Below are positions 1 to 64,000 of a stretch of DNA of 64,000 nucleotides, one piece after another. Location: positions 1,984,001 to 2,048,000 of the forward strand of contig NC_007516.1 of the NCBI RefSeq assembly GCF_000012625.1, read 5' to 3'. Origin of the DNA: Synechococcus sp. CC9605 (GTDB lineage Bacteria > Cyanobacteriota > Cyanobacteriia > PCC-6307 > Cyanobiaceae). The notes under the pieces are model-generated. The model made no database searches. It had not been told where the DNA came from and worked only from the letters and a program-made list of their open reading frames with translations. Position numbers and translations under genes: made by a program. The stretch's first letter is position 1, and the number at the start of each line of letters is the position of its first letter.

Positions 1-452
1 AATACGAGAATTCAAATCATGCTCGCCTGAGTGGAAGCAAAGCAACCCCAGTCAATCAAGATCTTGAAGTTGTCACTTCGATTAGGCAAAAATTATTACC
101 TTTTCCCAATGTGTCGGTCGTAAGCCTGGTGGGACAAACGTACCGAGAGAAAATACAACGCTGTCAAGATGTTGATTTCTTTATTGCCAATGCGGGCGCC
201 GGCCAACTTGTTCCACATCGCTTCTGCAAAAAACCAGGTATTTTGCACTCCAATGAAAAACATTGCGTTTTTCCAACAGGAATTAACAACACTACCGTCA
301 AAATAGTCGATAAATCTCTGGTCAAGGACGTAGGCAATTTATTTGCAAAAGGGACATCAAACAAAAATCTGGGTGCCGGACTTATTAGCTATAGTATTAA
401 GACAGAAATTGTTATTAACATGGTCACAGACATGCTAGATCTCGACGATTAA
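1..452 (+). CDS. C-terminal part of a probable glycosyltransferase (GT61/DUF563-like), cut by window edge
   Basis: The reading frame is open from the first bases of the window to a TAA at 450-452, so this is the 3' end of a longer gene whose start lies outside. About 149 residues are visible. The stretch DVDFFIANAGAG followed by LVPHRFCKKPG resembles the conserved C-terminal part of GT61/DUF563 glycosyltransferases, where an Asp and a glycine-rich turn precede a hydrophobic strand; this is recognition by eye. The gene is clearly richer in AT than the core genes that follow, as is usual for surface-polysaccharide genes in picocyanobacterial islands. It converges with the small gene at 512-862. 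The internal ATG at 111 is not the start, because similarity begins upstream of it. Confidence 0.5.
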   Translation, partial: YENSNHARLSGSKATPVNQDLEVVTSIRQKLLPFPNVSVVSLVGQTYREKIQRCQDVDFFIANAGAGQLVPHRFCKKPGILHSNEKHCVFPTGINNTTVKIVDKSLVKDVGNLFAKGTSNKNLGAGLISYSIKTEIVINMVTDMLDLDD

Positions 453-511
453 GCCATCTTGCCAGTCAACAAGCAAGCATTCAAGACTTTCTTCTGAATG
501 CATTTATTAGG

Positions 512-862
512 CTATGGGGCCTGCAAGCCTGATTTAAAAAAGGCAAGTTCCTTGTGAACGCGATCCAACTCATACAACGTTTTGGTCTCCTTTTTTTCAA
601 GAATCTCAACGCGCTTCAACAGATCTTCCAACAACTTGTTTTGAAGAGACTCAACCTGAACCTGCCTTTTCTGCACCCCTTTTGAGGGAACTCCTCCTGA
701 ATCAACTGCCGAAAGAATTCTTCCATCCGTTTCGACGTACAACCGGGCAAGACGCTCCAAGACTTTGGAATAGGCCTTGTCTTGCTCTCGACAAAGGTCC
801 TTGAAACGCTGCAGCGTCTCAGGGGCAAACTGAGCAGCAAAAGCTCCGGGTCGCTGGGGCAT
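512..862 (-). CDS. Small hypothetical protein with C-terminal coiled coil
   Basis: The protein has 116 residues from the ATG at 862; a TTG at 889 would add nine more. I chose ATG because a GGGA sequence precedes it. The N-terminal half (PETLQRFKDLCREQDKAYSK and onward) is helical and charged and could be a ribbon-helix-helix-like or small DNA-binding fold, but no diagnostic motif is present. The C-terminal half is rich in Glu, Lys and Leu with heptad spacing (LLEDLLKRVEILEKK) and is probably a coiled coil. No signal peptide or membrane segment is seen. It stands alone between the polysaccharide gene at the window edge and the groEL terminator. Function unknown. Confidence 0.5.
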   Translation of the reverse strand: MPQRPGAFAAQFAPETLQRFKDLCREQDKAYSKVLERLARLYVETDGRILSAVDSGGVPSKGVQKRQVQVESLQNKLLEDLLKRVEILEKKETKTLYELDRVHKELAFFKSGLQAP

Positions 863-1000
863 TTGTCCCGACTCGACAATACTAAACAATACATCAGCCT
901 GAGCACTCCTGAACCCTCATAGATTCATGGACTGCAGCCGAGAGCAAACTCCGCAAAGCACATGTCTTGAAAACCCTAGACATCACAAGACGGTCCAGGC

Positions 1001-1075
1001 AATAAAAAAGGCCCCGCAGGACCTCTCGGTATGACTTGAATTGGGGTGATCGGGTGGTCTCTCGGCCACCCGATC
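1001..1075 (-). terminator. Tandem hairpins ending the groES-groEL operon
   Basis: Read on the minus strand, a perfect 10-bp stem (bases 1048-1057 with 1066-1075, 8-nt loop) lies just after the groEL stop. A second hairpin follows (AGGTCC, short loop, GGGCCT) and runs into a T-rich tract at 1001-1010. The second is a typical rho-independent terminator; the first may protect the mRNA 3' end. Confidence 0.8.
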
Positions 1076-1080
1076 AGCGA

Positions 1081-2715
1081 TCAGTAGTCGAAGTCGCCGC
1101 CGCCCATGCCGCCGCCGGCAGGAGCTGCTTCCTTCTTCTCAGGCAAATCAGCCACGATGCACTCGGTGGTTAGCACCATGCCAGCGATGGATGCGGCATT
1201 TTGCAGACCGGAGCGGGTCACCTTGGCGGGATCGACGATGCCGGCAGCCAGCATGTCGACGTACTCACCGGAGGCAGCGTTGAAGCCTTCGGCACCAGCG
1301 CGAGCCTTGACGTTCTCAGCCACAACAGCACCGTTGGCACCAGCGTTTTCAGCGATCCGCATCAGCGGAGCGGTGAGAGCAGCAGCCACGATGTTGGCGC
1401 CGATCAGTTCTTCGCCGGACAGGCTGGAGGCTGCCCACTGCTCCAGGGCCGGAGCCAGGTGCGCCAGGGTGGTGCCGCCACCAGGAACGATGCCTTCCTC
1501 AACAGCCGCCTTGGTGGCGTTGATGGCGTCCTCGAGACGGAGTTTCTTGTCCTTCATCTCGGTTTCGGTGGCCGCACCCACCTTCACCACAGCCACGCCA
1601 CCGGCCAGCTTGGCCAGACGCTCCTGCAGCTTCTCCTTGTCGTAGGTGGAGTCGGTCTCGTCCATCTGCTTCTTGATCTGTTCGCAGCGGGCGCCGACAG
1701 CCGCCTCGTTGCCCTCGGCAACGATGGTGGTGGTGTCCTTGTTGATTGTGATGCGACGGGCGGTGCCCAGCATCTCCAGCTTGGCGTTCTCCAGCTTGAG
1801 ACCAGCGTCCTCGGTGATCAGCTGACCGTTGGTCAGTACTGCCATGTCTTCCAACATGGCCTTACGGCGATCACCGAAACCAGGGGCCTTCACGGCGGCC
1901 ACGTTCAGCACACCGCGCAGGCGGTTCACCACCAGAGTGGCGAGGGCTTCCTTCTCGATGTCCTCTGCAATGATCAGCAGAGGCTTGCCGGTGCGGGCGA
2001 TTTGCTCCAGCACGGGCACCAGATCCTGCACCAGACCGATCTTCTTGTCGGTGAGCAGGATGTAGGGCTCGTCGAGGACGGCTTCCATCCGCTCGGTGTC
2101 GGTGGCGAAATAAGGGGAGATGTAGCCCTTGTCGAAGCGCATGCCCTCGGTGACCTCGAGTTCGGTCTCCATGGACTTGCCCTCTTCGAGGGAAATCACA
2201 CCTTCCTTGCCAACCTTGTCCATGGCGTCGGCGATCATCTTGCCGACTTCCTCGTCGTTGCCAGCGGAGATGGTGCCCACCTGGGCGATGGCATTGCTGT
2301 CAGCGATGGGCTTGGCCATTTCCTTGATCTTGCTGACCAGGAAATCGGACGCCTTGTCGATGCCCTTCTTCAGGGTGATGGCATTGGCACCGGCAGCCAC
2401 GTTGCGCAGACCTGCCTTGACCATGGCATGGGCCAAAACGGTAGCGGTGGTGGTGCCGTCACCGGCAGCGTCGTTGGTTTTGGAGGCGGCCTGACGAATC
2501 AGAGCAACACCGGTGTTCTCGATGTGGTCTTCGAGCTCGATCTCCTTGGCGATGGTGACGCCGTCATTGATGATCTGGGGTGCACCGAACTTTTTCTCGA
2601 GCACCACGTTGCGGCCTTTGGGGCCCAGGGTCACGGCGACGGCTTCGCAGAGGATGTCGATGCCTTTTTCGAGAGCGCGACGGGCGTTCTCGTTGTAGAT
2701 GATGCGCTTTGCCAT
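1081..2715 (-). CDS. groEL: Chaperonin GroEL (60 kDa, Cpn60)
   Basis: This 544-residue protein is a full-length type I chaperonin that forms the double-ring ATP-driven folding chamber together with GroES. Visible hallmarks are the N-terminal [13 protein letters not shown], the ATP-site [13 protein letters not shown] and [11 protein letters not shown], the hinge EEGIVPGGG, and the C-terminal Gly/Met-rich tail ([11 protein letters not shown]). The tail is characteristic of the groES-linked GroEL1; the GroEL2 paralog of cyanobacteria usually lies elsewhere without groES. It sits 77 nt downstream of groES, so the two form a bicistronic operon. Regulation is probably by HrcA at the CIRCE operator upstream of groES. 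Nothing is unusual in length or motifs. Confidence 0.98.
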
Positions 2716-2792
2716 GGAAGGCGTTTCCTAATGAAGAGGATGATTAAGGAAGGCTGAGCTGAGACTCAAGCCGCAATGCAGCGGGGCTGATC

Positions 2793-3104
2793 TCAGTTGA
2801 CGACAGCCAGGATGTCCTTCTCGGACAGCAGCACGTATTCATCGCTGCCGAGTTTGATGTCGGTGCCGGCGTACTTGCTGTAGAGGACATTGTCGCCCAC
2901 ACCAACTTCGGGAGCCTGACGGCTGCCGTCGTCGTTGCGCTTGCCGGGGCCCACCTGAACCACTTCACCCACCTGGGGCTTTTCTTTGGCGGTGTCAGGC
3001 AGAAGGATGCCGCCGGCGGTCTTCTCTTCGGATTCAGAGACCTTGACGAACACGCGGTCGCCGAGGGGTTTGACGGTGGAGACGCTGAGAGAAACAGCAG
3101 CCAT
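2793..3104 (-). CDS. groES: Co-chaperonin GroES (10 kDa, Cpn10)
   Basis: The 103-residue lid protein caps GroEL. The start is ATG at 3104, giving [20 protein letters not shown]; the frame stays open far upstream but without homology. Typical features are PLGDRVFVK, the mobile loop around [18 protein letters not shown], and the C-terminal [17 protein letters not shown]. It is the first gene of groES-groEL. The CIRCE operator begins 53 nt upstream of the start codon, within the leader/promoter region shared with the divergent atpD. Confidence 0.97.
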
Positions 3105-3156
3105 GGGTACTTGCAGGAGCAGGGACAGGGCGCAATGCGCCACGCATCGACGCGAG

Positions 3157-3183
3157 TTGGCACTCGATGCCGATGAGTGCCAA
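3157..3183 (-). promoter_or_regulatory. CIRCE operator (HrcA binding site)
   Basis: The sequence is a perfect inverted repeat, TTGGCACTC - 9 nt - GAGTGCCAA, differing from the CIRCE consensus (TTAGCACTC-N9-GAGTGCTAA) at one symmetric position per arm. CIRCE is the binding site of the heat-shock repressor HrcA and is found upstream of groESL in cyanobacteria. Its position between groES (minus strand) and atpD (plus strand) fits control of groES-groEL. Confidence 0.93.
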
Positions 3184-3266
3184 CGTATGCAAGCGACCAC
3201 CCCTCGGGCCATACCCCAAGCTGTGCGGGTGACCGAACCGGTGAGGGGAAACCACAGCGGTGGTAG

Positions 3267-4790
<1,524 letters not shown>

Positions 4791-4797
4791 TCCCTGC

Positions 4798-4818
4798 GGG
4801 GGTGTGAATCACACCCCC
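4798..4818 (+). other. Intercistronic stem-loop between atpD and atpC
   Basis: A perfect 9-bp stem (GGGGGTGTG - AAT - CACACCCCC) lies 7 nt after the beta stop codon and 46 nt before the epsilon start. There is no T tract, so it is unlikely to be a full terminator. A role in mRNA processing or in setting the beta to epsilon ratio is inference. Confidence 0.55.
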
Positions 4819-4864
4819 GATCACGTGTTTCTCGTCAGTCCGTTCTCTTTTCGAACCAAGGTTC

Positions 4865-5275
4865 ATGTCCCTCACCCTCCGCGTGCTGGCAACAGACCAG
4901 AACGTCTTTGATGGCAGCGCCGATGAGGTGATCCTGCCCAGTACCACCGGTCAACTCGGTATCCTGCCTGGCCACATCTCCCTGCTCACCGCCATCGATA
5001 TCGGTGTGCTGCGGGTGCGTGCCAACGGTGCCTGGAACTCCATCGCTCTGATGGGTGGTTTCGCCGAAGTGGACGCCGATGAAGTCACCGTTCTGGTGAA
5101 CAAGGCCGAACTGGGCAGCTCCATCGATGCCGCTGCAGCCGAGACCGCTTTCCAAAAGGCAACCATCATGGTGGCTGGCATGGAAGGTCAACCGTCTTCT
5201 CCGGAAAAGCTCAAAGCCCAGCAACAGCTCAATGAAGCTCGCGCTCGCCTTCAGGCCAGCAAAACTGCCGACTGA
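4865..5275 (+). CDS. atpC: ATP synthase F1 subunit epsilon
   Basis: The 136-residue epsilon subunit belongs to the central stalk and regulates ATP hydrolysis. The N-terminal beta-sandwich is recognisable from LTLRVLATDQNVFDG and the conserved TTGQLGILPGH, followed by the GGFAEVDADEVTVLV strand. The C-terminal helical hairpin (LKAQQQLNEARARLQ) is the inhibitory element. It lies downstream of beta and is closed by a rho-independent terminator at 5311-5338. Confidence 0.98.
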   Translation: MSLTLRVLATDQNVFDGSADEVILPSTTGQLGILPGHISLLTAIDIGVLRVRANGAWNSIALMGGFAEVDADEVTVLVNKAELGSSIDAAAAETAFQKATIMVAGMEGQPSSPEKLKAQQQLNEARARLQASKTAD

Positions 5276-5310
5276 TTCATCCACCTGATCCACGGATGAC
5301 ATTCAATGCG

Positions 5311-5338
5311 CCAGGGGTTTCCGCCCCTGGCTTTTTTA
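5311..5338 (+). terminator. Rho-independent terminator of atpD-atpC
   Basis: A 7-bp GC stem (CCAGGGG with CCCCTGG, 6-nt loop) is followed directly by CTTTTTTATT. It lies 36 nt after the atpC stop. Confidence 0.9.
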
Positions 5339-5392
5339 TTGGTGTCGTTCGTTGTGCATCATCCAGTCACCCCACGCGCAACGGGGAGGCAT

Positions 5393-5418
5393 TAAAAAAC
5401 CTGCCCTAGGGCAGGTTT
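5393..5418 (-). terminator. Rho-independent terminator of the PSRP-3 gene
   Basis: Read on the minus strand, a near-perfect palindrome (AAACCTGCCC-TA-GGGCAGGTTT) runs into TTTTTTAAT. It lies 25 nt after the stop of the minus-strand gene at 5444-5959. Confidence 0.85.
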
Positions 5419-5443
5419 GAAGCAACAACCTGAAGGATGGAAA

Positions 5444-6760
<1,317 letters not shown>

Positions 6761-6764
6761 CTCG

Positions 6765-7913
6765 ATGGTGCGCCTGCTTCTGCCGATCCTGATCGGCCTC
6801 GTCGCCCTCGTTTCGATTGAATTCAGCGGCGTGATGGCGTGGCTTCTGGTGCAACCCACCAGCATCGTTCTCGCCGGCCTGGCTTTGCTGAGCGGAGTGG
6901 TTCTTGTGCTCTCGAAAAGCGTGGCCAACCAGGCCGATCGCGTCTCAGAGCTGATCGGCCAGCCCTATGGAGCTTTGGTGCTTACAGCCGCGGTGATGAC
7001 CATCGAACTCGCCCTGGTGGCCAGCACCATGCTCACAGGCGAGAGCAACCCAACTCTGGCGAGGGATTCGATGTTCTCAGTGGTGATGATCGCCCTCACC
7101 GGCGTCACCGGAATCTGCAACGTTTTGGCGGCCGTGCGACGCGGGACGCTGGGAAGCGATGGGCAGGTGGACACCAGCCAAATGGCCGCTCCCAACCTGT
7201 TGGGGGCCCTCACGTACTGGGACCTGATCAGCACCATGTGCGTGCTGGCACTGGTGATTCCTAACTTCAGCCGTAGCACCACGGAGGCCAATTTCAGCAC
7301 TCCTGTGAATGCGGTGCTCTCCGTGGTGGCCTTTGGCGTTTACGCCATCTTCTTAACCGCCCAAATGGGGCGTTACCGCAGTCTTTATACCGAACGGGAG
7401 AGCCTGATCGTCGCTGTTGGCGGGGGTGGCGAAGCGCTGGAAACCCTGGAAGCCGAGAACAACGACAACGACCTGCCGCTGTGGAAAGCAGCGTCACTGC
7501 TTGTGGCAGGACTGCTGGTGGTGTGCCTGATTGCCGAATCGATGGGGCAGCTGATCGAAACCGGCATTACCGATCTCGGCCTGCCGAGTTCTCTGGCGGG
7601 GGTGCTGGTGGCGATGCTGATCCTGGCGCCAGAGGCTCTCAACGCCATTCAGGCCGCTTCCGCTGGCGAAGTGCAGCGATCGATCAACACGTTGTACGGG
7701 TCGGTCGTGGCCACAGTGAGCCTCACCGTTCCAGCCGTGCTGGTGCTTGGGGGAATCACCGGGACCGATGTGATCCTGGGACTCGAACCCTTTGAGATGG
7801 TTCTCCTGGCTCTGACGCTGATCCTCAGCTATCCCCACGCTCGGCTCACCGGCATTGAAGGCCTGATGAAGCTGGTGATTTTTCTGTTCTGGATTTTGCT
7901 GCAGGTGGCCTAG
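6765..7913 (+). CDS. Calcium/proton antiporter, ChaA-like (CaCA family)
   Basis: This 382-residue membrane protein has about ten hydrophobic segments. The first alpha-repeat contains ADRVSELIGQPYGAL, a TIELALVAS helix with the acidic residue, and GESNPTLARDSMF. The second contains AGVLVAMLILAPEALNA and RSINTLYGSVVATVSL. These match bacterial ChaA/CAX cation-proton antiporters, which expel Ca2+ or Na+ using the proton gradient. A short cytoplasmic acidic loop (ETLEAENNDNDL) separates the halves. It is probably co-transcribed with the HAD gene and ends in a 4-nt overlap with the convergent pepP. Ion specificity cannot be read from the sequence. Confidence 0.88.
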   Translation: MVRLLLPILIGLVALVSIEFSGVMAWLLVQPTSIVLAGLALLSGVVLVLSKSVANQADRVSELIGQPYGALVLTAAVMTIELALVASTMLTGESNPTLARDSMFSVVMIALTGVTGICNVLAAVRRGTLGSDGQVDTSQMAAPNLLGALTYWDLISTMCVLALVIPNFSRSTTEANFSTPVNAVLSVVAFGVYAIFLTAQMGRYRSLYTERESLIVAVGGGGEALETLEAENNDNDLPLWKAASLLVAGLLVVCLIAESMGQLIETGITDLGLPSSLAGVLVAMLILAPEALNAIQAASAGEVQRSINTLYGSVVATVSLTVPAVLVLGGITGTDVILGLEPFEMVLLALTLILSYPHARLTGIEGLMKLVIFLFWILLQVA

Positions 7914-9238
7914 GAACGCTCCATCGCAGCAACGCTCTTGAGGGCGCCCGCGGTGAGCACCTCATGGCCGGTCTCGGTGACGGCAACGTCGTCTTCGATG
8001 CGGATGCCGATGCCTTTCCAGCGATCGTCGATCTCAGGCTGTCCTTCCGGCACGCTGAGGCGATCGCTGACGTAAAGGCCGGGCTCAACGGTGAGCACCA
8101 TGCCTTGCTCGAGCGGCGCAGGTTGCTCACCGAGCCGGTAGGCCCCCACGTCATGCACATCCAGACCCAGCCAATGGCCGGTGCGGTGCATGTACAGGTG
8201 ACGGTAATTTCCTCGCTCGATGATGCCGTCCACGTCCCCGATCAGCAGGCCAAGGTCCACCAGGCCCTCAACCAGAATTCGCAGGGCTGTGTTGTGCACC
8301 GCCTCCGCGGTGCCGCCGGGAGCCACAACAGCCACCGCAGCTTCCTGGGCCTCCAGCACCAGGCTGTAGAGCTCCCGCTGTTCCGCCGTGAAGCGGCCAT
8401 TCACCGGGAAGGTGCGGGTGATGTCGCCGTTGTAGTAATCCTCCAGGGAACACCCGGCATCGATTAGCAGCAAGTCGCCGTCCTGGAGCGTGGCCGTGTT
8501 GGCGGTGTAGTGCAGCACGCAGGCGTTATCACCGCCAGCGACGATGGATCCGTAGGCAGGACCGCGAGCCCCGTTGCTGCGGAAGTGGGCCTCCATCGCC
8601 GCCTGCACCTCGGCTTCATTCATGCCCGGGCGGGTGATCGATCGGGCCAGCTCGTGGGCTTCTGAGGAGATGCGACAGGCCTCCCTCAGACGCTCCAACT
8701 CATGGGGCTCCTTGCGCAGGCGCAGTCGATGCAGGATCGGTGTTGGCGCCACCAGGCCCAGGGCCGCCGTCCCCGTGCGGGCATAGGTATCGAGTTGCCG
8801 CCCCCAGGCCGAGAGCACCATCGACTCCACCGATGTGTGGCGGCCCACCCGGAAGGCGATGGCTTCGGCACCGGCGAGGTACTCGGGCAGTTTTTCGCTC
8901 AGCTGATCCAACGAATGGGCCAGGTCCGCGCCGTAGCGCTCCAAAGCTCCTTCGATGCCCCAGCGGAAGCCGGTCCACACCTCGGCGGCAGGATCCTTGG
9001 GCTGCACGAACAGCACATAGCGCTCGCCCTCCGGTCGATTCGGCAGCAGCAGAGCCACCGCATCCGGTTCATCAAAACCGGTGAGATAAAAGAAGTCGCT
9101 GTCCTGTCGGAAGGGCCACTCGCAGTCGGCGTGATGGGTCGCCAATGCCGCGGCCGGAATCACCGCCGCGGCAGCGCCGAGTTGCTCCATGAACAGGGCG
9201 CGACGACGCGCGTGGATGCCGGAGTCGAAACCGTTCAC
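7910..9238 (-). CDS. pepP: Xaa-Pro aminopeptidase (aminopeptidase P, M24B)
   Basis: The 442-residue protein is a dimetal aminopeptidase removing N-terminal residues that precede proline. The N-terminal AMP_N domain occupies about residues 1-140. The C-terminal pita-bread domain carries the five metal ligands: D260 and D272 (LLLIDAG, NGDITR), H355 (GHWLG), E385 (TVEPG) and E415 (IRIEDD). The length is normal for bacterial PepP. It converges on the antiporter with a 4-nt overlap. It is likely monocistronic and divergent from the CBS membrane protein. Confidence 0.95.
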   Translation of the reverse strand: MNGFDSGIHARRRALFMEQLGAAAAVIPAAALATHHADCEWPFRQDSDFFYLTGFDEPDAVALLLPNRPEGERYVLFVQPKDPAAEVWTGFRWGIEGALERYGADLAHSLDQLSEKLPEYLAGAEAIAFRVGRHTSVESMVLSAWGRQLDTYARTGTAALGLVAPTPILHRLRLRKEPHELERLREACRISSEAHELARSITRPGMNEAEVQAAMEAHFRSNGARGPAYGSIVAGGDNACVLHYTANTATLQDGDLLLIDAGCSLEDYYNGDITRTFPVNGRFTAEQRELYSLVLEAQEAAVAVVAPGGTAEAVHNTALRILVEGLVDLGLLIGDVDGIIERGNYRHLYMHRTGHWLGLDVHDVGAYRLGEQPAPLEQGMVLTVEPGLYVSDRLSVPEGQPEIDDRWKGIGIRIEDDVAVTETGHEVLTAGALKSVAAMERS

Positions 9239-9325
9239 AGCAGCAGAGCGTTCAGTAGAACAGGATGGCAGTTGGCAAGGCCGAACTGGCCAGGGCCTCT
9301 ACGATGCAGGCAGTCTCAGACGGCA

Positions 9326-10324
9326 ATGAGCTCCGATCTCCTGGTGCTGTTGCTGCTGGTTTTGGTGGTGCTGCTGGGTTCGGCCCTCTGCTCCGGAGTG
9401 GAAGCTGCCCTGCTGACCGTGAGTCCGATCCGGGTGCACGAGCTGGCGGCCCGGGAACGCCCCGTGGCCGGGGCCAGGCGGCTGGCGCAATTGCGTCAAC
9501 GGCTGGGGCGCACCCTGTCGGCTCTGGTGATCGCTAACAACGGCTTCAACATTTTCGGCAGCCTGATGCTGGGCGGTTATGCCGCCTGGGTGTTTGAGCA
9601 GCGCAAGATCAGCGGTGTGGCCCTGCCGGTGTTCTCGGTCGGGCTGACTGTCCTGGTGATCCTGCTGGGGGAAATCCTGCCCAAAGCCCTCGGAAGCCGT
9701 CTGGCCCTGCCGGTGGCCCTGGCCAGCGCACCCCTGTTGCATTGGCTCGGCCTGGCGCTGCGGCCGCTGGTGCTGCTGCTGGAACGGATGCTGCCGGCCA
9801 TCACTGCCGAAGCGGAACTCAGCACCAATGAGGAGGAGATCCGTCTGCTGGCCCGCCTGGGCTCCCAGAAAGGAGAAATCGAAGCCGATGAAGCCGCGAT
9901 GATCGGCAAGGTGTTTCAGCTGAACGACCTCACCGCCCGCGACCTGATGACGCCGCGGGTGGCGGCGCCCACCCTGGACGGCAGCCTCAGCATCGAAGCC
10001 CAGCGGGCCAAGCTGATGAGCACCAACGATCCCTGGTGGGTGGTGCTGGGCGACCAAGTGGACAAGGTGCTCGGGGTGGCCAGCCGCGAGCGGGTGCTCA
10101 CCGCCCTGTTGGAGAACCGCGGCCTGCTCACACCCGTTGACCTCTGCGAACCGGTGGAATACGTGCCCGAGATGATCCGGGCCGATCGGCTGCTGACGGG
10201 CTTCCGGCGCGACAGCGGTGGCGTACGCGTTGTGGTGGATGAATTCGGTGGCTTTGTCGGCGTGATCGGTGCCGAATCCGTGCTGGCCGTGCTGGCCGGC
10301 TGGTGGCGCAAGCCGGCAGCATGA
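9326..10324 (+). CDS. CNNM/DUF21 membrane protein with CBS domain pair (hemolysin C-like)
   Basis: The protein has 332 residues from ATG at 9326; the frame is open upstream but antisense to pepP and non-homologous. The N-terminal DUF21/CNNM transmembrane domain has about four helices and includes the conserved LILLGEILPKALGSR. The soluble part (from about residue 200) holds CBS repeats beginning DLMTPRV and ending VDEFGGFVGVIG. The family is linked to Mg2+/Co2+ efflux. It is shorter than typical members because the terminal CorC_HlyC domain is missing. Its stop overlaps the start of the GTPase gene (ATGA), so the two are translationally coupled. Confidence 0.87.
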   Translation: MSSDLLVLLLLVLVVLLGSALCSGVEAALLTVSPIRVHELAARERPVAGARRLAQLRQRLGRTLSALVIANNGFNIFGSLMLGGYAAWVFEQRKISGVALPVFSVGLTVLVILLGEILPKALGSRLALPVALASAPLLHWLGLALRPLVLLLERMLPAITAEAELSTNEEEIRLLARLGSQKGEIEADEAAMIGKVFQLNDLTARDLMTPRVAAPTLDGSLSIEAQRAKLMSTNDPWWVVLGDQVDKVLGVASRERVLTALLENRGLLTPVDLCEPVEYVPEMIRADRLLTGFRRDSGGVRVVVDEFGGFVGVIGAESVLAVLAGWWRKPAA

Positions 10325-11616
10325 ACGGAATGCAACCCACCCCGCCCCACACCATTGAGCGCTGCCAGCTGCTGCTGGAGCAGTGGCACAGTCAGCTTCA
10401 GCTGAGCCCACGGGACCAGGGACTGCTGGGGGGCCAATTGCAGCTACTGGATCGTCAGCTGCAACGGCTGCAGCAACGACACCTGCGCATTGCGCTATTT
10501 GGTCGGGTGGGGGTTGGCAAATCCAGCCTGATCAATGCCTTGATCCGCCGCCCACTGCTGGCAACGGATGTCGCCCACGGCAGCACCCGCCGTCAGCAGG
10601 CGGTGGACTGGCCCGTGGAGATTGCCGGGCTGACCAGGGTGGAACTGGTGGACACCCCCGGCATTGATGAAATCGATGCCGCCGGGCGGGCGCGCTTGGC
10701 CTCCCGCGTGGCCATGGGGGCCGATCTGGTGCTGCTAGTGGTGGACAGCGACCTGACCCGGGCCGACCTGGAGGCCTTACGCACGCTGCTGGAGAGCGGC
10801 AAGCCCCTGCAGCTGGTGCTGAACCGGAGCGACCGCTGGCCGAAGCAGGAACGTGCCACCCTGCTGCGCAGCATTCGCGCAAGGCTGCCGGTGGATCTGC
10901 CGATCACCGCGGCAGCGGCAGCACCCCGCAGCCCCCAGATCCAGGCCGATGGGCGGGTGCGCAGCAGGATCACGACGCCACAGGTGCAGGATCTGCAGAA
11001 GCAGCTCTGCCAACAGCTGGAGAACGAAGGCACCCTGCTGCTGGCGATCCAGTCGCTGCGCCAGGCCGACCACTTCCAGAAGGCCTGCCAAGAACTAAGG
11101 CTGCAACAGCACCGCCGCACGGCCCAGAGCCTGATCGGTCGTTATGCAGCCGCCAAGGCCACGGGCGTGGCCGTCAACCCAGTGATGGCCCTGGATATGG
11201 CGGGAGGCATGGCCTGCGACACCGCCCTGGTGCTGCAGCTCAGCCGTCTCTACAACCTGCCGATGACACCAACGGCGGCACGGCTGCTGCTCACCCGACT
11301 CTCCAGCCACAACGCCTTGTTGGGCGGGGTGCAGTTGGGGCTGGCGGCCCTCAAGCAGGCACTGCTTCTGCTGGTGCCGGTGAGCGGCGGCGGCAGCTTG
11401 GCCCCTGCAGCCCCGGTGGCCCTGGCCCAAGCCGCCCTTGCGGTGCACGCCAGCCGCCGAACCGGGCGTCTCGTAGCTCAGCAGTTGCTGCGCCGACGCG
11501 GTGGACAACCCGGTGCGCTGCTGCGCCGGCTGGCCGAACGTGATCCCGTGGTGCACCACTGGCTGTTGCGCTGGCCCAAAGTCCTGGAGCAGGATCTGCA
11601 ACCACTGCTGCCCTGA
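10321..11616 (+). CDS. Era-like GTPase with C-terminal DUF697 domain
   Basis: The protein has 431 residues from ATG at 10321, overlapping the upstream stop by 4 nt. The G domain shows G1 GRVGVGKSS (61-69), a Thr in the switch region (HGSTR), G3 DTPG (111-114) and G4 NRSD (168-171, a variant of NKxD). The C-terminal ~170 residues have hydrophobic helices with NPVMALDMAGG, typical of DUF697, which is often membrane-associated. The cellular role of this cyanobacterial GTPase family is unknown. It is probably in an operon with the CBS protein and nadD-nadE. Confidence 0.87.
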   Translation: MNGMQPTPPHTIERCQLLLEQWHSQLQLSPRDQGLLGGQLQLLDRQLQRLQQRHLRIALFGRVGVGKSSLINALIRRPLLATDVAHGSTRRQQAVDWPVEIAGLTRVELVDTPGIDEIDAAGRARLASRVAMGADLVLLVVDSDLTRADLEALRTLLESGKPLQLVLNRSDRWPKQERATLLRSIRARLPVDLPITAAAAAPRSPQIQADGRVRSRITTPQVQDLQKQLCQQLENEGTLLLAIQSLRQADHFQKACQELRLQQHRRTAQSLIGRYAAAKATGVAVNPVMALDMAGGMACDTALVLQLSRLYNLPMTPTAARLLLTRLSSHNALLGGVQLGLAALKQALLLLVPVSGGGSLAPAAPVALAQAALAVHASRRTGRLVAQQLLRRRGGQPGALLRRLAERDPVVHHWLLRWPKVLEQDLQPLLP

Positions 11617-11617
11617 G

Positions 11618-12199
11618 ATGACCGCTGCTGCCATCGCCTTGCTGGGCACCAGCGCCGATCCACCCACCCGCGGCCATCAGGTGCTGCTGGAGGGGCTCTT
11701 GAACCGCTACGGCCACGTGGCGACCTGGGCCAGTGACAATCCCCTGAAACAGCACGATGCCCCCTTGGAGTTGCGAGCGATGCTGCTCGGCCAGCTGGTG
11801 CAGCAACTGCAGGATGAACGGCTGGAGCTGGCCCAGCATCTGAGCAGCCCTTACTCCTTGATCACCCTGCAACGGGCCGCCCAGCATTGGCCTGATCGGG
11901 AGCTGGTGTTTGTGGTGGGCAGCGATCTCGCCGGACAGATTCCCCGCTGGAAACAGAGCAATTGCTGGCTGCCGCAGTGCCGCCTGGCCATCGCCCCCCG
12001 CAAGGGTTGGCCCCTCGAGGACGCGACGCTGCAGGCCCTGCGCGATCTGGGCGGACAGGTGGATCTGCTGGATCTTGAGGTTCCCGCCACCGCCAGTTCG
12101 CAACTGCGCCAACAACCGAACGAAGCGCAAATCCCTGAAGCGGTGTGGCCGCTACTGCTCCAGCACAATCTTTATGGCCTTTCGGGGAGCCTCTGCTGA
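11618..12199 (+). CDS. nadD: Nicotinate-nucleotide adenylyltransferase
   Basis: The 193-residue protein adenylates nicotinate mononucleotide to deamido-NAD. The start ATG at 11618 directly follows the upstream TGA. It has the nucleotidyltransferase fold: an N-terminal IALLGTSADPPTRGHQ (variant of the GxFdPxHxGH motif, here with TRGH), LVFVVGSDLAGQIPRW for mononucleotide binding, and a C-terminal VWPLLLQHNLY. The ISxTxxR motif is degenerate. The next gene is nadE, overlapping by 1 nt, which places both in the last two steps of NAD synthesis. Confidence 0.9.
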   Translation: MTAAAIALLGTSADPPTRGHQVLLEGLLNRYGHVATWASDNPLKQHDAPLELRAMLLGQLVQQLQDERLELAQHLSSPYSLITLQRAAQHWPDRELVFVVGSDLAGQIPRWKQSNCWLPQCRLAIAPRKGWPLEDATLQALRDLGGQVDLLDLEVPATASSQLRQQPNEAQIPEAVWPLLLQHNLYGLSGSLC

Positions 12200-13884
12200 T
12201 GCGCATCGCCCTGGCGCAACTCAACCCCGTGGTCGGCGACTTCGAGGGCAACGCGAAGCGGATTCTGGAGGCCGTGCGCAGGGCAGAAGAGCAGGCTGTT
12301 GAGCTGGTGCTCACCCCTGAACTCTCCCTTTGGGGGTATCCCCCCCGGGACCAGTTGCTCGAACCCAGCCGCATCCAGCAGCAAGACACGATGCTGCAGT
12401 GGCTGGTGAACCAACTCAACAGCAGCGTCACCCTGTTGGTGGGAGCTGCGCTGCCCGCATCCGATGCCCGCAGTCCACGGCTGCACAACGGTGTGGTGCT
12501 GGTGAATCGCCTGGGCTGGCGGCCGATTGCCCAGAAACAGCTGCTGCCCAGTTACGACGTCTTTGATGAGCGGCGCTACTTCCGCCCGGGCCATGGGCCC
12601 TGCCTGCTCAGCCTGCCCAACGGGAAGCGATTAGGCCTCACCATCTGCGAAGACCTCTGGGTGGATGACGGCCTGCAGCGCGAGCGCCTGGACGGACCGG
12701 ATCCCATCGATCAACTGGTCCCCGAACAGCCGGATCTGGTGATCAATCTGGCGGCCTCCCCCTTCGATGCCGCCAAGCCAGCCTTGCGCCAACAGCTGGC
12801 GGCGGCAGCGGCGCAACGCCTCAATTGCCCACTGATCTACCTCAATCAAGTGGGGGGGAACGATGAGCTGGTGTTCGACGGGGCCAGTTTTGTGGTGGGA
12901 GCCGATGGCGCCGTGCAGCTGGAACTCCCCGTCTGCGAGGAGCACCTGGCGGTCTGGGACAGCGGCCATCCCACCACTGTGCGGTCCCACGGCCAGATCC
13001 AACCCATGGATCCCATTGAGCGACTGTTCCGCGCCCTGGTGCTTGGGGTGCGTGACTACGCCCGGAAATGCGGGTTCAAACAAGCCTTGCTGGGGTTGAG
13101 CGGCGGCATCGACTCAGCGCTGGTGGCGGTGATCGCCACAGCAGCTCTTGGGAACGAAGCGGTTTCAGCGCTGTTGATGCCCTCCCCCTGGAGCTCGTCT
13201 GGATCCATCGACGACGCCTTGGCCTTGGCCGAACGGTTGGGGCTGCAGACCAACACAGTGCCCATCGCCGGCCTGATGGAGGGCTACGACCAGGCCCTGA
13301 CAGCACCGCTGGGGGCAAAGCCCCAGGGCGTGACGGCGGAAAATCTGCAATCACGCATTCGCGGCTCCCTACTGATGGCCGTGGCCAACCAGCAGGGCCA
13401 ACTGCTCCTCACCACCGGCAACAAATCCGAGCTGGCGGTGGGGTACTGCACCCTCTACGGCGACATGAACGGTGGGCTTGCGGTGATTGGCGATCTCTAC
13501 AAAACCAGCGTGTTTGCCCTTTGCGACTGGCTTGACAGCGACGCAGCCCGGGGCTGCCGCCAGGCGCTGGGACTACCGACGCACGGGGAGCTGGTGGGGG
13601 AAGCAATCCGCCGTAAACCCCCCAGCGCCGAGCTCAGGCCCAACCAGAAAGACAGCGACTCCCTGCCCGACTACGACGCCCTGGATGCACTGCTCAAAGC
13701 CCTGATCCAGGAGCGCCAGTCCGGACCAACCCTGGTGGCGGCCGGCCACGATCCCGCTCTTGTTGAACGGGTGGAACGGCTGCTGAAACGGGCCGAGTTC
13801 AAGCGACGCCAAGCGGCACCTTTGCTCAAGGTGAGTCCCCAGGCCTTCGGCAGCGGTTGGCGGTTGCCCATTGCCGCGGCCTAG
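12199..13884 (+). CDS. nadE: Glutamine-dependent NAD+ synthetase
   Basis: The 561-residue two-domain enzyme amidates deamido-NAD using glutamine. The N-terminal nitrilase-type amidohydrolase domain has the catalytic triad E41 (TPELSLWGY), K113 (QKQLLPSY) and C150 (LTICEDLW). The C-terminal ATP pyrophosphatase domain has the PP-loop LGLSGGIDSALV near residue 300 and TTGNKSELAVGYCTLYGDM. The start ATG overlaps the nadD stop (TGATG), indicating coupled translation. Confidence 0.97.
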   Translation: MRIALAQLNPVVGDFEGNAKRILEAVRRAEEQAVELVLTPELSLWGYPPRDQLLEPSRIQQQDTMLQWLVNQLNSSVTLLVGAALPASDARSPRLHNGVVLVNRLGWRPIAQKQLLPSYDVFDERRYFRPGHGPCLLSLPNGKRLGLTICEDLWVDDGLQRERLDGPDPIDQLVPEQPDLVINLAASPFDAAKPALRQQLAAAAAQRLNCPLIYLNQVGGNDELVFDGASFVVGADGAVQLELPVCEEHLAVWDSGHPTTVRSHGQIQPMDPIERLFRALVLGVRDYARKCGFKQALLGLSGGIDSALVAVIATAALGNEAVSALLMPSPWSSSGSIDDALALAERLGLQTNTVPIAGLMEGYDQALTAPLGAKPQGVTAENLQSRIRGSLLMAVANQQGQLLLTTGNKSELAVGYCTLYGDMNGGLAVIGDLYKTSVFALCDWLDSDAARGCRQALGLPTHGELVGEAIRRKPPSAELRPNQKDSDSLPDYDALDALLKALIQERQSGPTLVAAGHDPALVERVERLLKRAEFKRRQAAPLLKVSPQAFGSGWRLPIAAA

Positions 13885-13956
13885 CGCAGTCCAACCCTGG
13901 AGAAGTGGCGGGTTACGCGCAGCGGAGCCAGATTGAAGGGACCCCCTTAAGCCGCC

Positions 13957-15096
13957 ATGGCAGCCTCCGTCCTCTCGGCACCGATGGCCAGCATCGGTGT
14001 GCCGAAGGAGATCAAGCTCGATGAGCAGCGCGTGGCGCTGACTCCCGATGCGGTGCGGGAGCTGGTCAGCCAAGGCTTGGAGGTGCGCATCGAAACCGGA
14101 GCCGGGGCTGGAGCAGGAATCGGTGACGAAGCCTTCGCCGCCGCCGGTGCCCAAATGGTGAGCCGCGACGAGGCCTGGGGCGCCCATCTGGTGGTGAAAG
14201 TGAAGGAACCGCAGGCGGAGGAATTTGCCTACCTGCGGAAGGACATGGTGCTGTTCACCTACCTGCACCTGGCCGCCTATCCCAGCGTTGGCGAAGCCCT
14301 GCTGGAGGCGGGAACTGCCGCCATCGCATACGAAACCGTGCAGCTGGAGAACGGCAGCCTGCCGTTGCTGGCACCGATGAGCGAAATCGCGGGGCGCTTG
14401 GCAGCCCAGGTGGGAGCTCACCTGCTGGAGAAACCCCACGGCGGCCGCGGTGTGCTGATGGGGGGCTGCACCGGCGTGCAGCCGGCCCGTGTGGTGGTGC
14501 TTGGCGCCGGCACCGTTGGCTGGAATGCCGCACGAACGGCCGCCGCCATGGATGCCGAGGTATTGCTGCTCGACCGCTCACCCCAGCGGTTGCGCAGCCT
14601 GGAGGCCGACCGGCGCGGTCGCTTGATGAGTGTGGTGAGCAGCCGCGGACTGCTGGAACGGTTGGTGCCGACGGCGGATCTGGTGATCGGAGCCGTGCTC
14701 ACCCCCGGCGGACGGGCCCCCACCCTGGTGGACGCGGAGATGGTGAAGCAGATGCGACCCGGTTCGGTGATCGTGGATGTGGCTATCGACCAAGGCGGCT
14801 GCATCGCCACAAGCCAGGAGACGACCCACCGCGATCCCACCGTGACCATCCACGGCGTGCAGCACTACGCCGTGGGCAACATGCCGGGGGCGGTGCCGTT
14901 CACCTCCACTGAAGCCCTGGTGAGCGTGACCCTCCCCTACATCCTGGGCATCGCCGGGCGGGGCCTGGAGGAGGCGGTGACGGAACGACCGGAACTCATC
15001 TCCGGCCTGAACACGGTGCAGGGATCGGTGTGCCATCCCGGCGTGGCCAAGGCACTCGGGGTACCGCCGCGGCATCCGATGGCCTGCCTCCGTTAG
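13957..15096 (+). CDS. ald: Alanine dehydrogenase
   Basis: The 379-residue NAD-dependent enzyme interconverts alanine with pyruvate and ammonia. It has the N-terminal GVPKEIKLDEQRVALTP with substrate-binding Arg and Lys (VKVKEP), the catalytic-region YLHLAAYP, the Rossmann glycine motif VLGAGTVGWNAA, and the C-terminal HYAVGNMPGAVP. The start may be ATG at 13957 or the internal ATG at 13984, which is closer to the usual N terminus. It follows nadE by 72 nt and overlaps by 4 nt with the convergent YchJ-family gene. Confidence 0.95.
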   Translation: MAASVLSAPMASIGVPKEIKLDEQRVALTPDAVRELVSQGLEVRIETGAGAGAGIGDEAFAAAGAQMVSRDEAWGAHLVVKVKEPQAEEFAYLRKDMVLFTYLHLAAYPSVGEALLEAGTAAIAYETVQLENGSLPLLAPMSEIAGRLAAQVGAHLLEKPHGGRGVLMGGCTGVQPARVVVLGAGTVGWNAARTAAAMDAEVLLLDRSPQRLRSLEADRRGRLMSVVSSRGLLERLVPTADLVIGAVLTPGGRAPTLVDAEMVKQMRPGSVIVDVAIDQGGCIATSQETTHRDPTVTIHGVQHYAVGNMPGAVPFTSTEALVSVTLPYILGIAGRGLEEAVTERPELISGLNTVQGSVCHPGVAKALGVPPRHPMACLR

Positions 15097-15521
15097 CCCT
15101 CCAAGTGGAGTGCACCCAGATAGAGCCAAGGGCCATCGTCCGCGCCATCGCGACGCTGAAACAGGGAGGTTTCCTTCAACACCCCACCGCGATAATGGGC
15201 TTCGAACTGCACCGTACCCTCCAGATCCCTCGGGCCGCCCGCGCTTATCGCAAGCACGGTCAAGCCGAGCCAACGGGTCTGCCGGCAACTCCGCTCCAGG
15301 GAACGGCGCCGCTGCTGTTCTGGAACATCCGGCTCGGGATTGGTGGCCAGCAGATAGTCGATCTCGCCGCGCGCAAAGGCTGAATATCTGGAACGCATCA
15401 GCTGTTCAGCCGTATCGGCACGCTGATCGCCGCGATGCAAGGGCCCGCAGCAGTTGCGATAAACACCACCCCCACAGGGGCAAGGGCTCTGATCGGAGGC
15501 TGCACCAAAACCGCCAGGCAT
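15093..15521 (-). CDS. YchJ-family (UPF0225) SEC-C-motif protein
   Basis: The protein has 142 residues from ATG at 15521, which overlaps the stop of the upstream gene by 1 nt. The N terminus carries a SEC-C-like zinc motif (PCPCGGGVYRNCCGPLH), followed by the YchJ signature AEQLMRSRYSAFARGEIDYLLAT and the central RWLGLTVLAI. The family is widespread and uncharacterised, with a predicted NTF2-like fold. It is probably co-transcribed with the DUF3326 gene. Confidence 0.88.
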   Translation of the reverse strand: MPGGFGAASDQSPCPCGGGVYRNCCGPLHRGDQRADTAEQLMRSRYSAFARGEIDYLLATNPEPDVPEQQRRRSLERSCRQTRWLGLTVLAISAGGPRDLEGTVQFEAHYRGGVLKETSLFQRRDGADDGPWLYLGALHLEG

Positions 15522-16558
15522 CAATCTAACCGTTGCAGCGCTGGCAGGGGCCGGCCCAGGGACGCCGGACTCAATCCCTCCCGCAGCGCCAGCACCAACC
15601 CTGCTGCCTCGCTGTAACTGCTGGCATGGAGAACCCCCTGGCTCAAGCCAAGGGCGTCGGCCGTGACCGACAGCACCGATGGATTGGCCACGCAGACCAC
15701 GGGCAGATTGCGCTCCACGCAGGCCAACACCGCCTCCCCCCCCAGGGCACCCTCGGGAACGACAACGGCCCCCAATTGCGACGCGTCAACGTCACCGCAC
15801 TGCCGATCGCCGCTCACCAGATCCGGTGCCCGACTGAGCCCCACCAACACGCAGGCTAGGAAGGTGTAGCCGAGCTCCTCACCCGCCGCCCTTGGATCCA
15901 GCTGCGGATCCAGGGGCAAAGGGTCCAAAGCGGGGGCATGGGCACAGGGGATCTGCAGATGCTTCACCAGCAGGTGACTGATCACCGCTTCAGCACCGGC
16001 CAACGCATCCACGCCACTGCCCTGGCGATAGGCCGCCAACTCCTCACTCTCTGGATCCTCGGGGAAGCGGGCCACCACCGCAATCGCCGTCGCCCCGGCT
16101 TGCTTCAAGCGATCGCCAGCCCGCAACAGGGCGTCGGGACACCCCAATCGCCCCCAGCTGGCGCCACTGGCACCGCGCTCGAGTGTCACCTCGAGCGGCG
16201 CATCCGTTGTAATGACTGGGCCAATCTCCAAACCCAGGCTGGCGCGGCAGCCCTCAACCACCTGTATCTGGCGCTGGGCCAGCTCGGGATTGATCCCGGC
16301 GTCGAGCAGCAAACCGATCCGTTGCTTCCGCACCGGCCGCAGGGCCCACTCACCCACGGCAAACCGATCGAGGCCATAGCCCTCCACATAGAGCACGCGG
16401 GAATCTCTCCAATACAGCGAAGCCCCGTTCATCACATTGGGATGGGTGATCAAGCAGCCGCTCGCTGCAGCCAGCAACCGTGCAGACGGCAAGGCGTCAC
16501 CGGCGTAGCCACCGATGTCACAACCGATGCCAGTGGGCACCAGCATCAGCGTTGGCAT
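15521..16558 (-). CDS. DUF3326 family protein
   Basis: The protein has 345 residues from ATG at 16558. The conserved family start is visible (VPTGIGCDIGGYAGDALP, then LITHPNVMNGASLYW). The family occurs in cyanobacteria and plants, and no function has been established as far as I know. There are no transmembrane segments. It is flanked on the same strand by the YchJ-type gene (1-nt overlap) and a short unknown gene. An N-terminal extension to 16645 is open but not homologous. Confidence 0.82.
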   Translation of the reverse strand: MPTLMLVPTGIGCDIGGYAGDALPSARLLAAASGCLITHPNVMNGASLYWRDSRVLYVEGYGLDRFAVGEWALRPVRKQRIGLLLDAGINPELAQRQIQVVEGCRASLGLEIGPVITTDAPLEVTLERGASGASWGRLGCPDALLRAGDRLKQAGATAIAVVARFPEDPESEELAAYRQGSGVDALAGAEAVISHLLVKHLQIPCAHAPALDPLPLDPQLDPRAAGEELGYTFLACVLVGLSRAPDLVSGDRQCGDVDASQLGAVVVPEGALGGEAVLACVERNLPVVCVANPSVLSVTADALGLSQGVLHASSYSEAAGLVLALREGLSPASLGRPLPALQRLD

Positions 16559-16569
16559 TGGTGCCGAGC

Positions 16570-16755
16570 TCACGCGCTGATCACTGCCTCCACTTGAAGT
16601 GTTCGAGCACCATCGGCGCTGGTTCGAACTGCAGTGAGGGCCCAACGCAGCACATCACCCTCCTTCGCCAACTGCTGACGAGTCCAACTGCGCAGCTCAA
16701 CCAGAGGCACATCAGCGGGCCAGAGGAATTGGCGTTGCAGGCTGGTGAGCCTCAC
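16570..16755 (-). CDS. Small conserved-looking hypothetical protein
   Basis: The gene encodes 61 residues with a Trp/Arg-rich centre (LRSWTRQQLAKEGDVLRWA). It overlaps the upstream ferredoxin stop by 4 nt and ends 11 nt before the DUF3326 start. This tight packing within a same-strand run supports its being real. No motif is recognised. Confidence 0.6.
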   Translation of the reverse strand: MRLTSLQRQFLWPADVPLVELRSWTRQQLAKEGDVLRWALTAVRTSADGARTLQVEAVISA

Positions 16756-17081
16756 TTCTGATATTGACCGAACTGGGCTTCGTAGAGCGCATCCTCTTGC
16801 CCCGCCTTAAGGGTGAGATCGGCCCGCGGAAAAGCCACACACAGCAGGCTGTAGCCCTGCTGCTGAAGCTCACCCTTCACACCCATGGCATCGGGCTGTT
16901 CAACGCTGCCCTCGCTGATCACTGCAGCACAGGTGGTGCACACCCCGGAGCAGCAGGAGCTGGGAAGGGTAATGCCAGCGGCCTCAGCAGCGTTCAGCAC
17001 CGTCTGGTCAGAGCGACAGGAAAAGCTGTGGGTTTCGCCTTCGAACTCGGCGCGGACGGTGTAAGTGGCCACGTCGGACAT
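16752..17081 (-). CDS. [2Fe-2S] plant-type ferredoxin
   Basis: The protein has 109 residues from ATG at 17081. The cluster-binding pattern Cys-X4-Cys-X2-Cys is in LPSSCCSGVCTTCAAVI, and the fourth Cys is in YSLLCVAFPRADL. The spacing is that of a plant-type soluble electron carrier, but the sequence is divergent from the abundant PetF, so it may be a secondary ferredoxin serving a specific redox partner. It lies in a minus-strand run with the small gene and DUF3326 downstream. Confidence 0.92.
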   Translation of the reverse strand: MSDVATYTVRAEFEGETHSFSCRSDQTVLNAAEAAGITLPSSCCSGVCTTCAAVISEGSVEQPDAMGVKGELQQQGYSLLCVAFPRADLTLKAGQEDALYEAQFGQYQK

Positions 17082-17113
17082 GCCGGGCTCAATCAGGAAG
17101 AGGCCGCATTCTC

Positions 17114-17818
17114 TCAGGCAATGGGCTCGTCCAGCGAGTCCCAAAGGCGGGGGTGGGGCGCCAGATATTCCGGCGAACCACCCTGCACTGGTGCTGTAAG
17201 CACGAAATCAAAACTGATCGAACAGCGCAGCTCGTCTGGGGCATCGTTGGGCAGAACGCTGTGCTGCAGGCTCGACGGAAACAGCACCAGCAAACCCGGG
17301 CGTGGTGCCAGGTCCCAGTAGGCCAGATTCAACGGGTGGCCTTCAGCAATCGGGCCGCCATAACCCACCGCCAAACCCGCCACCAACTCATTGGTTTTAT
17401 GTGACGCATACAGCCGCAACACGCCCTCCTCACCAGAGCCGTTACCCGTGAGGTAAAGAACAGCGCTGAGATGGGCATTGGGGTGATGGTGGCGACCAAC
17501 CGCTTGATCCCAATTACTGATAACCGGCCAGCAACGCTGCAGATGCAGAGCCACTTGGCTTCGCTCAAACCCAAGCGAATCGAGATAGCTCCAGGCCTGA
17601 TCCACCACCAACTGGGCCATGTCCTGAAAGGGCTCCTGTTGATGCAGCTGCCACACCCCGTGCAGGTCCCCCGTCCAGGCACAGCCCTCGCTGGAGTTGC
17701 CGTCGGCTTCACCGCGAAGCGCCAGCAGAGCCTGCATGCAGGAGGCCTGCTGCAGGGGGTCGAGAGGCAGTTGAGTTGTTGCAACCACAGTGGGAAAGAG
17801 CTGATGAAGCTGAAGCAC
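17114..17818 (-). CDS. Putative 2-oxoglutarate/Fe(II) oxygenase (TIGR02466-like)
   Basis: The protein has 234 residues from GTG at 17818. I chose this start because GGAGG lies 8 nt upstream. The longer TTG start at 17863 sits inside the preceding terminator and is unlikely. The N terminus (HQLFPTVVATTQLPLD) and the double-stranded beta-helix motifs RHHHPNAHLSAVLYLTG and LVLFPSSLQHSVLPN with the iron-binding histidines fit the TIGR02466 oxygenase family. The family is common in marine bacteria and phages; substrate unknown. It lies downstream of the atp operon terminator. Confidence 0.78.
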   Translation of the reverse strand: MLQLHQLFPTVVATTQLPLDPLQQASCMQALLALRGEADGNSSEGCAWTGDLHGVWQLHQQEPFQDMAQLVVDQAWSYLDSLGFERSQVALHLQRCWPVISNWDQAVGRHHHPNAHLSAVLYLTGNGSGEEGVLRLYASHKTNELVAGLAVGYGGPIAEGHPLNLAYWDLAPRPGLLVLFPSSLQHSVLPNDAPDELRCSISFDFVLTAPVQGGSPEYLAPHPRLWDSLDEPIA

Positions 17819-17860
17819 GCCCACACCCTCCAACCGCTGCGCTTCACCGATAACACAGCA

Positions 17861-17887
17861 CAAAAAAGCCGGCCCCGAAGGACCGGC
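17861..17887 (-). terminator. Rho-independent terminator of the atp operon
   Basis: On the minus strand, an 8-bp stem GCCGGTCC / GGGCCGGC closes on a TTCG tetraloop and runs into TTTTTTG. It lies 40 nt after the gamma-subunit stop and ends the large ATP synthase operon. Confidence 0.93.
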
Positions 17888-17927
17888 AACTAATGAATCG
17901 ATCGACCGAAAGGATCAGCCGAAATGG

Positions 17928-18878
17928 TTAACCGACAGCGGCAGCACCGCCTGCAACTTCAAGGATCTCCTGAGTAATCGCAGCCTGACGGGCCTTGTTG
18001 TAGTCAAGGGTGAGGGTCTTGGCCAATTCCTTGGCGTTATCGCTGGCGTTGTTCATGGCCGTCATCCGGCTAGCCAGCTCAGAAGCAGCCGATTCCTGCA
18101 GGGAACGCAGCAACTGGTTCTGCAGATACAGGGGGAGAAGCGCATTGAGCAGCTGCTCGGGAGTCTGCTCAAACACGATGTCCGAAGGAATCTTCGGCTC
18201 AGTGTTGGCAGGGCCTGCACCAGGCTCCACCGTCAGAAGGCCGTCCTTGGTGGTGAGACGGAAGATCTCATCCTCAGGATCAGCGATGTCCTGAGGATCC
18301 AAGGGCAGGAGGGTCTGAACCACGGGCTTGCAGCTCACCAGATTGATGAACTTGGTGAAGATCAGCTCAACGCGGTCGGTGCTTTCGGCCAGGAACTCAG
18401 CCAGCAGATCCGTGGAGATCGTGTTGGCCTCATCGGCGGTGGGAACCTGTTCCAAACCAGAGAAGGTGGCTTGTATCGGGTAGTCACGACGGGTGAAGTA
18501 GCCGATGGCTTTGGTGCCGATCAGCAGAAGCTTCACATCGAAGCCCTTGCCCTTCAGCTCAGCAAAACGCTGTTCCGTGCGCTTGATGATGTTGGCGTTG
18601 TAGCCACCGCACAGGCCGCGATCACCGGTGACCGCCACCAGGGTGATGGTCTCCACATTGCGCTGCTGCATCAGAGGTGATGCAGCATCTTCGAAGCCCA
18701 TGCGGGACTGGAGGTTTTCCAGGATCCGGGCCAGCCGATCCGCGAAGGGACGGCTACGGAGCACTTGCTCCTGTGCGCGGCGCACCTTGGCCGCAGCCAC
18801 GAGGCGCATGGCCTCGGTGATCTTGCGGGTGTTTTTGACCGACTTAATTCGGTCTCGGATTTCCTTGAGATTCGCCAT
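17928..18878 (-). CDS. atpG: ATP synthase F1 subunit gamma
   Basis: The 316-residue central stalk subunit (atpC in plastid naming) starts at ATG 18878 with [24 protein letters not shown]. The C-terminal helix ([16 protein letters not shown], then [15 protein letters not shown]) is conserved. The cyanobacterial insertion is present around residues 195-225. The insertion lacks the two regulatory cysteines of plant gamma. It is the last gene of the operon and follows alpha by 13 nt. Confidence 0.98.
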
Positions 18879-18891
18879 GTCGGCAGCTCCT

Positions 18892-20412
18892 TCAGGCCGC
18901 AGAGGCGACCATGGTGGACACAACTTCGGTGATGGCGTCCTTGAGGATCGCCTCAGCCTCAGGGCTCATCACTTTCTTCTCTTGGATTTCGGTAATGAAC
19001 TCAGCCTTGTTGGACTTGAGGTACTCACGCAGTTCACGGGAGAAGTCGACAACCTTGTCAACGGGAACGTCGTCGATTAGGCCCTTCACACCGGCGTAAA
19101 CGATGGCAACCTGCTCAGCCAGGATCAGGGGGCTGAACTGAGGCTGTTTGAGCAGCTCACGCAGGCGCTTGCCGCGCTCCAGTTGCTGCTGAGTGGAGGC
19201 GTCCAGGTCAGAAGCGAACTGGGAGAAGGCGGCCAGCTCGTCGAACTGGGCCAGCTCCAGTTTCAAGGTGCCGGCAATCTTCTTGATGGCCTTGGTCTGG
19301 GCAGCACCACCCACCCGGCTCACGGAGATACCCACGTTGATCGCAGGACGCAGACCGGAGTTGAACAGGTCGGAGCTGAGGAAGATCTGACCATCCGTGA
19401 TCGAAATCACGTTGGTGGGGATGTAAGCCGACACATCACCGGCCTGGGTCTCGATGATCGGCAGGGCAGTCATGGAACCCTTGCCCATGGCGTCAGACAG
19501 CTTGGCTGCACGCTCGAGCAGACGGCTGTGGCAGTAGAAGACGTCGCCGGGGTAGGCCTCACGACCGGGCGGACGACGCAGCAGGAGCGACATCTGGCGG
19601 TAAGCAGCAGCCTGCTTGGAGAGATCGTCGTAGATCACCAAGGTGGCCTTGCCCTTGTACATGAAGTACTCGGCAATGGTGGCGCCGGTGTAGGGAGCCA
19701 GGTACTGCAGCGCAGCGGGCTCGGAGGCGTTGGCTGCCACGATCACGGTGTAGTCGAGGGCGCCGCGCTCACGCAGCACTTCAACGACGTTGGCCACTGA
19801 AGCAGCCTTCTGACCCACAGCGACGTAGACGCAGATCATGTCCTGATCCGCCTGATTCAGGATCGTGTCGATCGCGATGGCGGTCTTGCCGGTCTGGCGG
19901 TCACCAATGATCAGCTCACGCTGGCCACGGCCGACAGGGATCATCGCGTCGATGGCGGTGATGCCGGTCTGCATCGGCTCGTGCACCGATTTGCGCTGAA
20001 TGATGCCGGGAGCCATGGATTCGATCAGGCGCGTCTCGCTGGTGGCGATTTCGCCCTTGCCGTCGATGGCGCGGCCCAGGGAGTTCACCACCCGGCCCAA
20101 CATGGCTTCACCCACGGGCACAGCAGCGATTTTGCCGGTGGCCTTCACCGTGCTGCCTTCCTGAATGCCGTAGCCCTCACCCATCAGCACCGCGCCGACG
20201 TTGTCGTCTTCGAGGTTCAGGGCGATGCCTTCAGTGCCGTCCTCAAATTCAATAAGTTCGCCGGCCATGGCTTGCTGCAGGCCGTAAACGCGGGCGATGC
20301 CGTCGCCCACGGTCAGAACGGTGCCGACATTGCTGACGGAAACCGACTTGTCGTAGTCCTCAATCTGCTTCTTGAGGATGGCGCTGATCTCGTCGGGACG
20401 GATGGAAACCAT
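18892..20412 (-). CDS. atpA: ATP synthase F1 subunit alpha
   Basis: The 506-residue non-catalytic nucleotide-binding subunit has the Walker A motif [11 protein letters not shown], the [30 protein letters not shown] segment shared by all alpha subunits, and the catalytic-interface arginine in [16 protein letters not shown]. The N terminus [19 protein letters not shown] binds delta. It lies between delta (57 nt upstream) and gamma (13 nt downstream). Confidence 0.99.
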
Positions 20413-20469
20413 GGCGTGTGATCCCTGCTGGGAGTTGGGGAGGAAGGAGCGGTGGAGGAAAGAGTGAGG

Positions 20470-21018
20470 TCAGCTCGCCTTGGCGAGTGCCAGACCGAGG
20501 CGACGAACCTGGCCAGACAGGCTGGCGTCGATCACCTGAGATCCGAGACTCACGACGAAACCGCCGATTAGGGACGGATCCACACTGAGGTCGATGTCGA
20601 CCTTGTTGGTGCCGGCCATGGCCTGCACCTTTTTGGACAGTGCCGCCTGTTGATCCTCAGTGAGGCTTTGAGCAGAACGGACTTGGGCCAGCGTGATGCC
20701 CTGCTGTTCCCGATAAAGCTCGAGGTAGCGAAGCATCACCGCATCGAAAGCAATGAGGCGTTGACGGTCAGCCAACACCTTCAGCAAATTGAAAACTGAA
20801 GGAGTTACATCCTCACCCACAAGCGCCTTGAGTGCTTGCTTCTTGGCGTCCGGCTCAAGCACCGGGGACACCATGGCGTCGCGGAAATCTTCAGAGTCGT
20901 TCCAGATCGCAAGCAGTTGCTTGCATTGATCAGCAACTGTTTCAGACTCGCCACGGGCCTCAGTGACCTGAAGCAATGCTTCGGCGTAGGGGGTAGCCAG
21001 AGAGTTGAGGAGAGGCAT
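20470..21018 (-). CDS. atpH: ATP synthase F1 subunit delta
   Basis: The 182-residue subunit (OSCP homologue; atpD in plastid naming) links the peripheral b-b' stalk to alpha. The pattern YAEALLQVTEARGE is followed by a conserved C-terminal region, GGFVVSLGSQVIDASLSGQVRRL. Its start ATG overlaps the atpF stop by 1 nt. Confidence 0.97.
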   Translation of the reverse strand: MPLLNSLATPYAEALLQVTEARGESETVADQCKQLLAIWNDSEDFRDAMVSPVLEPDAKKQALKALVGEDVTPSVFNLLKVLADRQRLIAFDAVMLRYLELYREQQGITLAQVRSAQSLTEDQQAALSKKVQAMAGTNKVDIDLSVDPSLIGGFVVSLGSQVIDASLSGQVRRLGLALAKAS

Positions 21019-21500
21019 CAGGCGTTCTCCAGGTTTTTGATGGTGGAATCGATCAACTTGGCCTGAGCACTGGCATCGAGACGAGCCGGAAGTACGGCGA
21101 GGGCCTTGTCGATTGCCGCCAGGGCAGCCTCACGTCGCAGGCTGTCCTTGATCCGAGCAGCATCAGCCTCGGCATCGGCATCGGCACCGGCCTTGATCGC
21201 AGCCATCACGGAAATGGTGCGCTTCTCGCCTTCAGCACGGATGCCTGCGGCACGGGCCTGACCATCAGCACGAATCTTCTCGGCTTTCTGCTGGGCAGCA
21301 GCCAACTCGGACTGGGCCTGGCTCAGGTTTTCGGTGGCGGTCTTCAGGCGGGACTCTGCGTCCTGCAATTCCTGAAGGATGGCGGCGCGGCGGCGTTCCA
21401 GGATTCCTCCCAGGAAACCGCGCAGGAACCAAAACAGGAGCCCGATCACGATGACCAGGTTGACCAGATTGGTCTCGAGCGGATTGAGATTGAGGGTCAT
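21018..21500 (-). CDS. atpF: ATP synthase Fo subunit b
   Basis: The protein has 160 residues from ATG at 21500; a GTG one codon upstream is less likely. A single N-terminal transmembrane helix (LVNLVIVIGLLFWFLRGFLG) is followed by a long amphipathic coiled coil rich in Ala, Glu and Arg. It pairs with b' to form the heterodimeric peripheral stalk of photosynthetic ATP synthases. Its start overlaps the b' stop by 1 nt. Confidence 0.97.
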   Translation of the reverse strand: MTLNLNPLETNLVNLVIVIGLLFWFLRGFLGGILERRRAAILQELQDAESRLKTATENLSQAQSELAAAQQKAEKIRADGQARAAGIRAEGEKRTISVMAAIKAGADADAEADAARIKDSLRREAALAAIDKALAVLPARLDASAQAKLIDSTIKNLENA

Positions 21501-21964
21501 CACGCGGCCAGCAAACGGTTGATGATCGTGGTGCTTAGCTGATCCACCTGACCCTTGAGCTGGGTGCGGGCAGACTCACGCTCGGCCTCGATGGCACGAC
21601 GGCTTTCCTCTTTGGTGCGATTGGCTTCAGCTTCCGCCTGGGCCAGTGCTTCGCGGTAAAGCCGATCAACTTCTTGTTCCGCCTCAACGATCACGGCCTG
21701 AGCGGACTGGCGGGCACCTTTCAGCTGTTCAGCCAAATCAGCTTCCAGGCGTTCAACCTGAGCAAGCTTCTGCTTGGCATCAGCACGACTGGTGGAGATG
21801 TAGCCCTCGCGATCTTCCACGACCTTGCCGACCGGACGGAAGAAGAGGACATTGAGCAGGAAGGTGAGGAGAACCACCTGAACCGCCATCAGCGGAAGGG
21901 TGGCATCGAGGTCAAAAAGACCTCCCTCCGGAACACCTGCTTCAGCGAGCAGAAGCCAGGTCAT
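21500..21964 (-). CDS. atpF': ATP synthase Fo subunit b'
   Basis: The 154-residue second peripheral-stalk subunit (also annotated atpG in cyanobacteria) carries the transmembrane helix [21 protein letters not shown] followed by a charged coiled coil starting [12 protein letters not shown]. The presence of both b and b' is typical of cyanobacteria. It follows the c-subunit gene and a stem-loop at 22006-22026. Confidence 0.96.
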
Positions 21965-22005
21965 GGAAGGGTGCGCTGGGAAGGAATCGAAACAAGAAGC
22001 TCAGG

Positions 22006-22026
22006 AGGGGGATCAGCGATCCCCCT
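22006..22026 (-). other. Stem-loop after the c-subunit gene
   Basis: A perfect 9-bp stem (AGGGGGATC - AGC/GCT loop - GATCCCCCT) starts 8 nt after the c-subunit stop and has no T tract. In an operon where c is needed in 13-15 copies and b' in one, such a hairpin could stabilise upstream mRNA or attenuate read-through; this role is inferred. Confidence 0.55.
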
Positions 22027-22033
22027 GCACTGA

Positions 22034-22411
<378 letters not shown>

Positions 22412-22452
22412 TTAGCAGATCGCCGTTCTCAGGCGATAGAGGAGATCGGTTT

Positions 22453-23178
22453 TTAGTGAGCCTCGTGGAGGCCTTCACCGATGTAGAAGGACGCCAGGGT
22501 CGCGAAGATCAGAGCTTGAATGGCACTGGTGAACAGACCCAGGAGCATCACAGGCAGGGGCACGATCAGCGGAACCAGGTACACCAGCACGCCTACAGCC
22601 AATTCGTCGGCAAGGATGTTTCCGAACAGACGGAAGGAGAGGGAGAGAGGCTTGGTGAATTCCTCGATGATCTTGAACGGGAGCATGATCGGGGTCGGCT
22701 CCACGTACAGCTCGAAGAAGCGCAGACCCTTTCGGCTCAGGCCGGCATAGAAATACGCCAGTGACACCAGCAGAGCCATCGCCACGGTGGTGTTGATGTC
22801 TGCGGTGGGAGCGCCGAGCTCACCCTCGGGGAGTTCGAAGATCTTCCAGGGGATCAGAGCTCCGCCCCAGTTGCTCACGAAGATGAACAAGAACAAGGTG
22901 CCGATGAACGGCAGCCAGTCGCGGTAGTACTTCTCGCCGATGTTGTCGCGGGCGATGTCGCGGATGAAATTCCAGAGGAATTCGAGCAGGTTCTGCAGAC
23001 CGATCGGGTCACGCTTCATCCCGCGGGTGCCGACAAGCACAACAGCTAGGAGGATGCCGATCAGGATCCAGGAGCTCAGGAACACCTGGCCGTGCAGATA
23101 CAGATCGCCGATCTGCCAGTACAGGTGATGACCCACTTCCAGTTCAGCGAACGGGAGTGGTAAGGGCAACAAAGCCAT
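22453..23178 (-). CDS. atpB: ATP synthase Fo subunit a
   Basis: The 241-residue polytopic membrane subunit (atpI in plastid naming) forms the proton half-channels. The essential Arg lies in [15 protein letters not shown], and the last helix has [20 protein letters not shown]. The N-terminal lumenal/periplasmic segment is short, as usual in cyanobacteria. It lies between the small Atp1-type protein and subunit c. Confidence 0.98.
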
Positions 23179-23202
23179 GGGTGCAGAGAAAAGTGCTCAG
23201 AC

Positions 23203-23574
23203 TCAGCGGTCGTCGAAGACGTGCTGAAGAATCAGGGCGGGCTTGTAGAGAAGGAATCCCAGGAAGGCCGGCAGCAGATCGAGCTGAGGCAGCTTGGCCG
23301 AACCAACCACAAGCAGGGTTGGAACGATGAGCTGAAAACGCCCCAGTCCACGGGACTGGTCACTGAGCCGGGCCACACTGCGAGCAAGCAAGCGCACGTA
23401 CAGAAGTCCGGCGCAGGAGCCCACAAGAACACTGCCGGCCACCGAGAGATTCATGATGAGAGCCACGATCGGAACCGTGACGAGTGACACCAGAACGGTG
23501 GCCAACAGCAGGCGACGTTGAAGACGGTAAAAATCTTCCAAGCGCTGCCTGAATTGGCGCGCGGAATCTATCAC
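23203..23574 (-). CDS. atp1: ATP synthase operon protein Atp1 (AtpI/UncI-like)
   Basis: The protein has about 123 residues from GTG at 23574, with four predicted hydrophobic segments (for example LLLATVLVSLVTVPIVALIM). It is the usual first gene of cyanobacterial atp operons, similar to AtpI/UncI, which help c-ring assembly or Mg2+ uptake in other bacteria. The start is not certain: the frame extends upstream into the methyltransferase gene, and no strong ribosome site precedes the GTG. It ends 24 nt before subunit a. Confidence 0.8.
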   Translation of the reverse strand: MIDSARQFRQRLEDFYRLQRRLLLATVLVSLVTVPIVALIMNLSVAGSVLVGSCAGLLYVRLLARSVARLSDQSRGLGRFQLIVPTLLVVGSAKLPQLDLLPAFLGFLLYKPALILQHVFDDR

Positions 23575-23587
23575 GCGTTCGCTGCTG

Positions 23588-24757
23588 TTATTCCTCCAAC
23601 AGAAGCAGCTGGCGATCCACAAGGTCGCGGATCTGATCGGGAGACGCAAGGGCCCCCAGCCTCTGTTCCGGCTGCTCAGCGACAATCCTCAGCAGGGCGC
23701 GGTCGGCATCACTGAGCTGAATGGGCTCCATGTTGCGACCAAGAATCGGATCGGGTTCCCCCCAGAGGCAGGGCTGAACCAAACCGCTGGCCAGGCCAAG
23801 GGCCTCATCACTCCAGCGAGGTCGCTCCACCGGTGCCGCGGAGAGAAAGAACTCGAAGTGGCTGATGTCGGGATCCAGCTGCTCCACAAGCTCCCACTGC
23901 TGACGCGGTGGCAAGGCCTGGGCTCGCTCCAGCAGTTCTCCCTGAAGAAGACGGGATGGATCCCAAACCTCCGGATTGGAGAAGCCGGCGAAATGCAGAC
24001 CTGCCCTTTCGATGAACGCGAAGAGAAGCTCGAGGTTGTAACTGGTTTCCTGCGGGTGCAGATACATGTCCGCGAAATTCGCGTCAGGGGCGCAGTCCAC
24101 GGCCCAGCGTTCCCGGTGATGACGGGCAAGGCGGTTGCCCTCGGGCAGGGTTTCGAACAGCTCCCGCCCCAGACGCAGGCCCTCCGAGCCTGTGCCGGCA
24201 TTGAGAAGACTTAGCGCTTTCTGGGTGCGATGGATCTCCCAGCGACCGGCATCGGCGTAAAGAAAGAGATGCAGCAGACCCGACGGAGCCAGGCGATCCG
24301 CCAGAGAGCGCAACCCCGCTTCCGGCTGATCCAGGTGATGCAACACCCCCACCGAATTGATGTAGTCGAACGACCCTTCGTCACTCAGATCAAGAAGACT
24401 GCGCTGCTCCTGACGCAGGGAGGTCACTTGCTCGGCCGCCCCGGAGCGCCGGCAGCGTTCCCGCGCCACAGCAAGAGCCCCATCACTGATGTCCACCCCG
24501 AGCACATCAGCCCCCGGGTTGAGATGGCAGAGGTAATCGGTGCTCACCCCCGTGCCACAGCCGGCATCGAGGATCCGCGGCGCCTCCATCCCTGCAGGGA
24601 TCGATCCGTACACGGCAGCCAGAACACTGCGGTGACACCAACGCCAGTTGTATCCAGGTGGCGGCCCGTCCTGCAGTGGATCCCCCGGGAAGGGAAAGCG
24701 GTCATAAAACGCACTCACCACGGGAGTCGCAGCATCACTGGGCTTGGGGTGGGTCAT
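23588..24757 (-). CDS. SAM-dependent class I methyltransferase
   Basis: The protein has 389 residues from ATG at 24757. Motif I is ILDAGCGTGVSTDYL near residue 65, followed by VLGVDISDGALAVAR and the post-motif FDYINSVGVLHHL. The N-terminal SAFYDRFPFPGDPLQDGPPPGYNWRW is characteristic of a cyanobacterial family whose substrate is unknown. The C-terminal ~200 residues have no catalytic motif I can see. It lies 13 nt upstream of atp1 on the same strand and may be the first gene of that transcript. It is divergent from apcE. Confidence 0.85.
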   Translation of the reverse strand: MTHPKPSDAATPVVSAFYDRFPFPGDPLQDGPPPGYNWRWCHRSVLAAVYGSIPAGMEAPRILDAGCGTGVSTDYLCHLNPGADVLGVDISDGALAVARERCRRSGAAEQVTSLRQEQRSLLDLSDEGSFDYINSVGVLHHLDQPEAGLRSLADRLAPSGLLHLFLYADAGRWEIHRTQKALSLLNAGTGSEGLRLGRELFETLPEGNRLARHHRERWAVDCAPDANFADMYLHPQETSYNLELLFAFIERAGLHFAGFSNPEVWDPSRLLQGELLERAQALPPRQQWELVEQLDPDISHFEFFLSAAPVERPRWSDEALGLASGLVQPCLWGEPDPILGRNMEPIQLSDADRALLRIVAEQPEQRLGALASPDQIRDLVDRQLLLLEE

Positions 24758-24903
24758 GCAGCGCTGATTTCGCGCCTGCGAGCTTTTCACGCCACACCCG
24801 TGGATCCCCTGCAGCACCGCAAGGCCTGCAAACATTTGTTCATGGGGCCACGGAGGGCCATCCCAGCAGCCGTAACGTGGCGCGATCCGGCTTGCTTTCG
24901 TCG

Positions 24904-27855
24904 ATGACAGTGACCGCCAGCAGCGGCAGCCCGCGCGTGTCTCCCCAACTGTTCGACACGCTGCCGCTCTCCAGCGTCCGTCAGGCAGAGCAGCAGGATC
25001 GATTCCCTGACATTGGGGAACTGGACAGTCTTGTGACCTTCTTCCGCACCGGTCAGGACCGGATCGAAGCGTCCCGGATCATTGCGGCCAACGCCGAGGC
25101 CATCGTGGCCCGCGCCGCCAACAGAATTTTTGTGGGAGGCACGCCCCTCTCCTTCCTTGAAGCCCCACTTACAACAGGAGAAACCGGCCGTTCAACCGGT
25201 CAGGAAGGCACTCCGCTGGCAGCTGACCAAGCCGCGTTTGAGCAGTCGGTGCGCACGTTCACTGGCGATAGCGGCACAAAAAAAAGAGGCAACTTCCTGA
25301 CGCGTCTTCTCGAAGGGGCCGGTGGGGATGCTGATATTCGTGTGGTGCTTCCCACAGGCTTCAACGCCATCAGCGTGGCCAAATACGGCCCGGCCTTCAT
25401 GCGCAAGTCAGTGCGTGACATGGGTTGGTTCCTGCGCTATGTGGGTTACGCACTGGTCGCCGGAGACCCCAGCATCCTTGCGGTGAACACCCGCGGGCTG
25501 CGGGACATCCTTCTCGAAAACTGCTCCCTGGCCGCCACCAATGTGGCCCTTCAGGAAATGCGTGCCGCCTCAGCGGAACTACTGCGGGATCGTCCTGAAG
25601 CCCGTCAGATGACCATCGACTGCTTCAACGTTCTGTTGCAAGAGCTGGCCATCCCCACCCCCAGCACCAAGCAACGCCAGGGGAGTGCGGTGCAACAGGG
25701 CCTGCAGCTGCCCGCGATCTATGCCCTGGCATCCGAAGGACGCCAGCTGTTTGAAATGCGGCCGGGTCTGTCGGGTGCCGAAAAAGCAGAAATCATCCGT
25801 GCCGCTTACCGCCAGGTTTTTGAGCGAGACATCGCCAAGGGCTACTCCCAGACCCCCTGTTCAGACAAAGCCAGCGCAGTCGCCCAGGGCCAGATCTCAA
25901 TGCGCGAATTCGTTCGTGCCCTCGGCCGTAGCAAGGAATACCGCCAGCAGTTCCACGACGGTTTCGTCAACAGCCGCGTGGTGGAACTGGCTTACCGCCA
26001 CTTCCTCGGCCGGGGCATCAGCTCCCTCGAGGAATTCCGCAAGTCATTCGCGATCCTCAGCGACCAGGGCCTCAATGGCCTGGTGGATGTGCTGGTGAAC
26101 TCTTCGGAATACGCCCAGGCCTTCGGAGAGGAAACCGTTCCCTATCTGCGGGATCTCGGCACGGAAGCTCAGGAAAGTGCCGGCTGGGGCTCCAACCGCA
26201 AGCTGTTCAACTTCAGCGCCCCGTTCGATGGCGCACCGCAGTACGTCACCCTCTACGCCTCCTACCGCCAGCCCTTTGCCGACCAGCACGTCTACGGCGG
26301 TGGCAATGATCCGGTGGCGAACAAATTCGGCGCCATCTTCCCGAGCGGAACGGCCTCGGTGGCCACCCGACCAGCCCCCTACGGCTACGACAGTCGCCGA
26401 TTGCTCGTGAGCAACGGCCTCAACAGCCCTGGCCAACTGGACAGCGACAGTTTCCGCAAGAGCCGCCCCCGCAAGGGTGGTCCGCGTGTGATGCGACTTC
26501 AGCAGATCGCCACGGGTGGCACTGTGAATCCAGGTCGAGGTGGTCAGCCCAGCGTTCGCACCACTGAAGCCAGCACCCAAGCCGTTATCAAGGCTGTTTA
26601 CGTGCAAGTGCTCGGCAATGGTGGCTATGCGGGAGAGCGCATGAGCTCTGATGAAGCCCGCCTCGAAAACGGAGACATCTCACTAAGGGATTTTGTTCGG
26701 GCAGTTGCCAAATCCGATGCTTTCCGACGCCGCTACTGGAGCGGTCTTTACATCGTGAAGGCGATCGAAGTGATGCATCGGCGTTTGCTGGGCCGACCCA
26801 CCTTCGGCCGCTGGGAAATCGATGCGCTCTTCGATACAGCCGCAAGACAGGGCTTCTTCGGCGTGGTGGACGCACTAATCGACAGCAAGGACTACAGCGA
26901 AGCTTTTGGGGCCGACACAGTTCCCTACGAACGTTTCATTACACCCGGTGATGTAACTGCACGCCGAACTCCAGGCTGGTCACGTGCTCTCAATCTTGAG
27001 GCTGCCGCTGACCTCACCCTCAGCAGCCGTCCCGAAACACAGCGGTCCGAGGCATTCCGCAGTAGTGGCGATGTGACGCCACGCAACCTGCCCGACACGC
27101 AAAAGACAGCCACCCAAGACTTCACGACAAAGACGAGCGGAAATGCCGCTGCGCCCAGTTGGCTCTCGGTAGTGCGTCAACAACGTCTTGCGTCCAACAG
27201 GACTGGCTTCCCTATGCGGCGAGCCAGCAACTCAACGCCAACCAGCATTGGTGGCCGGTCATGGAGCGTTGAGCTGATTTCTTCCAACGCGCGGAGCGGG
27301 CAAGCACTCCCACGCATGGGCATGGCTCTTGTCACAGAAGGCGCTGAAGGATTCCGCTTGCGGGGTGGACTTCCCGCGACGCTGGAGCTGAAACAGCCGT
27401 ACAGCGAAGATGAGCTCGAGACTGCTGTGAATGCAACTTACAAGCAGCTTCTCAACCGTGTCCCCACAGGGAATGAGCGTCTGATCAGCGCGGAATCACG
27501 GCTGCGCAATCAGGACATTGACCTGACCGAGTTCATTGCTGAGGTAGCGATGAGCGAAGCGTTTCAGAACCGAATCGCCACAATGGCACCCCTTCGAGCC
27601 GCGTCTGCGGCAGGTTTGGCTCTGCTGGGACGCGCCACCACCCCAGCGGAGACCAGCCGCTTCCTGATCACCCGCGCTCAAGCGGGTCATGGCGCTGCCG
27701 TGACTGAACTTTTGGCGGAACGGATCAGCACGACGGTGCCCCGCATCGACGGCATGGCGACCACATCAGGGGTCAACCAAGCCACCATCCAGCGCACGGC
27801 CTCGCTCTACCGCGGCAATGCCGGCCTGAATCCCCCCAAGGGCGACGCGATCTGA
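24904..27855 (+). CDS. apcE: Phycobilisome core-membrane linker ApcE (Lcm)
   Basis: The 983-residue terminal emitter and scaffold of the phycobilisome core starts at ATG 24904. The N-terminal ~230 residues form the phycobiliprotein-like domain; the probable bilin-binding Cys is C207 (ILLENCSLAATNVAL). Three linker (REP) repeats follow, recognisable from paired segments such as AAYRQVFERDI, FVRALGRSKEYR and YRHFLGR; then AVYVQVLGN and MHRRLLGR; then TYKQLLNRVP. Three repeats suggest a tricylindrical-type core of modest size, as in other marine Synechococcus. It is upstream of apcABC but separated by a terminator and a ~400-nt spacer. Confidence 0.97.
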   Translation: MTVTASSGSPRVSPQLFDTLPLSSVRQAEQQDRFPDIGELDSLVTFFRTGQDRIEASRIIAANAEAIVARAANRIFVGGTPLSFLEAPLTTGETGRSTGQEGTPLAADQAAFEQSVRTFTGDSGTKKRGNFLTRLLEGAGGDADIRVVLPTGFNAISVAKYGPAFMRKSVRDMGWFLRYVGYALVAGDPSILAVNTRGLRDILLENCSLAATNVALQEMRAASAELLRDRPEARQMTIDCFNVLLQELAIPTPSTKQRQGSAVQQGLQLPAIYALASEGRQLFEMRPGLSGAEKAEIIRAAYRQVFERDIAKGYSQTPCSDKASAVAQGQISMREFVRALGRSKEYRQQFHDGFVNSRVVELAYRHFLGRGISSLEEFRKSFAILSDQGLNGLVDVLVNSSEYAQAFGEETVPYLRDLGTEAQESAGWGSNRKLFNFSAPFDGAPQYVTLYASYRQPFADQHVYGGGNDPVANKFGAIFPSGTASVATRPAPYGYDSRRLLVSNGLNSPGQLDSDSFRKSRPRKGGPRVMRLQQIATGGTVNPGRGGQPSVRTTEASTQAVIKAVYVQVLGNGGYAGERMSSDEARLENGDISLRDFVRAVAKSDAFRRRYWSGLYIVKAIEVMHRRLLGRPTFGRWEIDALFDTAARQGFFGVVDALIDSKDYSEAFGADTVPYERFITPGDVTARRTPGWSRALNLEAAADLTLSSRPETQRSEAFRSSGDVTPRNLPDTQKTATQDFTTKTSGNAAAPSWLSVVRQQRLASNRTGFPMRRASNSTPTSIGGRSWSVELISSNARSGQALPRMGMALVTEGAEGFRLRGGLPATLELKQPYSEDELETAVNATYKQLLNRVPTGNERLISAESRLRNQDIDLTEFIAEVAMSEAFQNRIATMAPLRAASAAGLALLGRATTPAETSRFLITRAQAGHGAAVTELLAERISTTVPRIDGMATTSGVNQATIQRTASLYRGNAGLNPPKGDAI

Positions 27856-28264
27856 TCCTCAGGTCTCCATTTCCCTGACAAACAGCCTCCACAAATCACG
27901 GTGGTTTGTGTGATCTGATCCCGGTGAAGTAAGGCTTCATCGGGATCATTTTTGTGCGTCGTGACCACATCAGGTTCGATCTCGCAGATCGCAGTGATGC
28001 CAAGGCTTCTTTGCAGAACAAACGCGCCGTGAAGAACTGTTACCCGGCCAAATTTCCCTGGCCATCGCCAGCGCAGAATGCAACAGCCGAATCCAAGGGA
28101 GCGAGCTCACCCCGGTCAGTGTTGACCGATGTGAACAAGTCTCGCTCCCAACGCTTCGACCCCCTGTCCCAGCCTTTAGTCTGGGACACGATCCCTCGGG
28201 ATCACCCCTTATTCACCGGATACCGGTCTCCTACGGGCGGCCGCTTGTTTCGAGGCAGAACTGC
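27856..28264. other. apcE-apcA intergenic spacer (terminator plus apcABC leader)
   Basis: This 409-nt spacer holds the apcE terminator (27918-27955) and several short inverted repeats, for example GGCCA - 7 nt - TGGCC near 28048-28064. It must contain the promoter and 5' leader of the highly expressed apcABC operon, but I cannot assign the -10 box with confidence. An open frame of ~100 codons across it has no plausible protein features. Confidence 0.5.
27918..27955 (+). terminator. Terminator of apcE
   Basis: A long stem (GATCCCGGTGAAG with CTTCATCGGGATC, 4-5 nt loop, one bulged base) is followed by ATTTTTG. It lies about 60 nt after the apcE stop. Confidence 0.8.
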
Positions 28265-28750
28265 ATGAGCATCGTCTCCAACTCGATCATCAACGCGGAC
28301 GCCGAAGCCCGCTACCTCAGCCCTGGCGAACTCGACCAGATCAAAGCCTTCGTCACCGGCGGTCAACGCCGTCTGCGCGTGGCCCAGGTCCTGTGCGAGA
28401 GCCGCGAGCGCATCGTCAAGCAGGCTGGTGGTCAGCTTTTCCAGAAGCGTCCCGATGTCATCTCCCCCGGCGGCAACGCCTACGGCGAAGAGATGACCGC
28501 CACATGTCTGCGTGACATGGATTATTACCTCCGCCTCGTCACCTACGGCATCGTTGCCGGTGACGTGACCCCGATCGAAGAGATCGGTGTGATTGGCGCC
28601 AAAGAGCTCTACCGCTCCCTGGGCACACCCCTGGAAGCATTGGCTGAATCCGTGCGCGAAATGAAAATTGTCGCCATGGGCCTCCTCACCGGAGCCGACG
28701 CAGAGGAAGCCGGCACCTACTTCGACTACGTGGTTGGCTCCCTCGCCTGA
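28265..28750 (+). CDS. apcA: Allophycocyanin alpha subunit
   Basis: The 161-residue globin-fold biliprotein of the phycobilisome core binds phycocyanobilin at C81 ([14 protein letters not shown]). The N terminus [20 protein letters not shown] and the [14 protein letters not shown] segment are standard for ApcA. It is the first gene of apcA-apcB-apcC, with apcB 39 nt downstream. Confidence 0.98.
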
Positions 28751-28789
28751 ACCGCACGCTGATTTTCCCTCTCGCCTCCTCACCGATCC

Positions 28790-29278
28790 ATGCAAGACGC
28801 CATCACCAACGTCATCAACAAGTCGGACGTCCAGGGGCTTTACCTGGACACGGCTTCGATGGGCAGCCTCGAGTCGTATTTCGCCAGTGGTGAACTACGT
28901 GTGCGCGCTGCTGCCACCATCAGCGCTAACGCTTCGGCCATCATCCGTGATGCCGTTGCCAAAGCCCTGCTGTACTCGGACATTACCCGTCCCGGCGGCA
29001 ACATGTACACCACTCGCCGCTACGCCGCCTGCATTCGCGACCTGGACTATTACCTGCGGTATTCCACCTACGCCATGCTGGCCGGAGATACCTCGATCCT
29101 CGACGAGCGTGTTCTGAACGGCCTCAAGGAGACCTACAACTCCCTGGGCGTTCCCATCGGCGCCACCGTTCAGGCCATCCAAGCCATGAAGGAAGTCACC
29201 GCCGGACTTGTCGGCCCTGATGCCGGCAAGGAAATGGGTGTTTACTTCGACTACATCTGCTCCGGTCTCGGCAACTGA
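28790..29278 (+). CDS. apcB: Allophycocyanin beta subunit
   Basis: The 162-residue partner of ApcA has the bilin-attachment C81 ([15 protein letters not shown]). The Asn at 71 in GGNMYTT corresponds to the site that is N-methylated in allophycocyanin and phycocyanin beta subunits. It is co-transcribed with apcA and apcC; apcC starts 5 nt after its stop. Confidence 0.98.
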
Positions 29279-29283
29279 GCCCC

Positions 29284-29484
29284 ATGCGGTTGTTCAAAGT
29301 CACCGCCTGCATCCCCAGCCCTGAAAAGGTTCGGACGCAGCGCGAATTGCAGAACACCTTCTTCACCAAGTGGGTGCCCTACGACAGCTGGTTCGCTGAA
29401 CAACAGCGCATCCAAAAGCAGGGCGGCCGCATCATCAAGGTGGAGCTCTGCACCGGGGGTCAGCAGGTCAACGTCGGCAACTGA
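29284..29484 (+). CDS. apcC: Phycobilisome core small linker ApcC (Lc 7.8)
   Basis: The 66-residue CpcD-like linker caps allophycocyanin trimers in the core cylinders. The sequence pattern MRLFKVTACIPSPEKVRTQR and the C-terminal GRIIKVELCTGGQQVN is diagnostic. It is the last gene of the apc operon and is followed by a strong terminator. Confidence 0.97.
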   Translation: MRLFKVTACIPSPEKVRTQRELQNTFFTKWVPYDSWFAEQQRIQKQGGRIIKVELCTGGQQVNVGN

Positions 29485-29506
29485 ACTCCGCTCCAAAGCA
29501 AATCCC

Positions 29507-29535
29507 AAGCCCGGTTCACTACCGGGCTTTTTTTT
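29507..29535 (+). terminator. Rho-independent terminator of apcABC
   Basis: The stem AAGCCCGG / CCGGGCTT with a 7-nt loop continues into eight Ts. It lies 22 nt after the apcC stop and just before the convergent tlyA stop. Confidence 0.94.
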
Positions 29536-29540
29536 GGCCA

Positions 29541-30347
29541 TCAACCGTGGAGGGTCTGCGCCACCAAAACATCGAGATCCGGAAAAACAGCGGCATCTCC
29601 CTCCCCCAACCAGAGCACATACTCGTGGTTGCCGGCAGGCCCGGTGATGGGTGAAGCCACCAAGCCCTGGGGCTGCCAACCCGATTCTGCTGCTGCTGCA
29701 ATCACCGATTCAATGGCATCCCTGTGGGCCGCAGGGTCACGCACCACGCCCCCTTTTCCGACCCGGCTCTTGCCCACCTCAAACTGCGGCTTCACCAGCA
29801 CCAGAGCATCGGTCTCTGGGCCCCGCAACAGCCGGCGCAAGGCTGGAAGAATCAGCCGCAGAGAAATGAACGACACATCGGTGACGGCCAAACTGGGCCA
29901 GGGATCGCCAGCTCCATAGAGATCGTCGGGCTGCAGATGGCGCAGGTTGGTGCGTTCCCGCAGCACCACCCGTTCGTCAGTCCGCAAGCTCCAGGCCGTC
30001 TGGCCGTAACCCACATCAACGCCATAAACACGAGAAGCGCCGTGCTGCAGCAGGCAATCGGTAAATCCCCCTGTGGAGATGCCGCCGTCCAGGCAGACAC
30101 GCTCCTTCACCGGCACAGGGAAAGCCCTCAAGCCCTCTAGCAGTTTTTCGCCCCCTCGAGAGACAAAGCGGGGGGGCTGCTCCACCACAAGTTCTCGCTC
30201 CGGCGTCACCTCTGTTCCGGGCTTATCCAACAGGTTCCCGGAACCATCCCGCACCTTTCCAGCACGAATCAATTGCTGCGCCTGTTGGCGTGAACTGACC
30301 AATCCACGGGTCAGGAGTTCCAGATCAAGACGCTGTTTGGACGCCAT
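29541..30347 (-). CDS. tlyA: TlyA-family rRNA 2'-O-methyltransferase (S4 plus FtsJ-like)
   Basis: The 268-residue protein has an N-terminal S4 RNA-binding domain (ASKQRLDLELLTRGLVSSRQQAQQLI) and a C-terminal Rossmann methyltransferase domain. The hallmarks are FVSRGGEKLLEGL, the SAM site CLDGGISTGGFTDCLL, VYGVDVGYGQ, and the LVKPQFEVG segment with the catalytic Lys. TlyA proteins methylate 16S and/or 23S rRNA; the old name 'hemolysin' is historical. It converges with apcC. Confidence 0.93.
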   Translation of the reverse strand: MASKQRLDLELLTRGLVSSRQQAQQLIRAGKVRDGSGNLLDKPGTEVTPERELVVEQPPRFVSRGGEKLLEGLRAFPVPVKERVCLDGGISTGGFTDCLLQHGASRVYGVDVGYGQTAWSLRTDERVVLRERTNLRHLQPDDLYGAGDPWPSLAVTDVSFISLRLILPALRRLLRGPETDALVLVKPQFEVGKSRVGKGGVVRDPAAHRDAIESVIAAAAESGWQPQGLVASPITGPAGNHEYVLWLGEGDAAVFPDLDVLVAQTLHG

Positions 30348-30441
30348 TGCGACATAAAAGCAGACCGATTCCGAAGAAATCCGGCGATCCAGCGGCTGGA
30401 ACGTGTTCTGCCTGGAGGATTTTTAATTCTCGTCGAGCGAC

Positions 30442-30642
30442 GTGTCCAACCACCGCCCTAAACCCGCCAAGGTGGTGCCGCTGTTGCGGCCGGGCAGCTT
30501 TGTGCGGCTCGATAACCAGCCCTCCGACCTGCCGCCCTTTCAAGTTCTTCACTGCCGCGGGGGACGCTGCTGGGTGCGCCAGCAATCCTGGGGATCCCAA
30601 GTGCAATGGGAAGTTGAGCATGAGCGCTTGAACGCTGCATAA
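30442..30642 (+). CDS. Small hypothetical protein (66 aa)
   Basis: The start codon is GTG at 30442. The sequence is basic and Pro/Arg-rich at the N terminus (SNHRPKPAKVVPLLRPG), then compact with two Trp and a Cys pair (CRGGRCWVRQQSWG). It reads like a conserved picocyanobacterial protein, possibly a small beta-barrel (SH3-like) fold with a GSFVRL turn; this is inference. It is divergent from tlyA and upstream of the SEDS gene. Confidence 0.6.
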   Translation: MSNHRPKPAKVVPLLRPGSFVRLDNQPSDLPPFQVLHCRGGRCWVRQQSWGSQVQWEVEHERLNAA

Positions 30643-30751
30643 ACGAAACCACTGCTTACCAACGCCTGCAAAGACTCCTAGCCAACAATTCTGTTCAATC
30701 AGTGCCTTGGCAAGGCAACCATTTCACGGCTCAATGGAGCATTGACGCTGT

Positions 30752-31990
30752 TTGAGCAAACGTTTGGGTCAAGCGACAACCCTCCAAAGAGCCTCGGGAC
30801 GACGGGGACAACAAGAGGCTCAGAAGTCGACTTTGATCCAGCGGCTGCTGCCCCTGCCTTGGCAGCTCTGGCCTGCGGAAGCTCGCCTACTGATGGGGCT
30901 GGCCGGATTCTGGAGTGTGGCAGGGCTGGTGGTGCTCGCGTCCGCAAGTTGGTGGGTGGCCCTGCGAGAAATGGGCGACGGCGGCTTTTACCTCAAGCGG
31001 CAGGCCATCTGGCTAATGGCCAGTTGGAGTTTGCTGGGCATCACGATCTCCACCAACCTTCGGCGCTGGCTGCGCTGGTCAGGCCCGGGGCTATGGATTG
31101 GCTGCCTGTTGATCGCCGCCACACTGGTGATGGGCACCACAGTGAACGGCGCCAGCCGTTGGCTGGTGCTGGGCCCACTGCAGATGCAGCCCTCGGAGCT
31201 GGTGAAACCCTTTGTGGTGCTGCAGGCCGCCAACCTGTTCGCTCCCTGGAACCGCATGAGCCTCGACCAAAAGCTGCTTTGGCTGGGGAGCTTCGGCGGG
31301 CTGTTGCTGCTGATCCTCAAGCAACCCAACCTCTCCACAGCGGCCCTGATGGGACTCACCCTCTGGATGGTGGCCATAGCGGCCGGCCTGCGCTGGCGCA
31401 GCCTGCTGGGCACCGCCCTTGCGGGATCGCTGCTGGGCACCTCCAGCATTTTGATCAATGAATATCAGCGGATCCGGGTGGTGTCGTTTCTGGATCCCTG
31501 GAACGATCCGATGGGAGATGGCTATCAGCTGGTGCAGAGCCTGCTGGCGATCGGATCGGGCGGTTGGATGGGGCAGGGCTATGGCCTCTCCACCCAAAAG
31601 CTCCAATACCTGCCGATCCAGAGCACCGATTTCATCTACGCGGTATTCGCCGAGGAATTTGGATTCGTGGGCTCGGTGCTGCTGCTGCTGTTCCTGATGC
31701 TGGTGGCCTGGGTGGGGCTGCGGGTGACCCTGCGCTGCCGAAGCAACCAGGCACGGCTTGTGGCCATCGGCTGCAGCACGATCCTGGTGGGCCAGTCGAT
31801 CCTGAACATCGCGGTCGCCTCTGGGGCGATGCCCACCACCGGTCTGCCACTGCCCTTGATCAGCTACGGCGGCAACTCGCTGATATCGAGCCTGGTGATC
31901 CTGGGCCTGCTGATCCGCTGTTCACTGGAATCCACCGGCTTGATCGGCGGGCGATCCCATGGGCTACAACGGTCGCTGGGTCGACGCTGA
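30752..31990 (+). CDS. ftsW: SEDS-family peptidoglycan polymerase, FtsW-like
   Basis: The protein has 412 residues with about ten transmembrane helices. SEDS signatures are visible: GASRWLVLGPLQMQPSELVK, KQPNLSTAAL, the large-loop region around RVVSFLDPWNDPMGDGYQLVQSLLAIGSGG, FIYAVFAEEFGFVG, and the last PTTGLPLPLISYGGNSLI. These are peptidoglycan glycosyltransferases acting with class B PBPs in division (FtsW) or elongation (RodA); FtsW is favoured by the sequence. The start is TTG at 30752, giving a ~45-residue cytoplasmic N terminus; a later start is possible. Confidence 0.9.
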   Translation: MSKRLGQATTLQRASGRRGQQEAQKSTLIQRLLPLPWQLWPAEARLLMGLAGFWSVAGLVVLASASWWVALREMGDGGFYLKRQAIWLMASWSLLGITISTNLRRWLRWSGPGLWIGCLLIAATLVMGTTVNGASRWLVLGPLQMQPSELVKPFVVLQAANLFAPWNRMSLDQKLLWLGSFGGLLLLILKQPNLSTAALMGLTLWMVAIAAGLRWRSLLGTALAGSLLGTSSILINEYQRIRVVSFLDPWNDPMGDGYQLVQSLLAIGSGGWMGQGYGLSTQKLQYLPIQSTDFIYAVFAEEFGFVGSVLLLLFLMLVAWVGLRVTLRCRSNQARLVAIGCSTILVGQSILNIAVASGAMPTTGLPLPLISYGGNSLISSLVILGLLIRCSLESTGLIGGRSHGLQRSLGRR

Positions 31991-32044
31991 GCCTGGTCTG
32001 GTGACAGGCTTGCCTGGATAGGCTTTGCACACTTAGGGGCACCT

Positions 32045-32758
32045 GTGGATCTGCTGCTGCTCTCCGATATGGCTCAGAGCAGCGAAAAGCTGCTGCAGAG
32101 CGCACTCGCGGATCCAGGTCCACTGACGCTGGCACTGGTGTTTGGTGGCGGCGCCCTCACCAGCCTTGGGCCCTGTTCCCTGTCATTGCTGCCGGTGACG
32201 CTGGCCTACCTGGCGGGCTTTGACGATGGCCAACCGGCCTGGCAGCGCAGCCTCGCCTTCTGCGGCGGCATCGTCGGTGCCTTGGTGGTGCTGGGAAGCA
32301 TCAGCGGACTGCTGGGCCGGATCTACGGCCAGGTGCCAGCACTGATCCCCACATTGGTGGCGATCCTGGCGATAGCGATGGGGCTCAACCTGCTGGGAGT
32401 GCTGCGGATTCCACTGCCCAGCGGCCCGGATCCGGAGCAATGGCGTCAGAAGGTGCCGGCCCCGCTGGCGCCGGTGGCGGCAGGACTGGCTTTCGGGCTG
32501 GCGGCCTCACCCTGCACCACCCCCGTGTTGGCGGTCCTGCTGGGCTGGATTGCCCAGAGCGGACGTCCCCTGGCAGGGGTAGCCCTGCTCAGCAGCTTCG
32601 GCATCGGCCAGGTGCTGCCCCTGTTGCTGGCGGGCACCTTTGCAGCAGCCATTCCCAAACTGCTCGCCCTGCGGGGCATCAGTCGCTGGGTGCCGCCAGC
32701 CAGCGGAGTGGTGCTGCTCACCAGCGGTCTGCTCACCCTGCTGGCCCGCTGGAGCTGA
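32045..32758 (+). CDS. ccdA: Cytochrome c biogenesis thiol-disulfide transporter CcdA
   Basis: The 237-residue membrane protein has six hydrophobic segments. The redox-active cysteines are in [12 protein letters not shown] (first helix) and [13 protein letters not shown] (fourth helix), the two-Cys arrangement of CcdA. It carries reducing equivalents across the thylakoid or plasma membrane for apocytochrome c. The start is GTG at 32045. Its stop overlaps the ccs1 start (TGATG), linking it to system II cytochrome c maturation. Confidence 0.93.
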
Positions 32759-34062
32759 TGGGGATGGCGAGCGGGATGGGCCCACTGAAACGCCTGGCCG
32801 CCTGGTTCAGCGATCTGCGGCTGGCCATCGTGCTTCTGCTGCTGATTGCTCTGGCCAGTGCCGTGGGCACCGGCATCCCCCAGGGGGATCCACCCTCGAG
32901 CTACATCGATGCCTACTCCGATACCCCCTGGCTGGGGCTGCTCCACGGCGAGCAGGTGCTGCAGTTGCAGCTCGATCATGTGTATTCCAGCGGCTGGTTT
33001 CTGGCCCTACTGGCCTGGCTGGGGCTCGCCCTGATCCTCTGCAGTTGGCGCCGTCAGTGGCCAGCACTGATGGCGGCCCGGCGCTGGATCGACTACCGCA
33101 CCACACGCCAGCTGAGCAAATTGGCCATCGCCGAAAGCCAGCCCTGCCCCGACACGAGCCAGGGGCTGACGCAGCTGGAGACGGTGCTGCGGGCCAGCGG
33201 CTGGCAGGTGCAACGCAAGCCCCAGCGGTTGGCGGCCCGACGAGGCGCCATCGGCCGGGTGGGGCCCCTCTTGGTGCACACCGGCCTGGTGCTGCTGATG
33301 CTGGGCGCCGCCTGGGGCGCCCTGGCGGGGAACCGCCTTGAGCGATTCCTGGCCCCCGGCCGCAGCCTCGATCTGCTGGATCGTGATGGCACCAGTCAGC
33401 TGACGATCACCCTGGACCGCTTCGCCATTGATCGGGACCCGGCGGGCCGAACGGAACAGTTCCGCTCAGCTCTGAAGCTGCAGGGACCCAACCAAAGCTT
33501 GGATGCTGAAATCAGCGTCAATCACCCGCTGCGGCACCGGGGCATTACCGTTTACCAGGCCGATTGGTCGCTCGCGACAATCAGCCTGCAGATCGGACGC
33601 AGCCCCGTGCTGGAGCTGCCCTTGCAGACCTATCCGGAGCTGGGCGATCAGATCTGGGGTCTGGTGCTGCCGACCCGCCCCGATGGAACAGAACCAGTGT
33701 TTCTAAGCCTGGAGAGCGAACAGGGTCCCGCCACAGTGTTCGATGCCGACGGCCAGCAGCTCGCCCGGCTGCGACCGGGTGGACCCTCAGCAGAAGTCAA
33801 AGGCTTGCCGATGCGGGTCGATGCGGTGCTGCCGGCGAGCGGGCTGCTGCTCAAACGGGATCCTGGGGTCCCGCTGGTGTACCTGGGCTTCGCAGTGCTG
33901 CTTGTGGGCGGTGGGTTGAGCCTCGTGGCCACCCGGCAGCTGTGGGCCATAGCTGCCGATGGAACCCTCAGCGTGGGTGGCCTCTGCAACCGCAACCTTG
34001 CCGCCTTCGCCACTGAATTGCCTCAGTTGCTGCAGCAGGTGGTGGTCGATCAGCAGGGCTGA
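32758..34062 (+). CDS. ccs1: Cytochrome c biogenesis protein Ccs1/ResB
   Basis: The 434-residue component of system II heme delivery (CcsB/ResB in other nomenclature) has an N-terminal pair of helices ([24 protein letters not shown]), a third near residues 160-185 ([14 protein letters not shown]), a large lumenal domain and a last helix near residue 370 ([16 protein letters not shown]). Conserved elements include FSDLRLAI and [15 protein letters not shown]. It is translated with ccdA and overlaps the convergent queF by 13 nt. The CcsA partner is not in this window. Confidence 0.94.
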
Positions 34063-34439
34063 CGGGTGCCGTGACTCACTCGTACCACGGTGTGCACGTT
34101 GCCGCGGGGGTTGAAATCGGCTTCCAGCTGCATCCACACCGGATCAGTAGCCGCCACCAGATCGTCAAGGATACGGTTGGTGACCTCCTCATGGGAGATT
34201 GACTGATCGCGGTAGCTGTTCACATACAGCTTGATCGCCTTCAGCTCCACCACCCGCGGCCCGGGTTGATAAATCATGCGCAGCACCGCGAAATCGGGAT
34301 AGCCGGAGAAGGGGCATTTGCAGGTGAATTCCGGCAGCTCGATCGACACCTCATAGGGGCGCCCAGGCCGGGGGTTGTCGAAGCAGATCAGCTCGGCTTC
34401 TGCGATGGCGCGTTCGCCGTAGAGGGGGGTCTGGGTCAA
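34050..34439 (-). CDS. queF: NADPH-dependent 7-cyano-7-deazaguanine reductase
   Basis: The enzyme reduces preQ0 to preQ1 in queuosine biosynthesis. It is a short (unimodular) QueF of about 129 residues. The catalytic Cys is in [14 protein letters not shown] with the conserved Asp, and LKLYxxSYR-type sequence ([19 protein letters not shown]) follows. The start TTG at 34439 (TQTPLYGER) agrees with the family N terminus. The longer frame to 34583 runs antisense into glnB and is not credible. It shares its upstream region with the divergent glnB. Confidence 0.92.
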
Positions 34440-34543
34440 AGGGCTGAGGGATCCAGTTCTGATCCGCGACCCTAGGAAGTCAAGCTTCGGCAGCGTTCTG
34501 TAACAGCCGCCACGCACGGCTCCGAGAACCGGGGCATCCTTGA

Positions 34544-34903
<360 letters not shown>

Positions 34904-34924
34904 GTCTGTAACGCCAGAACAGCC

Positions 34925-35828
34925 CTATCCGCCGCGACGTTCTCCAAGCCTGAGCGGATTGAAACCAATGGAGATGCCGAATTCCTCGGCGAATTCCACC
35001 ACCCGACACCAGGCCCGGTCCCCATCAGTTCCGGGCCGAAGAATTCCCCGAAGAATCACCGGGGCTGAGCCGCTCTGGAGCGACATCTCAAACAGCGGCC
35101 AACCCACCTCAGCCTGAACACCTTCCTTACGAAAGGTGGGGCTAACATCCATGGCTCCGATGAGAACCCTGCGGTGGCTTGCATCCCAGGCGAACGGCAG
35201 CTCATAACGCTCCAGCAGATTGGACGCCAAGGCCCAGGAGCGGCCAAGGCATCCAACTGAACCGAGAGCTCACGGCCTCGGGCCTGAATGGTGGTGGTGC
35301 CCCGGAAGGCAAGCAGGTCCTGCTCAAACAAAACAGCGCATCCGACTTCCGCATCAGGGCCTGAATGCGATGCCGCAGCTGCTCTCCTCCGTCGGTGGCA
35401 CCGTTCTTGGACAGCTGAAGCAGATCCCAGCGCTCCCCCGTCCCGCCCCAGATCACCGGTCCGTAGTTGTCGTGCATCCAACGACCATCGCGGTTGGTGG
35501 CTGCTTCGGCATTGGTCATCACCCGCTCCACCGTGATCTGATCCGCGCCCCAGCCCCAGCTGCGGGCAACGGCAGCGGCCTCGGCACAGAGGCTGTTGAG
35601 TTGGGAATCCGTTAGGGGCTGTGTCCATGGATCGGGCACACCGCCCATGCAGGCACAGGAGAGCGCAACGCTGTTGCGGTTGCGGCCGTAGGTGTGAGCC
35701 AGCAGATCCACGTTGTAATCATGCAACCGGTGCACACGGCCATCACCGCTGATGATCGAGTGATAGTGCCCAGGGCGGATCCAGTCGTAGGGCGTTGCAG
35801 TCCAGTGCAGGTAGAGCGTCGGGGTCAT
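34925..35828 (-). pseudogene. N-acetylmuramoyl-L-alanine amidase-like gene broken by two frameshifts
   Basis: Coding-quality sequence runs through three minus-strand frames in turn. From ATG at 35828 it reads TPTLYLHWTATPYDW and onward, with RHRIQAL near the first break (about 35355-35360). It then continues as AEVGCAVLFEQDLLAF and LSVQLDAL to about 35245-35251. It then resumes as ASNLLERYELPFAWDASH to the stop at 34925. Each break is explained by one missing base; a CCC shortened to CC is likely at the second. The N-terminal domain (LHWTAT, histidines, MHDNYGPVIWGGTGERWD) suggests a peptidoglycan amidase. It could be a real pseudogene or two sequencing deletions. Confidence 0.75.
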
Positions 35829-35935
35829 GGCCCAAGGATGGCGACAATCCAGAGGTCGAACGACAGCACAGGGGCTCTCTCAGGCGCGCGGAGGCGGCCC
35901 CATAGATTTGTTGGGTTGTTCAACCGAGCGCGCCG

Positions 35936-37231
35936 GTGATTGAGCGTTACACCCTTCCTGAGATGGGAGCCGTCTGGAGTGAGCAGGCGAAATTCCAGAG
36001 CTGGCTTGATGTGGAGATCGCTGCCACCGAAGCCAACTGCAGGCTCGGCCGCGTGCCCCAAGAGGCCCTCGACACCATCAAGTCGAAGGCCAGCTTCGAG
36101 GTGGAGCGCATCCTCGAAATCGAAGCCGAGGTGCGCCACGACGTGATCGCCTTCCTCACCAACGTGAGTGAGCAGGTGGGTGATGCCGGGCGCCACATCC
36201 ATGTGGGCATGACCAGCAGCGACGTGCTGGACACCGGCGTGGCCCTGCAGCTGAAGCGTTCCGTGGCCCTGCTGCGCACCGAACTCGATGCCCTGGCCGA
36301 GGCTCTGCGCGACCTGGCCCGAGCCCACAAAGGCACCGAAATGATCGGCCGCTCCCATGCCATCCACGGCGAACCGATCACCTTCGGGTTCAAGGTGGCT
36401 GGCTGGCTGGCGGAAACCGAACGCAACCGGATTCGATTGGATCGGCTCGAGCAGGATGTGGCGGTGGGCCAGGTGAGCGGTGCCATGGGCACCTATGCCA
36501 ACACCGATCCCCAGGTGGAAGCCATTGCCTGCGAGATCCTCGGTCTCACCCCCGATACCGCCAGCACCCAAGTGATCTCCCGCGATCGCCATGCCGACTA
36601 CGTGCAGACCCTCGCCCTGGTGGGCGCCTCCCTGGAGCGCTTCTCCACCGAGATCCGCAACCTCCAGCGCACCGACGTGCTGGAAGTGGAGGAAAACTTC
36701 GCCAAGGGCCAGAAGGGCAGCTCCGCCATGCCCCACAAACGAAATCCGATCCGCAGTGAACGGATCAGCGGTCTGGCCCGGGTTCTGCGCAGCTACACCA
36801 TTGCTGCCCTTGAGAACGTGGCCCTCTGGCACGAGCGCGACATCAGCCACAGCTCCACGGAGCGAATGATGCTTCCCGATTGCTCAGTCACCCTGCACTT
36901 CATGCTGCGGGAAATGACCAGCGTGGTGAAGGGTCTTGGGATCTACCCCGAGAACATGCGACGCAACATGAATGTGTATGGCGGCGTGGTGTTCAGCCAG
37001 CGGGTGTTACTCGCTCTTGTGGGCACCGGCATGAGCCGAGAGGAGGCTTACCGAGTCGTTCAACGCAACGCCCACACGGCCTGGAACACCGCCGGCGGCG
37101 ACTTCCGCGCCAACCTTGAAGCGGATGGCGATGTCACCAGCCGGTTGTCGGCAGCCGAACTGGCCGACTGCTTCAGCACCGCATTGCACCAGGAGAATCT
37201 GGGCGTGATCTGGGACCGACTGGGGATTTAA
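35936..37231 (+). CDS. purB: Adenylosuccinate lyase
   Basis: The 431-residue fumarase-superfamily enzyme of purine synthesis cleaves SAICAR and adenylosuccinate. The start codon is GTG at 35936. Conserved segments are MTSSDVLDTG, GRSHAIHGEP with the catalytic His, the AMGTYAN turn, and the signature loop KGSSAMPHKRNPIRSE with the catalytic Ser. The stop abuts the stop of the convergent export gene with no base between. Confidence 0.97.
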   Translation: MIERYTLPEMGAVWSEQAKFQSWLDVEIAATEANCRLGRVPQEALDTIKSKASFEVERILEIEAEVRHDVIAFLTNVSEQVGDAGRHIHVGMTSSDVLDTGVALQLKRSVALLRTELDALAEALRDLARAHKGTEMIGRSHAIHGEPITFGFKVAGWLAETERNRIRLDRLEQDVAVGQVSGAMGTYANTDPQVEAIACEILGLTPDTASTQVISRDRHADYVQTLALVGASLERFSTEIRNLQRTDVLEVEENFAKGQKGSSAMPHKRNPIRSERISGLARVLRSYTIAALENVALWHERDISHSSTERMMLPDCSVTLHFMLREMTSVVKGLGIYPENMRRNMNVYGGVVFSQRVLLALVGTGMSREEAYRVVQRNAHTAWNTAGGDFRANLEADGDVTSRLSAAELADCFSTALHQENLGVIWDRLGI

Positions 37232-38500
37232 TCAACGGCCGACATTCGACGGCATTGGCAAACCAAGTAAGCGGTACACCGAGACCGCATCCACAACCGG
37301 CTCAAACGGCAGCATGGCGTCGGTCATCGTGTCGGTGACCTTGGTGAAGGTGTTGCGGTCCACCACCACGACGTCGCCATTGCGCAGGGGCGGATTGTTG
37401 GCACTACTGAGGACAGCATTGGGCTCGTAGCGCAACTGCTTCACCGTGGGGCGTCCCTTTCGATCAATGCGGATCAGGTTCACGCGCTTCACACTGCCGC
37501 GTCGGGTGACTCCTCCGGAGGCAAGGATCGCGCTAGATAAAGGTGCATTCGAACCGATTTGGACCACGCCTGGGGCTAAAACCTCACCAACAACTTGCAC
37601 ATTGATTGCCGCCGGGGCGAAGTTCGAAGCAGAAGCTGTCAACAAGTCCAGATTGGTAGCTGTTTTCGCCTTGTGCACTCTGATGCTGTCGCCGTCATAG
37701 ATCAGAGGATTCGGGGCAAAACCTCCCTCCTTCAAAACGGTCAGATAGTCGAAAATGAAGCTCTGAGTTTGACCACCAGGGGCGGGAGAGGGGCGCAGCA
37801 GTTCCAATCGGCCCAGATCACCAGTCGCTGAAAGTCCGCCAGCTTTTTGAATCACATCCACCATGGTCGGCCAGCCGCCGCCATCGCTTCCAACACTTAC
37901 ATCAGAGAGATCGCTCGTCGAACCCAGGGATGCATCACCGTTGACAGGCAAAGTGAAAACACCTGGGCGAGCGACCTCGCCCGTGACCGTGACCCGAACC
38001 GGACGCTGTTTCACAAGGTCCAGGTAGACCAACGGTCGCCGCAGAAATCGGCTGTAACCGTCAGTAATACGTTGACGCGCTTCCTCAAGCGTCAATCCCC
38101 AAACTTCAACCGTTCCCAGTCGCGGCAGGTTGATGGTGCCATCGCTCAACACCTGAACCTCAGCCTCGTAACCATCGATCTTGAACACTGAGGTCACCAG
38201 CTGATCCCCAGGAGCAAGGCGATAGCGGTAACCCCTCGGAGGCAGGCCAGGAGTGGTTGGGAGCGGGGGCGGTGCCTGCAGCGCCAAGGTGGGCTGGGCC
38301 TCCACCTCCCACTCCATTGGGGCGGTCAACTTCGACTTCCGATTGCGCTTGGGCCAGTTCCTTGCAATCGATTCGTTCGTCTTAAGCCAGTTGATCCGCT
38401 CTTCAGCCCGAAGGCCTTCACCAAAAACCCCTGAGATCGAACAAAGAACTGCTGCTGCAACACCTGCGGTGAGACCTGTCTTTGTAAGGGGCATAACCAT
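37232..38500 (-). CDS. Polysaccharide export outer-membrane protein (OPX/Wza-KpsD-like, SLBB domains)
   Basis: The protein has 422 residues with an N-terminal signal sequence (LTAGVAAAVLCSISGVFG) but no clear lipobox. The Poly_export domain is YRLAPGDQLVTSVFKIDGYEAEVQVLSDGTINLPRLG. SLBB beta-grasp repeats follow (VTVTGEVARPGVFTLP and VQVVGEVLAPGVVQIG), with GDSIRVHKA and GDVVVVDRNTFT. OPX proteins form the outer-membrane exit of capsule export machines. It starts the capsule locus and is divergent from the acyltransferase gene. The matching ABC transporter (KpsMT) and PCP (KpsE) are not in the window. Confidence 0.92.
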   Translation of the reverse strand: MVMPLTKTGLTAGVAAAVLCSISGVFGEGLRAEERINWLKTNESIARNWPKRNRKSKLTAPMEWEVEAQPTLALQAPPPLPTTPGLPPRGYRYRLAPGDQLVTSVFKIDGYEAEVQVLSDGTINLPRLGTVEVWGLTLEEARQRITDGYSRFLRRPLVYLDLVKQRPVRVTVTGEVARPGVFTLPVNGDASLGSTSDLSDVSVGSDGGGWPTMVDVIQKAGGLSATGDLGRLELLRPSPAPGGQTQSFIFDYLTVLKEGGFAPNPLIYDGDSIRVHKAKTATNLDLLTASASNFAPAAINVQVVGEVLAPGVVQIGSNAPLSSAILASGGVTRRGSVKRVNLIRIDRKGRPTVKQLRYEPNAVLSSANNPPLRNGDVVVVDRNTFTKVTDTMTDAMLPFEPVVDAVSVYRLLGLPMPSNVGR

Positions 38501-38569
38501 GGGTGGAACTCAGTCAGCAGCCAAATGGACGACAATCTTCCCGCATAATGCGATCCAGGGATATGGACC

Positions 38570-39508
38570 ATGACGCAGACCGGACCATCAGCGCAGAGTG
38601 ACGTCCTGCTTCCTCACGGTTGGCGAGACGCCAATCACACGAGCAGCATGTTGTTCCGCCTCGACGGTCTAGAGCTTCATCTGATCCCCGGAGAAAAATT
38701 TAAAGTCGTCGCAGATGCCGTTGGCACACTGCGGGAATCCACCTACCGCCAACAGCTCTCCGGGTCAGGCAACACCCGGGACCTCGATGGCCGCGACTCG
38801 GCTTATGACCATCTGATCCTGTTGGAGCCCAGCAGCGGAGCCCTCGCCGGGTCCGCCCGGTTGCAATTCGTTCCTCAATTCATGGCCGCCGAGGAGCTCC
38901 CTGGTAGCCAACAGTCCTACCTGGAGCACGTCTATCCCGGCATCAAAGCGACGCTGGCGCAGCAAACACATCACGTGGAGATCGGTCGGGTTGCTCTAGC
39001 CCCACGATTTCAGCGCCAACCGCACTCTCTGATGGCTTTGTTCCGCGGAGGCCTCCTGATCGCAGCCCACTCGGGATTCAGCATCCTGCACGGATTGGTC
39101 TCTTACAACCACTTCGCCCACAGCGATGCCGTCAATGCAGCCTTTCTCAGTGCGTTGATGCGCCCTCCTTATCGCAGAACGAGCCCGGCATTACCGCCAC
39201 CACGACACCCGATCAACGCCATCCAGCCACGTAACACCCCCCACCCGATCAGCAACGTTCAGGCATTAGAGCTGGCTATCCGACAGGACCACAGCGAAGA
39301 CTTCCGTCTTCCTGTGCTGTTGCGCCAGTATTTCAACCTGATGGAAGCCAAGGTCTGCGACCTCTCCTTGGCACGGGATTTCAACCAGATCACGGAAATT
39401 TTGATGGCCGCCGATCTCTCACGCTTGCCGAAGGATCGCCTGGCCTTCTTCATCGACGTTGATCATCAACCCGTCTACCAGCAATTCAGCTGGTACCGAG
39501 GCAAGTGA
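38570..39508 (+). CDS. GNAT-type N-acyltransferase-like protein
   Basis: The protein has 312 residues. The central region resembles acyl-ACP-dependent GNAT N-acyltransferases (OlsB-like/autoinducer-synthase-like fold). It has DHLILLEPSSGALAGSARL for the core beta-strands, VEIGRVALAPRFQR for the acyl-donor-binding strand, and a C-terminal half with YFNLMEAKVCDLSLARDFN. It heads a plus-strand run GNAT - ACP - ketosynthase, so an acyl-ACP substrate from the next genes is likely (inference). It is divergent from the export-protein gene. Confidence 0.65.
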   Translation: MTQTGPSAQSDVLLPHGWRDANHTSSMLFRLDGLELHLIPGEKFKVVADAVGTLRESTYRQQLSGSGNTRDLDGRDSAYDHLILLEPSSGALAGSARLQFVPQFMAAEELPGSQQSYLEHVYPGIKATLAQQTHHVEIGRVALAPRFQRQPHSLMALFRGGLLIAAHSGFSILHGLVSYNHFAHSDAVNAAFLSALMRPPYRRTSPALPPPRHPINAIQPRNTPHPISNVQALELAIRQDHSEDFRLPVLLRQYFNLMEAKVCDLSLARDFNQITEILMAADLSRLPKDRLAFFIDVDHQPVYQQFSWYRGK

Positions 39509-39553
39509 TAAACGAAGCGGCACTGGTACTTTGGCTGGATCAAAAGGTTGGTG

Positions 39554-39838
39554 GTGTTGAGAGAGGGATCTCCCGATAAGCAAGAGCTAGAGGGCCGCCT
39601 CGTCGAGATCCTGCATCGCATTTCCGGCGCCGACCCTGCAGCGATCACCCCGGATGCCCGTCTGATGGAAGACATCGGAATTGATTCCTTGGGGTTTTAC
39701 GAAATCCTGATCGAGGCCGACACCTGTTTCGGTATTCGTATCCAGGAGGAGCAACTCCTGCAATTCAAGACGGTGGGTGATATTCAGAACCATCTGGCAT
39801 CGCTCGATATCGATCCCCCCAACGCCCAAACCGCCTAA
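39554..39838 (+). CDS. Acyl carrier protein, dedicated (second ACP)
   Basis: The protein has about 94 residues. The phosphopantetheine attachment site is S45 in DIGIDSLGFYEIL. It is longer and less acidic than FabI-pathway AcpP and lies outside the fab cluster, so it is probably specific to this locus. Several overlapping start codons exist (TTG 39548, GTG 39551, GTG 39554). The last is favoured because AAAGG lies 6 nt upstream. It ends 2 nt before the ketosynthase start, implying co-translation. Confidence 0.85.
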   Translation: MLREGSPDKQELEGRLVEILHRISGADPAAITPDARLMEDIGIDSLGFYEILIEADTCFGIRIQEEQLLQFKTVGDIQNHLASLDIDPPNAQTA

Positions 39839-39840
39839 CC

Positions 39841-41109
39841 ATGGCAGTACGGCAGCACATCTCCCAGCGGGTCTCGATCGTGGGCTGGGGTTCCGTATCA
39901 CCCCTGGGCTGTGACGCCGAATCAACCTGGGAAAGCGTCCTGGCGGAGCGCTCCGGCATCAGCTCCCTGACGGCAGACTGGAGCAAAGATCTACCGGTAC
40001 GCATTTCTGGATGCGTGCCCGTTGCCGCCACCCAATCCCTTGAGCCTCTGCTGCAACGGCGCTCTGACCGCTGCGCACAACTGGGTTTGCTGGCTGCTCG
40101 AAAGGCCTGGGCCATGGCCTCAGCAGCCATCGGAAGCATTGACCCAGCCCGAGTTGCTGTGGTGCTGGGGACCGGGATCGGCGGACTCCACACCATGCAT
40201 GAACAGCACAATCAGCTGACCCACGGAGGGCCGGCACGGGTCAATCCACTCACCGTGCCAATGCTGATCCCTGATGCGGCTTCTGGCCAAGTAGCCATCG
40301 ACCTAGGCCTTCACGGAGGTGCGCACACCCCAGTCTCGGCCTGCGCGTCGGGAGCTGAGGCAATGATGCTGGCCCAGATGCTGCTCAACGACAAGCGTGC
40401 CGATCTCGTGCTGGCCGGCGGCACCGAAGCACCCGTGAACCGGCTTGGGCTTGTCGGCTTCTCGGCCATGAGGGCTCTCTCCTGCAGAAACGATGCCCCT
40501 GAGCAGGCGTCCCGGCCTTACGGCAAAGACCGTGACGGGTTCGTGCTTTCGGAAGGAGCAGGAGTCCTAGCGATGATGCGAGAGGAAGACACCCCAAGAG
40601 GTTCAGCTCTTGGCTGGCAACTCGCCTGCGGCAGCAGCAGCGACGGCCATCACATCGTGGCACCAGAACCCCAAGGGATCCAGGCGAGTCGAGCCATTGA
40701 AGATGCTCTCAATCGTGCCGGAATTGAACCGCGGGATCTGTGCGCCGTTCAGGCCCACGCCACCGGCACCGTTCTGGGTGACCTCGCTGAAGCACGCTCC
40801 CTCCGAAGGAGTCTCGGACATGCCGCTGACCACCTCCCCGTGTTTGCACCCAAGGGACAACTCGGGCATTTACTGGGAGCAGCAGGAGCGGTTGAGGCAA
40901 TCATTGGGATTCAAGCCCTTCACAAAGGAATACTTCCAAGAACGATCAATTCAGACCCTCTAGATCCAGAAATCAACATCAATGTAACGACAGAAAAGCC
41001 TGTCAAATTAAAAAATACAAGCAAAGAACAATTTATGCTGAAAAATTCATTTGGATTTGGTGGTCACAATATCAGCATTGTTCTTTCCTCGAGCAGTAAA
41101 AATCTATAA
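39841..41109 (+). CDS. Beta-ketoacyl-ACP synthase (FabF/KAS II-like), dedicated
   Basis: The 422-residue thiolase-fold condensing enzyme has the complete Cys-His-His triad: C168 (VSACASGAEAM), H306 (QAHATGTVLGD) and H343 (KGQLGHLLGAAGAVE), plus the C-terminal NSFGFGGHN. It should elongate acyl chains on the adjacent ACP. It is divergent from housekeeping FabF. The last ~45 residues, from about 40,970, are encoded by sharply AT-rich DNA unlike the first 375, marking a recombination boundary inside the gene. Its 3' end overlaps the convergent acyltransferase gene by 38 nt. Confidence 0.88.
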   Translation: MAVRQHISQRVSIVGWGSVSPLGCDAESTWESVLAERSGISSLTADWSKDLPVRISGCVPVAATQSLEPLLQRRSDRCAQLGLLAARKAWAMASAAIGSIDPARVAVVLGTGIGGLHTMHEQHNQLTHGGPARVNPLTVPMLIPDAASGQVAIDLGLHGGAHTPVSACASGAEAMMLAQMLLNDKRADLVLAGGTEAPVNRLGLVGFSAMRALSCRNDAPEQASRPYGKDRDGFVLSEGAGVLAMMREEDTPRGSALGWQLACGSSSDGHHIVAPEPQGIQASRAIEDALNRAGIEPRDLCAVQAHATGTVLGDLAEARSLRRSLGHAADHLPVFAPKGQLGHLLGAAGAVEAIIGIQALHKGILPRTINSDPLDPEININVTTEKPVKLKNTSKEQFMLKNSFGFGGHNISIVLSSSSKNL

Positions 41110-41824
41110 CCGCAGGCTCAAATGACTTCTTTGGCAGACTGACTGGTATGGAATCTAAATCTTCCTCATAGAGCGAGCACGTTATCTCTGCCTCTGGAGC
41201 CATCAAGCGCTTCACCAAAATCGCAAAAGGACTGTAAAGATCATTTCTCGAAAGGCCAATATCTCCATATCTAAACACCCAAGGCGCAATACGTGTTGAA
41301 AATTTTCTTGCGAGAACTTGTGGGCTTCTTGAGGCACGCTGATAAATCGATGTCACAAGCGAGCCATTCGGGGCAATAATCATTTGCCCGTGCGTTGACA
41401 TGACGTCGAAAGACTTCAAAACAGATGCTCGCCTAGACTCCGAATCCATATGATCAAGAAGAATATGACCAGCGTTGCTGGCACAACGGTCAAAAAAAGG
41501 CAATATTTTTCCAAGATGCGAACTTGCTGTCGTGATACTAGGAATCCTCAAATAGCCCTGAATAATGAAGACATCCAAGGGGTTTTCATGATTATAGATA
41601 TGAACATATCCTCTCGCTGGTACCGACCAATCAAAATTGGACTTGACAACAACATTTACACCCAAAGATTTTAATAGTTGACGTGAAAAAACTGATGACA
41701 ACAGGGAAGCAGATTTTTTGTAGCCCAGCACCAGCAACGGGAGCTGAGCCAAATAAGCAAGATACGCACTAAGAAGCAAAAAAAGACGTGCAAACAACCT
41801 ACTAAAGACAGTGATTAGTCTCAT
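41072..41824 (-). CDS. PlsC-like acyltransferase, AT-rich
   Basis: The protein has 250 residues. An N-terminal membrane segment (LFLLLSAYLAYLAQLPLLVLGY) is followed by a glycerol-phosphate acyltransferase-like domain. The HX4D motif is present as H79-ENPL-D84, and a variant of the second motif appears as PNGSLV. It resembles lysophosphatidate acyltransferases that add an acyl group to lysolipids. Base composition is far more AT-rich than the neighbouring GC-rich genes. The following gene (minus strand, upstream) carries a related but degenerate domain at its C terminus, so the two are paralogs. Confidence 0.72.
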   Translation of the reverse strand: MRLITVFSRLFARLFLLLSAYLAYLAQLPLLVLGYKKSASLLSSVFSRQLLKSLGVNVVVKSNFDWSVPARGYVHIYNHENPLDVFIIQGYLRIPSITTASSHLGKILPFFDRCASNAGHILLDHMDSESRRASVLKSFDVMSTHGQMIIAPNGSLVTSIYQRASRSPQVLARKFSTRIAPWVFRYGDIGLSRNDLYSPFAILVKRLMAPEAEITCSLYEEDLDSIPVSLPKKSFEPAVIDFYCSRKEQC

Positions 41825-41855
41825 ACAATCGATAAAATTGACACTTTAATCGACA

Positions 41856-43808
41856 TCAACTAAAAAACATCGACTCAACTTTCATCACAAATTCTTCGGC
41901 ATTCATACCTGAAGGACAGTTGATAGCAGACGAACGAGCTCGTCTAGCCCTGACAAGCAAGACCGGCGAAGCGAGACGAGAACAAAAAAGTCTCAAGAAT
42001 TTATCCACAGTGTTAATATTAAAATCAACGCTGTTTTCATAAACAAAAATCCAAGGAACGATCAACAAATTGCATGAACGACAAACGGACCAAAAACTCT
42101 TCACAAGCTCTCGATTATTCGCAGCAAAGGGAATGCAAATTTGCCTACCCCCGACACACAGATCAGTATAAGAATTTATATTCTCATTACTTTCGTCAAT
42201 CGACAGATCAACACCAGAACATCTCTCGAAACGCAAATTTCCTGAATCTGCAAACAAAGTGTTTAGCCCAAAAGAACCCCGAGCAACGAGCAAATCAAAC
42301 CAGCTGGATTGATCATAAACTTGAATAATGTTGAATCCAACACGCTCACAAACCTGACTGTCATCAACAATCACCTGGACGCCAAGGGATCGCAACAGGA
42401 ACGCTGACAGAATTGAAAATAATTTGTCAGCAGAATCACGCCATTTCATCCACACACATACATTCATCAGCGCGAACAAAGCCAGAGCCAAGGTGAGACA
42501 GAAAAGTCGGCAGAAAATTCTCCCTAACAACTGCAAGGCATTAACTGAATTTTCAGGAATTAAGACCGGCAGGCGTGGGCTGGGGGGGAGCTGACGGGCC
42601 TCCGGACCGATTGGGAAGGTGGTGCGGAAGGGGAAGTCCCCATCGAAATTGCCATTCACCTGGGTGGTGAGCACCAGATGGTTATAGAAGCGATAGAACA
42701 GGGCTCGATTGCTAGGCTGAGGATCACACCAAAAGCCGTCGAGAGGTTTCTGATCCGTCAATCCCTCCAGGTTGTAGAAGGTGTGCCCCATCGTCTTGGT
42801 GGGCACCGCATGGAACAGGGCTTGCAGCCCCACGGTGCTATTCACCGTGATCACCCCACGGCAAGTGCGCAGATAGCGGCTGAGGGGGCCATCGTGGAAG
42901 TAGTGCACCCGGCCTGTGACGCCGTATTGCTTAGCAAGCAGACGGATTAAAGAGGCGTAGTTGTTGTAGCCCCGATCCCGGGGATGGTGCTTGAAGGCCA
43001 GGTGGTCGGAGGCGTGCGCATGGCCGGCAAAGGATCGAATCACGTCTTCGATGAAGTCGTGCATGCCCCGGTAAGGCGACCCCATCTGAATCTGGGAATC
43101 ACTGGAGACCTGCAGAACAGCCAGGAAGAACGAGCAGTGTTCAAGCAACCGCTGCTTCACCGATTGTTCCTGCCAGCGGTAAAGCCAGTAGCGCCAGCTT
43201 CCACGCACTTGACACCAGAGAAACCTGGGCGAGGGCTGAAGTTTGTGCTCACCCTCGATGATCGGGTAGCGGGTGAAGGCGTGCTGAATGAACGTCGGGG
43301 CCTTCCAGGCTTTGCGCCAGCGCCAACCGGGATCAAGAACGATGTTCTGGGGCAGCTGGTCGCAGGGGGGCAGCTCCCGATAAAAAATCGCTGGCTTGTT
43401 GAGATTGGAGCGGGCATTGACCCGATCCCGCTCGAGAGTCACATAGTTGGGGCGCAGATAACCCAGCTCAAACACCCAGGCCTCAACCCCAAGGTTGCGT
43501 GCTTCTTCAATGGCGATTCGATGGGGAATGATGAAATCGCCATACATAAAAATGTGGCGAATGCCCCGTTCCTCAATCAGCCGACGCAGGAAGGGACGCC
43601 AGCTGTCCATCCCCTTGCTGTAAGACACACAAACATCGGCCGGGAAGCCGAATTCCCTCAGGGGGAACGCCACCTTGGTCACCGGGATGCCACAGCCCTG
43701 CAGGTAGCGGCAGAAACGAGCAAAGAACAGACCGATGGGGCCCATCAACAGCAGCACAGGCCCGTCGATTCGCACCTGTACGAGAGCTGGCGCCCGTCCC
43801 CTGCCCAA
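41856..43808 (-). CDS. kpsS: KpsS-like capsule Kdo transferase fused to a degenerate acyltransferase domain
   Basis: The protein has up to 650 residues. Residues ~15-415 are a capsule synthesis (KpsS-type) domain: VLLLMGPIGLFFARFCRYL, IFMYGDFIIPHR, FKHHPRDRG (272-280) and VNSTVGLQALFHAVPTKTMG. In E. coli KpsS adds the first Kdo to a phosphatidylglycerol anchor. Residues ~420-650, encoded by AT-rich DNA, contain a membrane segment and a region matching the adjacent PlsC-like protein (FLLRSLGVQVIV versus QLLKSLGVNVVV). Its HX4D position reads Q500-SSWF-D505, so the catalytic His is lost. The TTG start at 43808 is weak; GTG at 43775 is an alternative. Confidence 0.82.
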   Translation of the reverse strand: MGRGRAPALVQVRIDGPVLLLMGPIGLFFARFCRYLQGCGIPVTKVAFPLREFGFPADVCVSYSKGMDSWRPFLRRLIEERGIRHIFMYGDFIIPHRIAIEEARNLGVEAWVFELGYLRPNYVTLERDRVNARSNLNKPAIFYRELPPCDQLPQNIVLDPGWRWRKAWKAPTFIQHAFTRYPIIEGEHKLQPSPRFLWCQVRGSWRYWLYRWQEQSVKQRLLEHCSFFLAVLQVSSDSQIQMGSPYRGMHDFIEDVIRSFAGHAHASDHLAFKHHPRDRGYNNYASLIRLLAKQYGVTGRVHYFHDGPLSRYLRTCRGVITVNSTVGLQALFHAVPTKTMGHTFYNLEGLTDQKPLDGFWCDPQPSNRALFYRFYNHLVLTTQVNGNFDGDFPFRTTFPIGPEARQLPPSPRLPVLIPENSVNALQLLGRIFCRLFCLTLALALFALMNVCVWMKWRDSADKLFSILSAFLLRSLGVQVIVDDSQVCERVGFNIIQVYDQSSWFDLLVARGSFGLNTLFADSGNLRFERCSGVDLSIDESNENINSYTDLCVGGRQICIPFAANNRELVKSFWSVCRSCNLLIVPWIFVYENSVDFNINTVDKFLRLFCSRLASPVLLVRARRARSSAINCPSGMNAEEFVMKVESMFFS

Positions 43809-43848
43809 ACTGCAACCCGCCCATCAATGGACAAAATCCTGACACGGC

Positions 43849-45846
43849 TCAACGGCGCCGAAGCCGTCCCCAGTGGCGGAAGAGGGCCTGCACAAGTGTG
43901 CGCCGCTGCGGAGGAGCGGCACGCCAAGCCACCAGTTCATCGATAGCCTGCTCGGGGGTGATGAACCAGCCGCTGTTTCGGCTGACGTAACGGGGATAGT
44001 CGATCAGGGCGGCATGAACCAGCTCGTCCAAAGAAAGCTGCCGCTGACGACGACCGCAACGCTCGAAGTCGTGGGTCAGACCCCAGCCGGCATAGAACGG
44101 CAGGCCCCAGCAATGCACCTCAAGACCGCGCAGCAACGCCTCAAACCCTGCCAGGGAGGTGAGCACATGCAGTGCATCGATCTGGGTGAACAGCTGCTGG
44201 ATCGACCCCTGGGGCAGCACCTCATCGCAGAGCGCAGCGGCGGCGTCTTCGCCGGCACCGGCACGGCAGAGCCCTGCCACCACATCGGGATGCGGTTTGT
44301 ACACCAGGTAGGCCTCAGGCTCCGCTGCCCGCACCGCTTCCAACAACGCCCTGTTGGTACGCAGCCCGGGGGCGCCGTAGCGGATCGAGGCATCGCTTTC
44401 CACCTGACCGATCACCAACACCACCCGGTGCGCTCCAGCAGGACGAAGCCAAGGTTCCGCCTGCAGGTTGTATTTGGTGATCGCCTCCTGCACCAACCGC
44501 TGACGCAACGCCGCGGCCCGCTGGCATTGGGCCGACGTCCACCGCTGCGTCGCCAGGAGCGATTCCAGATCGCTCGGCCGGGTGGCGTCGTAATAAACGC
44601 CTTGGTGATCCACCACCCAGGACACCGGATCCACCAGATCAGCCCCGAGTCCAACCGAGCGCAGAAAGCCGTCCTCCACCTGCAGCACCGGCAGCTGCCG
44701 CCGCGCCGCAGCCTCAAGCAACCGCGGCTTGGCACGGCGACCCCAGACCACCACAGCATCAACACCTTGGGGAATCCGTCGCCATGGAGCGCGAAAGCGC
44801 AGCTGACTGCCCGCCAGAAAGCGGCGCAGGTTGCGCTGTTTCCAGGGGGTGAAGCCGAAGGCCACACAGCGCCGAGGCTGTTGGGCCTGGAGGCGCCGCT
44901 GCAAGCCGATCGCACCCATCAAGGTTTCGATACGACAGGGCTGATGGAGCTGGGGATCGATGCAGCGGCAGGCTCCCACCAGAACGGCATGCACCAGGGC
45001 CTCCAGACTGGCCCCCTGGCGTCGCCGGGCCGGGGCGTCGCATCGGTCATGGGTCAGCCCCCAGCCGCCGTAAAACGGCATGCCGAAGCAGTGCACCGGG
45101 CGACCCCAAAGCAAAGCCTCAAACCCCATCTGGGAGGTGACCACATAGACCGCCCGTGCCCGCTCGAGCAGACGGGCCGGATGGCCACCGTCCGCACTGA
45201 GACGAACACGGGGGTGAGCCAGATCTTCGGCGGTGAAATGGCCCCTGGAACGCCCGGAGATCACATCCGGATGCACCTTCACCACCACCGTGCAGTCTGG
45301 ATGGTCCTGCAAAGCAGCCTTAAGCATCCGCTGGAAGCAGCTGGCATCCGCCAGGCCAAGTGCAATCGATCGATCCCCTGCGGATTGATCCACCACCAAC
45401 ACGTAGGACTCCTGCGGCGCCTCCGCCTCCCGCGGGGGGTTGACCTTGCTGAGCCGCTGCTCGCACCACAGCCGTTGCAGAGCGCGTGCGCGGTTGGCCT
45501 CAGTCACCGTGATCGGCGCCGCAATCAACTGCTCGATCCGACTCGGGGCCGTTGCATCGAAATGCACCCCCAGCTCATCCACCAGCAGAGCGAGCGGTGG
45601 ATGCTCCCGGCCCTTGGCCACCGAGCGAAGGAGACCGTCCTCGAGGTGCCACACCGGTAGATCCCACTGTCGAGCCAGTCGCTCGACCCGCAACGCACTG
45701 GGTCGCCGCCCCCAGGCCAACAAAACATCCACATCGCGGCGGCGGCCCGGCACCAAACGGTCCGGTGACAGCAGCTGCGCCAATGTGCGGTGCGCGAGCA
45801 TCCCCCGGGCCGGAACCCCGAGTCGCAGAGCAGCAGGCCTGGTCAT
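43849..45846 (-). CDS. kpsC: KpsC-like dual Kdo transferase for capsule lipid linker
   Basis: The protein has about 665 residues from ATG at 45846 (a GTG at 45876 would add ten). Two tandem copies of the capsule synthesis domain are clear. Copy 1 has HLEDGLLRS, KVHPDVISG and TSQMGFEALLWGRPVHCFG. Copy 2 has QVEDGFLRSVGLG, YKPHPDVVAG and TSLAGFEALLRGLEVHCWG, each followed by MPFYGGWGLTHD or LPFYAGWGLTHD. KpsC is a dual glycosyltransferase that extends the poly-Kdo linker on lysophosphatidylglycerol in ABC-dependent capsules. It lies just upstream of kpsS on the same strand and starts 32 nt from the divergent neuA-like gene. Confidence 0.94.
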   Translation of the reverse strand: MTRPAALRLGVPARGMLAHRTLAQLLSPDRLVPGRRRDVDVLLAWGRRPSALRVERLARQWDLPVWHLEDGLLRSVAKGREHPPLALLVDELGVHFDATAPSRIEQLIAAPITVTEANRARALQRLWCEQRLSKVNPPREAEAPQESYVLVVDQSAGDRSIALGLADASCFQRMLKAALQDHPDCTVVVKVHPDVISGRSRGHFTAEDLAHPRVRLSADGGHPARLLERARAVYVVTSQMGFEALLWGRPVHCFGMPFYGGWGLTHDRCDAPARRRQGASLEALVHAVLVGACRCIDPQLHQPCRIETLMGAIGLQRRLQAQQPRRCVAFGFTPWKQRNLRRFLAGSQLRFRAPWRRIPQGVDAVVVWGRRAKPRLLEAAARRQLPVLQVEDGFLRSVGLGADLVDPVSWVVDHQGVYYDATRPSDLESLLATQRWTSAQCQRAAALRQRLVQEAITKYNLQAEPWLRPAGAHRVVLVIGQVESDASIRYGAPGLRTNRALLEAVRAAEPEAYLVYKPHPDVVAGLCRAGAGEDAAAALCDEVLPQGSIQQLFTQIDALHVLTSLAGFEALLRGLEVHCWGLPFYAGWGLTHDFERCGRRQRQLSLDELVHAALIDYPRYVSRNSGWFITPEQAIDELVAWRAAPPQRRTLVQALFRHWGRLRRR

Positions 45847-45878
45847 CGGGTAAGACAGGTCGCACTGAATCCTCACCG

Positions 45879-46559
45879 ATGGCAGTCCCCCGTGGCGCGC
45901 TGGCCCTGATCCCCGCCCGTGGTGGATCCAAAGGAATTCCAGGCAAAAACCTTCTAACGGTGGGAGGGGTGCCCCTTGTCTGCCGCAGCATCCGTGCAGC
46001 CCTCGCCAGCAACGGCGTGGGGCGGGTGGTGGTGAGCACGGACGACGAAGCCATTGCAGCCGCAGCCGAAACCGAAGGGGCCGAGGTCATCCGGAGGCCG
46101 GCGGAGATCGCCGGCGACACCGCCAGTTCTGAATCGGCGCTGTTGCATGCCCTGGATGTTCTGGAAAAGCAGGGCCCTCTCGAAACCGAGCTGGTGTTCC
46201 TGCAATGCACATCCCCCTTCACGACAGGAGCCCAGATCGATGCCGTGCTGGCCGCACTCCATGGAAGGGGCAGCAACAGCAGCTTCTCTGTCACGCCTTG
46301 GCATGGCTTCCTCTGGCGGGCCGATGGGCGAGGCATCAACCACGACCCTGCGTTGCTCCGCCAACGTCGGCAGGACCTCGAACCAGCTTTTCTGGAAACC
46401 GGCGCGATCTACGCCATGGCCATCACGGCCTTCCGGCGCTGTGGCAGCCGCTTCTGCCCACCAACAAGCCCAGTGGTGCTGCAGGAGGTGGGACCAGAAA
46501 TTGACACGCCCGAGGATCTGGCCCTCTGCCGCAGCATCGCGGCCCAGAAAGGCGAGTAA
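45879..46559 (+). CDS. neuA: CMP-N-acetylneuraminate/nonulosonate cytidylyltransferase
   Basis: The protein has 226 residues. The N-terminal CTP-binding motif IPARGGSKGIPGKN is the NeuA type rather than the KdsB type, so the activated sugar is more likely a nonulosonic acid (neuraminic, legionaminic or pseudaminic) than Kdo. FLQCTSPFTTGAQID and IDTPEDLALC are also conserved. It ends 2 nt before the next gene, heading a plus-strand operon of sugar-acid synthesis and transfer genes. The exact sugar cannot be determined. Confidence 0.92.
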   Translation: MAVPRGALALIPARGGSKGIPGKNLLTVGGVPLVCRSIRAALASNGVGRVVVSTDDEAIAAAAETEGAEVIRRPAEIAGDTASSESALLHALDVLEKQGPLETELVFLQCTSPFTTGAQIDAVLAALHGRGSNSSFSVTPWHGFLWRADGRGINHDPALLRQRRQDLEPAFLETGAIYAMAITAFRRCGSRFCPPTSPVVLQEVGPEIDTPEDLALCRSIAAQKGE

Positions 46560-46561
46560 TT

Positions 46562-47893
46562 TTGCCCAGCAAGGTTTCGGAGTCGATGGCGCCCGCAGAA
46601 TCCAAGCGCCTCGTTGGCCGCAAGATTGCGGCCGTCGCCTGCTTCGACTCCTTCGGCAAGCTGGCGATGACCATGCTGGCGTCCTGCCGGCGGGAGGGTG
46701 CCGATGTCACCTTGCTGCTGCTGGAGCTGAACAACCGGGCCCTCTCCAGGCGGCAACGCCTCGAAATTCGGCGGATCGACCCGAAAATCCGCATCGAAAA
46801 ACACAGCTGGAACGACCTGCGTCAGCTCTGCGGCGCCATGCCGGGGAATGTCGACGCTCTGATCCTGGGCCTGGATGGCCAACGCAGCCGCGATGCGCTG
46901 CTGCAACTGAAAAACATCTGGGTGGATCAGGACCAACGCCCACGCCTGATTGGCGCTTACCCAGGAATCCTGTTCCGCTTCGGCCTCGAGGGAATGATGG
47001 ATCGTTCAGGCGCTGACCTGCTCTGTCTCAACAGTGCAGACGATTTGGCCCTTTACGGCCGTGGCCGCAAGGCCCTGGGCCTTGATAGCAGCAATGCCGT
47101 GGTCACTGGACTGCCGATTCTCTGGCAAACGAAGCCGCGTTCTGAAACACCGGACACCCCCTCGATCGTGTTTTTTGAACAGCCTTCGATTCCGGTGCAC
47201 CCACTGCAGCGCAGGTTCCTCTGTGATCAGATCAAGGAGCTTGCCGAAGCCTGGCCCGATCACCCCGTGATCTTCAAACCCCGAACGTCGAGCATCGAGA
47301 GCACCCTGCATCGACGCCACGGGGAGATGGCCAGCGTGATCGACAAGATGACGCGCGATCAGCCAAATCTGAAACTCAGTTTCAAGCCCGCCACTCGACT
47401 TCTGCGCCAGTGCGGCTGCGCCATCACCGTCTCTTCCACAGCTGCCATGGAATCCATGGCGATGGGAATCAGCACCCGCATTGTCGGTGATCTGGGGGTG
47501 ACCGAAACCCTCGGCAACCATTTTTTCGCCAGTTCGGGCGCCATCGCCAGTTTCGCTGCGATCAAAGCAAACCCCTTCGAGCTTATCCACGACGTTCATT
47601 GGCTCGAACAGCAGGGCTTGCAGCGCGACGGTGAGGATCGCTTCATCACGGCTCTGGTTGACAAGCTGACCAGACCGGCAGCCCCCCTCGGCGTGCTCAA
47701 TCATGGCCCTCTGAGCTGGGGCAGCAGTGCCTGGCAGAAGGCTGCGTTGAAGAACGGAGGCCGGCGGATGCTGAGCAGTGGTGGTGCCCGCTCCAGCCAG
47801 CGCAAACGTCACCGCACCCGTCGCATTGTGCGCAGCCTGCGTGACGGTGTGGTGGGATTCGGTTGGCTCTCCAAGCTGTTGCGGGAACGATGA
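46562..47893 (+). CDS. Putative glycosyltransferase (DUF6716-like), copy 1
   Basis: The protein has 443 residues and no transmembrane segment. It appears to belong to a family of uncharacterised glycosyltransferases found next to neuA/neuB genes. Shared features with the next two genes include an N-terminal strand near VACFDSFGKLAMTML, ALILGLDGQRSRDAL, GADLLCLNS, VIFKPR, and a C-terminal VSSTAAMESMAMGISTRIVGDLG. The layout resembles GT-B polysialyltransferase-like proteins that use CMP-sugars; the donor is inferred from the adjacent neuA and neuB. The basic C-terminal tail (SSQRKRHRTRR) may bind membrane. Its stop overlaps the next start. Confidence 0.7.
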   Translation: MPSKVSESMAPAESKRLVGRKIAAVACFDSFGKLAMTMLASCRREGADVTLLLLELNNRALSRRQRLEIRRIDPKIRIEKHSWNDLRQLCGAMPGNVDALILGLDGQRSRDALLQLKNIWVDQDQRPRLIGAYPGILFRFGLEGMMDRSGADLLCLNSADDLALYGRGRKALGLDSSNAVVTGLPILWQTKPRSETPDTPSIVFFEQPSIPVHPLQRRFLCDQIKELAEAWPDHPVIFKPRTSSIESTLHRRHGEMASVIDKMTRDQPNLKLSFKPATRLLRQCGCAITVSSTAAMESMAMGISTRIVGDLGVTETLGNHFFASSGAIASFAAIKANPFELIHDVHWLEQQGLQRDGEDRFITALVDKLTRPAAPLGVLNHGPLSWGSSAWQKAALKNGGRRMLSSGGARSSQRKRHRTRRIVRSLRDGVVGFGWLSKLLRER

Positions 47894-48918
47894 CGTTCCT
47901 GCTGATCAGCGATGGAGTGCTGGAGCATTCCGCCTGCTGGCTGATGGCGGAAGCGCTGGAGCAACAGGGGCTGCGCTGCATCACGGCAGGGCCTCCGCTG
48001 CAGGGACACCAACCTCTGACCACACCCGCACCTCAGCTGAGCATCGACCTGGCTCAGCTGCCCGCTCACCCTTTGTTGGAGCAGGTCACAGCCATCGGCC
48101 TCTTCCTGCAGAACCCGGACGAGATCCCACGCTTCATCAAGACCTATCAAAACCTCTGCAGGGCAGTCGGACGGATGCCAGCGGCGTTGTTCAGCGGCCC
48201 CCTCGTGCCTTTGGTGGGGGATGCCCTGATTCAGGATCTCAGCCTGCGCCTGGGGTGTGATCTTCTGCTGGTGAGCGGCGAGCACCAACGCCGACAACTC
48301 CGATCGCTCACCTTCAACTGGCCCATAAGCCTTCGTGTTCCCCCTGTGATCTGCACAGGCTTCTGGTTCCCTCAGGACGCACCATGTGCCCCAACCCAGA
48401 AGCCCCTGCTGTTGGCCTTGATCCAGGAGCGGATCCCCACCCATCTGGGAGCCCATGAGCATTTGCTTCGCCAACTCAACAGCTGGGCGCGGCAACGGCC
48501 GAACTGGACCGTGATGGTGCAACACGACCACAGCTGGAGCGCAACGACAACGCTGATGGCCAGCGATGAACCCTTGGCCGACAACCTGTTGGAAGCGGCC
48601 CCTGGCCAACTTCTGCCACTGCTGGGGTCCTGCACCGCCTGCCTCACGGTGAGCTCGCCATGGAGCCTGGCGGCGATGGCCTGGGGCCGGATCCCGATCA
48701 TCGTGGGCGACTACGGCATCCACGATGAACAGAACACAACTGGGTTCTTCGGCTGCGGTGCCATGCATCGCCTTCGAAGCATCCCCCACCTCGATGCCGT
48801 CAGGGAGCTGCCAATGGCGAACCAAGCCTGGCTCGATGGCAATGGCGCCGACATCACCGACGGGCCGCAGCGTCTGGCCAGGGCCCTGAGCGACCTGGCG
48901 CTCCGCGAGGAACCATGA
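47890..48918 (+). CDS. Putative glycosyltransferase (DUF6716-like), copy 2
   Basis: The protein has 342 residues from ATG at 47890, overlapping the previous stop (ATGA). It is the shortest of three tandem paralogs. Shared segments are FLLISDGVLEHSACWLMAEAL, AIGLFLQNPDEIPRF, GCDLLLVSGEHQRRQL, VMVQHDHSW and VSSPWSLAAMAWGRIPIIVGDYG. It is probably a glycosyltransferase of the capsule locus. Tight coupling to both neighbours suggests the three act on the same polymer. Confidence 0.68.
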   Translation: MTFLLISDGVLEHSACWLMAEALEQQGLRCITAGPPLQGHQPLTTPAPQLSIDLAQLPAHPLLEQVTAIGLFLQNPDEIPRFIKTYQNLCRAVGRMPAALFSGPLVPLVGDALIQDLSLRLGCDLLLVSGEHQRRQLRSLTFNWPISLRVPPVICTGFWFPQDAPCAPTQKPLLLALIQERIPTHLGAHEHLLRQLNSWARQRPNWTVMVQHDHSWSATTTLMASDEPLADNLLEAAPGQLLPLLGSCTACLTVSSPWSLAAMAWGRIPIIVGDYGIHDEQNTTGFFGCGAMHRLRSIPHLDAVRELPMANQAWLDGNGADITDGPQRLARALSDLALREEP

Positions 48919-50234
48919 CAGCAACTGCGAGCCAGCCCACGCTCCATGTGCTGCTGATCGCGGACAGCGACAGCCAGCTGCTGGCCTGTGAGGCCCTTTG
49001 CAGTGCTCCGACCGCGCTGAACGTTCATTGGACTTTCAGTGTGATTCCACGGGACGGAACACCCCAGGCTTTGTTGAAACGCCTGGCCGAGCGAGGAACT
49101 CTGCGCCACCAAAGCCTGGCTCGGTTGCTGAGGGATCGGCGGCTGCAGCACTTTGATGCCATCGGCGTTTTCCTGACGGGCAGCAAGATCAACGACATCC
49201 GTCTCGCCCTGCAACGGAATCGCCAGCGCCCCTTGCTGTTCTGTGGGTTCAACGGTGTGGTGCTCGACCACTTCATCGAAGGGGTGAGCTGGCGAATGGG
49301 TTACGACCTGATATGCCTCAGCGGCCCGCGCGATCGGGACGCCCTGGAGCAACTGGTAACCGGAACCCCGTTTGCACAGCAGCGCACCGTGCTGACCGGC
49401 CTGCGGCGCAACGCCCCTTGCACAGACTGCACTCCCTTAGCGGAACGCCCGCGGCGACTGGTGTTTGCCGAACAGGTGATCATGCCCGCGACCAGCAGCG
49501 AACGGGCCCAACTCGTGCGCCTGCTGAGCGATCTGGCCCGACGTTCTCCCAACTGGGACGTGGTGATCAAACCCCGGATCGCCCCCGGCGATGCCACGTT
49601 TCATGATGTCGAGACCCACATCAGCACCACCCTGCAGCAGACCCTGGGGGTGCCTCCCACCAATCTGCGACTGGACTACCGACCACTGCCAGTGCTGTTG
49701 AAGCAGGCCCGGCTGCTGGCCACTCTCTCCTCAACCGCTTTTTTCGACGCCCTCGACTTCGGCTGCCGGGCGATTGCCATCAGTGATTTGGGCCTGCAGC
49801 CGAACTATGGAGGCCACGTTTATGCCGGCAGCGGTGTGTGGCGCTCCCTGGAGGCCATCCCCAACCTGGATGCCCTTGATGCCGAGGGGCCATCCCCGGA
49901 TCCGCGCTGGCTGGAATGGATGGGCTATGGCCAGCAGTTCAGTCCCTCCGCGCTTCTGGAGGCCCTGAACGAACAAAAACACCGGACACCGGAGCCCCCG
50001 CCCAGCCGCATTGGATACCCGGGCAATGCCCAGTCCAGCTTCAACCAGTTGCGCTTGGGAGCCGAAGCCGCCATCGCGAGTGGAGATTGGACCAGTGCTC
50101 GGGAGCTGCTCTGGCAAGCAACCATGATGCGACCGCTGCACCGCGGCGTTGCCCGCCGCCATTGGGCCGTCCGCCAAGCCAATCCGCTGATACGACAGAT
50201 CTCACTGCTGATGTCGTACAGAGATCTGAAGTAA
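48915..50234 (+). CDS. Putative glycosyltransferase (DUF6716-like), copy 3
   Basis: The protein has 439 residues, with its ATG overlapping the previous stop by 4 nt. Paralog segments are LHVLLIADSDSQLLACEAL, AIGVFLTGSKINDIRLAL, GYDLICLSGPRDRDAL, VVIKPR and LSSTAFFDALDFGCRAIAISDLG. A ~60-residue C-terminal addition (ASGDWTSARELLWQATMMRPLHRGVARR) looks like a short TPR-like helical hairpin. It is separated from the neuB fusion by 39 nt. Confidence 0.7.
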   Translation: MTATASQPTLHVLLIADSDSQLLACEALCSAPTALNVHWTFSVIPRDGTPQALLKRLAERGTLRHQSLARLLRDRRLQHFDAIGVFLTGSKINDIRLALQRNRQRPLLFCGFNGVVLDHFIEGVSWRMGYDLICLSGPRDRDALEQLVTGTPFAQQRTVLTGLRRNAPCTDCTPLAERPRRLVFAEQVIMPATSSERAQLVRLLSDLARRSPNWDVVIKPRIAPGDATFHDVETHISTTLQQTLGVPPTNLRLDYRPLPVLLKQARLLATLSSTAFFDALDFGCRAIAISDLGLQPNYGGHVYAGSGVWRSLEAIPNLDALDAEGPSPDPRWLEWMGYGQQFSPSALLEALNEQKHRTPEPPPSRIGYPGNAQSSFNQLRLGAEAAIASGDWTSARELLWQATMMRPLHRGVARRHWAVRQANPLIRQISLLMSYRDLK

Positions 50235-50273
50235 GTTGAATAACGGACTCAACCCAGGCGGCCGAACAGAACG

Positions 50274-52559
50274 GTGAGAGGCATCCTGATTGAGCGAAAT
50301 TTCACCCAGTTCGTTGTCTTCGCGGAAGACAGCATCCTCTCGGCACTCAGCAAGATCACGGCGAACCAGTCCCGCCTGATTTTTGTTGTCTCGGAAAGTG
50401 GCATTCTCCAGGGCGTTCTCACCGATGGTGACTTCCGACGCTGGATTGCCGGATGCGGCGAGATTGATCTGAACCGGCCGGTCACTGCGGCCATGAACGC
50501 CAACTGCCGGTCGGCCGTCGAAGGCACCAGCGCCAGTGATCTGAGTGCCCTGCTCAATTCCCGCATCATTGCGCTGCCGCTGCTGGACAGCCATGGCCGC
50601 ATCGTCGCCGTGGCCCGACGCGCCACCGACGGGCTCCAGATCGGTTCCCACCGCATCGGCGATGACGCCCCCTGCTTTCTGATCGCCGAGATCGGCAACA
50701 ACCACAACGGCGATCTCGACACCGCTCTTCAACTGATCGATGCCGCCCACGCCGCAGGGGCGGACTGCGCCAAGTTCCAGATGCGGGACATGAGCCGGCT
50801 GTATCGCAATTCAGGCGATAGCAACGACATGGCCTCCGATCTGGGCACCCAGTACACCCTGGATCTGCTCGAGCGCTTCCAACTCAGTGACGATGAGCTG
50901 TTCCGCTGCTTTGACCATGCCGCCAGCAAAGGCTTGGTACCTCTCTGCACCCCTTGGGATGAAACGAGCCTCGAGAAGCTCAACCGCTGGGGGATGGAAG
51001 GCTTCAAGGTGGCGTCGGCGGATTTCACCAACCACGCTTTTCTCTCCAGCCTGGCGGAGACCGGCAAACCCCTGATCTGCTCAACCGGCATGGCTTCGGA
51101 AGTGGAGATCCGCTCCGGCATCCGCCACCTCCAAAACGAGGGAGCCGGTTACGTGCTGCTGCACTGCAATTCCACGTATCCCACCCCCTTCAAGGACGTC
51201 AATCTGCGCTACCTCGAGCGGCTGCGCGACCTGGCCGAGGCTCCCGTGGGCTATTCCGGCCATGAACGGGGCATTGAAGTGCCGATTGCCGCCGCCGCCC
51301 TCGGCGCCGTGGTGATCGAGAAACACATCACCCTCGATCGCTCTATGGAAGGCAACGACCACAAGGTGAGCCTCCTGCCCAATGAATTCGCCCAGATGAT
51401 CCACGGCATTCGCCGGGTGGAAGAGTCGATGGGCAGCAGCGGCGAGCGCAGCATCAGCCAGGGCGAAATGATGAACCGCGAAGTGCTGGCCAAGAGTCTC
51501 GTCGCCAGATGCGACGTGCCTGCCGGCACGGAGATCACCGAGGCGATGGTGGGCATCCAGAGCCCGGGGCAAGGCCTGCAGCCCAACCGTCTTGCCGACC
51601 TCATTGGCAAGACGCTGCCGGTGAGCAAAGCCGCCGGCGATTTTTTCTTTCCCTCAGACCTTGAAACCCCGGCCGCTACGCCGCGCGCCTACCGATTCCA
51701 ACACCGCTTTGGCCTACCGGTTCGTTATCACGACATCGAGAGCTTTGCTGCCAGCAGCAATCTCGACCTTGTTGAAATCCATCTCAGCTACAAGGATCTC
51801 GAGATCAACCTCGATGAAGTGCTGCCGACAAAGCAGCCGATAGGCCTGGTGGTGCATGCCCCCGAATTGTTTGCTGGGGATCACACCCTCGACCTCTGCA
51901 GCGCTGATGGCGACTACCGCCGCCATTCGATTGCAGAACTCCAGCGCGTGGTCGACATCTCTCGTGACCTGCGAAATCGTTTCGACTGCCCCGATCCCGT
52001 TCTACTGGTGACCAACGTCGGGGGATTCTCAGAGCACCACCATCTCGAGCGCGCGGACTTGCAATCGCTACGGCAACGCCTGATCGAGAGCCTTCAGCAG
52101 ATCAACACCTCTGACGAGGTGGAAATCATTCCCCAAACCATGCCCCCCTTCCCCTGGCACTTCGGGGGGCAGAGATATCACAACCTCTTCGTCGACACCG
52201 ACTTCATCGAGGAATTCTGCAAGGGAACCGGCATGCGCGTCTGCCTGGATGCCTCCCACTCCAAGCTCGCCTGCACCCACCTCAATGCCTCCTTCAGTGG
52301 CTTCCTCAGGGCGATCCTTCCGTTCACAGCCCACCTGCATCTGGCTGACGCCAAGGACGTGGATGGTGAAGGGCTGCAGATCCACGACGGTGAGATCGAC
52401 TGGGTGCAGCTGTTTGCCCTGATGGGTCAACTGGCCCCCGAAGCAAGCTTCATCCCCGAAATCTGGCAAGGCCATAAGAACAACGGGGAAGGCGCCTGGC
52501 TCGCCCTTGAGCGCCTTGAAGGCTGTGTTGATTTGAGCCAGCAGCGGCATGTCGCGTGA
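50274..52559 (+). CDS. neuB: NeuB-type nonulosonate synthase fused to N-terminal CBS and C-terminal TIM-barrel domains
   Basis: This 761-residue multidomain protein condenses PEP with an N-acylhexosamine to make a nonulosonic acid. CBS-like pair: about residues 1-120 (VVSESGILQGVLTDGDFRRW, LPLLDSHGRIVAV). NeuB barrel: about 133-385, with IAEIGNNHNGDLD, KFQM, KVASADFTN and GYSGHERGI, then EKHITLD. SAF domain: about 405-460 (LAKSLVARCDVPAGTEIT). Residues ~475-761 form a second barrel resembling sugar-phosphate isomerase/AP endonuclease-2 proteins, with acidic and His residues such as CLDASHSKLA, HLHLADAKDVDGEG and FIPEIWQGH. Such a barrel may modify or epimerise the substrate; this is inference. 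The start codon is GTG or ATG near 50274. Confidence 0.88.
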   Translation: MRGILIERNFTQFVVFAEDSILSALSKITANQSRLIFVVSESGILQGVLTDGDFRRWIAGCGEIDLNRPVTAAMNANCRSAVEGTSASDLSALLNSRIIALPLLDSHGRIVAVARRATDGLQIGSHRIGDDAPCFLIAEIGNNHNGDLDTALQLIDAAHAAGADCAKFQMRDMSRLYRNSGDSNDMASDLGTQYTLDLLERFQLSDDELFRCFDHAASKGLVPLCTPWDETSLEKLNRWGMEGFKVASADFTNHAFLSSLAETGKPLICSTGMASEVEIRSGIRHLQNEGAGYVLLHCNSTYPTPFKDVNLRYLERLRDLAEAPVGYSGHERGIEVPIAAAALGAVVIEKHITLDRSMEGNDHKVSLLPNEFAQMIHGIRRVEESMGSSGERSISQGEMMNREVLAKSLVARCDVPAGTEITEAMVGIQSPGQGLQPNRLADLIGKTLPVSKAAGDFFFPSDLETPAATPRAYRFQHRFGLPVRYHDIESFAASSNLDLVEIHLSYKDLEINLDEVLPTKQPIGLVVHAPELFAGDHTLDLCSADGDYRRHSIAELQRVVDISRDLRNRFDCPDPVLLVTNVGGFSEHHHLERADLQSLRQRLIESLQQINTSDEVEIIPQTMPPFPWHFGGQRYHNLFVDTDFIEEFCKGTGMRVCLDASHSKLACTHLNASFSGFLRAILPFTAHLHLADAKDVDGEGLQIHDGEIDWVQLFALMGQLAPEASFIPEIWQGHKNNGEGAWLALERLEGCVDLSQQRHVA

Positions 52560-53473
52560 GTCAGCTTCAACCCAAGCGAATCGTTCTGCATTGCGGGCTG
52601 CACAAAACGGGCAGCACCTACGTCCAGCGCAACCTCAAAAGAAACCAAGACCTGCTGTTGAAACAGGGAGTGCTTTATCTCGGGCCGAACACCTTCAAAA
52701 AGCGTTGCCCAAAGTTATGGAGGCATCTGCAATGGGGGCGCTTGGATCGCAGAACGTCCTCAGCTCTTCAAGCAGAAACCAGAACCAATCTTCTGGAGCT
52801 GGCGGGAGACAAGCCGGAATCCATCCACACCATCTTTCTCTCCTTCGAGGCAATTTTTGGCACATTGCGCAGCGGCCTGACCGATGAAGGGCGCAACAAA
52901 GTTCCGAACAAAGAACACAAGCCTGGTTTGTATCGGTACGCCAAAGCTCGCACCAAACGCCTGATGACCGGTCTGGAAGACAGCCTGGGGCTGCGATCAA
53001 TCGCATGGACGGTGCTGTTTGCTAACAGAAATCCAGAAGCCTTTATCCGCTCCTGCCATACCCAGCTGATCAAAGAAGGGCACCACACGCCTGAGACCAG
53101 TCACTTCGACACGTTCCGACAAACGGCTGATTTCTCCCACAGCGATCCCCAACAACTCGAGCAGAGCCTCTCCAAACTCCGCAGCAAACGCGACCTAACC
53201 GTCGTCACCCTCAACTATGACCAAGCCAGCAATCCCCAGGAGCCGAGCATCTTTCTCTGGAATCTGCTGAAGTGGGCCCTGCCCAACCAAGCCGATCTGC
53301 TCAAGCAGCAACTGGAGGCCAGCACAGAGAATAACAAGCTGAGCAAAACCCCCAATCCGGGATTAAGCGAAAGGGGCCTTGAACTGGCGGTGCAGGCGCG
53401 CCCCCTGTTCAGCCGGAGCGAATGGAAACTATTTCGCAAATTCCTCGAAAAAAATTTCTGCAAGAGCTCTTAA
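52556..53473 (+). CDS. Sulfotransferase-like protein 1
   Basis: The protein has 305 residues. The GTG start overlaps the NeuB-fusion stop (GTGA). The N-terminal P-loop-like motif HCGLHKTGSTYVQRNL matches the 5'-phosphosulfate-binding loop of PAPS-dependent sulfotransferases. VLFANRNPEAFIRSCHTQLIKEG may supply the 3'-phosphate-binding Arg and Ser. It probably sulfates a sugar of the capsule. It is co-transcribed with a second, unrelated-looking sulfotransferase. Confidence 0.75.
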   Translation: MSQLQPKRIVLHCGLHKTGSTYVQRNLKRNQDLLLKQGVLYLGPNTFKKRCPKLWRHLQWGRLDRRTSSALQAETRTNLLELAGDKPESIHTIFLSFEAIFGTLRSGLTDEGRNKVPNKEHKPGLYRYAKARTKRLMTGLEDSLGLRSIAWTVLFANRNPEAFIRSCHTQLIKEGHHTPETSHFDTFRQTADFSHSDPQQLEQSLSKLRSKRDLTVVTLNYDQASNPQEPSIFLWNLLKWALPNQADLLKQQLEASTENNKLSKTPNPGLSERGLELAVQARPLFSRSEWKLFRKFLEKNFCKSS

Positions 53474-53476
53474 TCG

Positions 53477-54253
53477 ATGGCCCAACCACATCACTTCATC
53501 CGGATGAAGCACTACAACCTGCTCTATGGGCGGGTTCCCAAAGCGGCGAATTCCTCGATCAAAGCGGCCCTTTGCCGTCTGCTCAGTGAAATGCCCCCCA
53601 AAGGGACAAAAACCACCTCTGACAAGTTCTGGCAGCAAGAAACAAATCATGAGACGGAGCTGATCACGCTTCGCCGTGCCCGCAAGTACAGGCGCAGCCA
53701 TTTCAGCTTCAGCTTCGTACGCAACCCCTTCGACAGGCTGATCGCGGCTTACAACAACAAAGTGATCGAAAACGAGGAACCACCCCAGCCGATGCAGAAC
53801 ATGGGCGTCACCCACGGAATGTCGTTCGAGGATTTTCTTGACGTCTTAATTGAGACGCCTTACAAGCAATATGACGTTCACATCTTGCCTCAGAGCCAAT
53901 TGCTTTGCATTGGCAATCAAATCGTGCCGAAGTTTGTTGGACGCGTGGAACAGATCAACGAACATTGGGCTGAACTACGCGACATCCTGGCCCGACAAGG
54001 TGTCGAGGTGATGGAGTCGTTACCACAGAAGAATGTCCGACGCAGTGATCGCGGCGGCCTGCAGGATTACTTCAACAGCGATGCACTCATCGAAAAAACA
54101 TTGCGGATTTATGGAGACGATACGCGCCTGTTCTACAACGATGTTTCTGTGGATCACCTGATTCAGAACAAGCCCCTACCGGCAATCAACACGCTGCACA
54201 GCAAAGGCTTGAAGCTGTCCAACTGGCTCCGAGAGCTTGGCTTCGGACGTTGA
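53477..54253 (+). CDS. Sulfotransferase family 2-like protein (carbohydrate sulfotransferase)
   Basis: The protein has 258 residues. The 5'-PSB loop is YGRVPKAANSSIKAAL and the 3'-PB motif is FSFVRNPFDRLIAAYNN, which match Golgi-type carbohydrate sulfotransferases of the Sulfotransfer_2 family. KFVGRVEQINEHW is a typical later segment. It starts 3 nt after the first sulfotransferase. Its stop abuts the convergent SDR gene with no spacer. The substrate is probably the polysaccharide of this locus. Confidence 0.82.
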   Translation: MAQPHHFIRMKHYNLLYGRVPKAANSSIKAALCRLLSEMPPKGTKTTSDKFWQQETNHETELITLRRARKYRRSHFSFSFVRNPFDRLIAAYNNKVIENEEPPQPMQNMGVTHGMSFEDFLDVLIETPYKQYDVHILPQSQLLCIGNQIVPKFVGRVEQINEHWAELRDILARQGVEVMESLPQKNVRRSDRGGLQDYFNSDALIEKTLRIYGDDTRLFYNDVSVDHLIQNKPLPAINTLHSKGLKLSNWLRELGFGR

Positions 54254-54940
54254 TCAAGCGATCTGATCCAACCACTGTCCAAGCGACTTCTTGGGCTGGG
54301 CAGGGGAACTGGTGATTTCCAGGATGCGGCCACAAGCACGTGGCTGCTCTATTGCGTCCAGGCACATCTGTGCCACAAGACGGCGAGGGATGCTGTTGCT
54401 CTGCTGTTGATCGGCCTCTGTCACCAGCATGCCCTCCGTTGTGCTGCGGCTGTCCTCTTCACTGAGGCCTCCCGGTCGGATCACGGTCCAATCCAGACCG
54501 CTGCGTTCCAGGCAACGCTCACCAGCCCGCTTCCAAATCAGGATCAAGCCGAACAGGTTGAGGGGATGCAGCCAACGGCCAGCGCAGAGGGAACTGACCA
54601 GCACCACGCGCTTCAATCCCAGAGAACGACAAGCCTGCACCTGCGCCTGCACGCCCCAGGCATCAACCTGCAGGGGACCTGCCAGATTGATCGACGGTCG
54701 AGCGCCCGTTGCGATCACCAATGCCGTGCAGCCCTGCAGCGCATGGAGCAACGCTTCCGCCGTGTCCAGCTCAAGGCGAAGGACCTCAAGGAGTCCTTCC
54801 TTCTCGGCCTGGGCCAGAGCTGAAGGCAGCTCAGATCCCGGCCGAACGATGGCTCGGACCGATTGACCGCGCTTGAGCGCTTCCTGAACCACACGCCATC
54901 CGGTTTTGCCGGAAGCACCTGACACCGCCAGTTGCGTCAT
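54254..54940 (-). CDS. Atypical SDR, NAD(P)-binding Rossmann protein
   Basis: The protein has 228 residues from ATG at 54940 (a TTG at 54970 is less likely). The nucleotide-binding motif is LAVSGASGKTGWRVVQEAL at the N terminus, followed by VRAIVRPGS, ALVIATGARPS and RVVLVSSLCAGRW. These fit the NAD(P)H-binding (NmrA/HSCARG-like, YwnB-like) atypical short-chain dehydrogenases common in cyanobacteria and plastids. The classical catalytic YxxxK is not evident. Function unknown. It converges on the sulfotransferase gene and is divergent from the Nif11 gene. Confidence 0.85.
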   Translation of the reverse strand: MTQLAVSGASGKTGWRVVQEALKRGQSVRAIVRPGSELPSALAQAEKEGLLEVLRLELDTAEALLHALQGCTALVIATGARPSINLAGPLQVDAWGVQAQVQACRSLGLKRVVLVSSLCAGRWLHPLNLFGLILIWKRAGERCLERSGLDWTVIRPGGLSEEDSRSTTEGMLVTEADQQQSNSIPRRLVAQMCLDAIEQPRACGRILEITSSPAQPKKSLGQWLDQIA

Positions 54941-55029
54941 CCCCTCGGAGCTGATCTCCGCACCAGTCAACAGGCAAAGGGCAGGGACAGGAGCAGAGCA
55001 GTCAGAATCAACAGGACTTCACCAGCCGC

Positions 55030-55245
55030 ATGAGCACGGACCAACTCCGGCAATTTTTTGCTCACATCTCCAAAGATCCTTCGCTGCGAGAGCAGGTGCT
55101 CCAGGCTGTGAGTGCCGATGCTGCGGCCCTGATTGCACAGGAGTTGGGCTACGAAGTCTCCGGCGATGAACTGCTGCGCTTCTCAGGCAAGAGCTCTTCG
55201 GGAGTGAGCGTCACCAAGATCCAGCACCCGGGGGAATACCACTAA
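55030..55245 (+). CDS. Nif11-domain small protein
   Basis: The 71-residue protein has the Nif11 pattern: STDQLRQFFAHISKDPSLREQVL, then DAAALIAQELGYEVSGDELL. Nif11-type sequences serve as leader peptides of ribosomal peptide precursors in picocyanobacteria (for example with LanM enzymes), but the usual GG or GA cleavage motif and Cys/Ser/Thr-rich core are absent here. The tail (FSGKSSSGVSVTKIQHPGEYH) is short. No modification enzyme is nearby, so it is probably an orphan or non-precursor member. Confidence 0.82.
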   Translation: MSTDQLRQFFAHISKDPSLREQVLQAVSADAAALIAQELGYEVSGDELLRFSGKSSSGVSVTKIQHPGEYH

Positions 55246-55380
55246 TCCCGAGGAGCGCTTCGCGCTGATGAAGCGGAACAACTTGAATCTGAGCGCAGTT
55301 TTCCGTCTATGAGGACTCGCAAACAAGACTGGAATTTGCCAGCGAGCTGAGCCAGAACCGAAGGGCTTGCATTGCTTCTG

Positions 55381-55515
55381 ATGGCACGCCTTCTACAGCT
55401 TCTGCAGGGGTCCAGCAACAGCGCCGATCTTGCGGCGTGGACAGCCGTGATCTTTGCCTCGATTACCGCACTGGTGATCTGGGGATTGCTCAATGCTTAC
55501 CCCAACTTGCTCTAA
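55381..55515 (+). CDS. Possible small membrane protein (44 aa)
   Basis: An ATG-started frame encodes 44 residues with one clear transmembrane helix (DLAAWTAVIFASITALVIWGLL) and a short polar N terminus. No good ribosome site is seen. The composition and helix resemble small thylakoid or cell-envelope proteins of picocyanobacteria. It lies between the Nif11 gene and the convergent DUF2808 gene. Confidence 0.45.
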   Translation: MARLLQLLQGSSNSADLAAWTAVIFASITALVIWGLLNAYPNLL

Positions 55516-55525
55516 TAGCCCTCAA

Positions 55526-56068
55526 TTAACGATACGGATCCTGCTCGTAAACGTTCAAACGAAGTGTGGGGCCCACATAACGGACGGGATCCTCGCCAGC
55601 TGCGAGGAGTTCCGTTGACCATTGATAGATACTCGACTGAGGATTAAAGCCGCGAAAGACAACATTCACCGTTTGTCCCGGCTGAATCCCTGGTGTGAGC
55701 TTGATGTTCAAGACCTCTTCTGACTCCGAGACAACAGCGGATGCCAGTCCGCCGGTGCCTTTGCTGCGAAGGGAATAGTCGCCGAGATAAACCCGAGGCT
55801 CCAGGTGCCCCCAATCCCACTGATCAAGGTTGGGCAGCTGCCGCAAGACAATCTCTCGAAGGGAATTACCAGCATTCTCAGGAACCACAACCGTAATCGT
55901 GGTGCGGTTGCGCAATCCTTCGGTGGATTCAGGGTTATGAATCATCACCCGCGTTGGGGGACGATCAAACAAGGATTGGGCGAATGATGGAGGCACCTCC
56001 AGCCACACCATTGGAGCGAACAACAACATGGCCATCCACTGGTGCTTCACCCGATCGCCCCAACTCAT
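55526..56068 (-). CDS. DUF2808 secreted protein
   Basis: The protein has 180 residues. The signal peptide is WMAMLLFAPMVWLEVPPSFAQ with a probable cleavage after FAQ. The mature part has the DUF2808 pattern: TTITVVVPENAGNSLREIVLRQ, RVYLGDY, and IQPGQTVNVVFRGFNPQS followed by YVGPTLRLNVYE. The family is almost confined to cyanobacteria and is of unknown function, probably periplasmic or envelope-associated. Confidence 0.85.
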   Translation of the reverse strand: MSWGDRVKHQWMAMLLFAPMVWLEVPPSFAQSLFDRPPTRVMIHNPESTEGLRNRTTITVVVPENAGNSLREIVLRQLPNLDQWDWGHLEPRVYLGDYSLRSKGTGGLASAVVSESEEVLNIKLTPGIQPGQTVNVVFRGFNPQSSIYQWSTELLAAGEDPVRYVGPTLRLNVYEQDPYR

Positions 56069-56132
56069 CAGCCAAGGCTAGCGATGGTCCTAGAGCAACA
56101 TCTCAAGCCGAAATGCCAACCCTCGAAAGACT

Positions 56133-56483
56133 TCAGCAATGCCTTGTCAACAAGGATTCGACCATGCCGGTCTGACTCTGGAGCGCATAAGCCTCAATTT
56201 CACGCTGTCGCTGCAGCGGTCCCAACGTCTCAGTCACCGTCAGCACATGGTCCGCCGTTGAAGGATCGAGATGGTGCGACAAAAACCGATCAAAATGCGC
56301 GGGGCTGAAACCACCCTGCGCCTGCAGCATCAGGCTGATCGTGGACGACGAGGGCGTCTCCAAACCAGCCAGACAGTCCTGAACCACGTGGATGGCTTCA
56401 TGGGTCAGCACGTCCAACTGGAGCCCGGGCTCATCGAGCAGCCCCTCTGCCAAACAGAGTCGATTCACGCCCACACATCGCAA
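56133..56483 (-). CDS. HEXXH-motif protein, probably 5'-truncated
   Basis: About 116 residues are encoded from a TTG at 56483. The sequence LDVLTHEAIHVVQDCL contains HEAIH, a gluzincin-type zinc-binding motif, near the N terminus, and EIEAYALQSQ downstream could supply the third ligand. No ATG or signal peptide precedes it: the frame is closed by a TGA about 36 nt further upstream. An export signal and ~60 residues may therefore have been lost or shifted into another frame. I take it as a decaying or partial secreted peptidase-like gene. Confidence 0.5.
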   Translation of the reverse strand: MRCVGVNRLCLAEGLLDEPGLQLDVLTHEAIHVVQDCLAGLETPSSSTISLMLQAQGGFSPAHFDRFLSHHLDPSTADHVLTVTETLGPLQRQREIEAYALQSQTGMVESLLTRHC

Positions 56484-56637
56484 GCCAGACCAATCTTGAA
56501 AAAGCGAAATGGGCGATCAACTCTTCTTCTTTCTGCTTGTGACAAAACAGCAACTCCGATATCGATTCTGGCTGAATCGATTGCAATCACCGTCTTATGC
56601 AAAATGCGTCCCGTTCTGGAGGGCTCCGGCCGGGACG

Positions 56638-56669
56638 CGGACCCATGTCAGCGGCAACTGCTGGGTCCG
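56638..56669. other. Intergenic stem-loop
   Basis: An 8-bp perfect stem (CGGACCCA with TGGGTCCG) encloses a 16-nt loop, with partial extension of the stem on both sides (GGGAC and GTCCT). No T tract follows on either strand. It could be part of a small RNA or an attenuator; I cannot assign it. Confidence 0.4.
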
Positions 56670-56724
56670 TCTGTCCTAGCGAATGTAAACGGTTGCTTGA
56701 AACGATCAGCGCCAAACTGATGAC

Positions 56725-56907
56725 ATGGCAAACAAACCCTGGTTCCAAGCCAACATCCACGCCCCCGGCACAGGCTTCGCGCTGTTGGTGATCGCATTCT
56801 GCTTGTTGCTTCAGACCATCCCCTCAGCGATCTGCGTGTTGACGCCTAAAACTGGCTGGGATCCACCGTTGTCTCCTGAGAGGGCGAGGTACTGCAAGGG
56901 CGGGTGA
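56725..56907 (+). CDS. Possible small membrane or secreted protein (60 aa)
   Basis: The frame encodes 60 residues with a single hydrophobic helix (TGFALLVIAFCLLLQTIPSAICVL) after a short polar start. No ribosome site or family resemblance. The 250 nt that follow (56908-57158) contain nothing I can support. Confidence 0.35.
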   Translation: MANKPWFQANIHAPGTGFALLVIAFCLLLQTIPSAICVLTPKTGWDPPLSPERARYCKGG

Positions 56908-57158
56908 ACCCTGATTTTGCTGACGAGACGAATGCTCCGTCGGTGATGGGCATCCTCGTGAAGCGGCTTAAAACACCGCCCCTATTTTTTGAATGAGAAA
57001 TAATGAAAGAAAAGGATCTACCAAGCAATTACCTGGCTGCTACTAACCTCTAAAGGCCTCCCAAAACTTCCTCAGCGGGGATTTGTGATCCCAAAGAAGC
57101 TCAATAGGCTTAATATCCTTCAACCATCACGATCAGAACTTTGAGGATCTCACCTTAG

Positions 57159-57584
57159 ATGAAGAGCAGGCTGGATCGTATCGATGCACTTATCAGCGAA
57201 GGATATACGCTAAATAAAATATGGGGATTTTACCCAGACCTAAAAACATCGGCAGGGAAATCTGTAGATATTTTTGGCTCACTGTTCCGCCTTGCTGGAC
57301 CCGCTGGTTTTTCCTGGGTTGCTTTTTTCTTCCCCTGGGCTGTCTGCGTGCAAATCAGAGAGTGGCCATTTTTTTATTCATTATTCATTATTCATTATTC
57401 ATTATTCATTATTCATTATTCATTATTCATTATTCATTATTCATTATTCATTATTCATTATTCATTATTCATTATTCATTATTCATTATTCATTTTTTCG
57501 CTCTTCGATACAATCTTAGCCATCTTCTTTGAGGCATCAACCAGCATCGCAAGCTTGCTAAATTTACTAACCTGTTACTGGTAG
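57159..57584 (+). CDS. Hypothetical membrane protein interrupted by a heptanucleotide repeat
   Basis: From ATG 57159 the frame gives ~72 residues (LDRIDALISEGYTLNKIWG, then a hydrophobic stretch SWVAFFFPWAVCVQI). Next comes a 40-residue repeat of the heptapeptide YSLFIIH encoded by 17 copies of TTATTCA, and a final hydrophobic tail. All three forward frames stay open across the repeat. Adding or losing one copy would change the C-terminal frame to one of two shorter tails. Whether the protein is made is unknown. I do not recognise the family. Confidence 0.4.
   Translation: MKSRLDRIDALISEGYTLNKIWGFYPDLKTSAGKSVDIFGSLFRLAGPAGFSWVAFFFPWAVCVQIREWPFFYSLFIIHYSLFIIHYSLFIIHYSLFIIHYSLFIIHYSLFIFSLFDTILAIFFEASTSIASLLNLLTCYW
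57374..57492. repeat. Perfect tandem repeat, 17 x 7 bp (TTATTCA)
   Basis: Seventeen uninterrupted copies of TTATTCA occupy 119 bp. Because 7 is not a multiple of 3, copy-number change by slippage alters the reading frame of the enclosing ORF. Perfect conservation of the copies implies recent expansion. Confidence 0.97.
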
Positions 57585-57590
57585 GCATGC

Positions 57591-57740
57591 ATGTTTCCTT
57601 ATCTCAGATATTTGGCTGCCAAGCAGAATGTGGATGAAATCTGTAAAATCTCTTCCATCTTGATTGGGTTCGTCTTGTGTTTGTTGGCTCTTACTCCAAG
57701 CCTCATCTTGACCTTTGCTACAAAGATAATTGTGGCTTAA
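57591..57740 (+). CDS. Possible small membrane protein (49 aa)
   Basis: The ATG-started frame (MFPYLRYLAAKQNVDEICKI) leads into a hydrophobic helix (SSILIGFVLCLLALTPSLIL) and ends at TAA 57738-57740. It lies 6 nt after the preceding repeat-containing ORF and could be a remnant of the same membrane protein gene. No ribosome site stands out. Confidence 0.35.
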   Translation: MFPYLRYLAAKQNVDEICKISSILIGFVLCLLALTPSLILTFATKIIVA

Positions 57741-57832
57741 AAGCGGTGCCCCTGTACAAAAAAGACCCTGATAGGAGTGCTCTGGGGGCGTTCATATCCC
57801 TCAGTTGAGGGAGTAACAGCCTCCCAAAGAAA

Positions 57833-57863
57833 AACCCAGGAGGGAAGAGATGTCTCCTGGGTT
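57833..57863 (-). terminator. Probable minus-strand terminator
   Basis: A perfect 10-bp stem (AACCCAGGAG / CTCCTGGGTT, 11-nt loop) is followed on the minus strand by TTTCTTT. It lies ~140 nt downstream of the minus-strand lipoprotein pseudogene and could end its transcript. Another small palindrome (CCCTCA-GT-TGAGGG) is adjacent. Confidence 0.6.
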
Positions 57864-57999
57864 AGGTCGCTGTGCCTTCGTCCTCTGCCAGTTAAGTTGC
57901 ATTCGTCTAATTTGTTCTGAGGTTCGGCTGAGAGTTTTCAGTAACGGTGAACTAGGTGGGACGGCAGATCAGCTGGAGGGTGGAACGGAACGCCCGACT

Positions 58000-58224
58000 T
58001 TATCGACGTCTAAGAAAAACCATTCCACCGCTCAGAGCGATGTCCTGGTATTCCTTGCAATAAGCCTCTAGATCGTCGTTTTCGCCTAGGCAGAGTGCTT
58101 TTTTGGTCTCTGCTTCGACCTTGTCGCCAACTGCCATCCAGCGAAGGCAGTAATCCATCTCTAACGGGTTCTGTCAGGCAGTCAGTAGAGCGATCAGTGG
58201 CAAGAGGAGCAGAAGCTTTCTCAT
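58000..58224 (-). pseudogene. Small lipoprotein gene with TGA at the lipobox cysteine
   Basis: From ATG 58224 the frame reads MRKLLLLLPLIALLTA, a textbook lipoprotein signal peptide, and then TGA (58174-58176) exactly where the lipobox Cys (TGC or TGT) should be. The frame continues open for 57 more residues (QNPLEMDYCLRWMAVGDKVE and on) with a composition like a small secreted Cys-containing protein, and ends at TAA 58000-58002. The simplest reading is a Cys-to-stop nonsense mutation. Translation could restart at the ATG six codons later, giving an unexported protein. Confidence 0.6.
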
Positions 58225-58274
58225 GCACCAAGGATGGCAACGATCGCTAGACGCCCAACGTGATGGACGTTTGA

Positions 58275-58784
58275 TCACAGCTGATAGCTGCAGGTTGCTT
58301 GCCACTGATCACGACCGCCATAACCGTCGTTTTCCAAGTAGGTCAAACGAACATCGACACCGTTGATTTCATTGGCGACGTACAGGTGATCTACGAATAC
58401 ATAGCTCCCTGGATCCCAGAGAGCAGCTTTGATTGCCTGCTCGCAGTTTTGAACCAAGTCCTGACGTGAAGCGGCCTCCAATCTTTCAACAGGCTCCACA
58501 TAAGACTTGAGCTCTTCGCATTTGAAATATTCGTTTCCTGTGCCCGGTTCAGCCTTGTTGAGCTGGCCACGAGTCCAGTGGCACCTCTTGAAGTCAGAGA
58601 TGATCCCTGCGCTTTTGAAATCAAAGTGAGCTTTGACTTGCTTAGCGGTTACGGCAAAAGAAGTAGCGTCATTTCCAGCCGACTCTATTGGGAGAAATGC
58701 GTCCGCATGGCTGTAGTAGGCCCGTGCACCTAGGCCACCCACAGTCACAAGCAGAGCCGAGGGAATCCAGTGTCGCCTTCTCAT
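58275..58784 (-). CDS. Hypothetical secreted or membrane-anchored protein
   Basis: The protein has 169 residues. The N-terminal RRRHWIPSALLVTVGGLGARAYYS is a signal or anchor sequence. The mature part has several Cys (FKRCHW, YFKCEELK, VQNCEQAI, ATCSYQL) and ends with LTYLENDGYGGRDQWQATCSYQL, a pattern I associate with small cyanobacterial exported proteins of unknown function. It lies just upstream of the lipoprotein pseudogene on the same strand. Confidence 0.55.
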   Translation of the reverse strand: MRRRHWIPSALLVTVGGLGARAYYSHADAFLPIESAGNDATSFAVTAKQVKAHFDFKSAGIISDFKRCHWTRGQLNKAEPGTGNEYFKCEELKSYVEPVERLEAASRQDLVQNCEQAIKAALWDPGSYVFVDHLYVANEINGVDVRLTYLENDGYGGRDQWQATCSYQL

Positions 58785-58849
58785 TGGCCTATTAAGGCTG
58801 GAGGCAAGGATGTCGGCGGTAGCGATTCAAACCCTTGGCACAATGTGCC

Positions 58850-58990
58850 TCAGTGGTGGCCTTTCGCAGCTGGTGCATCAGCTGACTGGCTGCGTGTGCA
58901 GTCACCAGCGTTGGCGCCGCCAACGAAAACAGCCAGGAACATGACCGCGACGATCACGCCGCCACCGATGTAGGCAAGAGGGTTCTTCAT
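58850..58990 (-). CDS. Possible small membrane protein (46 aa)
   Basis: From ATG 58990 the frame encodes MKNPLAYIGGGVIVAVMFLA and onward, a single transmembrane helix, then a polar tail with one Cys (GDCTRSQSADAPAAKGHH). An upstream ATG at 59032 would add 14 residues. Compact and plausible, but without family evidence. Confidence 0.4.
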   Translation of the reverse strand: MKNPLAYIGGGVIVAVMFLAVFVGGANAGDCTRSQSADAPAAKGHH

Positions 58991-59724
58991 TCCAGCGAAG
59001 CTAATGGCGTTTTCAGGTTCTGGGCACGTCATTTGATACCAGGGCAGCGTGCAAATCAGACCCTTGAAACGATGTGGATCCCCAGGTCGGCGTTGACCCA
59101 GTTGAGATCGTCGTTCATTAGTTCTCCAACTTACTCATGAGAAAGATGTTGGTGAACTGGGAACCATCAGGCGTCAGCAATCCACTTGCAGGCAGCAACG
59201 CTGACCGGAATCCAGACAACGACAAATAGGGCAACGACAGGCATTGGTCTCTTGTCTCTGAACCAACCCTCGCCGTTTCACGGGGAAAGCACCTCCATCA
59301 ACCGAGCCATTGTTTTGCCCGGTTTGAGGGGGCGCATCCCTCAACCGATGGACTGATGGGCAGTCAACGCCGGTTTTCCTCATCCCTCACCTTGGGGATG
59401 TGCTTTTCAGCCAAGACGGGGATGGTGATTTTTCCCATGTCACGCACACCCCCTCCCTAAAGACAGTTCCGTACATCGGTGGTGAAGACGATCCGGCACG
59501 GGGACTACGCGCAAAGGTCATTTAACAATCCGCCAATACTCGCCTGATAGCTCGTAGCAGTTGCCGTCTCGTCACCCTGTAGGGCGTCAACTTGATCAGC
59601 TTCGCCGCTCATGACATGTAACTACAGCCACAGCTTATGTTGTTGAGTTCAGCACATTGTCCGACTAGCACAAAAGGTTTTTTGAAATTCGTGCAAAGTC
59701 AACACGTCCTCCGCCCCAATCGCG
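58991..59724. other. Gene-poor stretch in the island
   Basis: I see no convincing gene here. Two very small minus-strand frames are worth recording. One has 20 codons (59056-59118, MNDDLNWVNADLGIHIVSRV) preceded by a good GGAG ribosome site. The other has 25 codons (59167-59244) encoding a single hydrophobic helix, PVVALFVVVWIPVSVAA. A CATCCC/GGGATG hairpin lies near 59378-59401. No tRNA or repeat was recognised. Confidence 0.5.
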
Positions 59725-59910
59725 GTGACTTCATATTCTTGGCCTGAGTATTATCAGGCCCAAGTTGCATTGCGGCAGCTTGAAGATTGTGGCGTTCCCT
59801 GTGAATGCCCTCTTTGCGCAACTGCATATCTCCGCTTGCAGAGAATTCAGCATGAAAAGGAGGAACGCGAGCTTCGTAGACCTTCACGAAAGTACGTCCA
59901 GTACGACTGA
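59725..59910 (+). CDS. Small Cys-containing hypothetical protein (61 aa)
   Basis: The start codon is GTG at 59725. The central GVPCECPLCATAYLRLQRI holds a CxCxxC cluster that could bind a metal. The C terminus is highly charged and basic (HEKEERELRRPSRKY). The balanced composition suggests a real gene, and it is followed on the same strand by two small paralogs. Function unknown. Confidence 0.55.
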   Translation: MTSYSWPEYYQAQVALRQLEDCGVPCECPLCATAYLRLQRIQHEKEERELRRPSRKYVQYD

Positions 59911-59952
59911 AATTCACACATCCTTGTTTTTCCCTCTACGCCTTTGTGTGCC

Positions 59953-60144
59953 ATGAATGATTCCAGATCAGCCGAGAACGAGATAATTCAACTGATGCTG
60001 TATCGGGATGCGTTTCTTCCCCCAGGCCCCAGCGCCAAAGAGCTTTATGGGCCCCTTATAAGAAAAGTAGAGGTATTAGACAAGAAGCTTGCTGATGCTG
60101 AATCCCAAACATTTGACGATTTTGATGATGCAAAGACCAAATGA
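59953..60144 (+). CDS. Small hypothetical protein, paralog A
   Basis: The protein has 63 residues from ATG 59953. It shares the segment LMLYRDAFLPPG with the next gene (LMLYREECLPSG). In both it is followed by a C-terminal coiled-coil-like segment (KVEVLDKKLADAES here). The stop overlaps the next start (ATGA), so the two are co-translated. Function unknown. Confidence 0.6.
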   Translation: MNDSRSAENEIIQLMLYRDAFLPPGPSAKELYGPLIRKVEVLDKKLADAESQTFDDFDDAKTK

Positions 60145-60356
60145 ACTTGCCACAATCTCGGGACCTAGCCTTGTATGTTGTGGGCTCTTATCGTGATTTT
60201 CTGAAAGGAGAGATCGATATCAATCGACTCATGCTTTATCGAGAGGAGTGCCTTCCTTCAGGAAACAGAACCTGCCTACACAATGAAAACCTTTTGAGCA
60301 AAATCAAACAGTTAGAGATCGAGCTCTCTGATCTTGAGGATCAGCTGGCTGCCTAG
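60141..60356 (+). CDS. Small hypothetical protein, paralog B
   Basis: The protein has 71 residues. It repeats the organisation of paralog A: a polar N terminus (YVVGSYRDFLKGEIDINR), LMLYREECLPSG, then a coiled coil (LLSKIKQLEIELSDLEDQL). The pair arose by tandem duplication and divergence. No known domain. Confidence 0.6.
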   Translation: MNLPQSRDLALYVVGSYRDFLKGEIDINRLMLYREECLPSGNRTCLHNENLLSKIKQLEIELSDLEDQLAA

Positions 60357-60518
60357 CCTGTATTAGCGATTTCCCTTGCAAACGCCTTACGGATTGTTGG
60401 CAACAGAACTGTGGCGGCCACCTTCGCCAACAGGACTGCAGTGGGTGACGCTACAAAATGTGAGTGAGCTGGCACAGAACAGCTCACGTTCAACGTAATC
60501 GCCGTTAAGGGTCTCAAG

Positions 60519-60674
60519 TCAAGACTGAGATCCTGCCTCGTACTGCCAGTGTTCAAGTCGCCTTAATTCCATAATTTCCAACCGTCTTCTATTGGTTTCG
60601 GCCTCTGCTTCACGCGCCAAATGTTCAAGTTGAGCATTTATACGCTTTTGATGTCGTGAAGATACAAAAGACAT
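60519..60674 (-). CDS. Small coiled-coil protein (51 aa)
   Basis: The ATG-started frame encodes MSFVSSRHQKRINAQLEHLA and onward, an almost uninterrupted charged helix (EAEAETNRRRLEIMELRRLEHW). The codon usage looks coding. It was found by reading the minus strand and is shorter than usual annotation cutoffs. Confidence 0.45.
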   Translation of the reverse strand: MSFVSSRHQKRINAQLEHLAREAEAETNRRRLEIMELRRLEHWQYEAGSQS

Positions 60675-60738
60675 GGAATTAGTAAATTAGATGTGCAGAA
60701 ACTAGAAACTGGGGAGAATTAGCGACTTAAAATGTCAC

Positions 60739-60942
60739 TCAGCTACACCTATTCGTAAAGCTAGGTAACGCCATTGCGTATGTGTTCGAGGCGTAAACTT
60801 GTTGAATAATTCGTTGCGCTGTTCTGCGGCTCACCCCCTTGGTCTCCGCCAGGTACGCCACGACAGCAGTGCAGCTAAAGCCCTCCAAAAGCTTGGAGTG
60901 AGCGACCTGAACTCGATCAACAACCTCGACCCTCTTCGGCAT
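60739..60942 (-). CDS. Phage-like helix-turn-helix protein, short form
   Basis: The protein has 67 residues from ATG 60942. The segment VVAYLAETKGVSRRTAQRIIQQVY is a helix-turn-helix of the kind seen in phage small terminase subunits or recombination directionality proteins. It aligns with the N-terminal half of the protein at 61981-62346 (CVAYARQTWGVSRSQGYRLI). It lacks the C-terminal half of that protein and may be a truncated duplicate. Confidence 0.55.
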   Translation of the reverse strand: MPKRVEVVDRVQVAHSKLLEGFSCTAVVAYLAETKGVSRRTAQRIIQQVYASNTYAMALPSFTNRCS

Positions 60943-60995
60943 CAAAGAAGCCCCAGACGCTGAAGAACAAGGTCGAGTGGGGTGGCCTCTGGTCA

Positions 60996-61124
60996 ATGAC
61001 CTTCTTCAACGCCTTCACCCTGCCCTCCCGGGAGACAGGCATCCTCGTCGGCATCGCCTGCGGCCTGTTCAACATCGACAAGGACACCGTCATTCCCGGC
61101 AGCCGCCGAGCAATGAAGAACTAA
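60996..61124 (+). CDS. Possible small hydrophobic protein (42 aa)
   Basis: The frame encodes MTFFNAFTLPSRETGILVGI, then ACGLFNIDKDTVIPGSRRAM and KN, ending 3 nt before the 242-residue gene. The short spacing to the downstream gene suggests an operon. One weak hydrophobic helix. Unknown. Confidence 0.4.
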   Translation: MTFFNAFTLPSRETGILVGIACGLFNIDKDTVIPGSRRAMKN

Positions 61125-61127
61125 CCA

Positions 61128-61856
61128 ATGACCTGCCCACAAATCCCAACCGACTGGCATCCATCGACCTACGCCGTCGACGAGTTCAGCAAGGTGGTGT
61201 GGAAGCAAGGCAGCTATGCCGTTGCCATGGGTCTGAAGGGCAAAAAAGAAACCCTTATTCCTGGCTGCGTCATTCAGCTCTGCACCCGTAAGGAATTGGT
61301 CGGCATCCGCAACCGCATCAAAGTTGAGGAAGCTCGGCGTGATTCTGAATTCTTCACCCCTGAAGAAGAGCAGGAGCTGGGCAGGATGTTTGCCGATGGG
61401 TGGATGAGACGGAGGCCCGAGAAGCAGGCACCAAAACAGGGAACTTCTAAGGGGCAACAAGAGAACAAGGGAATAAGCGTCTGGCTTATCCCCGTTGTCT
61501 TTGGCTCGATTGGGATTGCACCCGGCCTTCTCTGGACGGGCTTAGTTACCGCTCGAAACTTTGACGCCCACAGAGCCGCTAAGCGTCCAGCCATCGACAG
61601 CAGCTCACGGTTAGAAGCCAAAGCTGAGTGCGAGCAGTTCATCAAGACTCTCCAGGGGGACTGGGAATGCAAATACTTCGACAAAGTTCTTGAGTGGAAC
61701 CTCGAATACAGAAAAAACAAGCTTCTGACATGGCTGTTCCGCCCGGAGAACGGCCCTCTCCTGAAATTCGAAGAAATCGGGATCTACACAGCTAGTGAGA
61801 TCACATCTGATGACTCCATTGGAGAAGATGCCAAGAGCTGGCACTTTGAGAAGTAA
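61128..61856 (+). CDS. Hypothetical protein with one transmembrane helix
   Basis: The protein has 242 residues. The N-terminal part (~110 residues) is soluble and contains a helical RNRIKVEEARRDSEFF segment. A transmembrane helix lies at about 115-140 (ISVWLIPVVFGSIGIAPGLL), and a C-terminal soluble domain follows with a Cys pair (KAECEQFIK, DWECKYF). No family is recognised. It lies between two phage-like HTH genes in the island and is followed by a stem-loop at 61892-61916. Confidence 0.6.
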   Translation: MTCPQIPTDWHPSTYAVDEFSKVVWKQGSYAVAMGLKGKKETLIPGCVIQLCTRKELVGIRNRIKVEEARRDSEFFTPEEEQELGRMFADGWMRRRPEKQAPKQGTSKGQQENKGISVWLIPVVFGSIGIAPGLLWTGLVTARNFDAHRAAKRPAIDSSSRLEAKAECEQFIKTLQGDWECKYFDKVLEWNLEYRKNKLLTWLFRPENGPLLKFEEIGIYTASEITSDDSIGEDAKSWHFEK

Positions 61857-61891
61857 GGGTGGGGAGGGTGCGGTCTGCAGGCCATAAAAGA

Positions 61892-61916
61892 GGCGGGTCG
61901 TGCATTACCCGCCTTA
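61892..61916 (+). terminator. Possible terminator after the 242-aa gene
   Basis: A 7-bp stem GGCGGGT / ACCCGCC with an 8-nt loop is followed by TTAT. The T tract is short, so termination may be weak. Confidence 0.5.
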
Positions 61917-61980
61917 TCTGAAATCTCCAGCCGAGCAGTCCGGAGAAGTCGCAAATTCTGCGTGGAAGCAACTGAAAAAC

Positions 61981-62346
61981 TCAACGGGGGCGACTGTGGA
62001 CATTGCAGCCACGTTGAAAATTAATACCCAGACCGCACATCAAATCGAGCTGGCGGATGGCAGCCACCAGCGCTCCTGGGTTCCGCAGGGCCTTGGCCTG
62101 GCCAGCCGTCTCGATCAAGGTCTGAACGCACCAAGCCAACATCTCTTGCCGGTCGAGATCGGGGCCTTCGATGTCGTCAAGGACCTGACGCCAAGCCCGC
62201 TTGATGAGCCGATAGCCCTGTGACCTGGAGACCCCCCATGTTTGTCGCGCATATGCGACACAAGCGGTGTTCGTCTCACCCGCCAGGATCATTCCCTGGA
62301 GGTGATCGACTCGCTCGGCAGTGGCTTCTGCGTTGGCTTTTGCCAT
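61981..62346 (-). CDS. Phage-like helix-turn-helix protein (terminase small subunit-like)
   Basis: The protein has 121 residues. The N-terminal HTH (ACVAYARQTWGVSRSQGYRLIKRAW) and C-terminal helical region (LAWCVQTLIETAGQAKAL, then ALVAAIRQLDLMCGLG) resemble phage terminase small subunits. No large terminase or other phage structural gene is nearby, so it is probably a relic or a domesticated regulator. It overlaps the 3' end of a frameshifted small gene upstream. Confidence 0.6.
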   Translation of the reverse strand: MAKANAEATAERVDHLQGMILAGETNTACVAYARQTWGVSRSQGYRLIKRAWRQVLDDIEGPDLDRQEMLAWCVQTLIETAGQAKALRNPGALVAAIRQLDLMCGLGINFQRGCNVHSRPR

Positions 62347-62517
62347 GGCCAGTCAGGTTCCGTGTTCAGCAGGTGGGCGATTAGCTCGCGGTGGGTGATA
62401 AGTACGATCCTGACGAACAACGGCAACACGTCGGGGTAGCGCCGGTGAGTGGACGCAAGAACACTTACGACGTTTCGCAGCTCGAGCGAGATCCTTGATA
62501 GGGAGGTTATTAGCCAT
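62289..62517 (-). pseudogene. Frameshifted small gene
   Basis: From ATG 62517 (MANNLPIKDLA) the coding signal moves after about 11 codons into another frame (ELRNVVSVLASTHRRYPDVL, then FVRIVLITHRELIAHLLN) that runs to the stop at 62289. Removing one C in GCTCGAGCTG restores a continuous ~75-residue helical protein. The end overlaps the HTH gene start by 58 nt, as in compact phage gene runs. It could be real decay or a sequencing insertion. Confidence 0.45.
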
Positions 62518-62585
62518 CGGCACCGACAACAAATTAAGCACATATCTGTACTAAAATAGGAATGCGAGGGGTGCCCGAGCAATCA

Positions 62586-62622
62586 ATAAAAAGGGGGGCT
62601 GGTGAATAACCGTCCTCCTTTT
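62586..62622. terminator. Bidirectional imperfect terminator
   Basis: AAAAAGGGGGGCTGG and CCGTCCTCCTTTTT form an imperfect stem flanked by A and T tracts on both sides, suitable for termination in either direction. It separates the HTH gene cluster from the DUF3750 gene. Confidence 0.6.
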
Positions 62623-62719
62623 TATCGCCTCTTCTTCATTAAGAGCAACTGAAGGCGACTGACGACCACTCTTTAAGCAATTAGCCTTCGCAAAAGAACA
62701 ATTGCATAAGGAGGCAAGC

Positions 62720-63160
62720 TTGGTCAGAGTCGAGCTTCGCGCCGCAAAAATCCCCAGCTTTCCAGGAATCTTTGCTGACCACTATTGGCTACTGGTATTT
62801 CATGCCGGTGAGGACAACAAGCTTCAGAAATGTGATAGATGGGAGATATGGCAACATGCCCACTGCAACGATTCAAGCTGGGGCCACCTTCATAAGAATC
62901 TTCTGGATCCCTACCAAGGCGTTGGCAACGGGCCATCACAATTAATTCAAAAATGGATAGATGAAGAGGCTGTCTCAATAATCAAGAAAATTGAATCCTC
63001 TCCAGAAACCTATCCATTCACCAATAAGTACAGATACTGGCCTGGCCCGAACAGCAATACATTCGCCCAATGGATCGTCCAAGGCAAGGCAATTCTCCGC
63101 TCAAGAGCAATAGGCAGAAACTTTCCAGTGCCAGAAAAATATCAAGCCAAGACGTACTGA
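62720..63160 (+). CDS. DUF3750 family protein
   Basis: The protein has 146 residues from TTG 62720, chosen because a perfect AAGGAGG lies 5 nt upstream; a TTG at 62702 is the longer alternative. Family features are an N-terminal VELRAAKIPSFPGIFADHYWLLV, CDRWEIWQ, WGHLHKNLLDPYQGVGNG and YRYWPGPNSNTFAQWIV. The conserved Asn/Ser/Thr/Phe near the C terminus suggests an enzymatic fold with a PGPNSNTF active-site-like segment, but the function is unknown. The base composition is more AT-rich than the core genes. Confidence 0.75.
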   Translation: MVRVELRAAKIPSFPGIFADHYWLLVFHAGEDNKLQKCDRWEIWQHAHCNDSSWGHLHKNLLDPYQGVGNGPSQLIQKWIDEEAVSIIKKIESSPETYPFTNKYRYWPGPNSNTFAQWIVQGKAILRSRAIGRNFPVPEKYQAKTY

Positions 63161-63359
63161 AAGCAGCTTTTCTGAAGACAAATTTATCTTCGTCAGTCGC
63201 AATGGTAAATACTTGACTTCGGTGATATCTATTTGTGCAAGGTGCTGGATTGCACTGTACGTGAAGAGCATGAATATAGAAAGCTGACCGTCGATTGGAT
63301 TTTATTATGTGAATCCACCCCTCCTAGCACAACATGATCATATATCCACTGCTAAAAAC

Positions 63360-64000
63360 TCAAACAACTCCATATGCCAACATTGCATCAGCGACTTTTG
63401 TAAATCCTGCAATGTTGGCTCTTAAGATATAGTCTGTAAAGTCTTCAAATCTTTGACTATTCTGAACGCATTTAGAGTGGATTTCCATCATAATCGATAT
63501 TAAACGTTGATCGACCTCTTCGCGACTCCACGACAGGCGCAATGCATTCTGACTCTGCTCAAGGCCAGAAACAGCTACACCCCCAGCGTTGGCAGCTTTG
63601 GCAGGAGCAAGTAATACTTTTGCTTGGCGAAATTCATGAATACCGTCAAGATTGGTTGGCATATTTGCACCTTCGATAACAGCTTTGACGCCGTTTTTAA
63701 TGAGGACCTTTGAATCCTCACGGTTGATCTCATTTTGCGTGGCACAAGGGAGGGCAATATCGCAGGGGACATCCCATGGACGCTTTCCAGCGTAAAAATC
63801 AACACCTTCATAGTGGTCAGCAAACTCATGGATTCGCCCACGGCGAATCCCCTTCAACTCCTTTATAAAGGCCAACATTTCAATATTAGTGCCGTCTGGA
63901 ACGTGTACAAAACCATCTGAGTCAGAAAGAGTAACAACCTTTGCTCCTAACTCAATGGCCTTTTCAACTGCGTAGAGTGCTACATTCCCTGATCCGGAAA
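63360..64000 (-). CDS. gdhA: Glutamate dehydrogenase (NADP-type), C-terminal part
   Basis: The frame is open to the window end and the start lies outside; ~213 C-terminal residues are visible. The Rossmann segment begins at the edge (SGSGNVALYAVEKAIELGAK), followed by VTLSDSDGFVHVPDG, PCATQNEIN, VIEGANMPTN and PAKAANAGGVAVSGLEQSQNA. These are diagnostic of hexameric GdhA, which forms glutamate from 2-oxoglutarate and ammonia. It is AT-rich compared with most core genes here. No clear terminator lies in the 199-nt spacer to the DUF3750 gene. Confidence 0.95.
   Translation of the reverse strand, partial: SGSGNVALYAVEKAIELGAKVVTLSDSDGFVHVPDGTNIEMLAFIKELKGIRRGRIHEFADHYEGVDFYAGKRPWDVPCDIALPCATQNEINREDSKVLIKNGVKAVIEGANMPTNLDGIHEFRQAKVLLAPAKAANAGGVAVSGLEQSQNALRLSWSREEVDQRLISIMMEIHSKCVQNSQRFEDFTDYILRANIAGFTKVADAMLAYGVV

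Follow-up and report, generated by a model that had tools for sequence, protein, structure and literature searches.

What does a capsule locus need with acyl-lipid genes of its own? The question is raised by positions 37232–54253 of a 64,000-nucleotide stretch of Synechococcus sp. CC9605 (NC_007516.1, positions 1,984,001 to 2,048,000), which we call the window. A first-pass annotation, made from the letters alone, proposed that an acyl carrier protein (ACP), a ketosynthase (KS) and a GNAT-type acyltransferase found here may build a special lipid anchor for a sulfated, nonulosonate-containing capsule. The ORFs all lie where it had placed them, and Pfam and NCBIfam profile searches of the window ORFs, from which the feature calls below are taken, agree with its OPX, GNAT, ACP, ketosynthase, PlsC-like, KpsS, KpsC, NeuA-like and NeuB-fusion assignments. 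We consider it likely that this is a Kdo-linked surface-glycan locus derived from the ABC-type (group 2-like) capsule pathway, and that the locus supplies a lipid anchor of its own.

The layout of the lipid and linker genes is as follows. An OPX outer-membrane polysaccharide export protein is encoded on the minus strand (37232–38500; Poly_export PF02563 1.4e-17, SLBB PF10531 7.8e-19); an OPX relative lies close to GNAT/KpsS in 31 of 33 relatives (E 1e-10). Three plus-strand genes follow. The GNAT N-acyltransferase (38570–39508), which is AHL synthase/FeeM/OlsB-like, matches PF13444 at 7e-11, above the cut-off. Next is a second acyl carrier protein (39548–39838; PF00550 7.8e-11). Its serine sits in a DSL motif as reported, here GIDSLG, but with numbering from the TTG start it is residue 47 rather than S45. 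The third gene encodes a FabF-like KS paralogue (39841–41109; PF00109/PF02801) in which the reported catalytic Cys-His-His is present in an alignment to FabF 1j3n; it shares 38% identity with the other FabF-like gene that the genome was found to contain. The minus strand then carries a stand-alone PlsC-type O-acyltransferase (41072–41824; PF01553 2e-7), KpsS, the first Kdo transferase, with a C-terminal PlsC-like domain (41856–43808; PF05159 1e-55), and KpsC, the dual Kdo transferase (43849–45876; PF05159 in four stretches). KpsS and KpsC both exceed the cut-off of PF05159, the Kdo transferase family. KpsS also matches the KpsS equivalog NF050054 at 3e-84, significant yet below its cut-off, and both KpsC halves match solved KpsC structures (6mgd 1e-68, 6mgc 4e-63).

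Which of these genes belong together was judged from a draw of 200 genomes from the order and a draw of 292 from the phylum. Ten genomes whose PF05159 matches are all weak or partial, three of which were studied (G106, G164, G186), were not counted as KpsS carriers. Of the 200 order genomes 34 have the GNAT, and these are precisely the 34 that have full-type KpsS. The chance of two identical sets is 1/C(200,34), about 3e-39, a figure that is idealised because the genomes are related. In all 34 the two genes are convergent, and between them lies either nothing or the ACP-KS pair, in four cases together with a separate PlsC. Divergence of the GNAT is correlated with that of KpsS (r 0.93; 0 of 2000 permutations as high). 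KpsS is on the contig in 33 of 36 named loci; the other three contigs end first. An acyl module common without kps genes, which the first-pass annotation had named as evidence against its proposal, was not found: the GNAT is accompanied by KpsS in 34 of 34 order genomes and, among strong matches in the phylum draw, in 8 of 8, KpsS there being confined to these 8 genomes too. KdsA scores above its cut-off in all 34 carriers, against 64 of the 166 other genomes; the window genome has two such copies, and Kdo genes lie within one GNAT/KpsS locus (L069). Nowhere in 101 plasmid records that carry KpsS relatives is 80% of the fused KpsS-PlsC of the window covered, and the GNAT and KpsS-PlsC profiles have no match within 10 kb in 10 proteobacterial KpsS loci (from 102 records, 2 unannotated), a small and plasmid-biased sample.

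The constant unit is GNAT, KpsS (mostly PlsC-fused) and KpsC. The ACP-KS pair is optional, being present in 28 of the 34 GNAT/KpsS loci and missing in 6, which rules out ACP-ketosynthase-GNAT as the defining trio. A lipid-synthesis module dedicated to KpsS/KpsC, and with it the idea of a special lipid anchor, is well supported, although its core is not the one originally proposed. Inheritance of the genes as a single block might also account for the GNAT-KpsS linkage.

The fold of the GNAT bears on what it may acylate. Its AF2 model (pLDDT 90.7) has as top VIA folds long-chain N-acyl transferases acting on amino-acid-like acceptors, with Z 13.9 for BjaI, 13.6 for LasI/TofI/RpaI and 13.2 for FeeM. 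Formally, the scores do not separate these folds from other GNATs (NatC 12.9 vs FeeM 13.2), and in Foldseek EsaI and FeeM come only after the CurA loading domain and a GNAT toxin. The best NCBIfam match is the OlsF model NF052615 (residues 304–565, 8e-18), at 64 bits against a cut-off of 620; with no OlsB model listed, the protein is scored as neither OlsF nor OlsB. FeeM PF21926 gives 16 bits (E 0.01) against a gathering score of 27. That is, the GNAT lies far under the OlsF, GlsB and FeeM cut-offs. We propose that it N-acylates the anchor head group. Searching PDB sequences with the GNAT profile led nowhere, and no GNAT relatives were found among 87 stretches of viral contigs. Distant profile matches (E 1e-5 to 1e-8) occur without KpsS in 8 further genomes of the 292-genome phylum draw, and 4 plasmid records hold relatives of a divergent GNAT, 23–26% identical. 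We treat these as other acyltransferases; they cut against exclusivity.

The PlsC-like domain of KpsS was overlooked in the first-pass annotation. The window KpsS has 650 aa, of which about 395 form the KpsS part. In 29 of 34 loci KpsS carries a fused PlsC-type domain whose HX4D motif is intact. This domain is degenerate in the window, where it has lost HX4D, and in two other loci (L037, L041); in all three a separate intact PlsC follows KpsS. Intact PlsC is absent from the remaining two (L066, L069). The stand-alone PlsC is homologous to the fused domain and keeps NHX4D in a motif alignment; it scores 31.2 bits for PF01553 (cut-off 23), and its AF2 model (pLDDT 94) reaches Z 16.1 to T. maritima PlsC 5kym. 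The second PlsC signature motif, EGTR, is replaced by P[NS]GS. A search of PDB sequences with KpsS led nowhere.

KpsE occurs in 37 of the 200 genomes, i.e., in the 34 GNAT/KpsS carriers and in 3 others. These three have a KpsC-like protein, a similar ACP-KS, a serine-palmitoyltransferase-like enzyme and an SDR, without GNAT or full-type KpsS. The serine-palmitoyltransferase-like enzyme was recognized by Pfam/NCBIfam in one (L070) and by like ORFs in the other two (L071, L072). A 385-aa protein of these loci led nowhere against PDB sequences, and Pfam finds no AONS/serine-palmitoyltransferase-like enzyme among the window locus genes. These three genomes therefore point to a second, different lipid route in the same context.

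For the GNAT-type loci we suggest the following route. Where present, the locus ACP and ketosynthase would provide a special acyl chain. The GNAT would use acyl-ACP to N-acylate a head group that is likely amino-acid-like, possibly with a free hydroxyl, e.g., serine. The PlsC-type domain, KpsS-fused in most relatives, would add a second acyl chain. KpsS would place the first Kdo on the lipid, and KpsC would extend the Kdo linker. On this linker the glycan would be built by branch-specific NeuA/NeuB/DUF6716 (and sulfotransferase) genes, and export would proceed via KpsM-KpsE and the OPX protein. Two of the 34 loci are without intact PlsC and six without ACP-KS; therefore, the route is not identical everywhere. 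We infer the lipid chemistry, the covalent attachment of lipid to capsule, the glycan structure and the export energy, and lipid and capsule may also be two distinct products.

The glycan genes are all on the plus strand. A PseF/NeuA-like CMP-nonulosonate synthetase (45879–46559; PF02348 1e-20; TIGR03584 3e-37, below cut-off; frame checked) is followed by the three paralogous putative glycosyltransferases of the first-pass annotation, all of which match DUF6716: 46562–47893 (PF20471 6e-56), 47863–48918 (PF20471 9e-15) and 48915–50234 (PF20471 2e-50; Capsule_synth 2e-4). A CBS-NeuB-SAF-TIM-barrel (AP_endonuc_2) nonulosonate synthase fusion comes next (50274–52559; PF03102 7e-79, PF08666, PF00571, PF01261). 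Two sulfotransferases had been named beyond it. The Sulfotransfer_2 protein at 53477–54253 (PF03567 1e-38) holds up, whereas the putative sulfotransferase at 52556–53473 has no Pfam match to back the label; its relatives are found in 7 of 36 fetched loci (E 1e-10). Counting the window, 25 of 34 loci have the NeuA/NeuB/DUF6716 part. Of the 24 relatives carrying it, 18 show at least one of the two sulfotransferase-like genes, and for the other 6 the sequence fetched goes no further than NeuB. A sulfated nonulosonate glycan is therefore a reasonable conjecture, and for the NeuA/NeuB/DUF6716 branch only.

How would such a product leave the cell? As the first-pass annotation had observed, kpsM, kpsT and kpsE are missing from the window, where capsule-exporter queries gave no match. 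Its surmise that the transporter is elsewhere proved right: kpsE-kpsM-kpsT is found at about 1.858–1.861 Mb, about 125 kb before the window, which starts at 1.984 Mb. Absence of a kps transporter from the genome is thereby ruled out, but the exporter's ATPase is degenerate. The genome's KpsE (TIGR01010 2e-47) and KpsM (NF050053 5e-17) are both below NCBIfam cut-offs. PF02706 (Wzz) finds nothing in this genome, which is a limit of the model, because TIGR01010 finds KpsE there. KpsT is without the Walker A motif, the Walker B Asp, the catalytic Glu and the H-loop His. The same losses are found in 23 genomes, the ORF being open in all 23, and kpsT is missing at the locus in two more (G025, G035). 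Thus, the 37 KpsE carriers comprise 11 with intact KpsT, 23 with degenerate KpsT, 2 with none at the locus, and G102, which stands outside these classes and whose KpsE sits on a 6.4-kb contig. The 25 genomes with degenerate or missing KpsT are the same 25 that have NeuA/NeuB/DUF6716 beside KpsC. In a KpsE tree of 36 rows the KpsT change falls on one branch (100/99), with the long branches of intact rows flagged.

KpsT and KpsM are under purifying selection. For KpsT, dN/dS is 0.13–0.28 in 4 of 11 pairs, those with dS below 1.3, and 0.09–0.12 in three more with dS saturated above 2; the other four gave no computable value. In view of the ORF open in 23 genomes and the low dN/dS, we reject the reading of KpsT as a recent pseudogene. 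When an intact KpsT was sought genome-wide in the 37 carriers, 11 had a KpsT-grade match (E below 1e-76). Four (G054, G078, G090, G159) had only weaker ABC matches (31–41% identity, ORFs 426–502 aa), and the remaining carriers, the window genome included, had no intact KpsT match at E 1e-25. The window genome has 35 ABC-type matches, some of which are pieces of one protein and one of which is the degenerate KpsT. Judged from its motifs, its KpsT is a pseudo-ATPase, catalytically dead, and classical export is doubtful for this reason. As a tentative extension of our reading, it is possible that in picocyanobacteria a phosphorus-free N-acyl amino lipid, made by the GNAT and the KpsS-fused acyltransferase, anchors a Kdo-linked nonulosonate glycan. 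One large branch might export this via KpsM-KpsE while conserving a dead KpsT or lacking the gene at the locus; such an ABC capsule exporter would have abandoned its own ATPase and would rely on that of another system or on a non-ATP force.

Other readings of the acyl genes must be weighed. Their product may be a normal membrane aminolipid of the ornithine-lipid kind, or else a signal in the form of a free N-acyl amino acid; the genes would then be merely co-inherited with the capsule block, and KpsS/KpsC would still use lyso-phosphatidylglycerol. The likeness of the GNAT model to AHL synthases and FeeM, the best NCBIfam match to OlsF, and the membrane lipids made by OlsB/OlsF enzymes, as described in part of PMC12493201, speak for such a reading, as do the distant relatives that occur elsewhere, in the 8 phylum-draw genomes and 4 plasmid records. 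We nevertheless find it unlikely, since neither draw (200 and 292 genomes) has a strong GNAT match without KpsS, most loci carry the O-acyltransferase as part of the KpsS protein, and four same-genus genomes are without GNAT, KpsS, KpsE and kdsA together. Quite improbable, in our judgment, is that the acyltransferases remodel a phosphatidylglycerol (PG) anchor from lyso-PG to diacyl while the GNAT acylates a sugar amine, e.g., on the nonulosonate. The PlsC fold would suit remodelling; E. coli K5 is described as having mono- and diacyl PG termini (part of PMC7694667), and PlsC-family VexE as acylating a UDP-sugar for the Vi anchor (part of PMC9597891). The amino-acid-like acceptors of the top VIA folds speak against it, however, and the nonulosonate is not the GNAT's constant partner, because 9 of 33 relatives have the GNAT but show no NeuA/NeuB within the fetched stretch.

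A further reading concerns export and is compatible with a lipid anchor. The degenerate-KpsT branch might have ceased to make a high-molecular-weight capsule, KpsM-KpsE with the dead KpsT being a relic or re-used and the product a short glycolipid moved otherwise. The matching sets of 25 genomes would fit this, and in a system where KpsT has been studied, exchange of one Walker B residue was enough to abolish export, according to part of PMC11041684. We regard it as doubtful: KpsM, KpsE, OPX and the degenerate KpsT are all still open ORFs, selection on KpsT and KpsM is purifying, and a foreign ABC ATPase, of which the 35 ABC-type matches might include one, could serve in trans.

Among known systems, the group 2 (ABC-dependent) capsules of E. 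coli K1/K5 and N. meningitidis are alike in KpsS, dual-domain KpsC, OPX and Kdo supply and, by matches below the NCBIfam cut-offs, in KpsE and KpsM. They differ from the present loci, where KpsS is mostly PlsC-fused, a GNAT (and ACP-KS) is dedicated to the pathway, the genome's own KpsT is without ATPase motifs, and the glycan genes are of a different kind. Sinorhizobium rkp-1 is likewise a capsule locus with its own lipid-synthesis genes adjoining a KpsS relative, but it has no OlsB-type GNAT. In order, rkp-1 (L131) has a 7.5-kb SDR-annotated ORF, a PLP-dependent aminotransferase-family protein, an SDR and then the capsule protein; the rkp-1 proteins include those named RkpA, RkpG and RkpH. 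For the Vi antigen, the accessible text of PMC9597891 describes VexE as a lysophosphatidyl-acyltransferase-family enzyme dedicated to the capsule anchor that, unlike the route proposed here, acylates UDP-GlcNAc, and that of PMC12220298 places Vi among capsules without KpsS/KpsC. OlsBA/OlsF also pair an N-acyltransferase with an O-acyltransferase, OlsF fusing both (part of PMC12493201), whereas here the O-acyltransferase is fused to KpsS and the GNAT falls far below the OlsF cut-off. FeeM and AHL synthases share the fold of the window GNAT (Z 13.2–13.9), the FeeM Pfam score being 16 against a cut-off of 27.

The capsule cluster is already in print. The marine Synechococcus kps clusters Syn-eCAG_008/009, which PMC10119275 likens most closely to the group 2/3 kps of E. 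coli, are probably the same capsule loci as ours. The word 'acyl' appears nowhere in the main text of that paper, and the accessible part of it does not remark on the KpsS fusion or the KpsT state; the lipid module and the dead KpsT were not found in the literature searched. According to part of a 2025 review, KpsS/KpsC capsules start on a conserved phosphatidylglycerol-Kdo glycolipid terminus (PMC12220298). If our reading is true, an acyltransferase-fused KpsS and an N-acyl-amino-acid-synthase-like enzyme break this rule in Synechococcus and Cyanobium. That there are two module types, GNAT-type in 34 genomes and serine-palmitoyltransferase-type in 3, suggests that whole anchor modules may be exchanged for one another. 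A phosphorus-free lipid, if that is what is made, would fit the finding, described in part of PMC10119275, that capsule genes are enriched where the water is poor in N and P. Finally, a capsule ABC exporter that is kept by selection with a dead ATPase subunit would raise the question of what drives polysaccharide export.

In the window, ORFs and family matches give an OPX export protein, an AHL-synthase/FeeM/OlsB-like N-acyltransferase of the GNAT type (38570..39508, plus strand; PF13444), an ACP, a FabF-like ketosynthase, a PlsC-like protein, the Kdo transferases KpsS and KpsC, a PseF/NeuA-like synthetase, three putative DUF6716 glycosyltransferases, a CBS-NeuB-SAF-TIM fusion and a Sulfotransfer_2 protein. 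The gene calls of the first-pass annotation are thus borne out for nearly every gene; a Pfam search with ORF 52556–53473 returned zero matches. The KpsC match to solved KpsC structures spans both transferase halves. The ketosynthase retains Cys-His-His and is 38% identical to the genome's other FabF-like gene. The nonulosonate synthase fusion (50274–52559), with its N-terminal CBS domain and C-terminal xylose-isomerase-like TIM barrel, has matches in 24 relatives, mostly across 738–762 of 761 residues. Downstream, the translation of ORF 57159–57584 contains a run of FIIHYSL-type repeats, which suggests a tandem DNA repeat.

The acyl genes belong with KpsS. Among 200 genomes drawn from the order, 34 have a GNAT relative, and the identical 34 show a Capsule_synth match of KpsS type (E below 1e-50); 10 further genomes have weak or partial Capsule_synth matches only. 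In all 34 loci the two genes are convergent neighbours, either directly adjacent (6 loci; gap −20 to 560 bp) or separated by the ACP-ketosynthase pair, in four cases also by a separate PlsC gene (gap 1.4 to 2.4 kb). In a phylum draw of 292 genomes, all 8 KpsS carriers have the GNAT, and distant GNAT-profile matches occur without KpsS in 8 other genomes. Pairwise divergences of GNAT and KpsS are correlated (r = 0.93; 0 of 2000 permutations as high), a figure that, like the co-occurrence counts, is inflated by the relatedness of the genomes. Four same-genus genomes jointly lack GNAT, KpsS, KpsE and kdsA. Among named loci, KpsS is on the contig in 33 of 36, and the other three contigs stop too early to show it. 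Named GNAT-profile relatives come from Synechococcus, Cyanobium, Vulcanococcus and cyanobacterial MAGs, with one exception labelled Bifidobacterium. Contig CALPNT020000098.1 (locus L106), filed as Bifidobacterium breve, holds a cyanobacterial GNAT-KpsS locus and is probably a misbinned or mislabelled cyanobacterial contig.

The KpsS ORF is at least 627 aa long in 33 of the 34 loci, the exception being an unfused ORF of 410 aa (L069), and in 29 loci KpsS has a C-terminal PlsC-like domain with NHX4D. KpsS and PlsC share a single ORF in 30 of the 33 named loci having KpsS. In the window and in two other loci (L037, L041), where NHX4D is gone from the fused domain, an intact stand-alone PlsC gene comes next; both copies are intact in L043, and the sole PlsC-type domain of L066 is degenerate. 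From this distribution, the window's extra PlsC gene is best interpreted as a duplicate which has assumed the fused domain's role. In L080 (Synechococcus sp. AG-679-D13), the KpsS ORF reaches 1354 aa and seems to join KpsC, KpsS and PlsC in a single reading frame, which could be an assembly error of a single-cell genome.

The AlphaFold model of the PlsC protein (pLDDT 94) resembles T. maritima PlsC, with Z 16.1 and an rmsd of 3.9 across 224 residues. BjaI, TofI, LasI and RpaI are acyl-homoserine-lactone synthases, and FeeM is an N-acyl amino acid synthase. The top VIA Z scores for the GNAT model (pLDDT 90.7) are to BjaI (13.9), TofI, LasI and RpaI (13.6) and FeeM (13.2), which count as tied with other GNATs because these are close behind (NatC, 12.9). 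In Foldseek, the CurA loading domain and a GNAT toxin rank at the top, ahead of EsaI and FeeM. By sequence, the best NCBIfam match is OlsF, at a score far below the cut-off.

The first-pass annotation tied an ACP-ketosynthase-GNAT trio to the kps genes. The GNAT-KpsS tie holds in 34/34 genomes, but the ACP-ketosynthase is not a constant member: it is missing from six loci (L062–L065, L068, L069) and is an optional add-on. In three genomes where GNAT and full-type KpsS are both absent (G164, G106, G186; loci L070–L072), a KpsC-like protein is accompanied by an ACP and a ketosynthase. The G164 ketosynthase is 48% identical to the window's; the figure for the other FabF-like protein of G164 is 39%. 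L070, the one locus of the three tested for families, encodes a BioF/serine-palmitoyltransferase-like enzyme and an SDR, with like ORFs in L071 and L072. All three loci have a glycosyltransferase-like protein, and L071 shows the start of an OPX gene. Neither Pfam nor NCBIfam matches the 385-aa protein of these loci (L070 copy), nor does any PDB sequence at better than E 0.38. In each of the three genomes, another contig carries a second, partial Capsule_synth match about 5 kb from kdsA (G164:C15:26929, G106:C28:41951, G186:C15:42257), which could be the missing Kdo transferase. The module looks like a sphingoid-type alternative resembling alphaproteobacterial loci. In S. meliloti, the neighbours of the KpsS relative are a 7.5-kb SDR-annotated ORF, an SDR and a PLP-dependent aminotransferase-family protein. 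The Shinella neighbours comprise a type I PKS together with a PLP-dependent enzyme and an SDR. Acidisoma and Novosphingobium both have an SDR and a sterol desaturase there, with a PLP-dependent enzyme as well in Acidisoma. The GNAT and KpsS-PlsC profiles match none of 10 fetched proteobacterial KpsS loci.

The Kdo gene kdsA is above cut-off in 34/34 carriers of GNAT and KpsS versus 64/166 other genomes (Fisher p 8e-13), and in L069 kdsA, a kdsB-kdsC fusion and a SIS-CBS (kdsD-like) gene adjoin GNAT-KpsS-KpsC. The CC9605 chromosome has two kdsA copies (135700–136473 and 180522–181295), about 44 kb apart. KpsE is found in 37/200 genomes, namely the 34 carriers and the three palmitoyltransferase-type genomes. 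The prediction that the transporter must lie elsewhere proved correct, as a region at about 1.858–1.861 Mb, roughly 125 kb before the window, holds kpsE (TIGR01010, 2e-47), kpsM and a kpsT-like ORF. Outside the branch with NeuA and NeuB genes, kpsM-kpsT-kpsE stand beside KpsC/KpsS/GNAT in 6/9 carriers (L061, L062, L063, L065, L066, L068). A small DUF1997-like protein adjoins kpsM (L139:8052–8600, BLAST likeness, in CC9605; L062:8413–8961, Pfam match) in carriers of either KpsT state, intact or degenerate, and is a possible new capsule accessory.

The KpsT of CC9605 (chromosome ~1,860,208–1,860,993; L139:7209–7994) is a pseudo-ATPase conserved in 23 genomes, with no Pfam match at E 0.01 and no ABC motifs. 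In an alignment of 34 sequences, 23 lack the Walker A motif, Walker B Asp, catalytic Glu and H-loop His, and 11 retain all four; within the group of 23, a lysine occupies the Walker A column in L179, and L188 and L194 keep an SGM signature. Two further genomes (G025, G035; L183, L184) have no KpsT ORF between kpsM and a similar-size ORF in the DUF1997 position, which gives 23 degenerate, 11 intact and 2 missing from the locus, with G102 left out. No KpsT-grade match was found elsewhere in the 25 genomes with degenerate or missing KpsT. Purifying selection acts on the degenerate protein (dN/dS 0.195 in the closest pair; 0.13–0.28 in four pairs with dS below 1.3), which shows lower conservation than KpsM in 11/11 pairs. 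The KpsE tree puts degeneration on a single branch and the two genomes lacking the gene at the locus on a different one. PMC11041684 reports that, in an engineered system, one Walker B change in KpsT abolished secretion. The same 25 genomes have NeuA, NeuB and three DUF6716 genes beside KpsC, and none of these was found within the 13–20 kb examined in the other nine carriers. This correlation counts as one event, because KpsT loss and the nonulosonate genes may come from one ancestor.

A marine Synechococcus capsule cluster, probably the same loci, is already in print (PMC10119275), and an earlier phylum survey noted an unusual KpsS/KpsC distribution (PMC4594306). In PMC12220298 and PMC7694667, the glycolipid terminus is phosphatidylglycerol-Kdo, and the available part of the OlsBA/OlsF carrier list of PMC12493201 does not name cyanobacteria. 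In the literature searched, mostly open-access with few subscription papers or preprints and partly as excerpts, no description of the acyl module, the KpsS-PlsC fusion or the degenerate KpsT was found. These loci are best explained by a dedicated anchor, probably an amino lipid, that would carry a Kdo-linked glycan; the chemistry of the anchor, the covalent link, the make-up of the glycan and the source of energy are inferred. A branch-specific nonulosonate glycan would be placed on this anchor, and export would be by a transporter that gave up its own ATPase. A phosphorus-free lipid, if that is what is made, would be in keeping with the enrichment of capsule genes in N- and P-poor waters reported in PMC10119275.

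Follow-up and report, generated by a model that had tools for sequence, protein, structure and literature searches.

To our knowledge, the supply of the acceptor to KpsS is unsettled in the well-studied capsules. A gene in the window, by which we mean the whole 64,000-nucleotide stretch of DNA analysed here, raises this question in a particular form. The kpsS::pseudo-plsC gene (41856..43808, minus strand, 650 amino acids with a TTG start) encodes a KpsS-type domain joined to a domain that resembles an acyltransferase and appears to have lost its catalytic residues. What was the acyltransferase doing on KpsS, and why would it be kept there in a form that no longer transfers acyl groups?

KpsS is fused to a domain with a PlsC fold

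The N-terminal domain (residues 1-395; 42624..43808, minus strand) is of the beta-Kdo transferase type and, with an omega of 0.035, evolves under strong purifying selection. The NCBIfam model NF050054 matched residues 17-388 over model positions 14-387 of 390 with 283 bits, which is below its equivalog cut-off of 600 bits, and PF05159 matched residues 86-388 with 190 bits. Judged by these profiles, residues ~17-390 form a full-length KpsS-type domain for which beta-Kdo transfer activity is predicted. The first-pass annotation had placed a complete KpsS domain at residues 15-415; the domain is indeed complete, and that boundary was slightly too long, as the KpsS match stops at residue 388. The kpsC gene (43849..45876, minus strand, 675 amino acids, PF05159 286 bits) adjoins kpsS and lies directly upstream of it in complete loci, with the same gene order in relatives.

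A linker separates the KpsS domain from the C-terminal domain, which begins at residue ~416-420 and extends to residue 650 (residues 416-650; 41859..42563, minus strand) and whose assignment as a dead PlsC-fold domain comes from profile comparison, a structural model and motif loss. Residues ~420-650 had been noted to resemble the product of the adjacent gene, a PlsC-like acyltransferase of 250 amino acids (41072..41824, minus strand) that has an intact HX4D motif and a PNGS block III and matches PF01553 with 31.2 bits, above the cut-off of 23. BLASTP between the two sequences gave an E-value of 2e-8 at 23% identity, in agreement with that observation. Because PF01553 found no match in the window's dead domain, as opposed to 17 of 21 members that do match, we used fold and profile comparison instead. 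When the four dead domains that we found were compared with 25 live domains by hhalign, the profile-profile alignment covered 233 columns with 99.8% probability and an E-value of 2e-30. An AlphaFold model of the dead domain had a mean pLDDT of 79 and a pTM of 0.76, with a bias towards the fold of intact homologues that are included in the underlying alignment. With this model, Foldseek returned the Thermotoga PlsC (5kym) as the sole match with E < 0.001, and VIA-align placed 5kym on top (Z 11.9, 197 residues aligned), followed by PatA, plant GPAT and LpxM, all of one superfamily. The separate paralog, modelled likewise, reached a pLDDT of 93 and a Z of 15.7 to 5kym. Sequence profiles and the predicted structure thus confirmed that the C-terminal domain descends from an acyltransferase and has kept the PlsC fold, as first proposed.

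We reject an assembly artefact or a chance similarity: the closed genome, that of a marine Synechococcus judging by its relatives, is a single contig of 2,510,659 bases, the same fused dead architecture occurs in three other genomes, one of them 79% identical in the C-terminal domain, and the homology has the E-value given above.

The catalytic parts of the fused acyltransferase are lost

The former HX4D motif of the fused domain (42294..42311, minus strand) now reads Q500-SSWF-D505, with Gln instead of His at residue 500 and the Asp kept, whereas the separate paralog has H79 and D84. Both readings agree with the earlier description, and the loss is in fact wider than the catalytic His. Live forms have ARNAGSAVLDHR as block II and APNGSLVTP as block III; both blocks are missing from this domain and from the other three dead domains, and the model is unstructured at the former block II (pLDDT < 50, model residues 109-130). 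The spacing from HX4D to PW is 77-79 residues in all four dead domains and 96 in the intact fused and separate proteins, except for one separate protein with 95 and three rows with 114, in which the script had caught a later PW. A deletion of 17-19 residues is therefore common to all four dead domains, and this shared deletion makes a single ancestral loss likely. Asp505 and the VPW core motif are kept in all four. From the motifs and the model, we infer with high confidence that the C-terminal domain has lost acyl transfer.

The fusion with an intact acyltransferase is the normal form

Among 386 cyanobacterial genomes we found 11 KpsS proteins, all 11 in frames of 655-739 codons that are long enough for the fusion, and among 148 relatives surveyed the gene was present in 29 genomes. 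All 25 named loci, which were found via the live domain, are fused. Of the 46 fused rows, in which some genomes appear twice, 40 have kept HX4D. Four of the six exceptions are the dead domains of genomes G000, G003, G022 and G026; the fifth is a truncated domain in G064, and in the sixth row a base is unread. Since all KpsS frames are of fusion length and HX4D is mostly intact, these sequences indicate that the fusion of KpsS with an intact PlsC domain is an ancient and normal architecture in picocyanobacteria, and that the dead form is the exception, seen only in the window's genome and three relatives. The view of the fusion as a dead-domain oddity, taken in the first-pass annotation, found no support in that form: a survey of KpsS proteins for the same C-terminal domain found the fusion to be widespread in cyanobacterial KpsS, with catalytic motifs intact in the fused domain of nearly all relatives. 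We likewise rejected the dead domain as an oddity of the window's genome alone, as the survey found the architecture in three other genomes. We found no description of a KpsS-acyltransferase fusion in the open-access literature on KpsS with acyltransferases or with cyanobacteria.

Three states were found among the relatives. Most have only a fused intact domain; G015 and G028 have a fused intact domain and a separate PlsC; and the four genomes with a dead fusion all have a separate PlsC gene with intact motifs directly downstream of it. The states look like a series, from fused only through fused plus separate to dead fused plus separate. In a tree of the domains, the four dead domains group with full support, though on long branches; as long branches meet in it, this phylogeny does not firmly place the separate genes with respect to the fused ones. 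One ancestral loss behind the four dead domains is the simplest and likely reading of the sequences.

In G064, the PlsC domain on KpsS is independently truncated (L092, 5744-7627), with the HX4D region eroded to LLNDLPLVG. By its sequence this is a second, separate loss. No separate PlsC of the same family was detectable in that genome, and loss thus does not appear to require a replacement.

Some further loci deserve mention. A scan of genome contigs with the intact-domain motifs gave 25 matches, all of which look cyanobacterial. One record labelled as a Bifidobacterium breve MAG (L128) holds a cyanobacterial capsule locus and is probably a misassigned or misbinned contig. In a single-cell genome (L100, 6721-10785; L122, 4671-8735), KpsC, KpsS and PlsC are read as one frame of 1354 codons, and the final 20 KpsC residues lie in another frame, so that a frameshift or sequencing error is likely.

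Composition and recombination

Window positions 40900-42560 run from the 3' end of a FabF gene through the separate PlsC gene to the dead domain, and over them the GC content falls from ~0.58-0.63 to ~0.40-0.45. The dead domain has a GC content of ~0.40-0.44 against 0.58 in the KpsS part, and GC3 falls strongly in the dead domains, whereas live fused domains have a GC content at or above that of their own KpsS part. In addition, dS in the dead domain and the separate gene is greater than in KpsS. Trees of the flanking genes place the live G010 with the dead G000 and G003, and the live G009 with the dead G022 (weak support). Sequence comparison makes an exchange of the segment between species by recombination likely. 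A single recombined cassette running from the dead domain through the separate plsC into the 3' end of FabF would fit the low GC, the raised dS and the mixing of dead and live species in the flanking-gene trees. Against a single cassette, windows along FabF showed no allele shared among the dead species.

The dead domain is under relaxed selection

In codon models, KpsS had the lowest omega (0.035-0.04), followed by live fused domains (0.067), the separate genes (0.13) and the dead domains (0.23). The faster evolution of the dead than of the live domains, the large fall in GC3, the missing catalytic blocks and the even more eroded domain of G064 would all be expected of a relic in slow decay, in which the separate gene took over, nothing keeps the domain and its loss is still to come. 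We consider such a relic unlikely. Omega = 1 was rejected for the dead domains (2dlnL 116), part of this selection possibly predating the loss if the loss was separate in each lineage, and no stop or frameshift was found in the dead domain across the four species. The closest pair is G000 and G003, in both of which the domain is already dead. Their 103 changes include 56 non-synonymous ones, whereas neutrality would predict 72.9, and 0 of 5000 neutral draws was as low; the neutral draws for this pair alone had ~5 stops and none was seen. Constraint is also concentrated in two core stretches, with an omega of 0.10 at residues 461-508 and 0.135 at residues 583-650, compared with 0.31 in the region of the former blocks II and III and 0.54 in a helix pair. 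The dead domain is relaxed yet not neutral, its core being held while the former active site and the membrane helices are freer. Because few parts are less constrained than the membrane-helix pair, a pure membrane-anchor role is disfavoured.

The regional pattern also bears on the idea, put forward in the first-pass annotation, that the dead domain binds the lipid acceptor or presents it to KpsS. It would agree with the retention of the PlsC fold and, in each of the four dead domains, of Asp505 and the VPW core motif. Block III of PlsC enzymes, however, contacts the acceptor; it is gone together with block II, the place of which is unstructured in the model, and the ex-catalytic stretch is weakly constrained in comparison with the core. 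The idea is accordingly weak, and we regard it as improbable; the pattern is better explained by a role in cis, structural or in docking.

A different possibility is that the dead domain became a pseudoenzyme partner, which binds the separate PlsC protein and activates or positions it. The separate gene lies next to every one of the four dead fusions, and some conserved residues suggest divided roles. Among the 103 conserved columns of live marine fusions, the dead domains have lost 37 that the separate proteins keep, most of them near the active site; 9 show the reverse pattern, among them R473, D482, D483, S484, L507 and R639 (G010 numbering). This hints at divided roles, although common descent alone could explain the nine, and a 2x2 test for divided roles of the conserved residues found no association (p = 1). 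Moreover, G064 has a dead domain and no such partner. We hold this possibility to be less than probable.

It appears, by a narrow balance of our judgement, that catalysis moved to the separate gene and that the fused copy was retained as a module of KpsS with a structural or docking function and no catalysis. According to this proposal, the ancestor had the bifunctional KpsS::PlsC enzyme that the survey showed to be the normal picocyanobacterial form, and in an ancestor of the window's genome and its three relatives a separate PlsC paralog would have lain just downstream. The catalytic His and blocks II and III of the fused acyltransferase disappeared, likely only once, and the separate protein, with its intact motifs, now probably performs the acyl transfer. 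The dead domain would most likely hold KpsS at the membrane or against partner proteins, and such docking may keep Kdo transfer coupled to the synthesis of an acylated anchor.

The capsule locus contains predicted genes for lipid synthesis

Around kpsS, the window encodes KpsC, an outer-membrane polysaccharide export protein of the OPX/KpsD-Wza type (37232..38500, minus strand; PF02563, PF10531), a CMP-sugar synthetase, three DUF6716 putative glycosyltransferases, NeuB and a sulfotransferase. The three DUF6716 genes are consecutive (46562-50234) and adjoin the NeuB gene, in an order kept across the genus. A protein of 761 amino acids (50274-52559) combines CBS, NeuB, SAF and a xylose-isomerase-like TIM barrel, and at 57374-57494 the 7-base unit TTATTCA forms a perfect array of 17 repeats.

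The locus also has three genes on the plus strand for a GNAT-fold amino-acid N-acyltransferase of the OlsB/GlsB/OlsF-C-terminus type (38570..39508, PF13444), an acyl carrier protein with a DSL attachment site (39548..39838, PF00550 42.5 bits) and a FabF-type ketoacyl-ACP synthase with active-site Cys and His motifs (39841..41109). All 14 N-acyltransferase homologues match the C-terminal N-acyltransferase part of OlsF, and 13 of the 14 match GlsB, in each case below the curated cut-offs; the window's protein scores 64 bits with the OlsF part (cut-off 620) and 22.5 bits with GlsB (cut-off 300), which points to a related family and leaves its function putative. A sequence search with the N-acyltransferase against the PDB found no relative. 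The N-acyltransferase is a constant companion in complete loci, and the acyl carrier protein and FabF-type synthase occur in marine and some freshwater loci and are missing from others. In the freshwater loci L127, L128, L130, L131 and L133-L136, KpsS::PlsC and the N-acyltransferase lie side by side without an adjacent FabF or acyl carrier protein; L128 and L133 are not long enough for KpsC to be seen. From such loci, the minimal conserved set is taken to be KpsC, KpsS::PlsC, the N-acyltransferase and the OPX protein.

In aminolipid synthesis, an OlsB-type N-acyltransferase is paired with a PF01553 O-acyltransferase (PMC11631085). Since this pairing recurs here and the locus has its own N-acyltransferase, acyl carrier protein and ketoacyl synthase, gene content and analogy suggest that the capsule anchor may be made locally instead of being taken from phosphatidylglycerol. 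The PlsC domain could equally re-acylate a Kdo-bearing lyso-phosphatidylglycerol. As a tentative model, possible rather than probable, we propose that the group-2-like capsules of picocyanobacteria have a lipid of their own as a base. The OlsB/GlsB-like enzyme, the acyl carrier protein and the ketoacyl synthase might make, for example, an N-acyl amino acid lipid, which the KpsS-fused PlsC would O-acylate, giving a physical coupling between synthesis of the anchor and its first glycosylation. In the window's lineage these steps would be uncoupled, with the old domain left as a scaffold.

With KpsS fused to an acyltransferase and an N-acyltransferase next to it, the supply of the acceptor becomes open to experiment in marine bacteria that are abundant. 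In the dead form, nature has in effect inactivated one domain, and the intermediate states can still be seen in relatives.

Comparison with known systems

The fold of PlsC and OlsA acyltransferases (PF01553; 5kym) is found in the dead domain, and their HX4D motif is shared by the separate gene and the live fusions; unlike these enzymes, the dead domain has neither the His nor blocks II and III and has no PF01553 match. The OlsB/OlsA and OlsF systems of aminolipid synthesis (PMC11631085, PMC12493201) use an N-acyltransferase of a related family and a PF01553 O-acyltransferase, but here the pair is tied to KpsS and KpsC, and an aminolipid product is putative. The Vi antigen of Salmonella Typhi, in which the capsule locus supplies its own acylated anchor (VexE; PMC12220298), is a precedent for such an arrangement, although Vi is without KpsS and KpsC and its anchor is a diacyl-HexNAc.

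The KpsS of E. coli uses (lyso-)phosphatidylglycerol as the acceptor for the first beta-Kdo, and the group 2/3 capsules, which depend on an ABC transporter, likewise have a KpsS-family domain beside kpsC (PMC7694667, PMC12220298). Two things set the present locus apart from those capsules: a PlsC-fold domain extends its KpsS, and it encodes an N-acyltransferase, an acyl carrier protein and a ketoacyl synthase of its own. In marine Synechococcus, the kps clusters Syn-eCAG_008/009, with genes closest to E. coli group 2/3 kps, are described as enriched in iron-replete waters (PMC10119275). They are very probably of the same locus type as the window's, and the passages of that paper on these two clusters make no mention of the fusion, a dead domain or lipid genes. 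Compared with those passages, in which the kps clusters themselves are already described (PMC10119275), what is new in the capsule locus is the constant company of the GNAT-fold N-acyltransferase.
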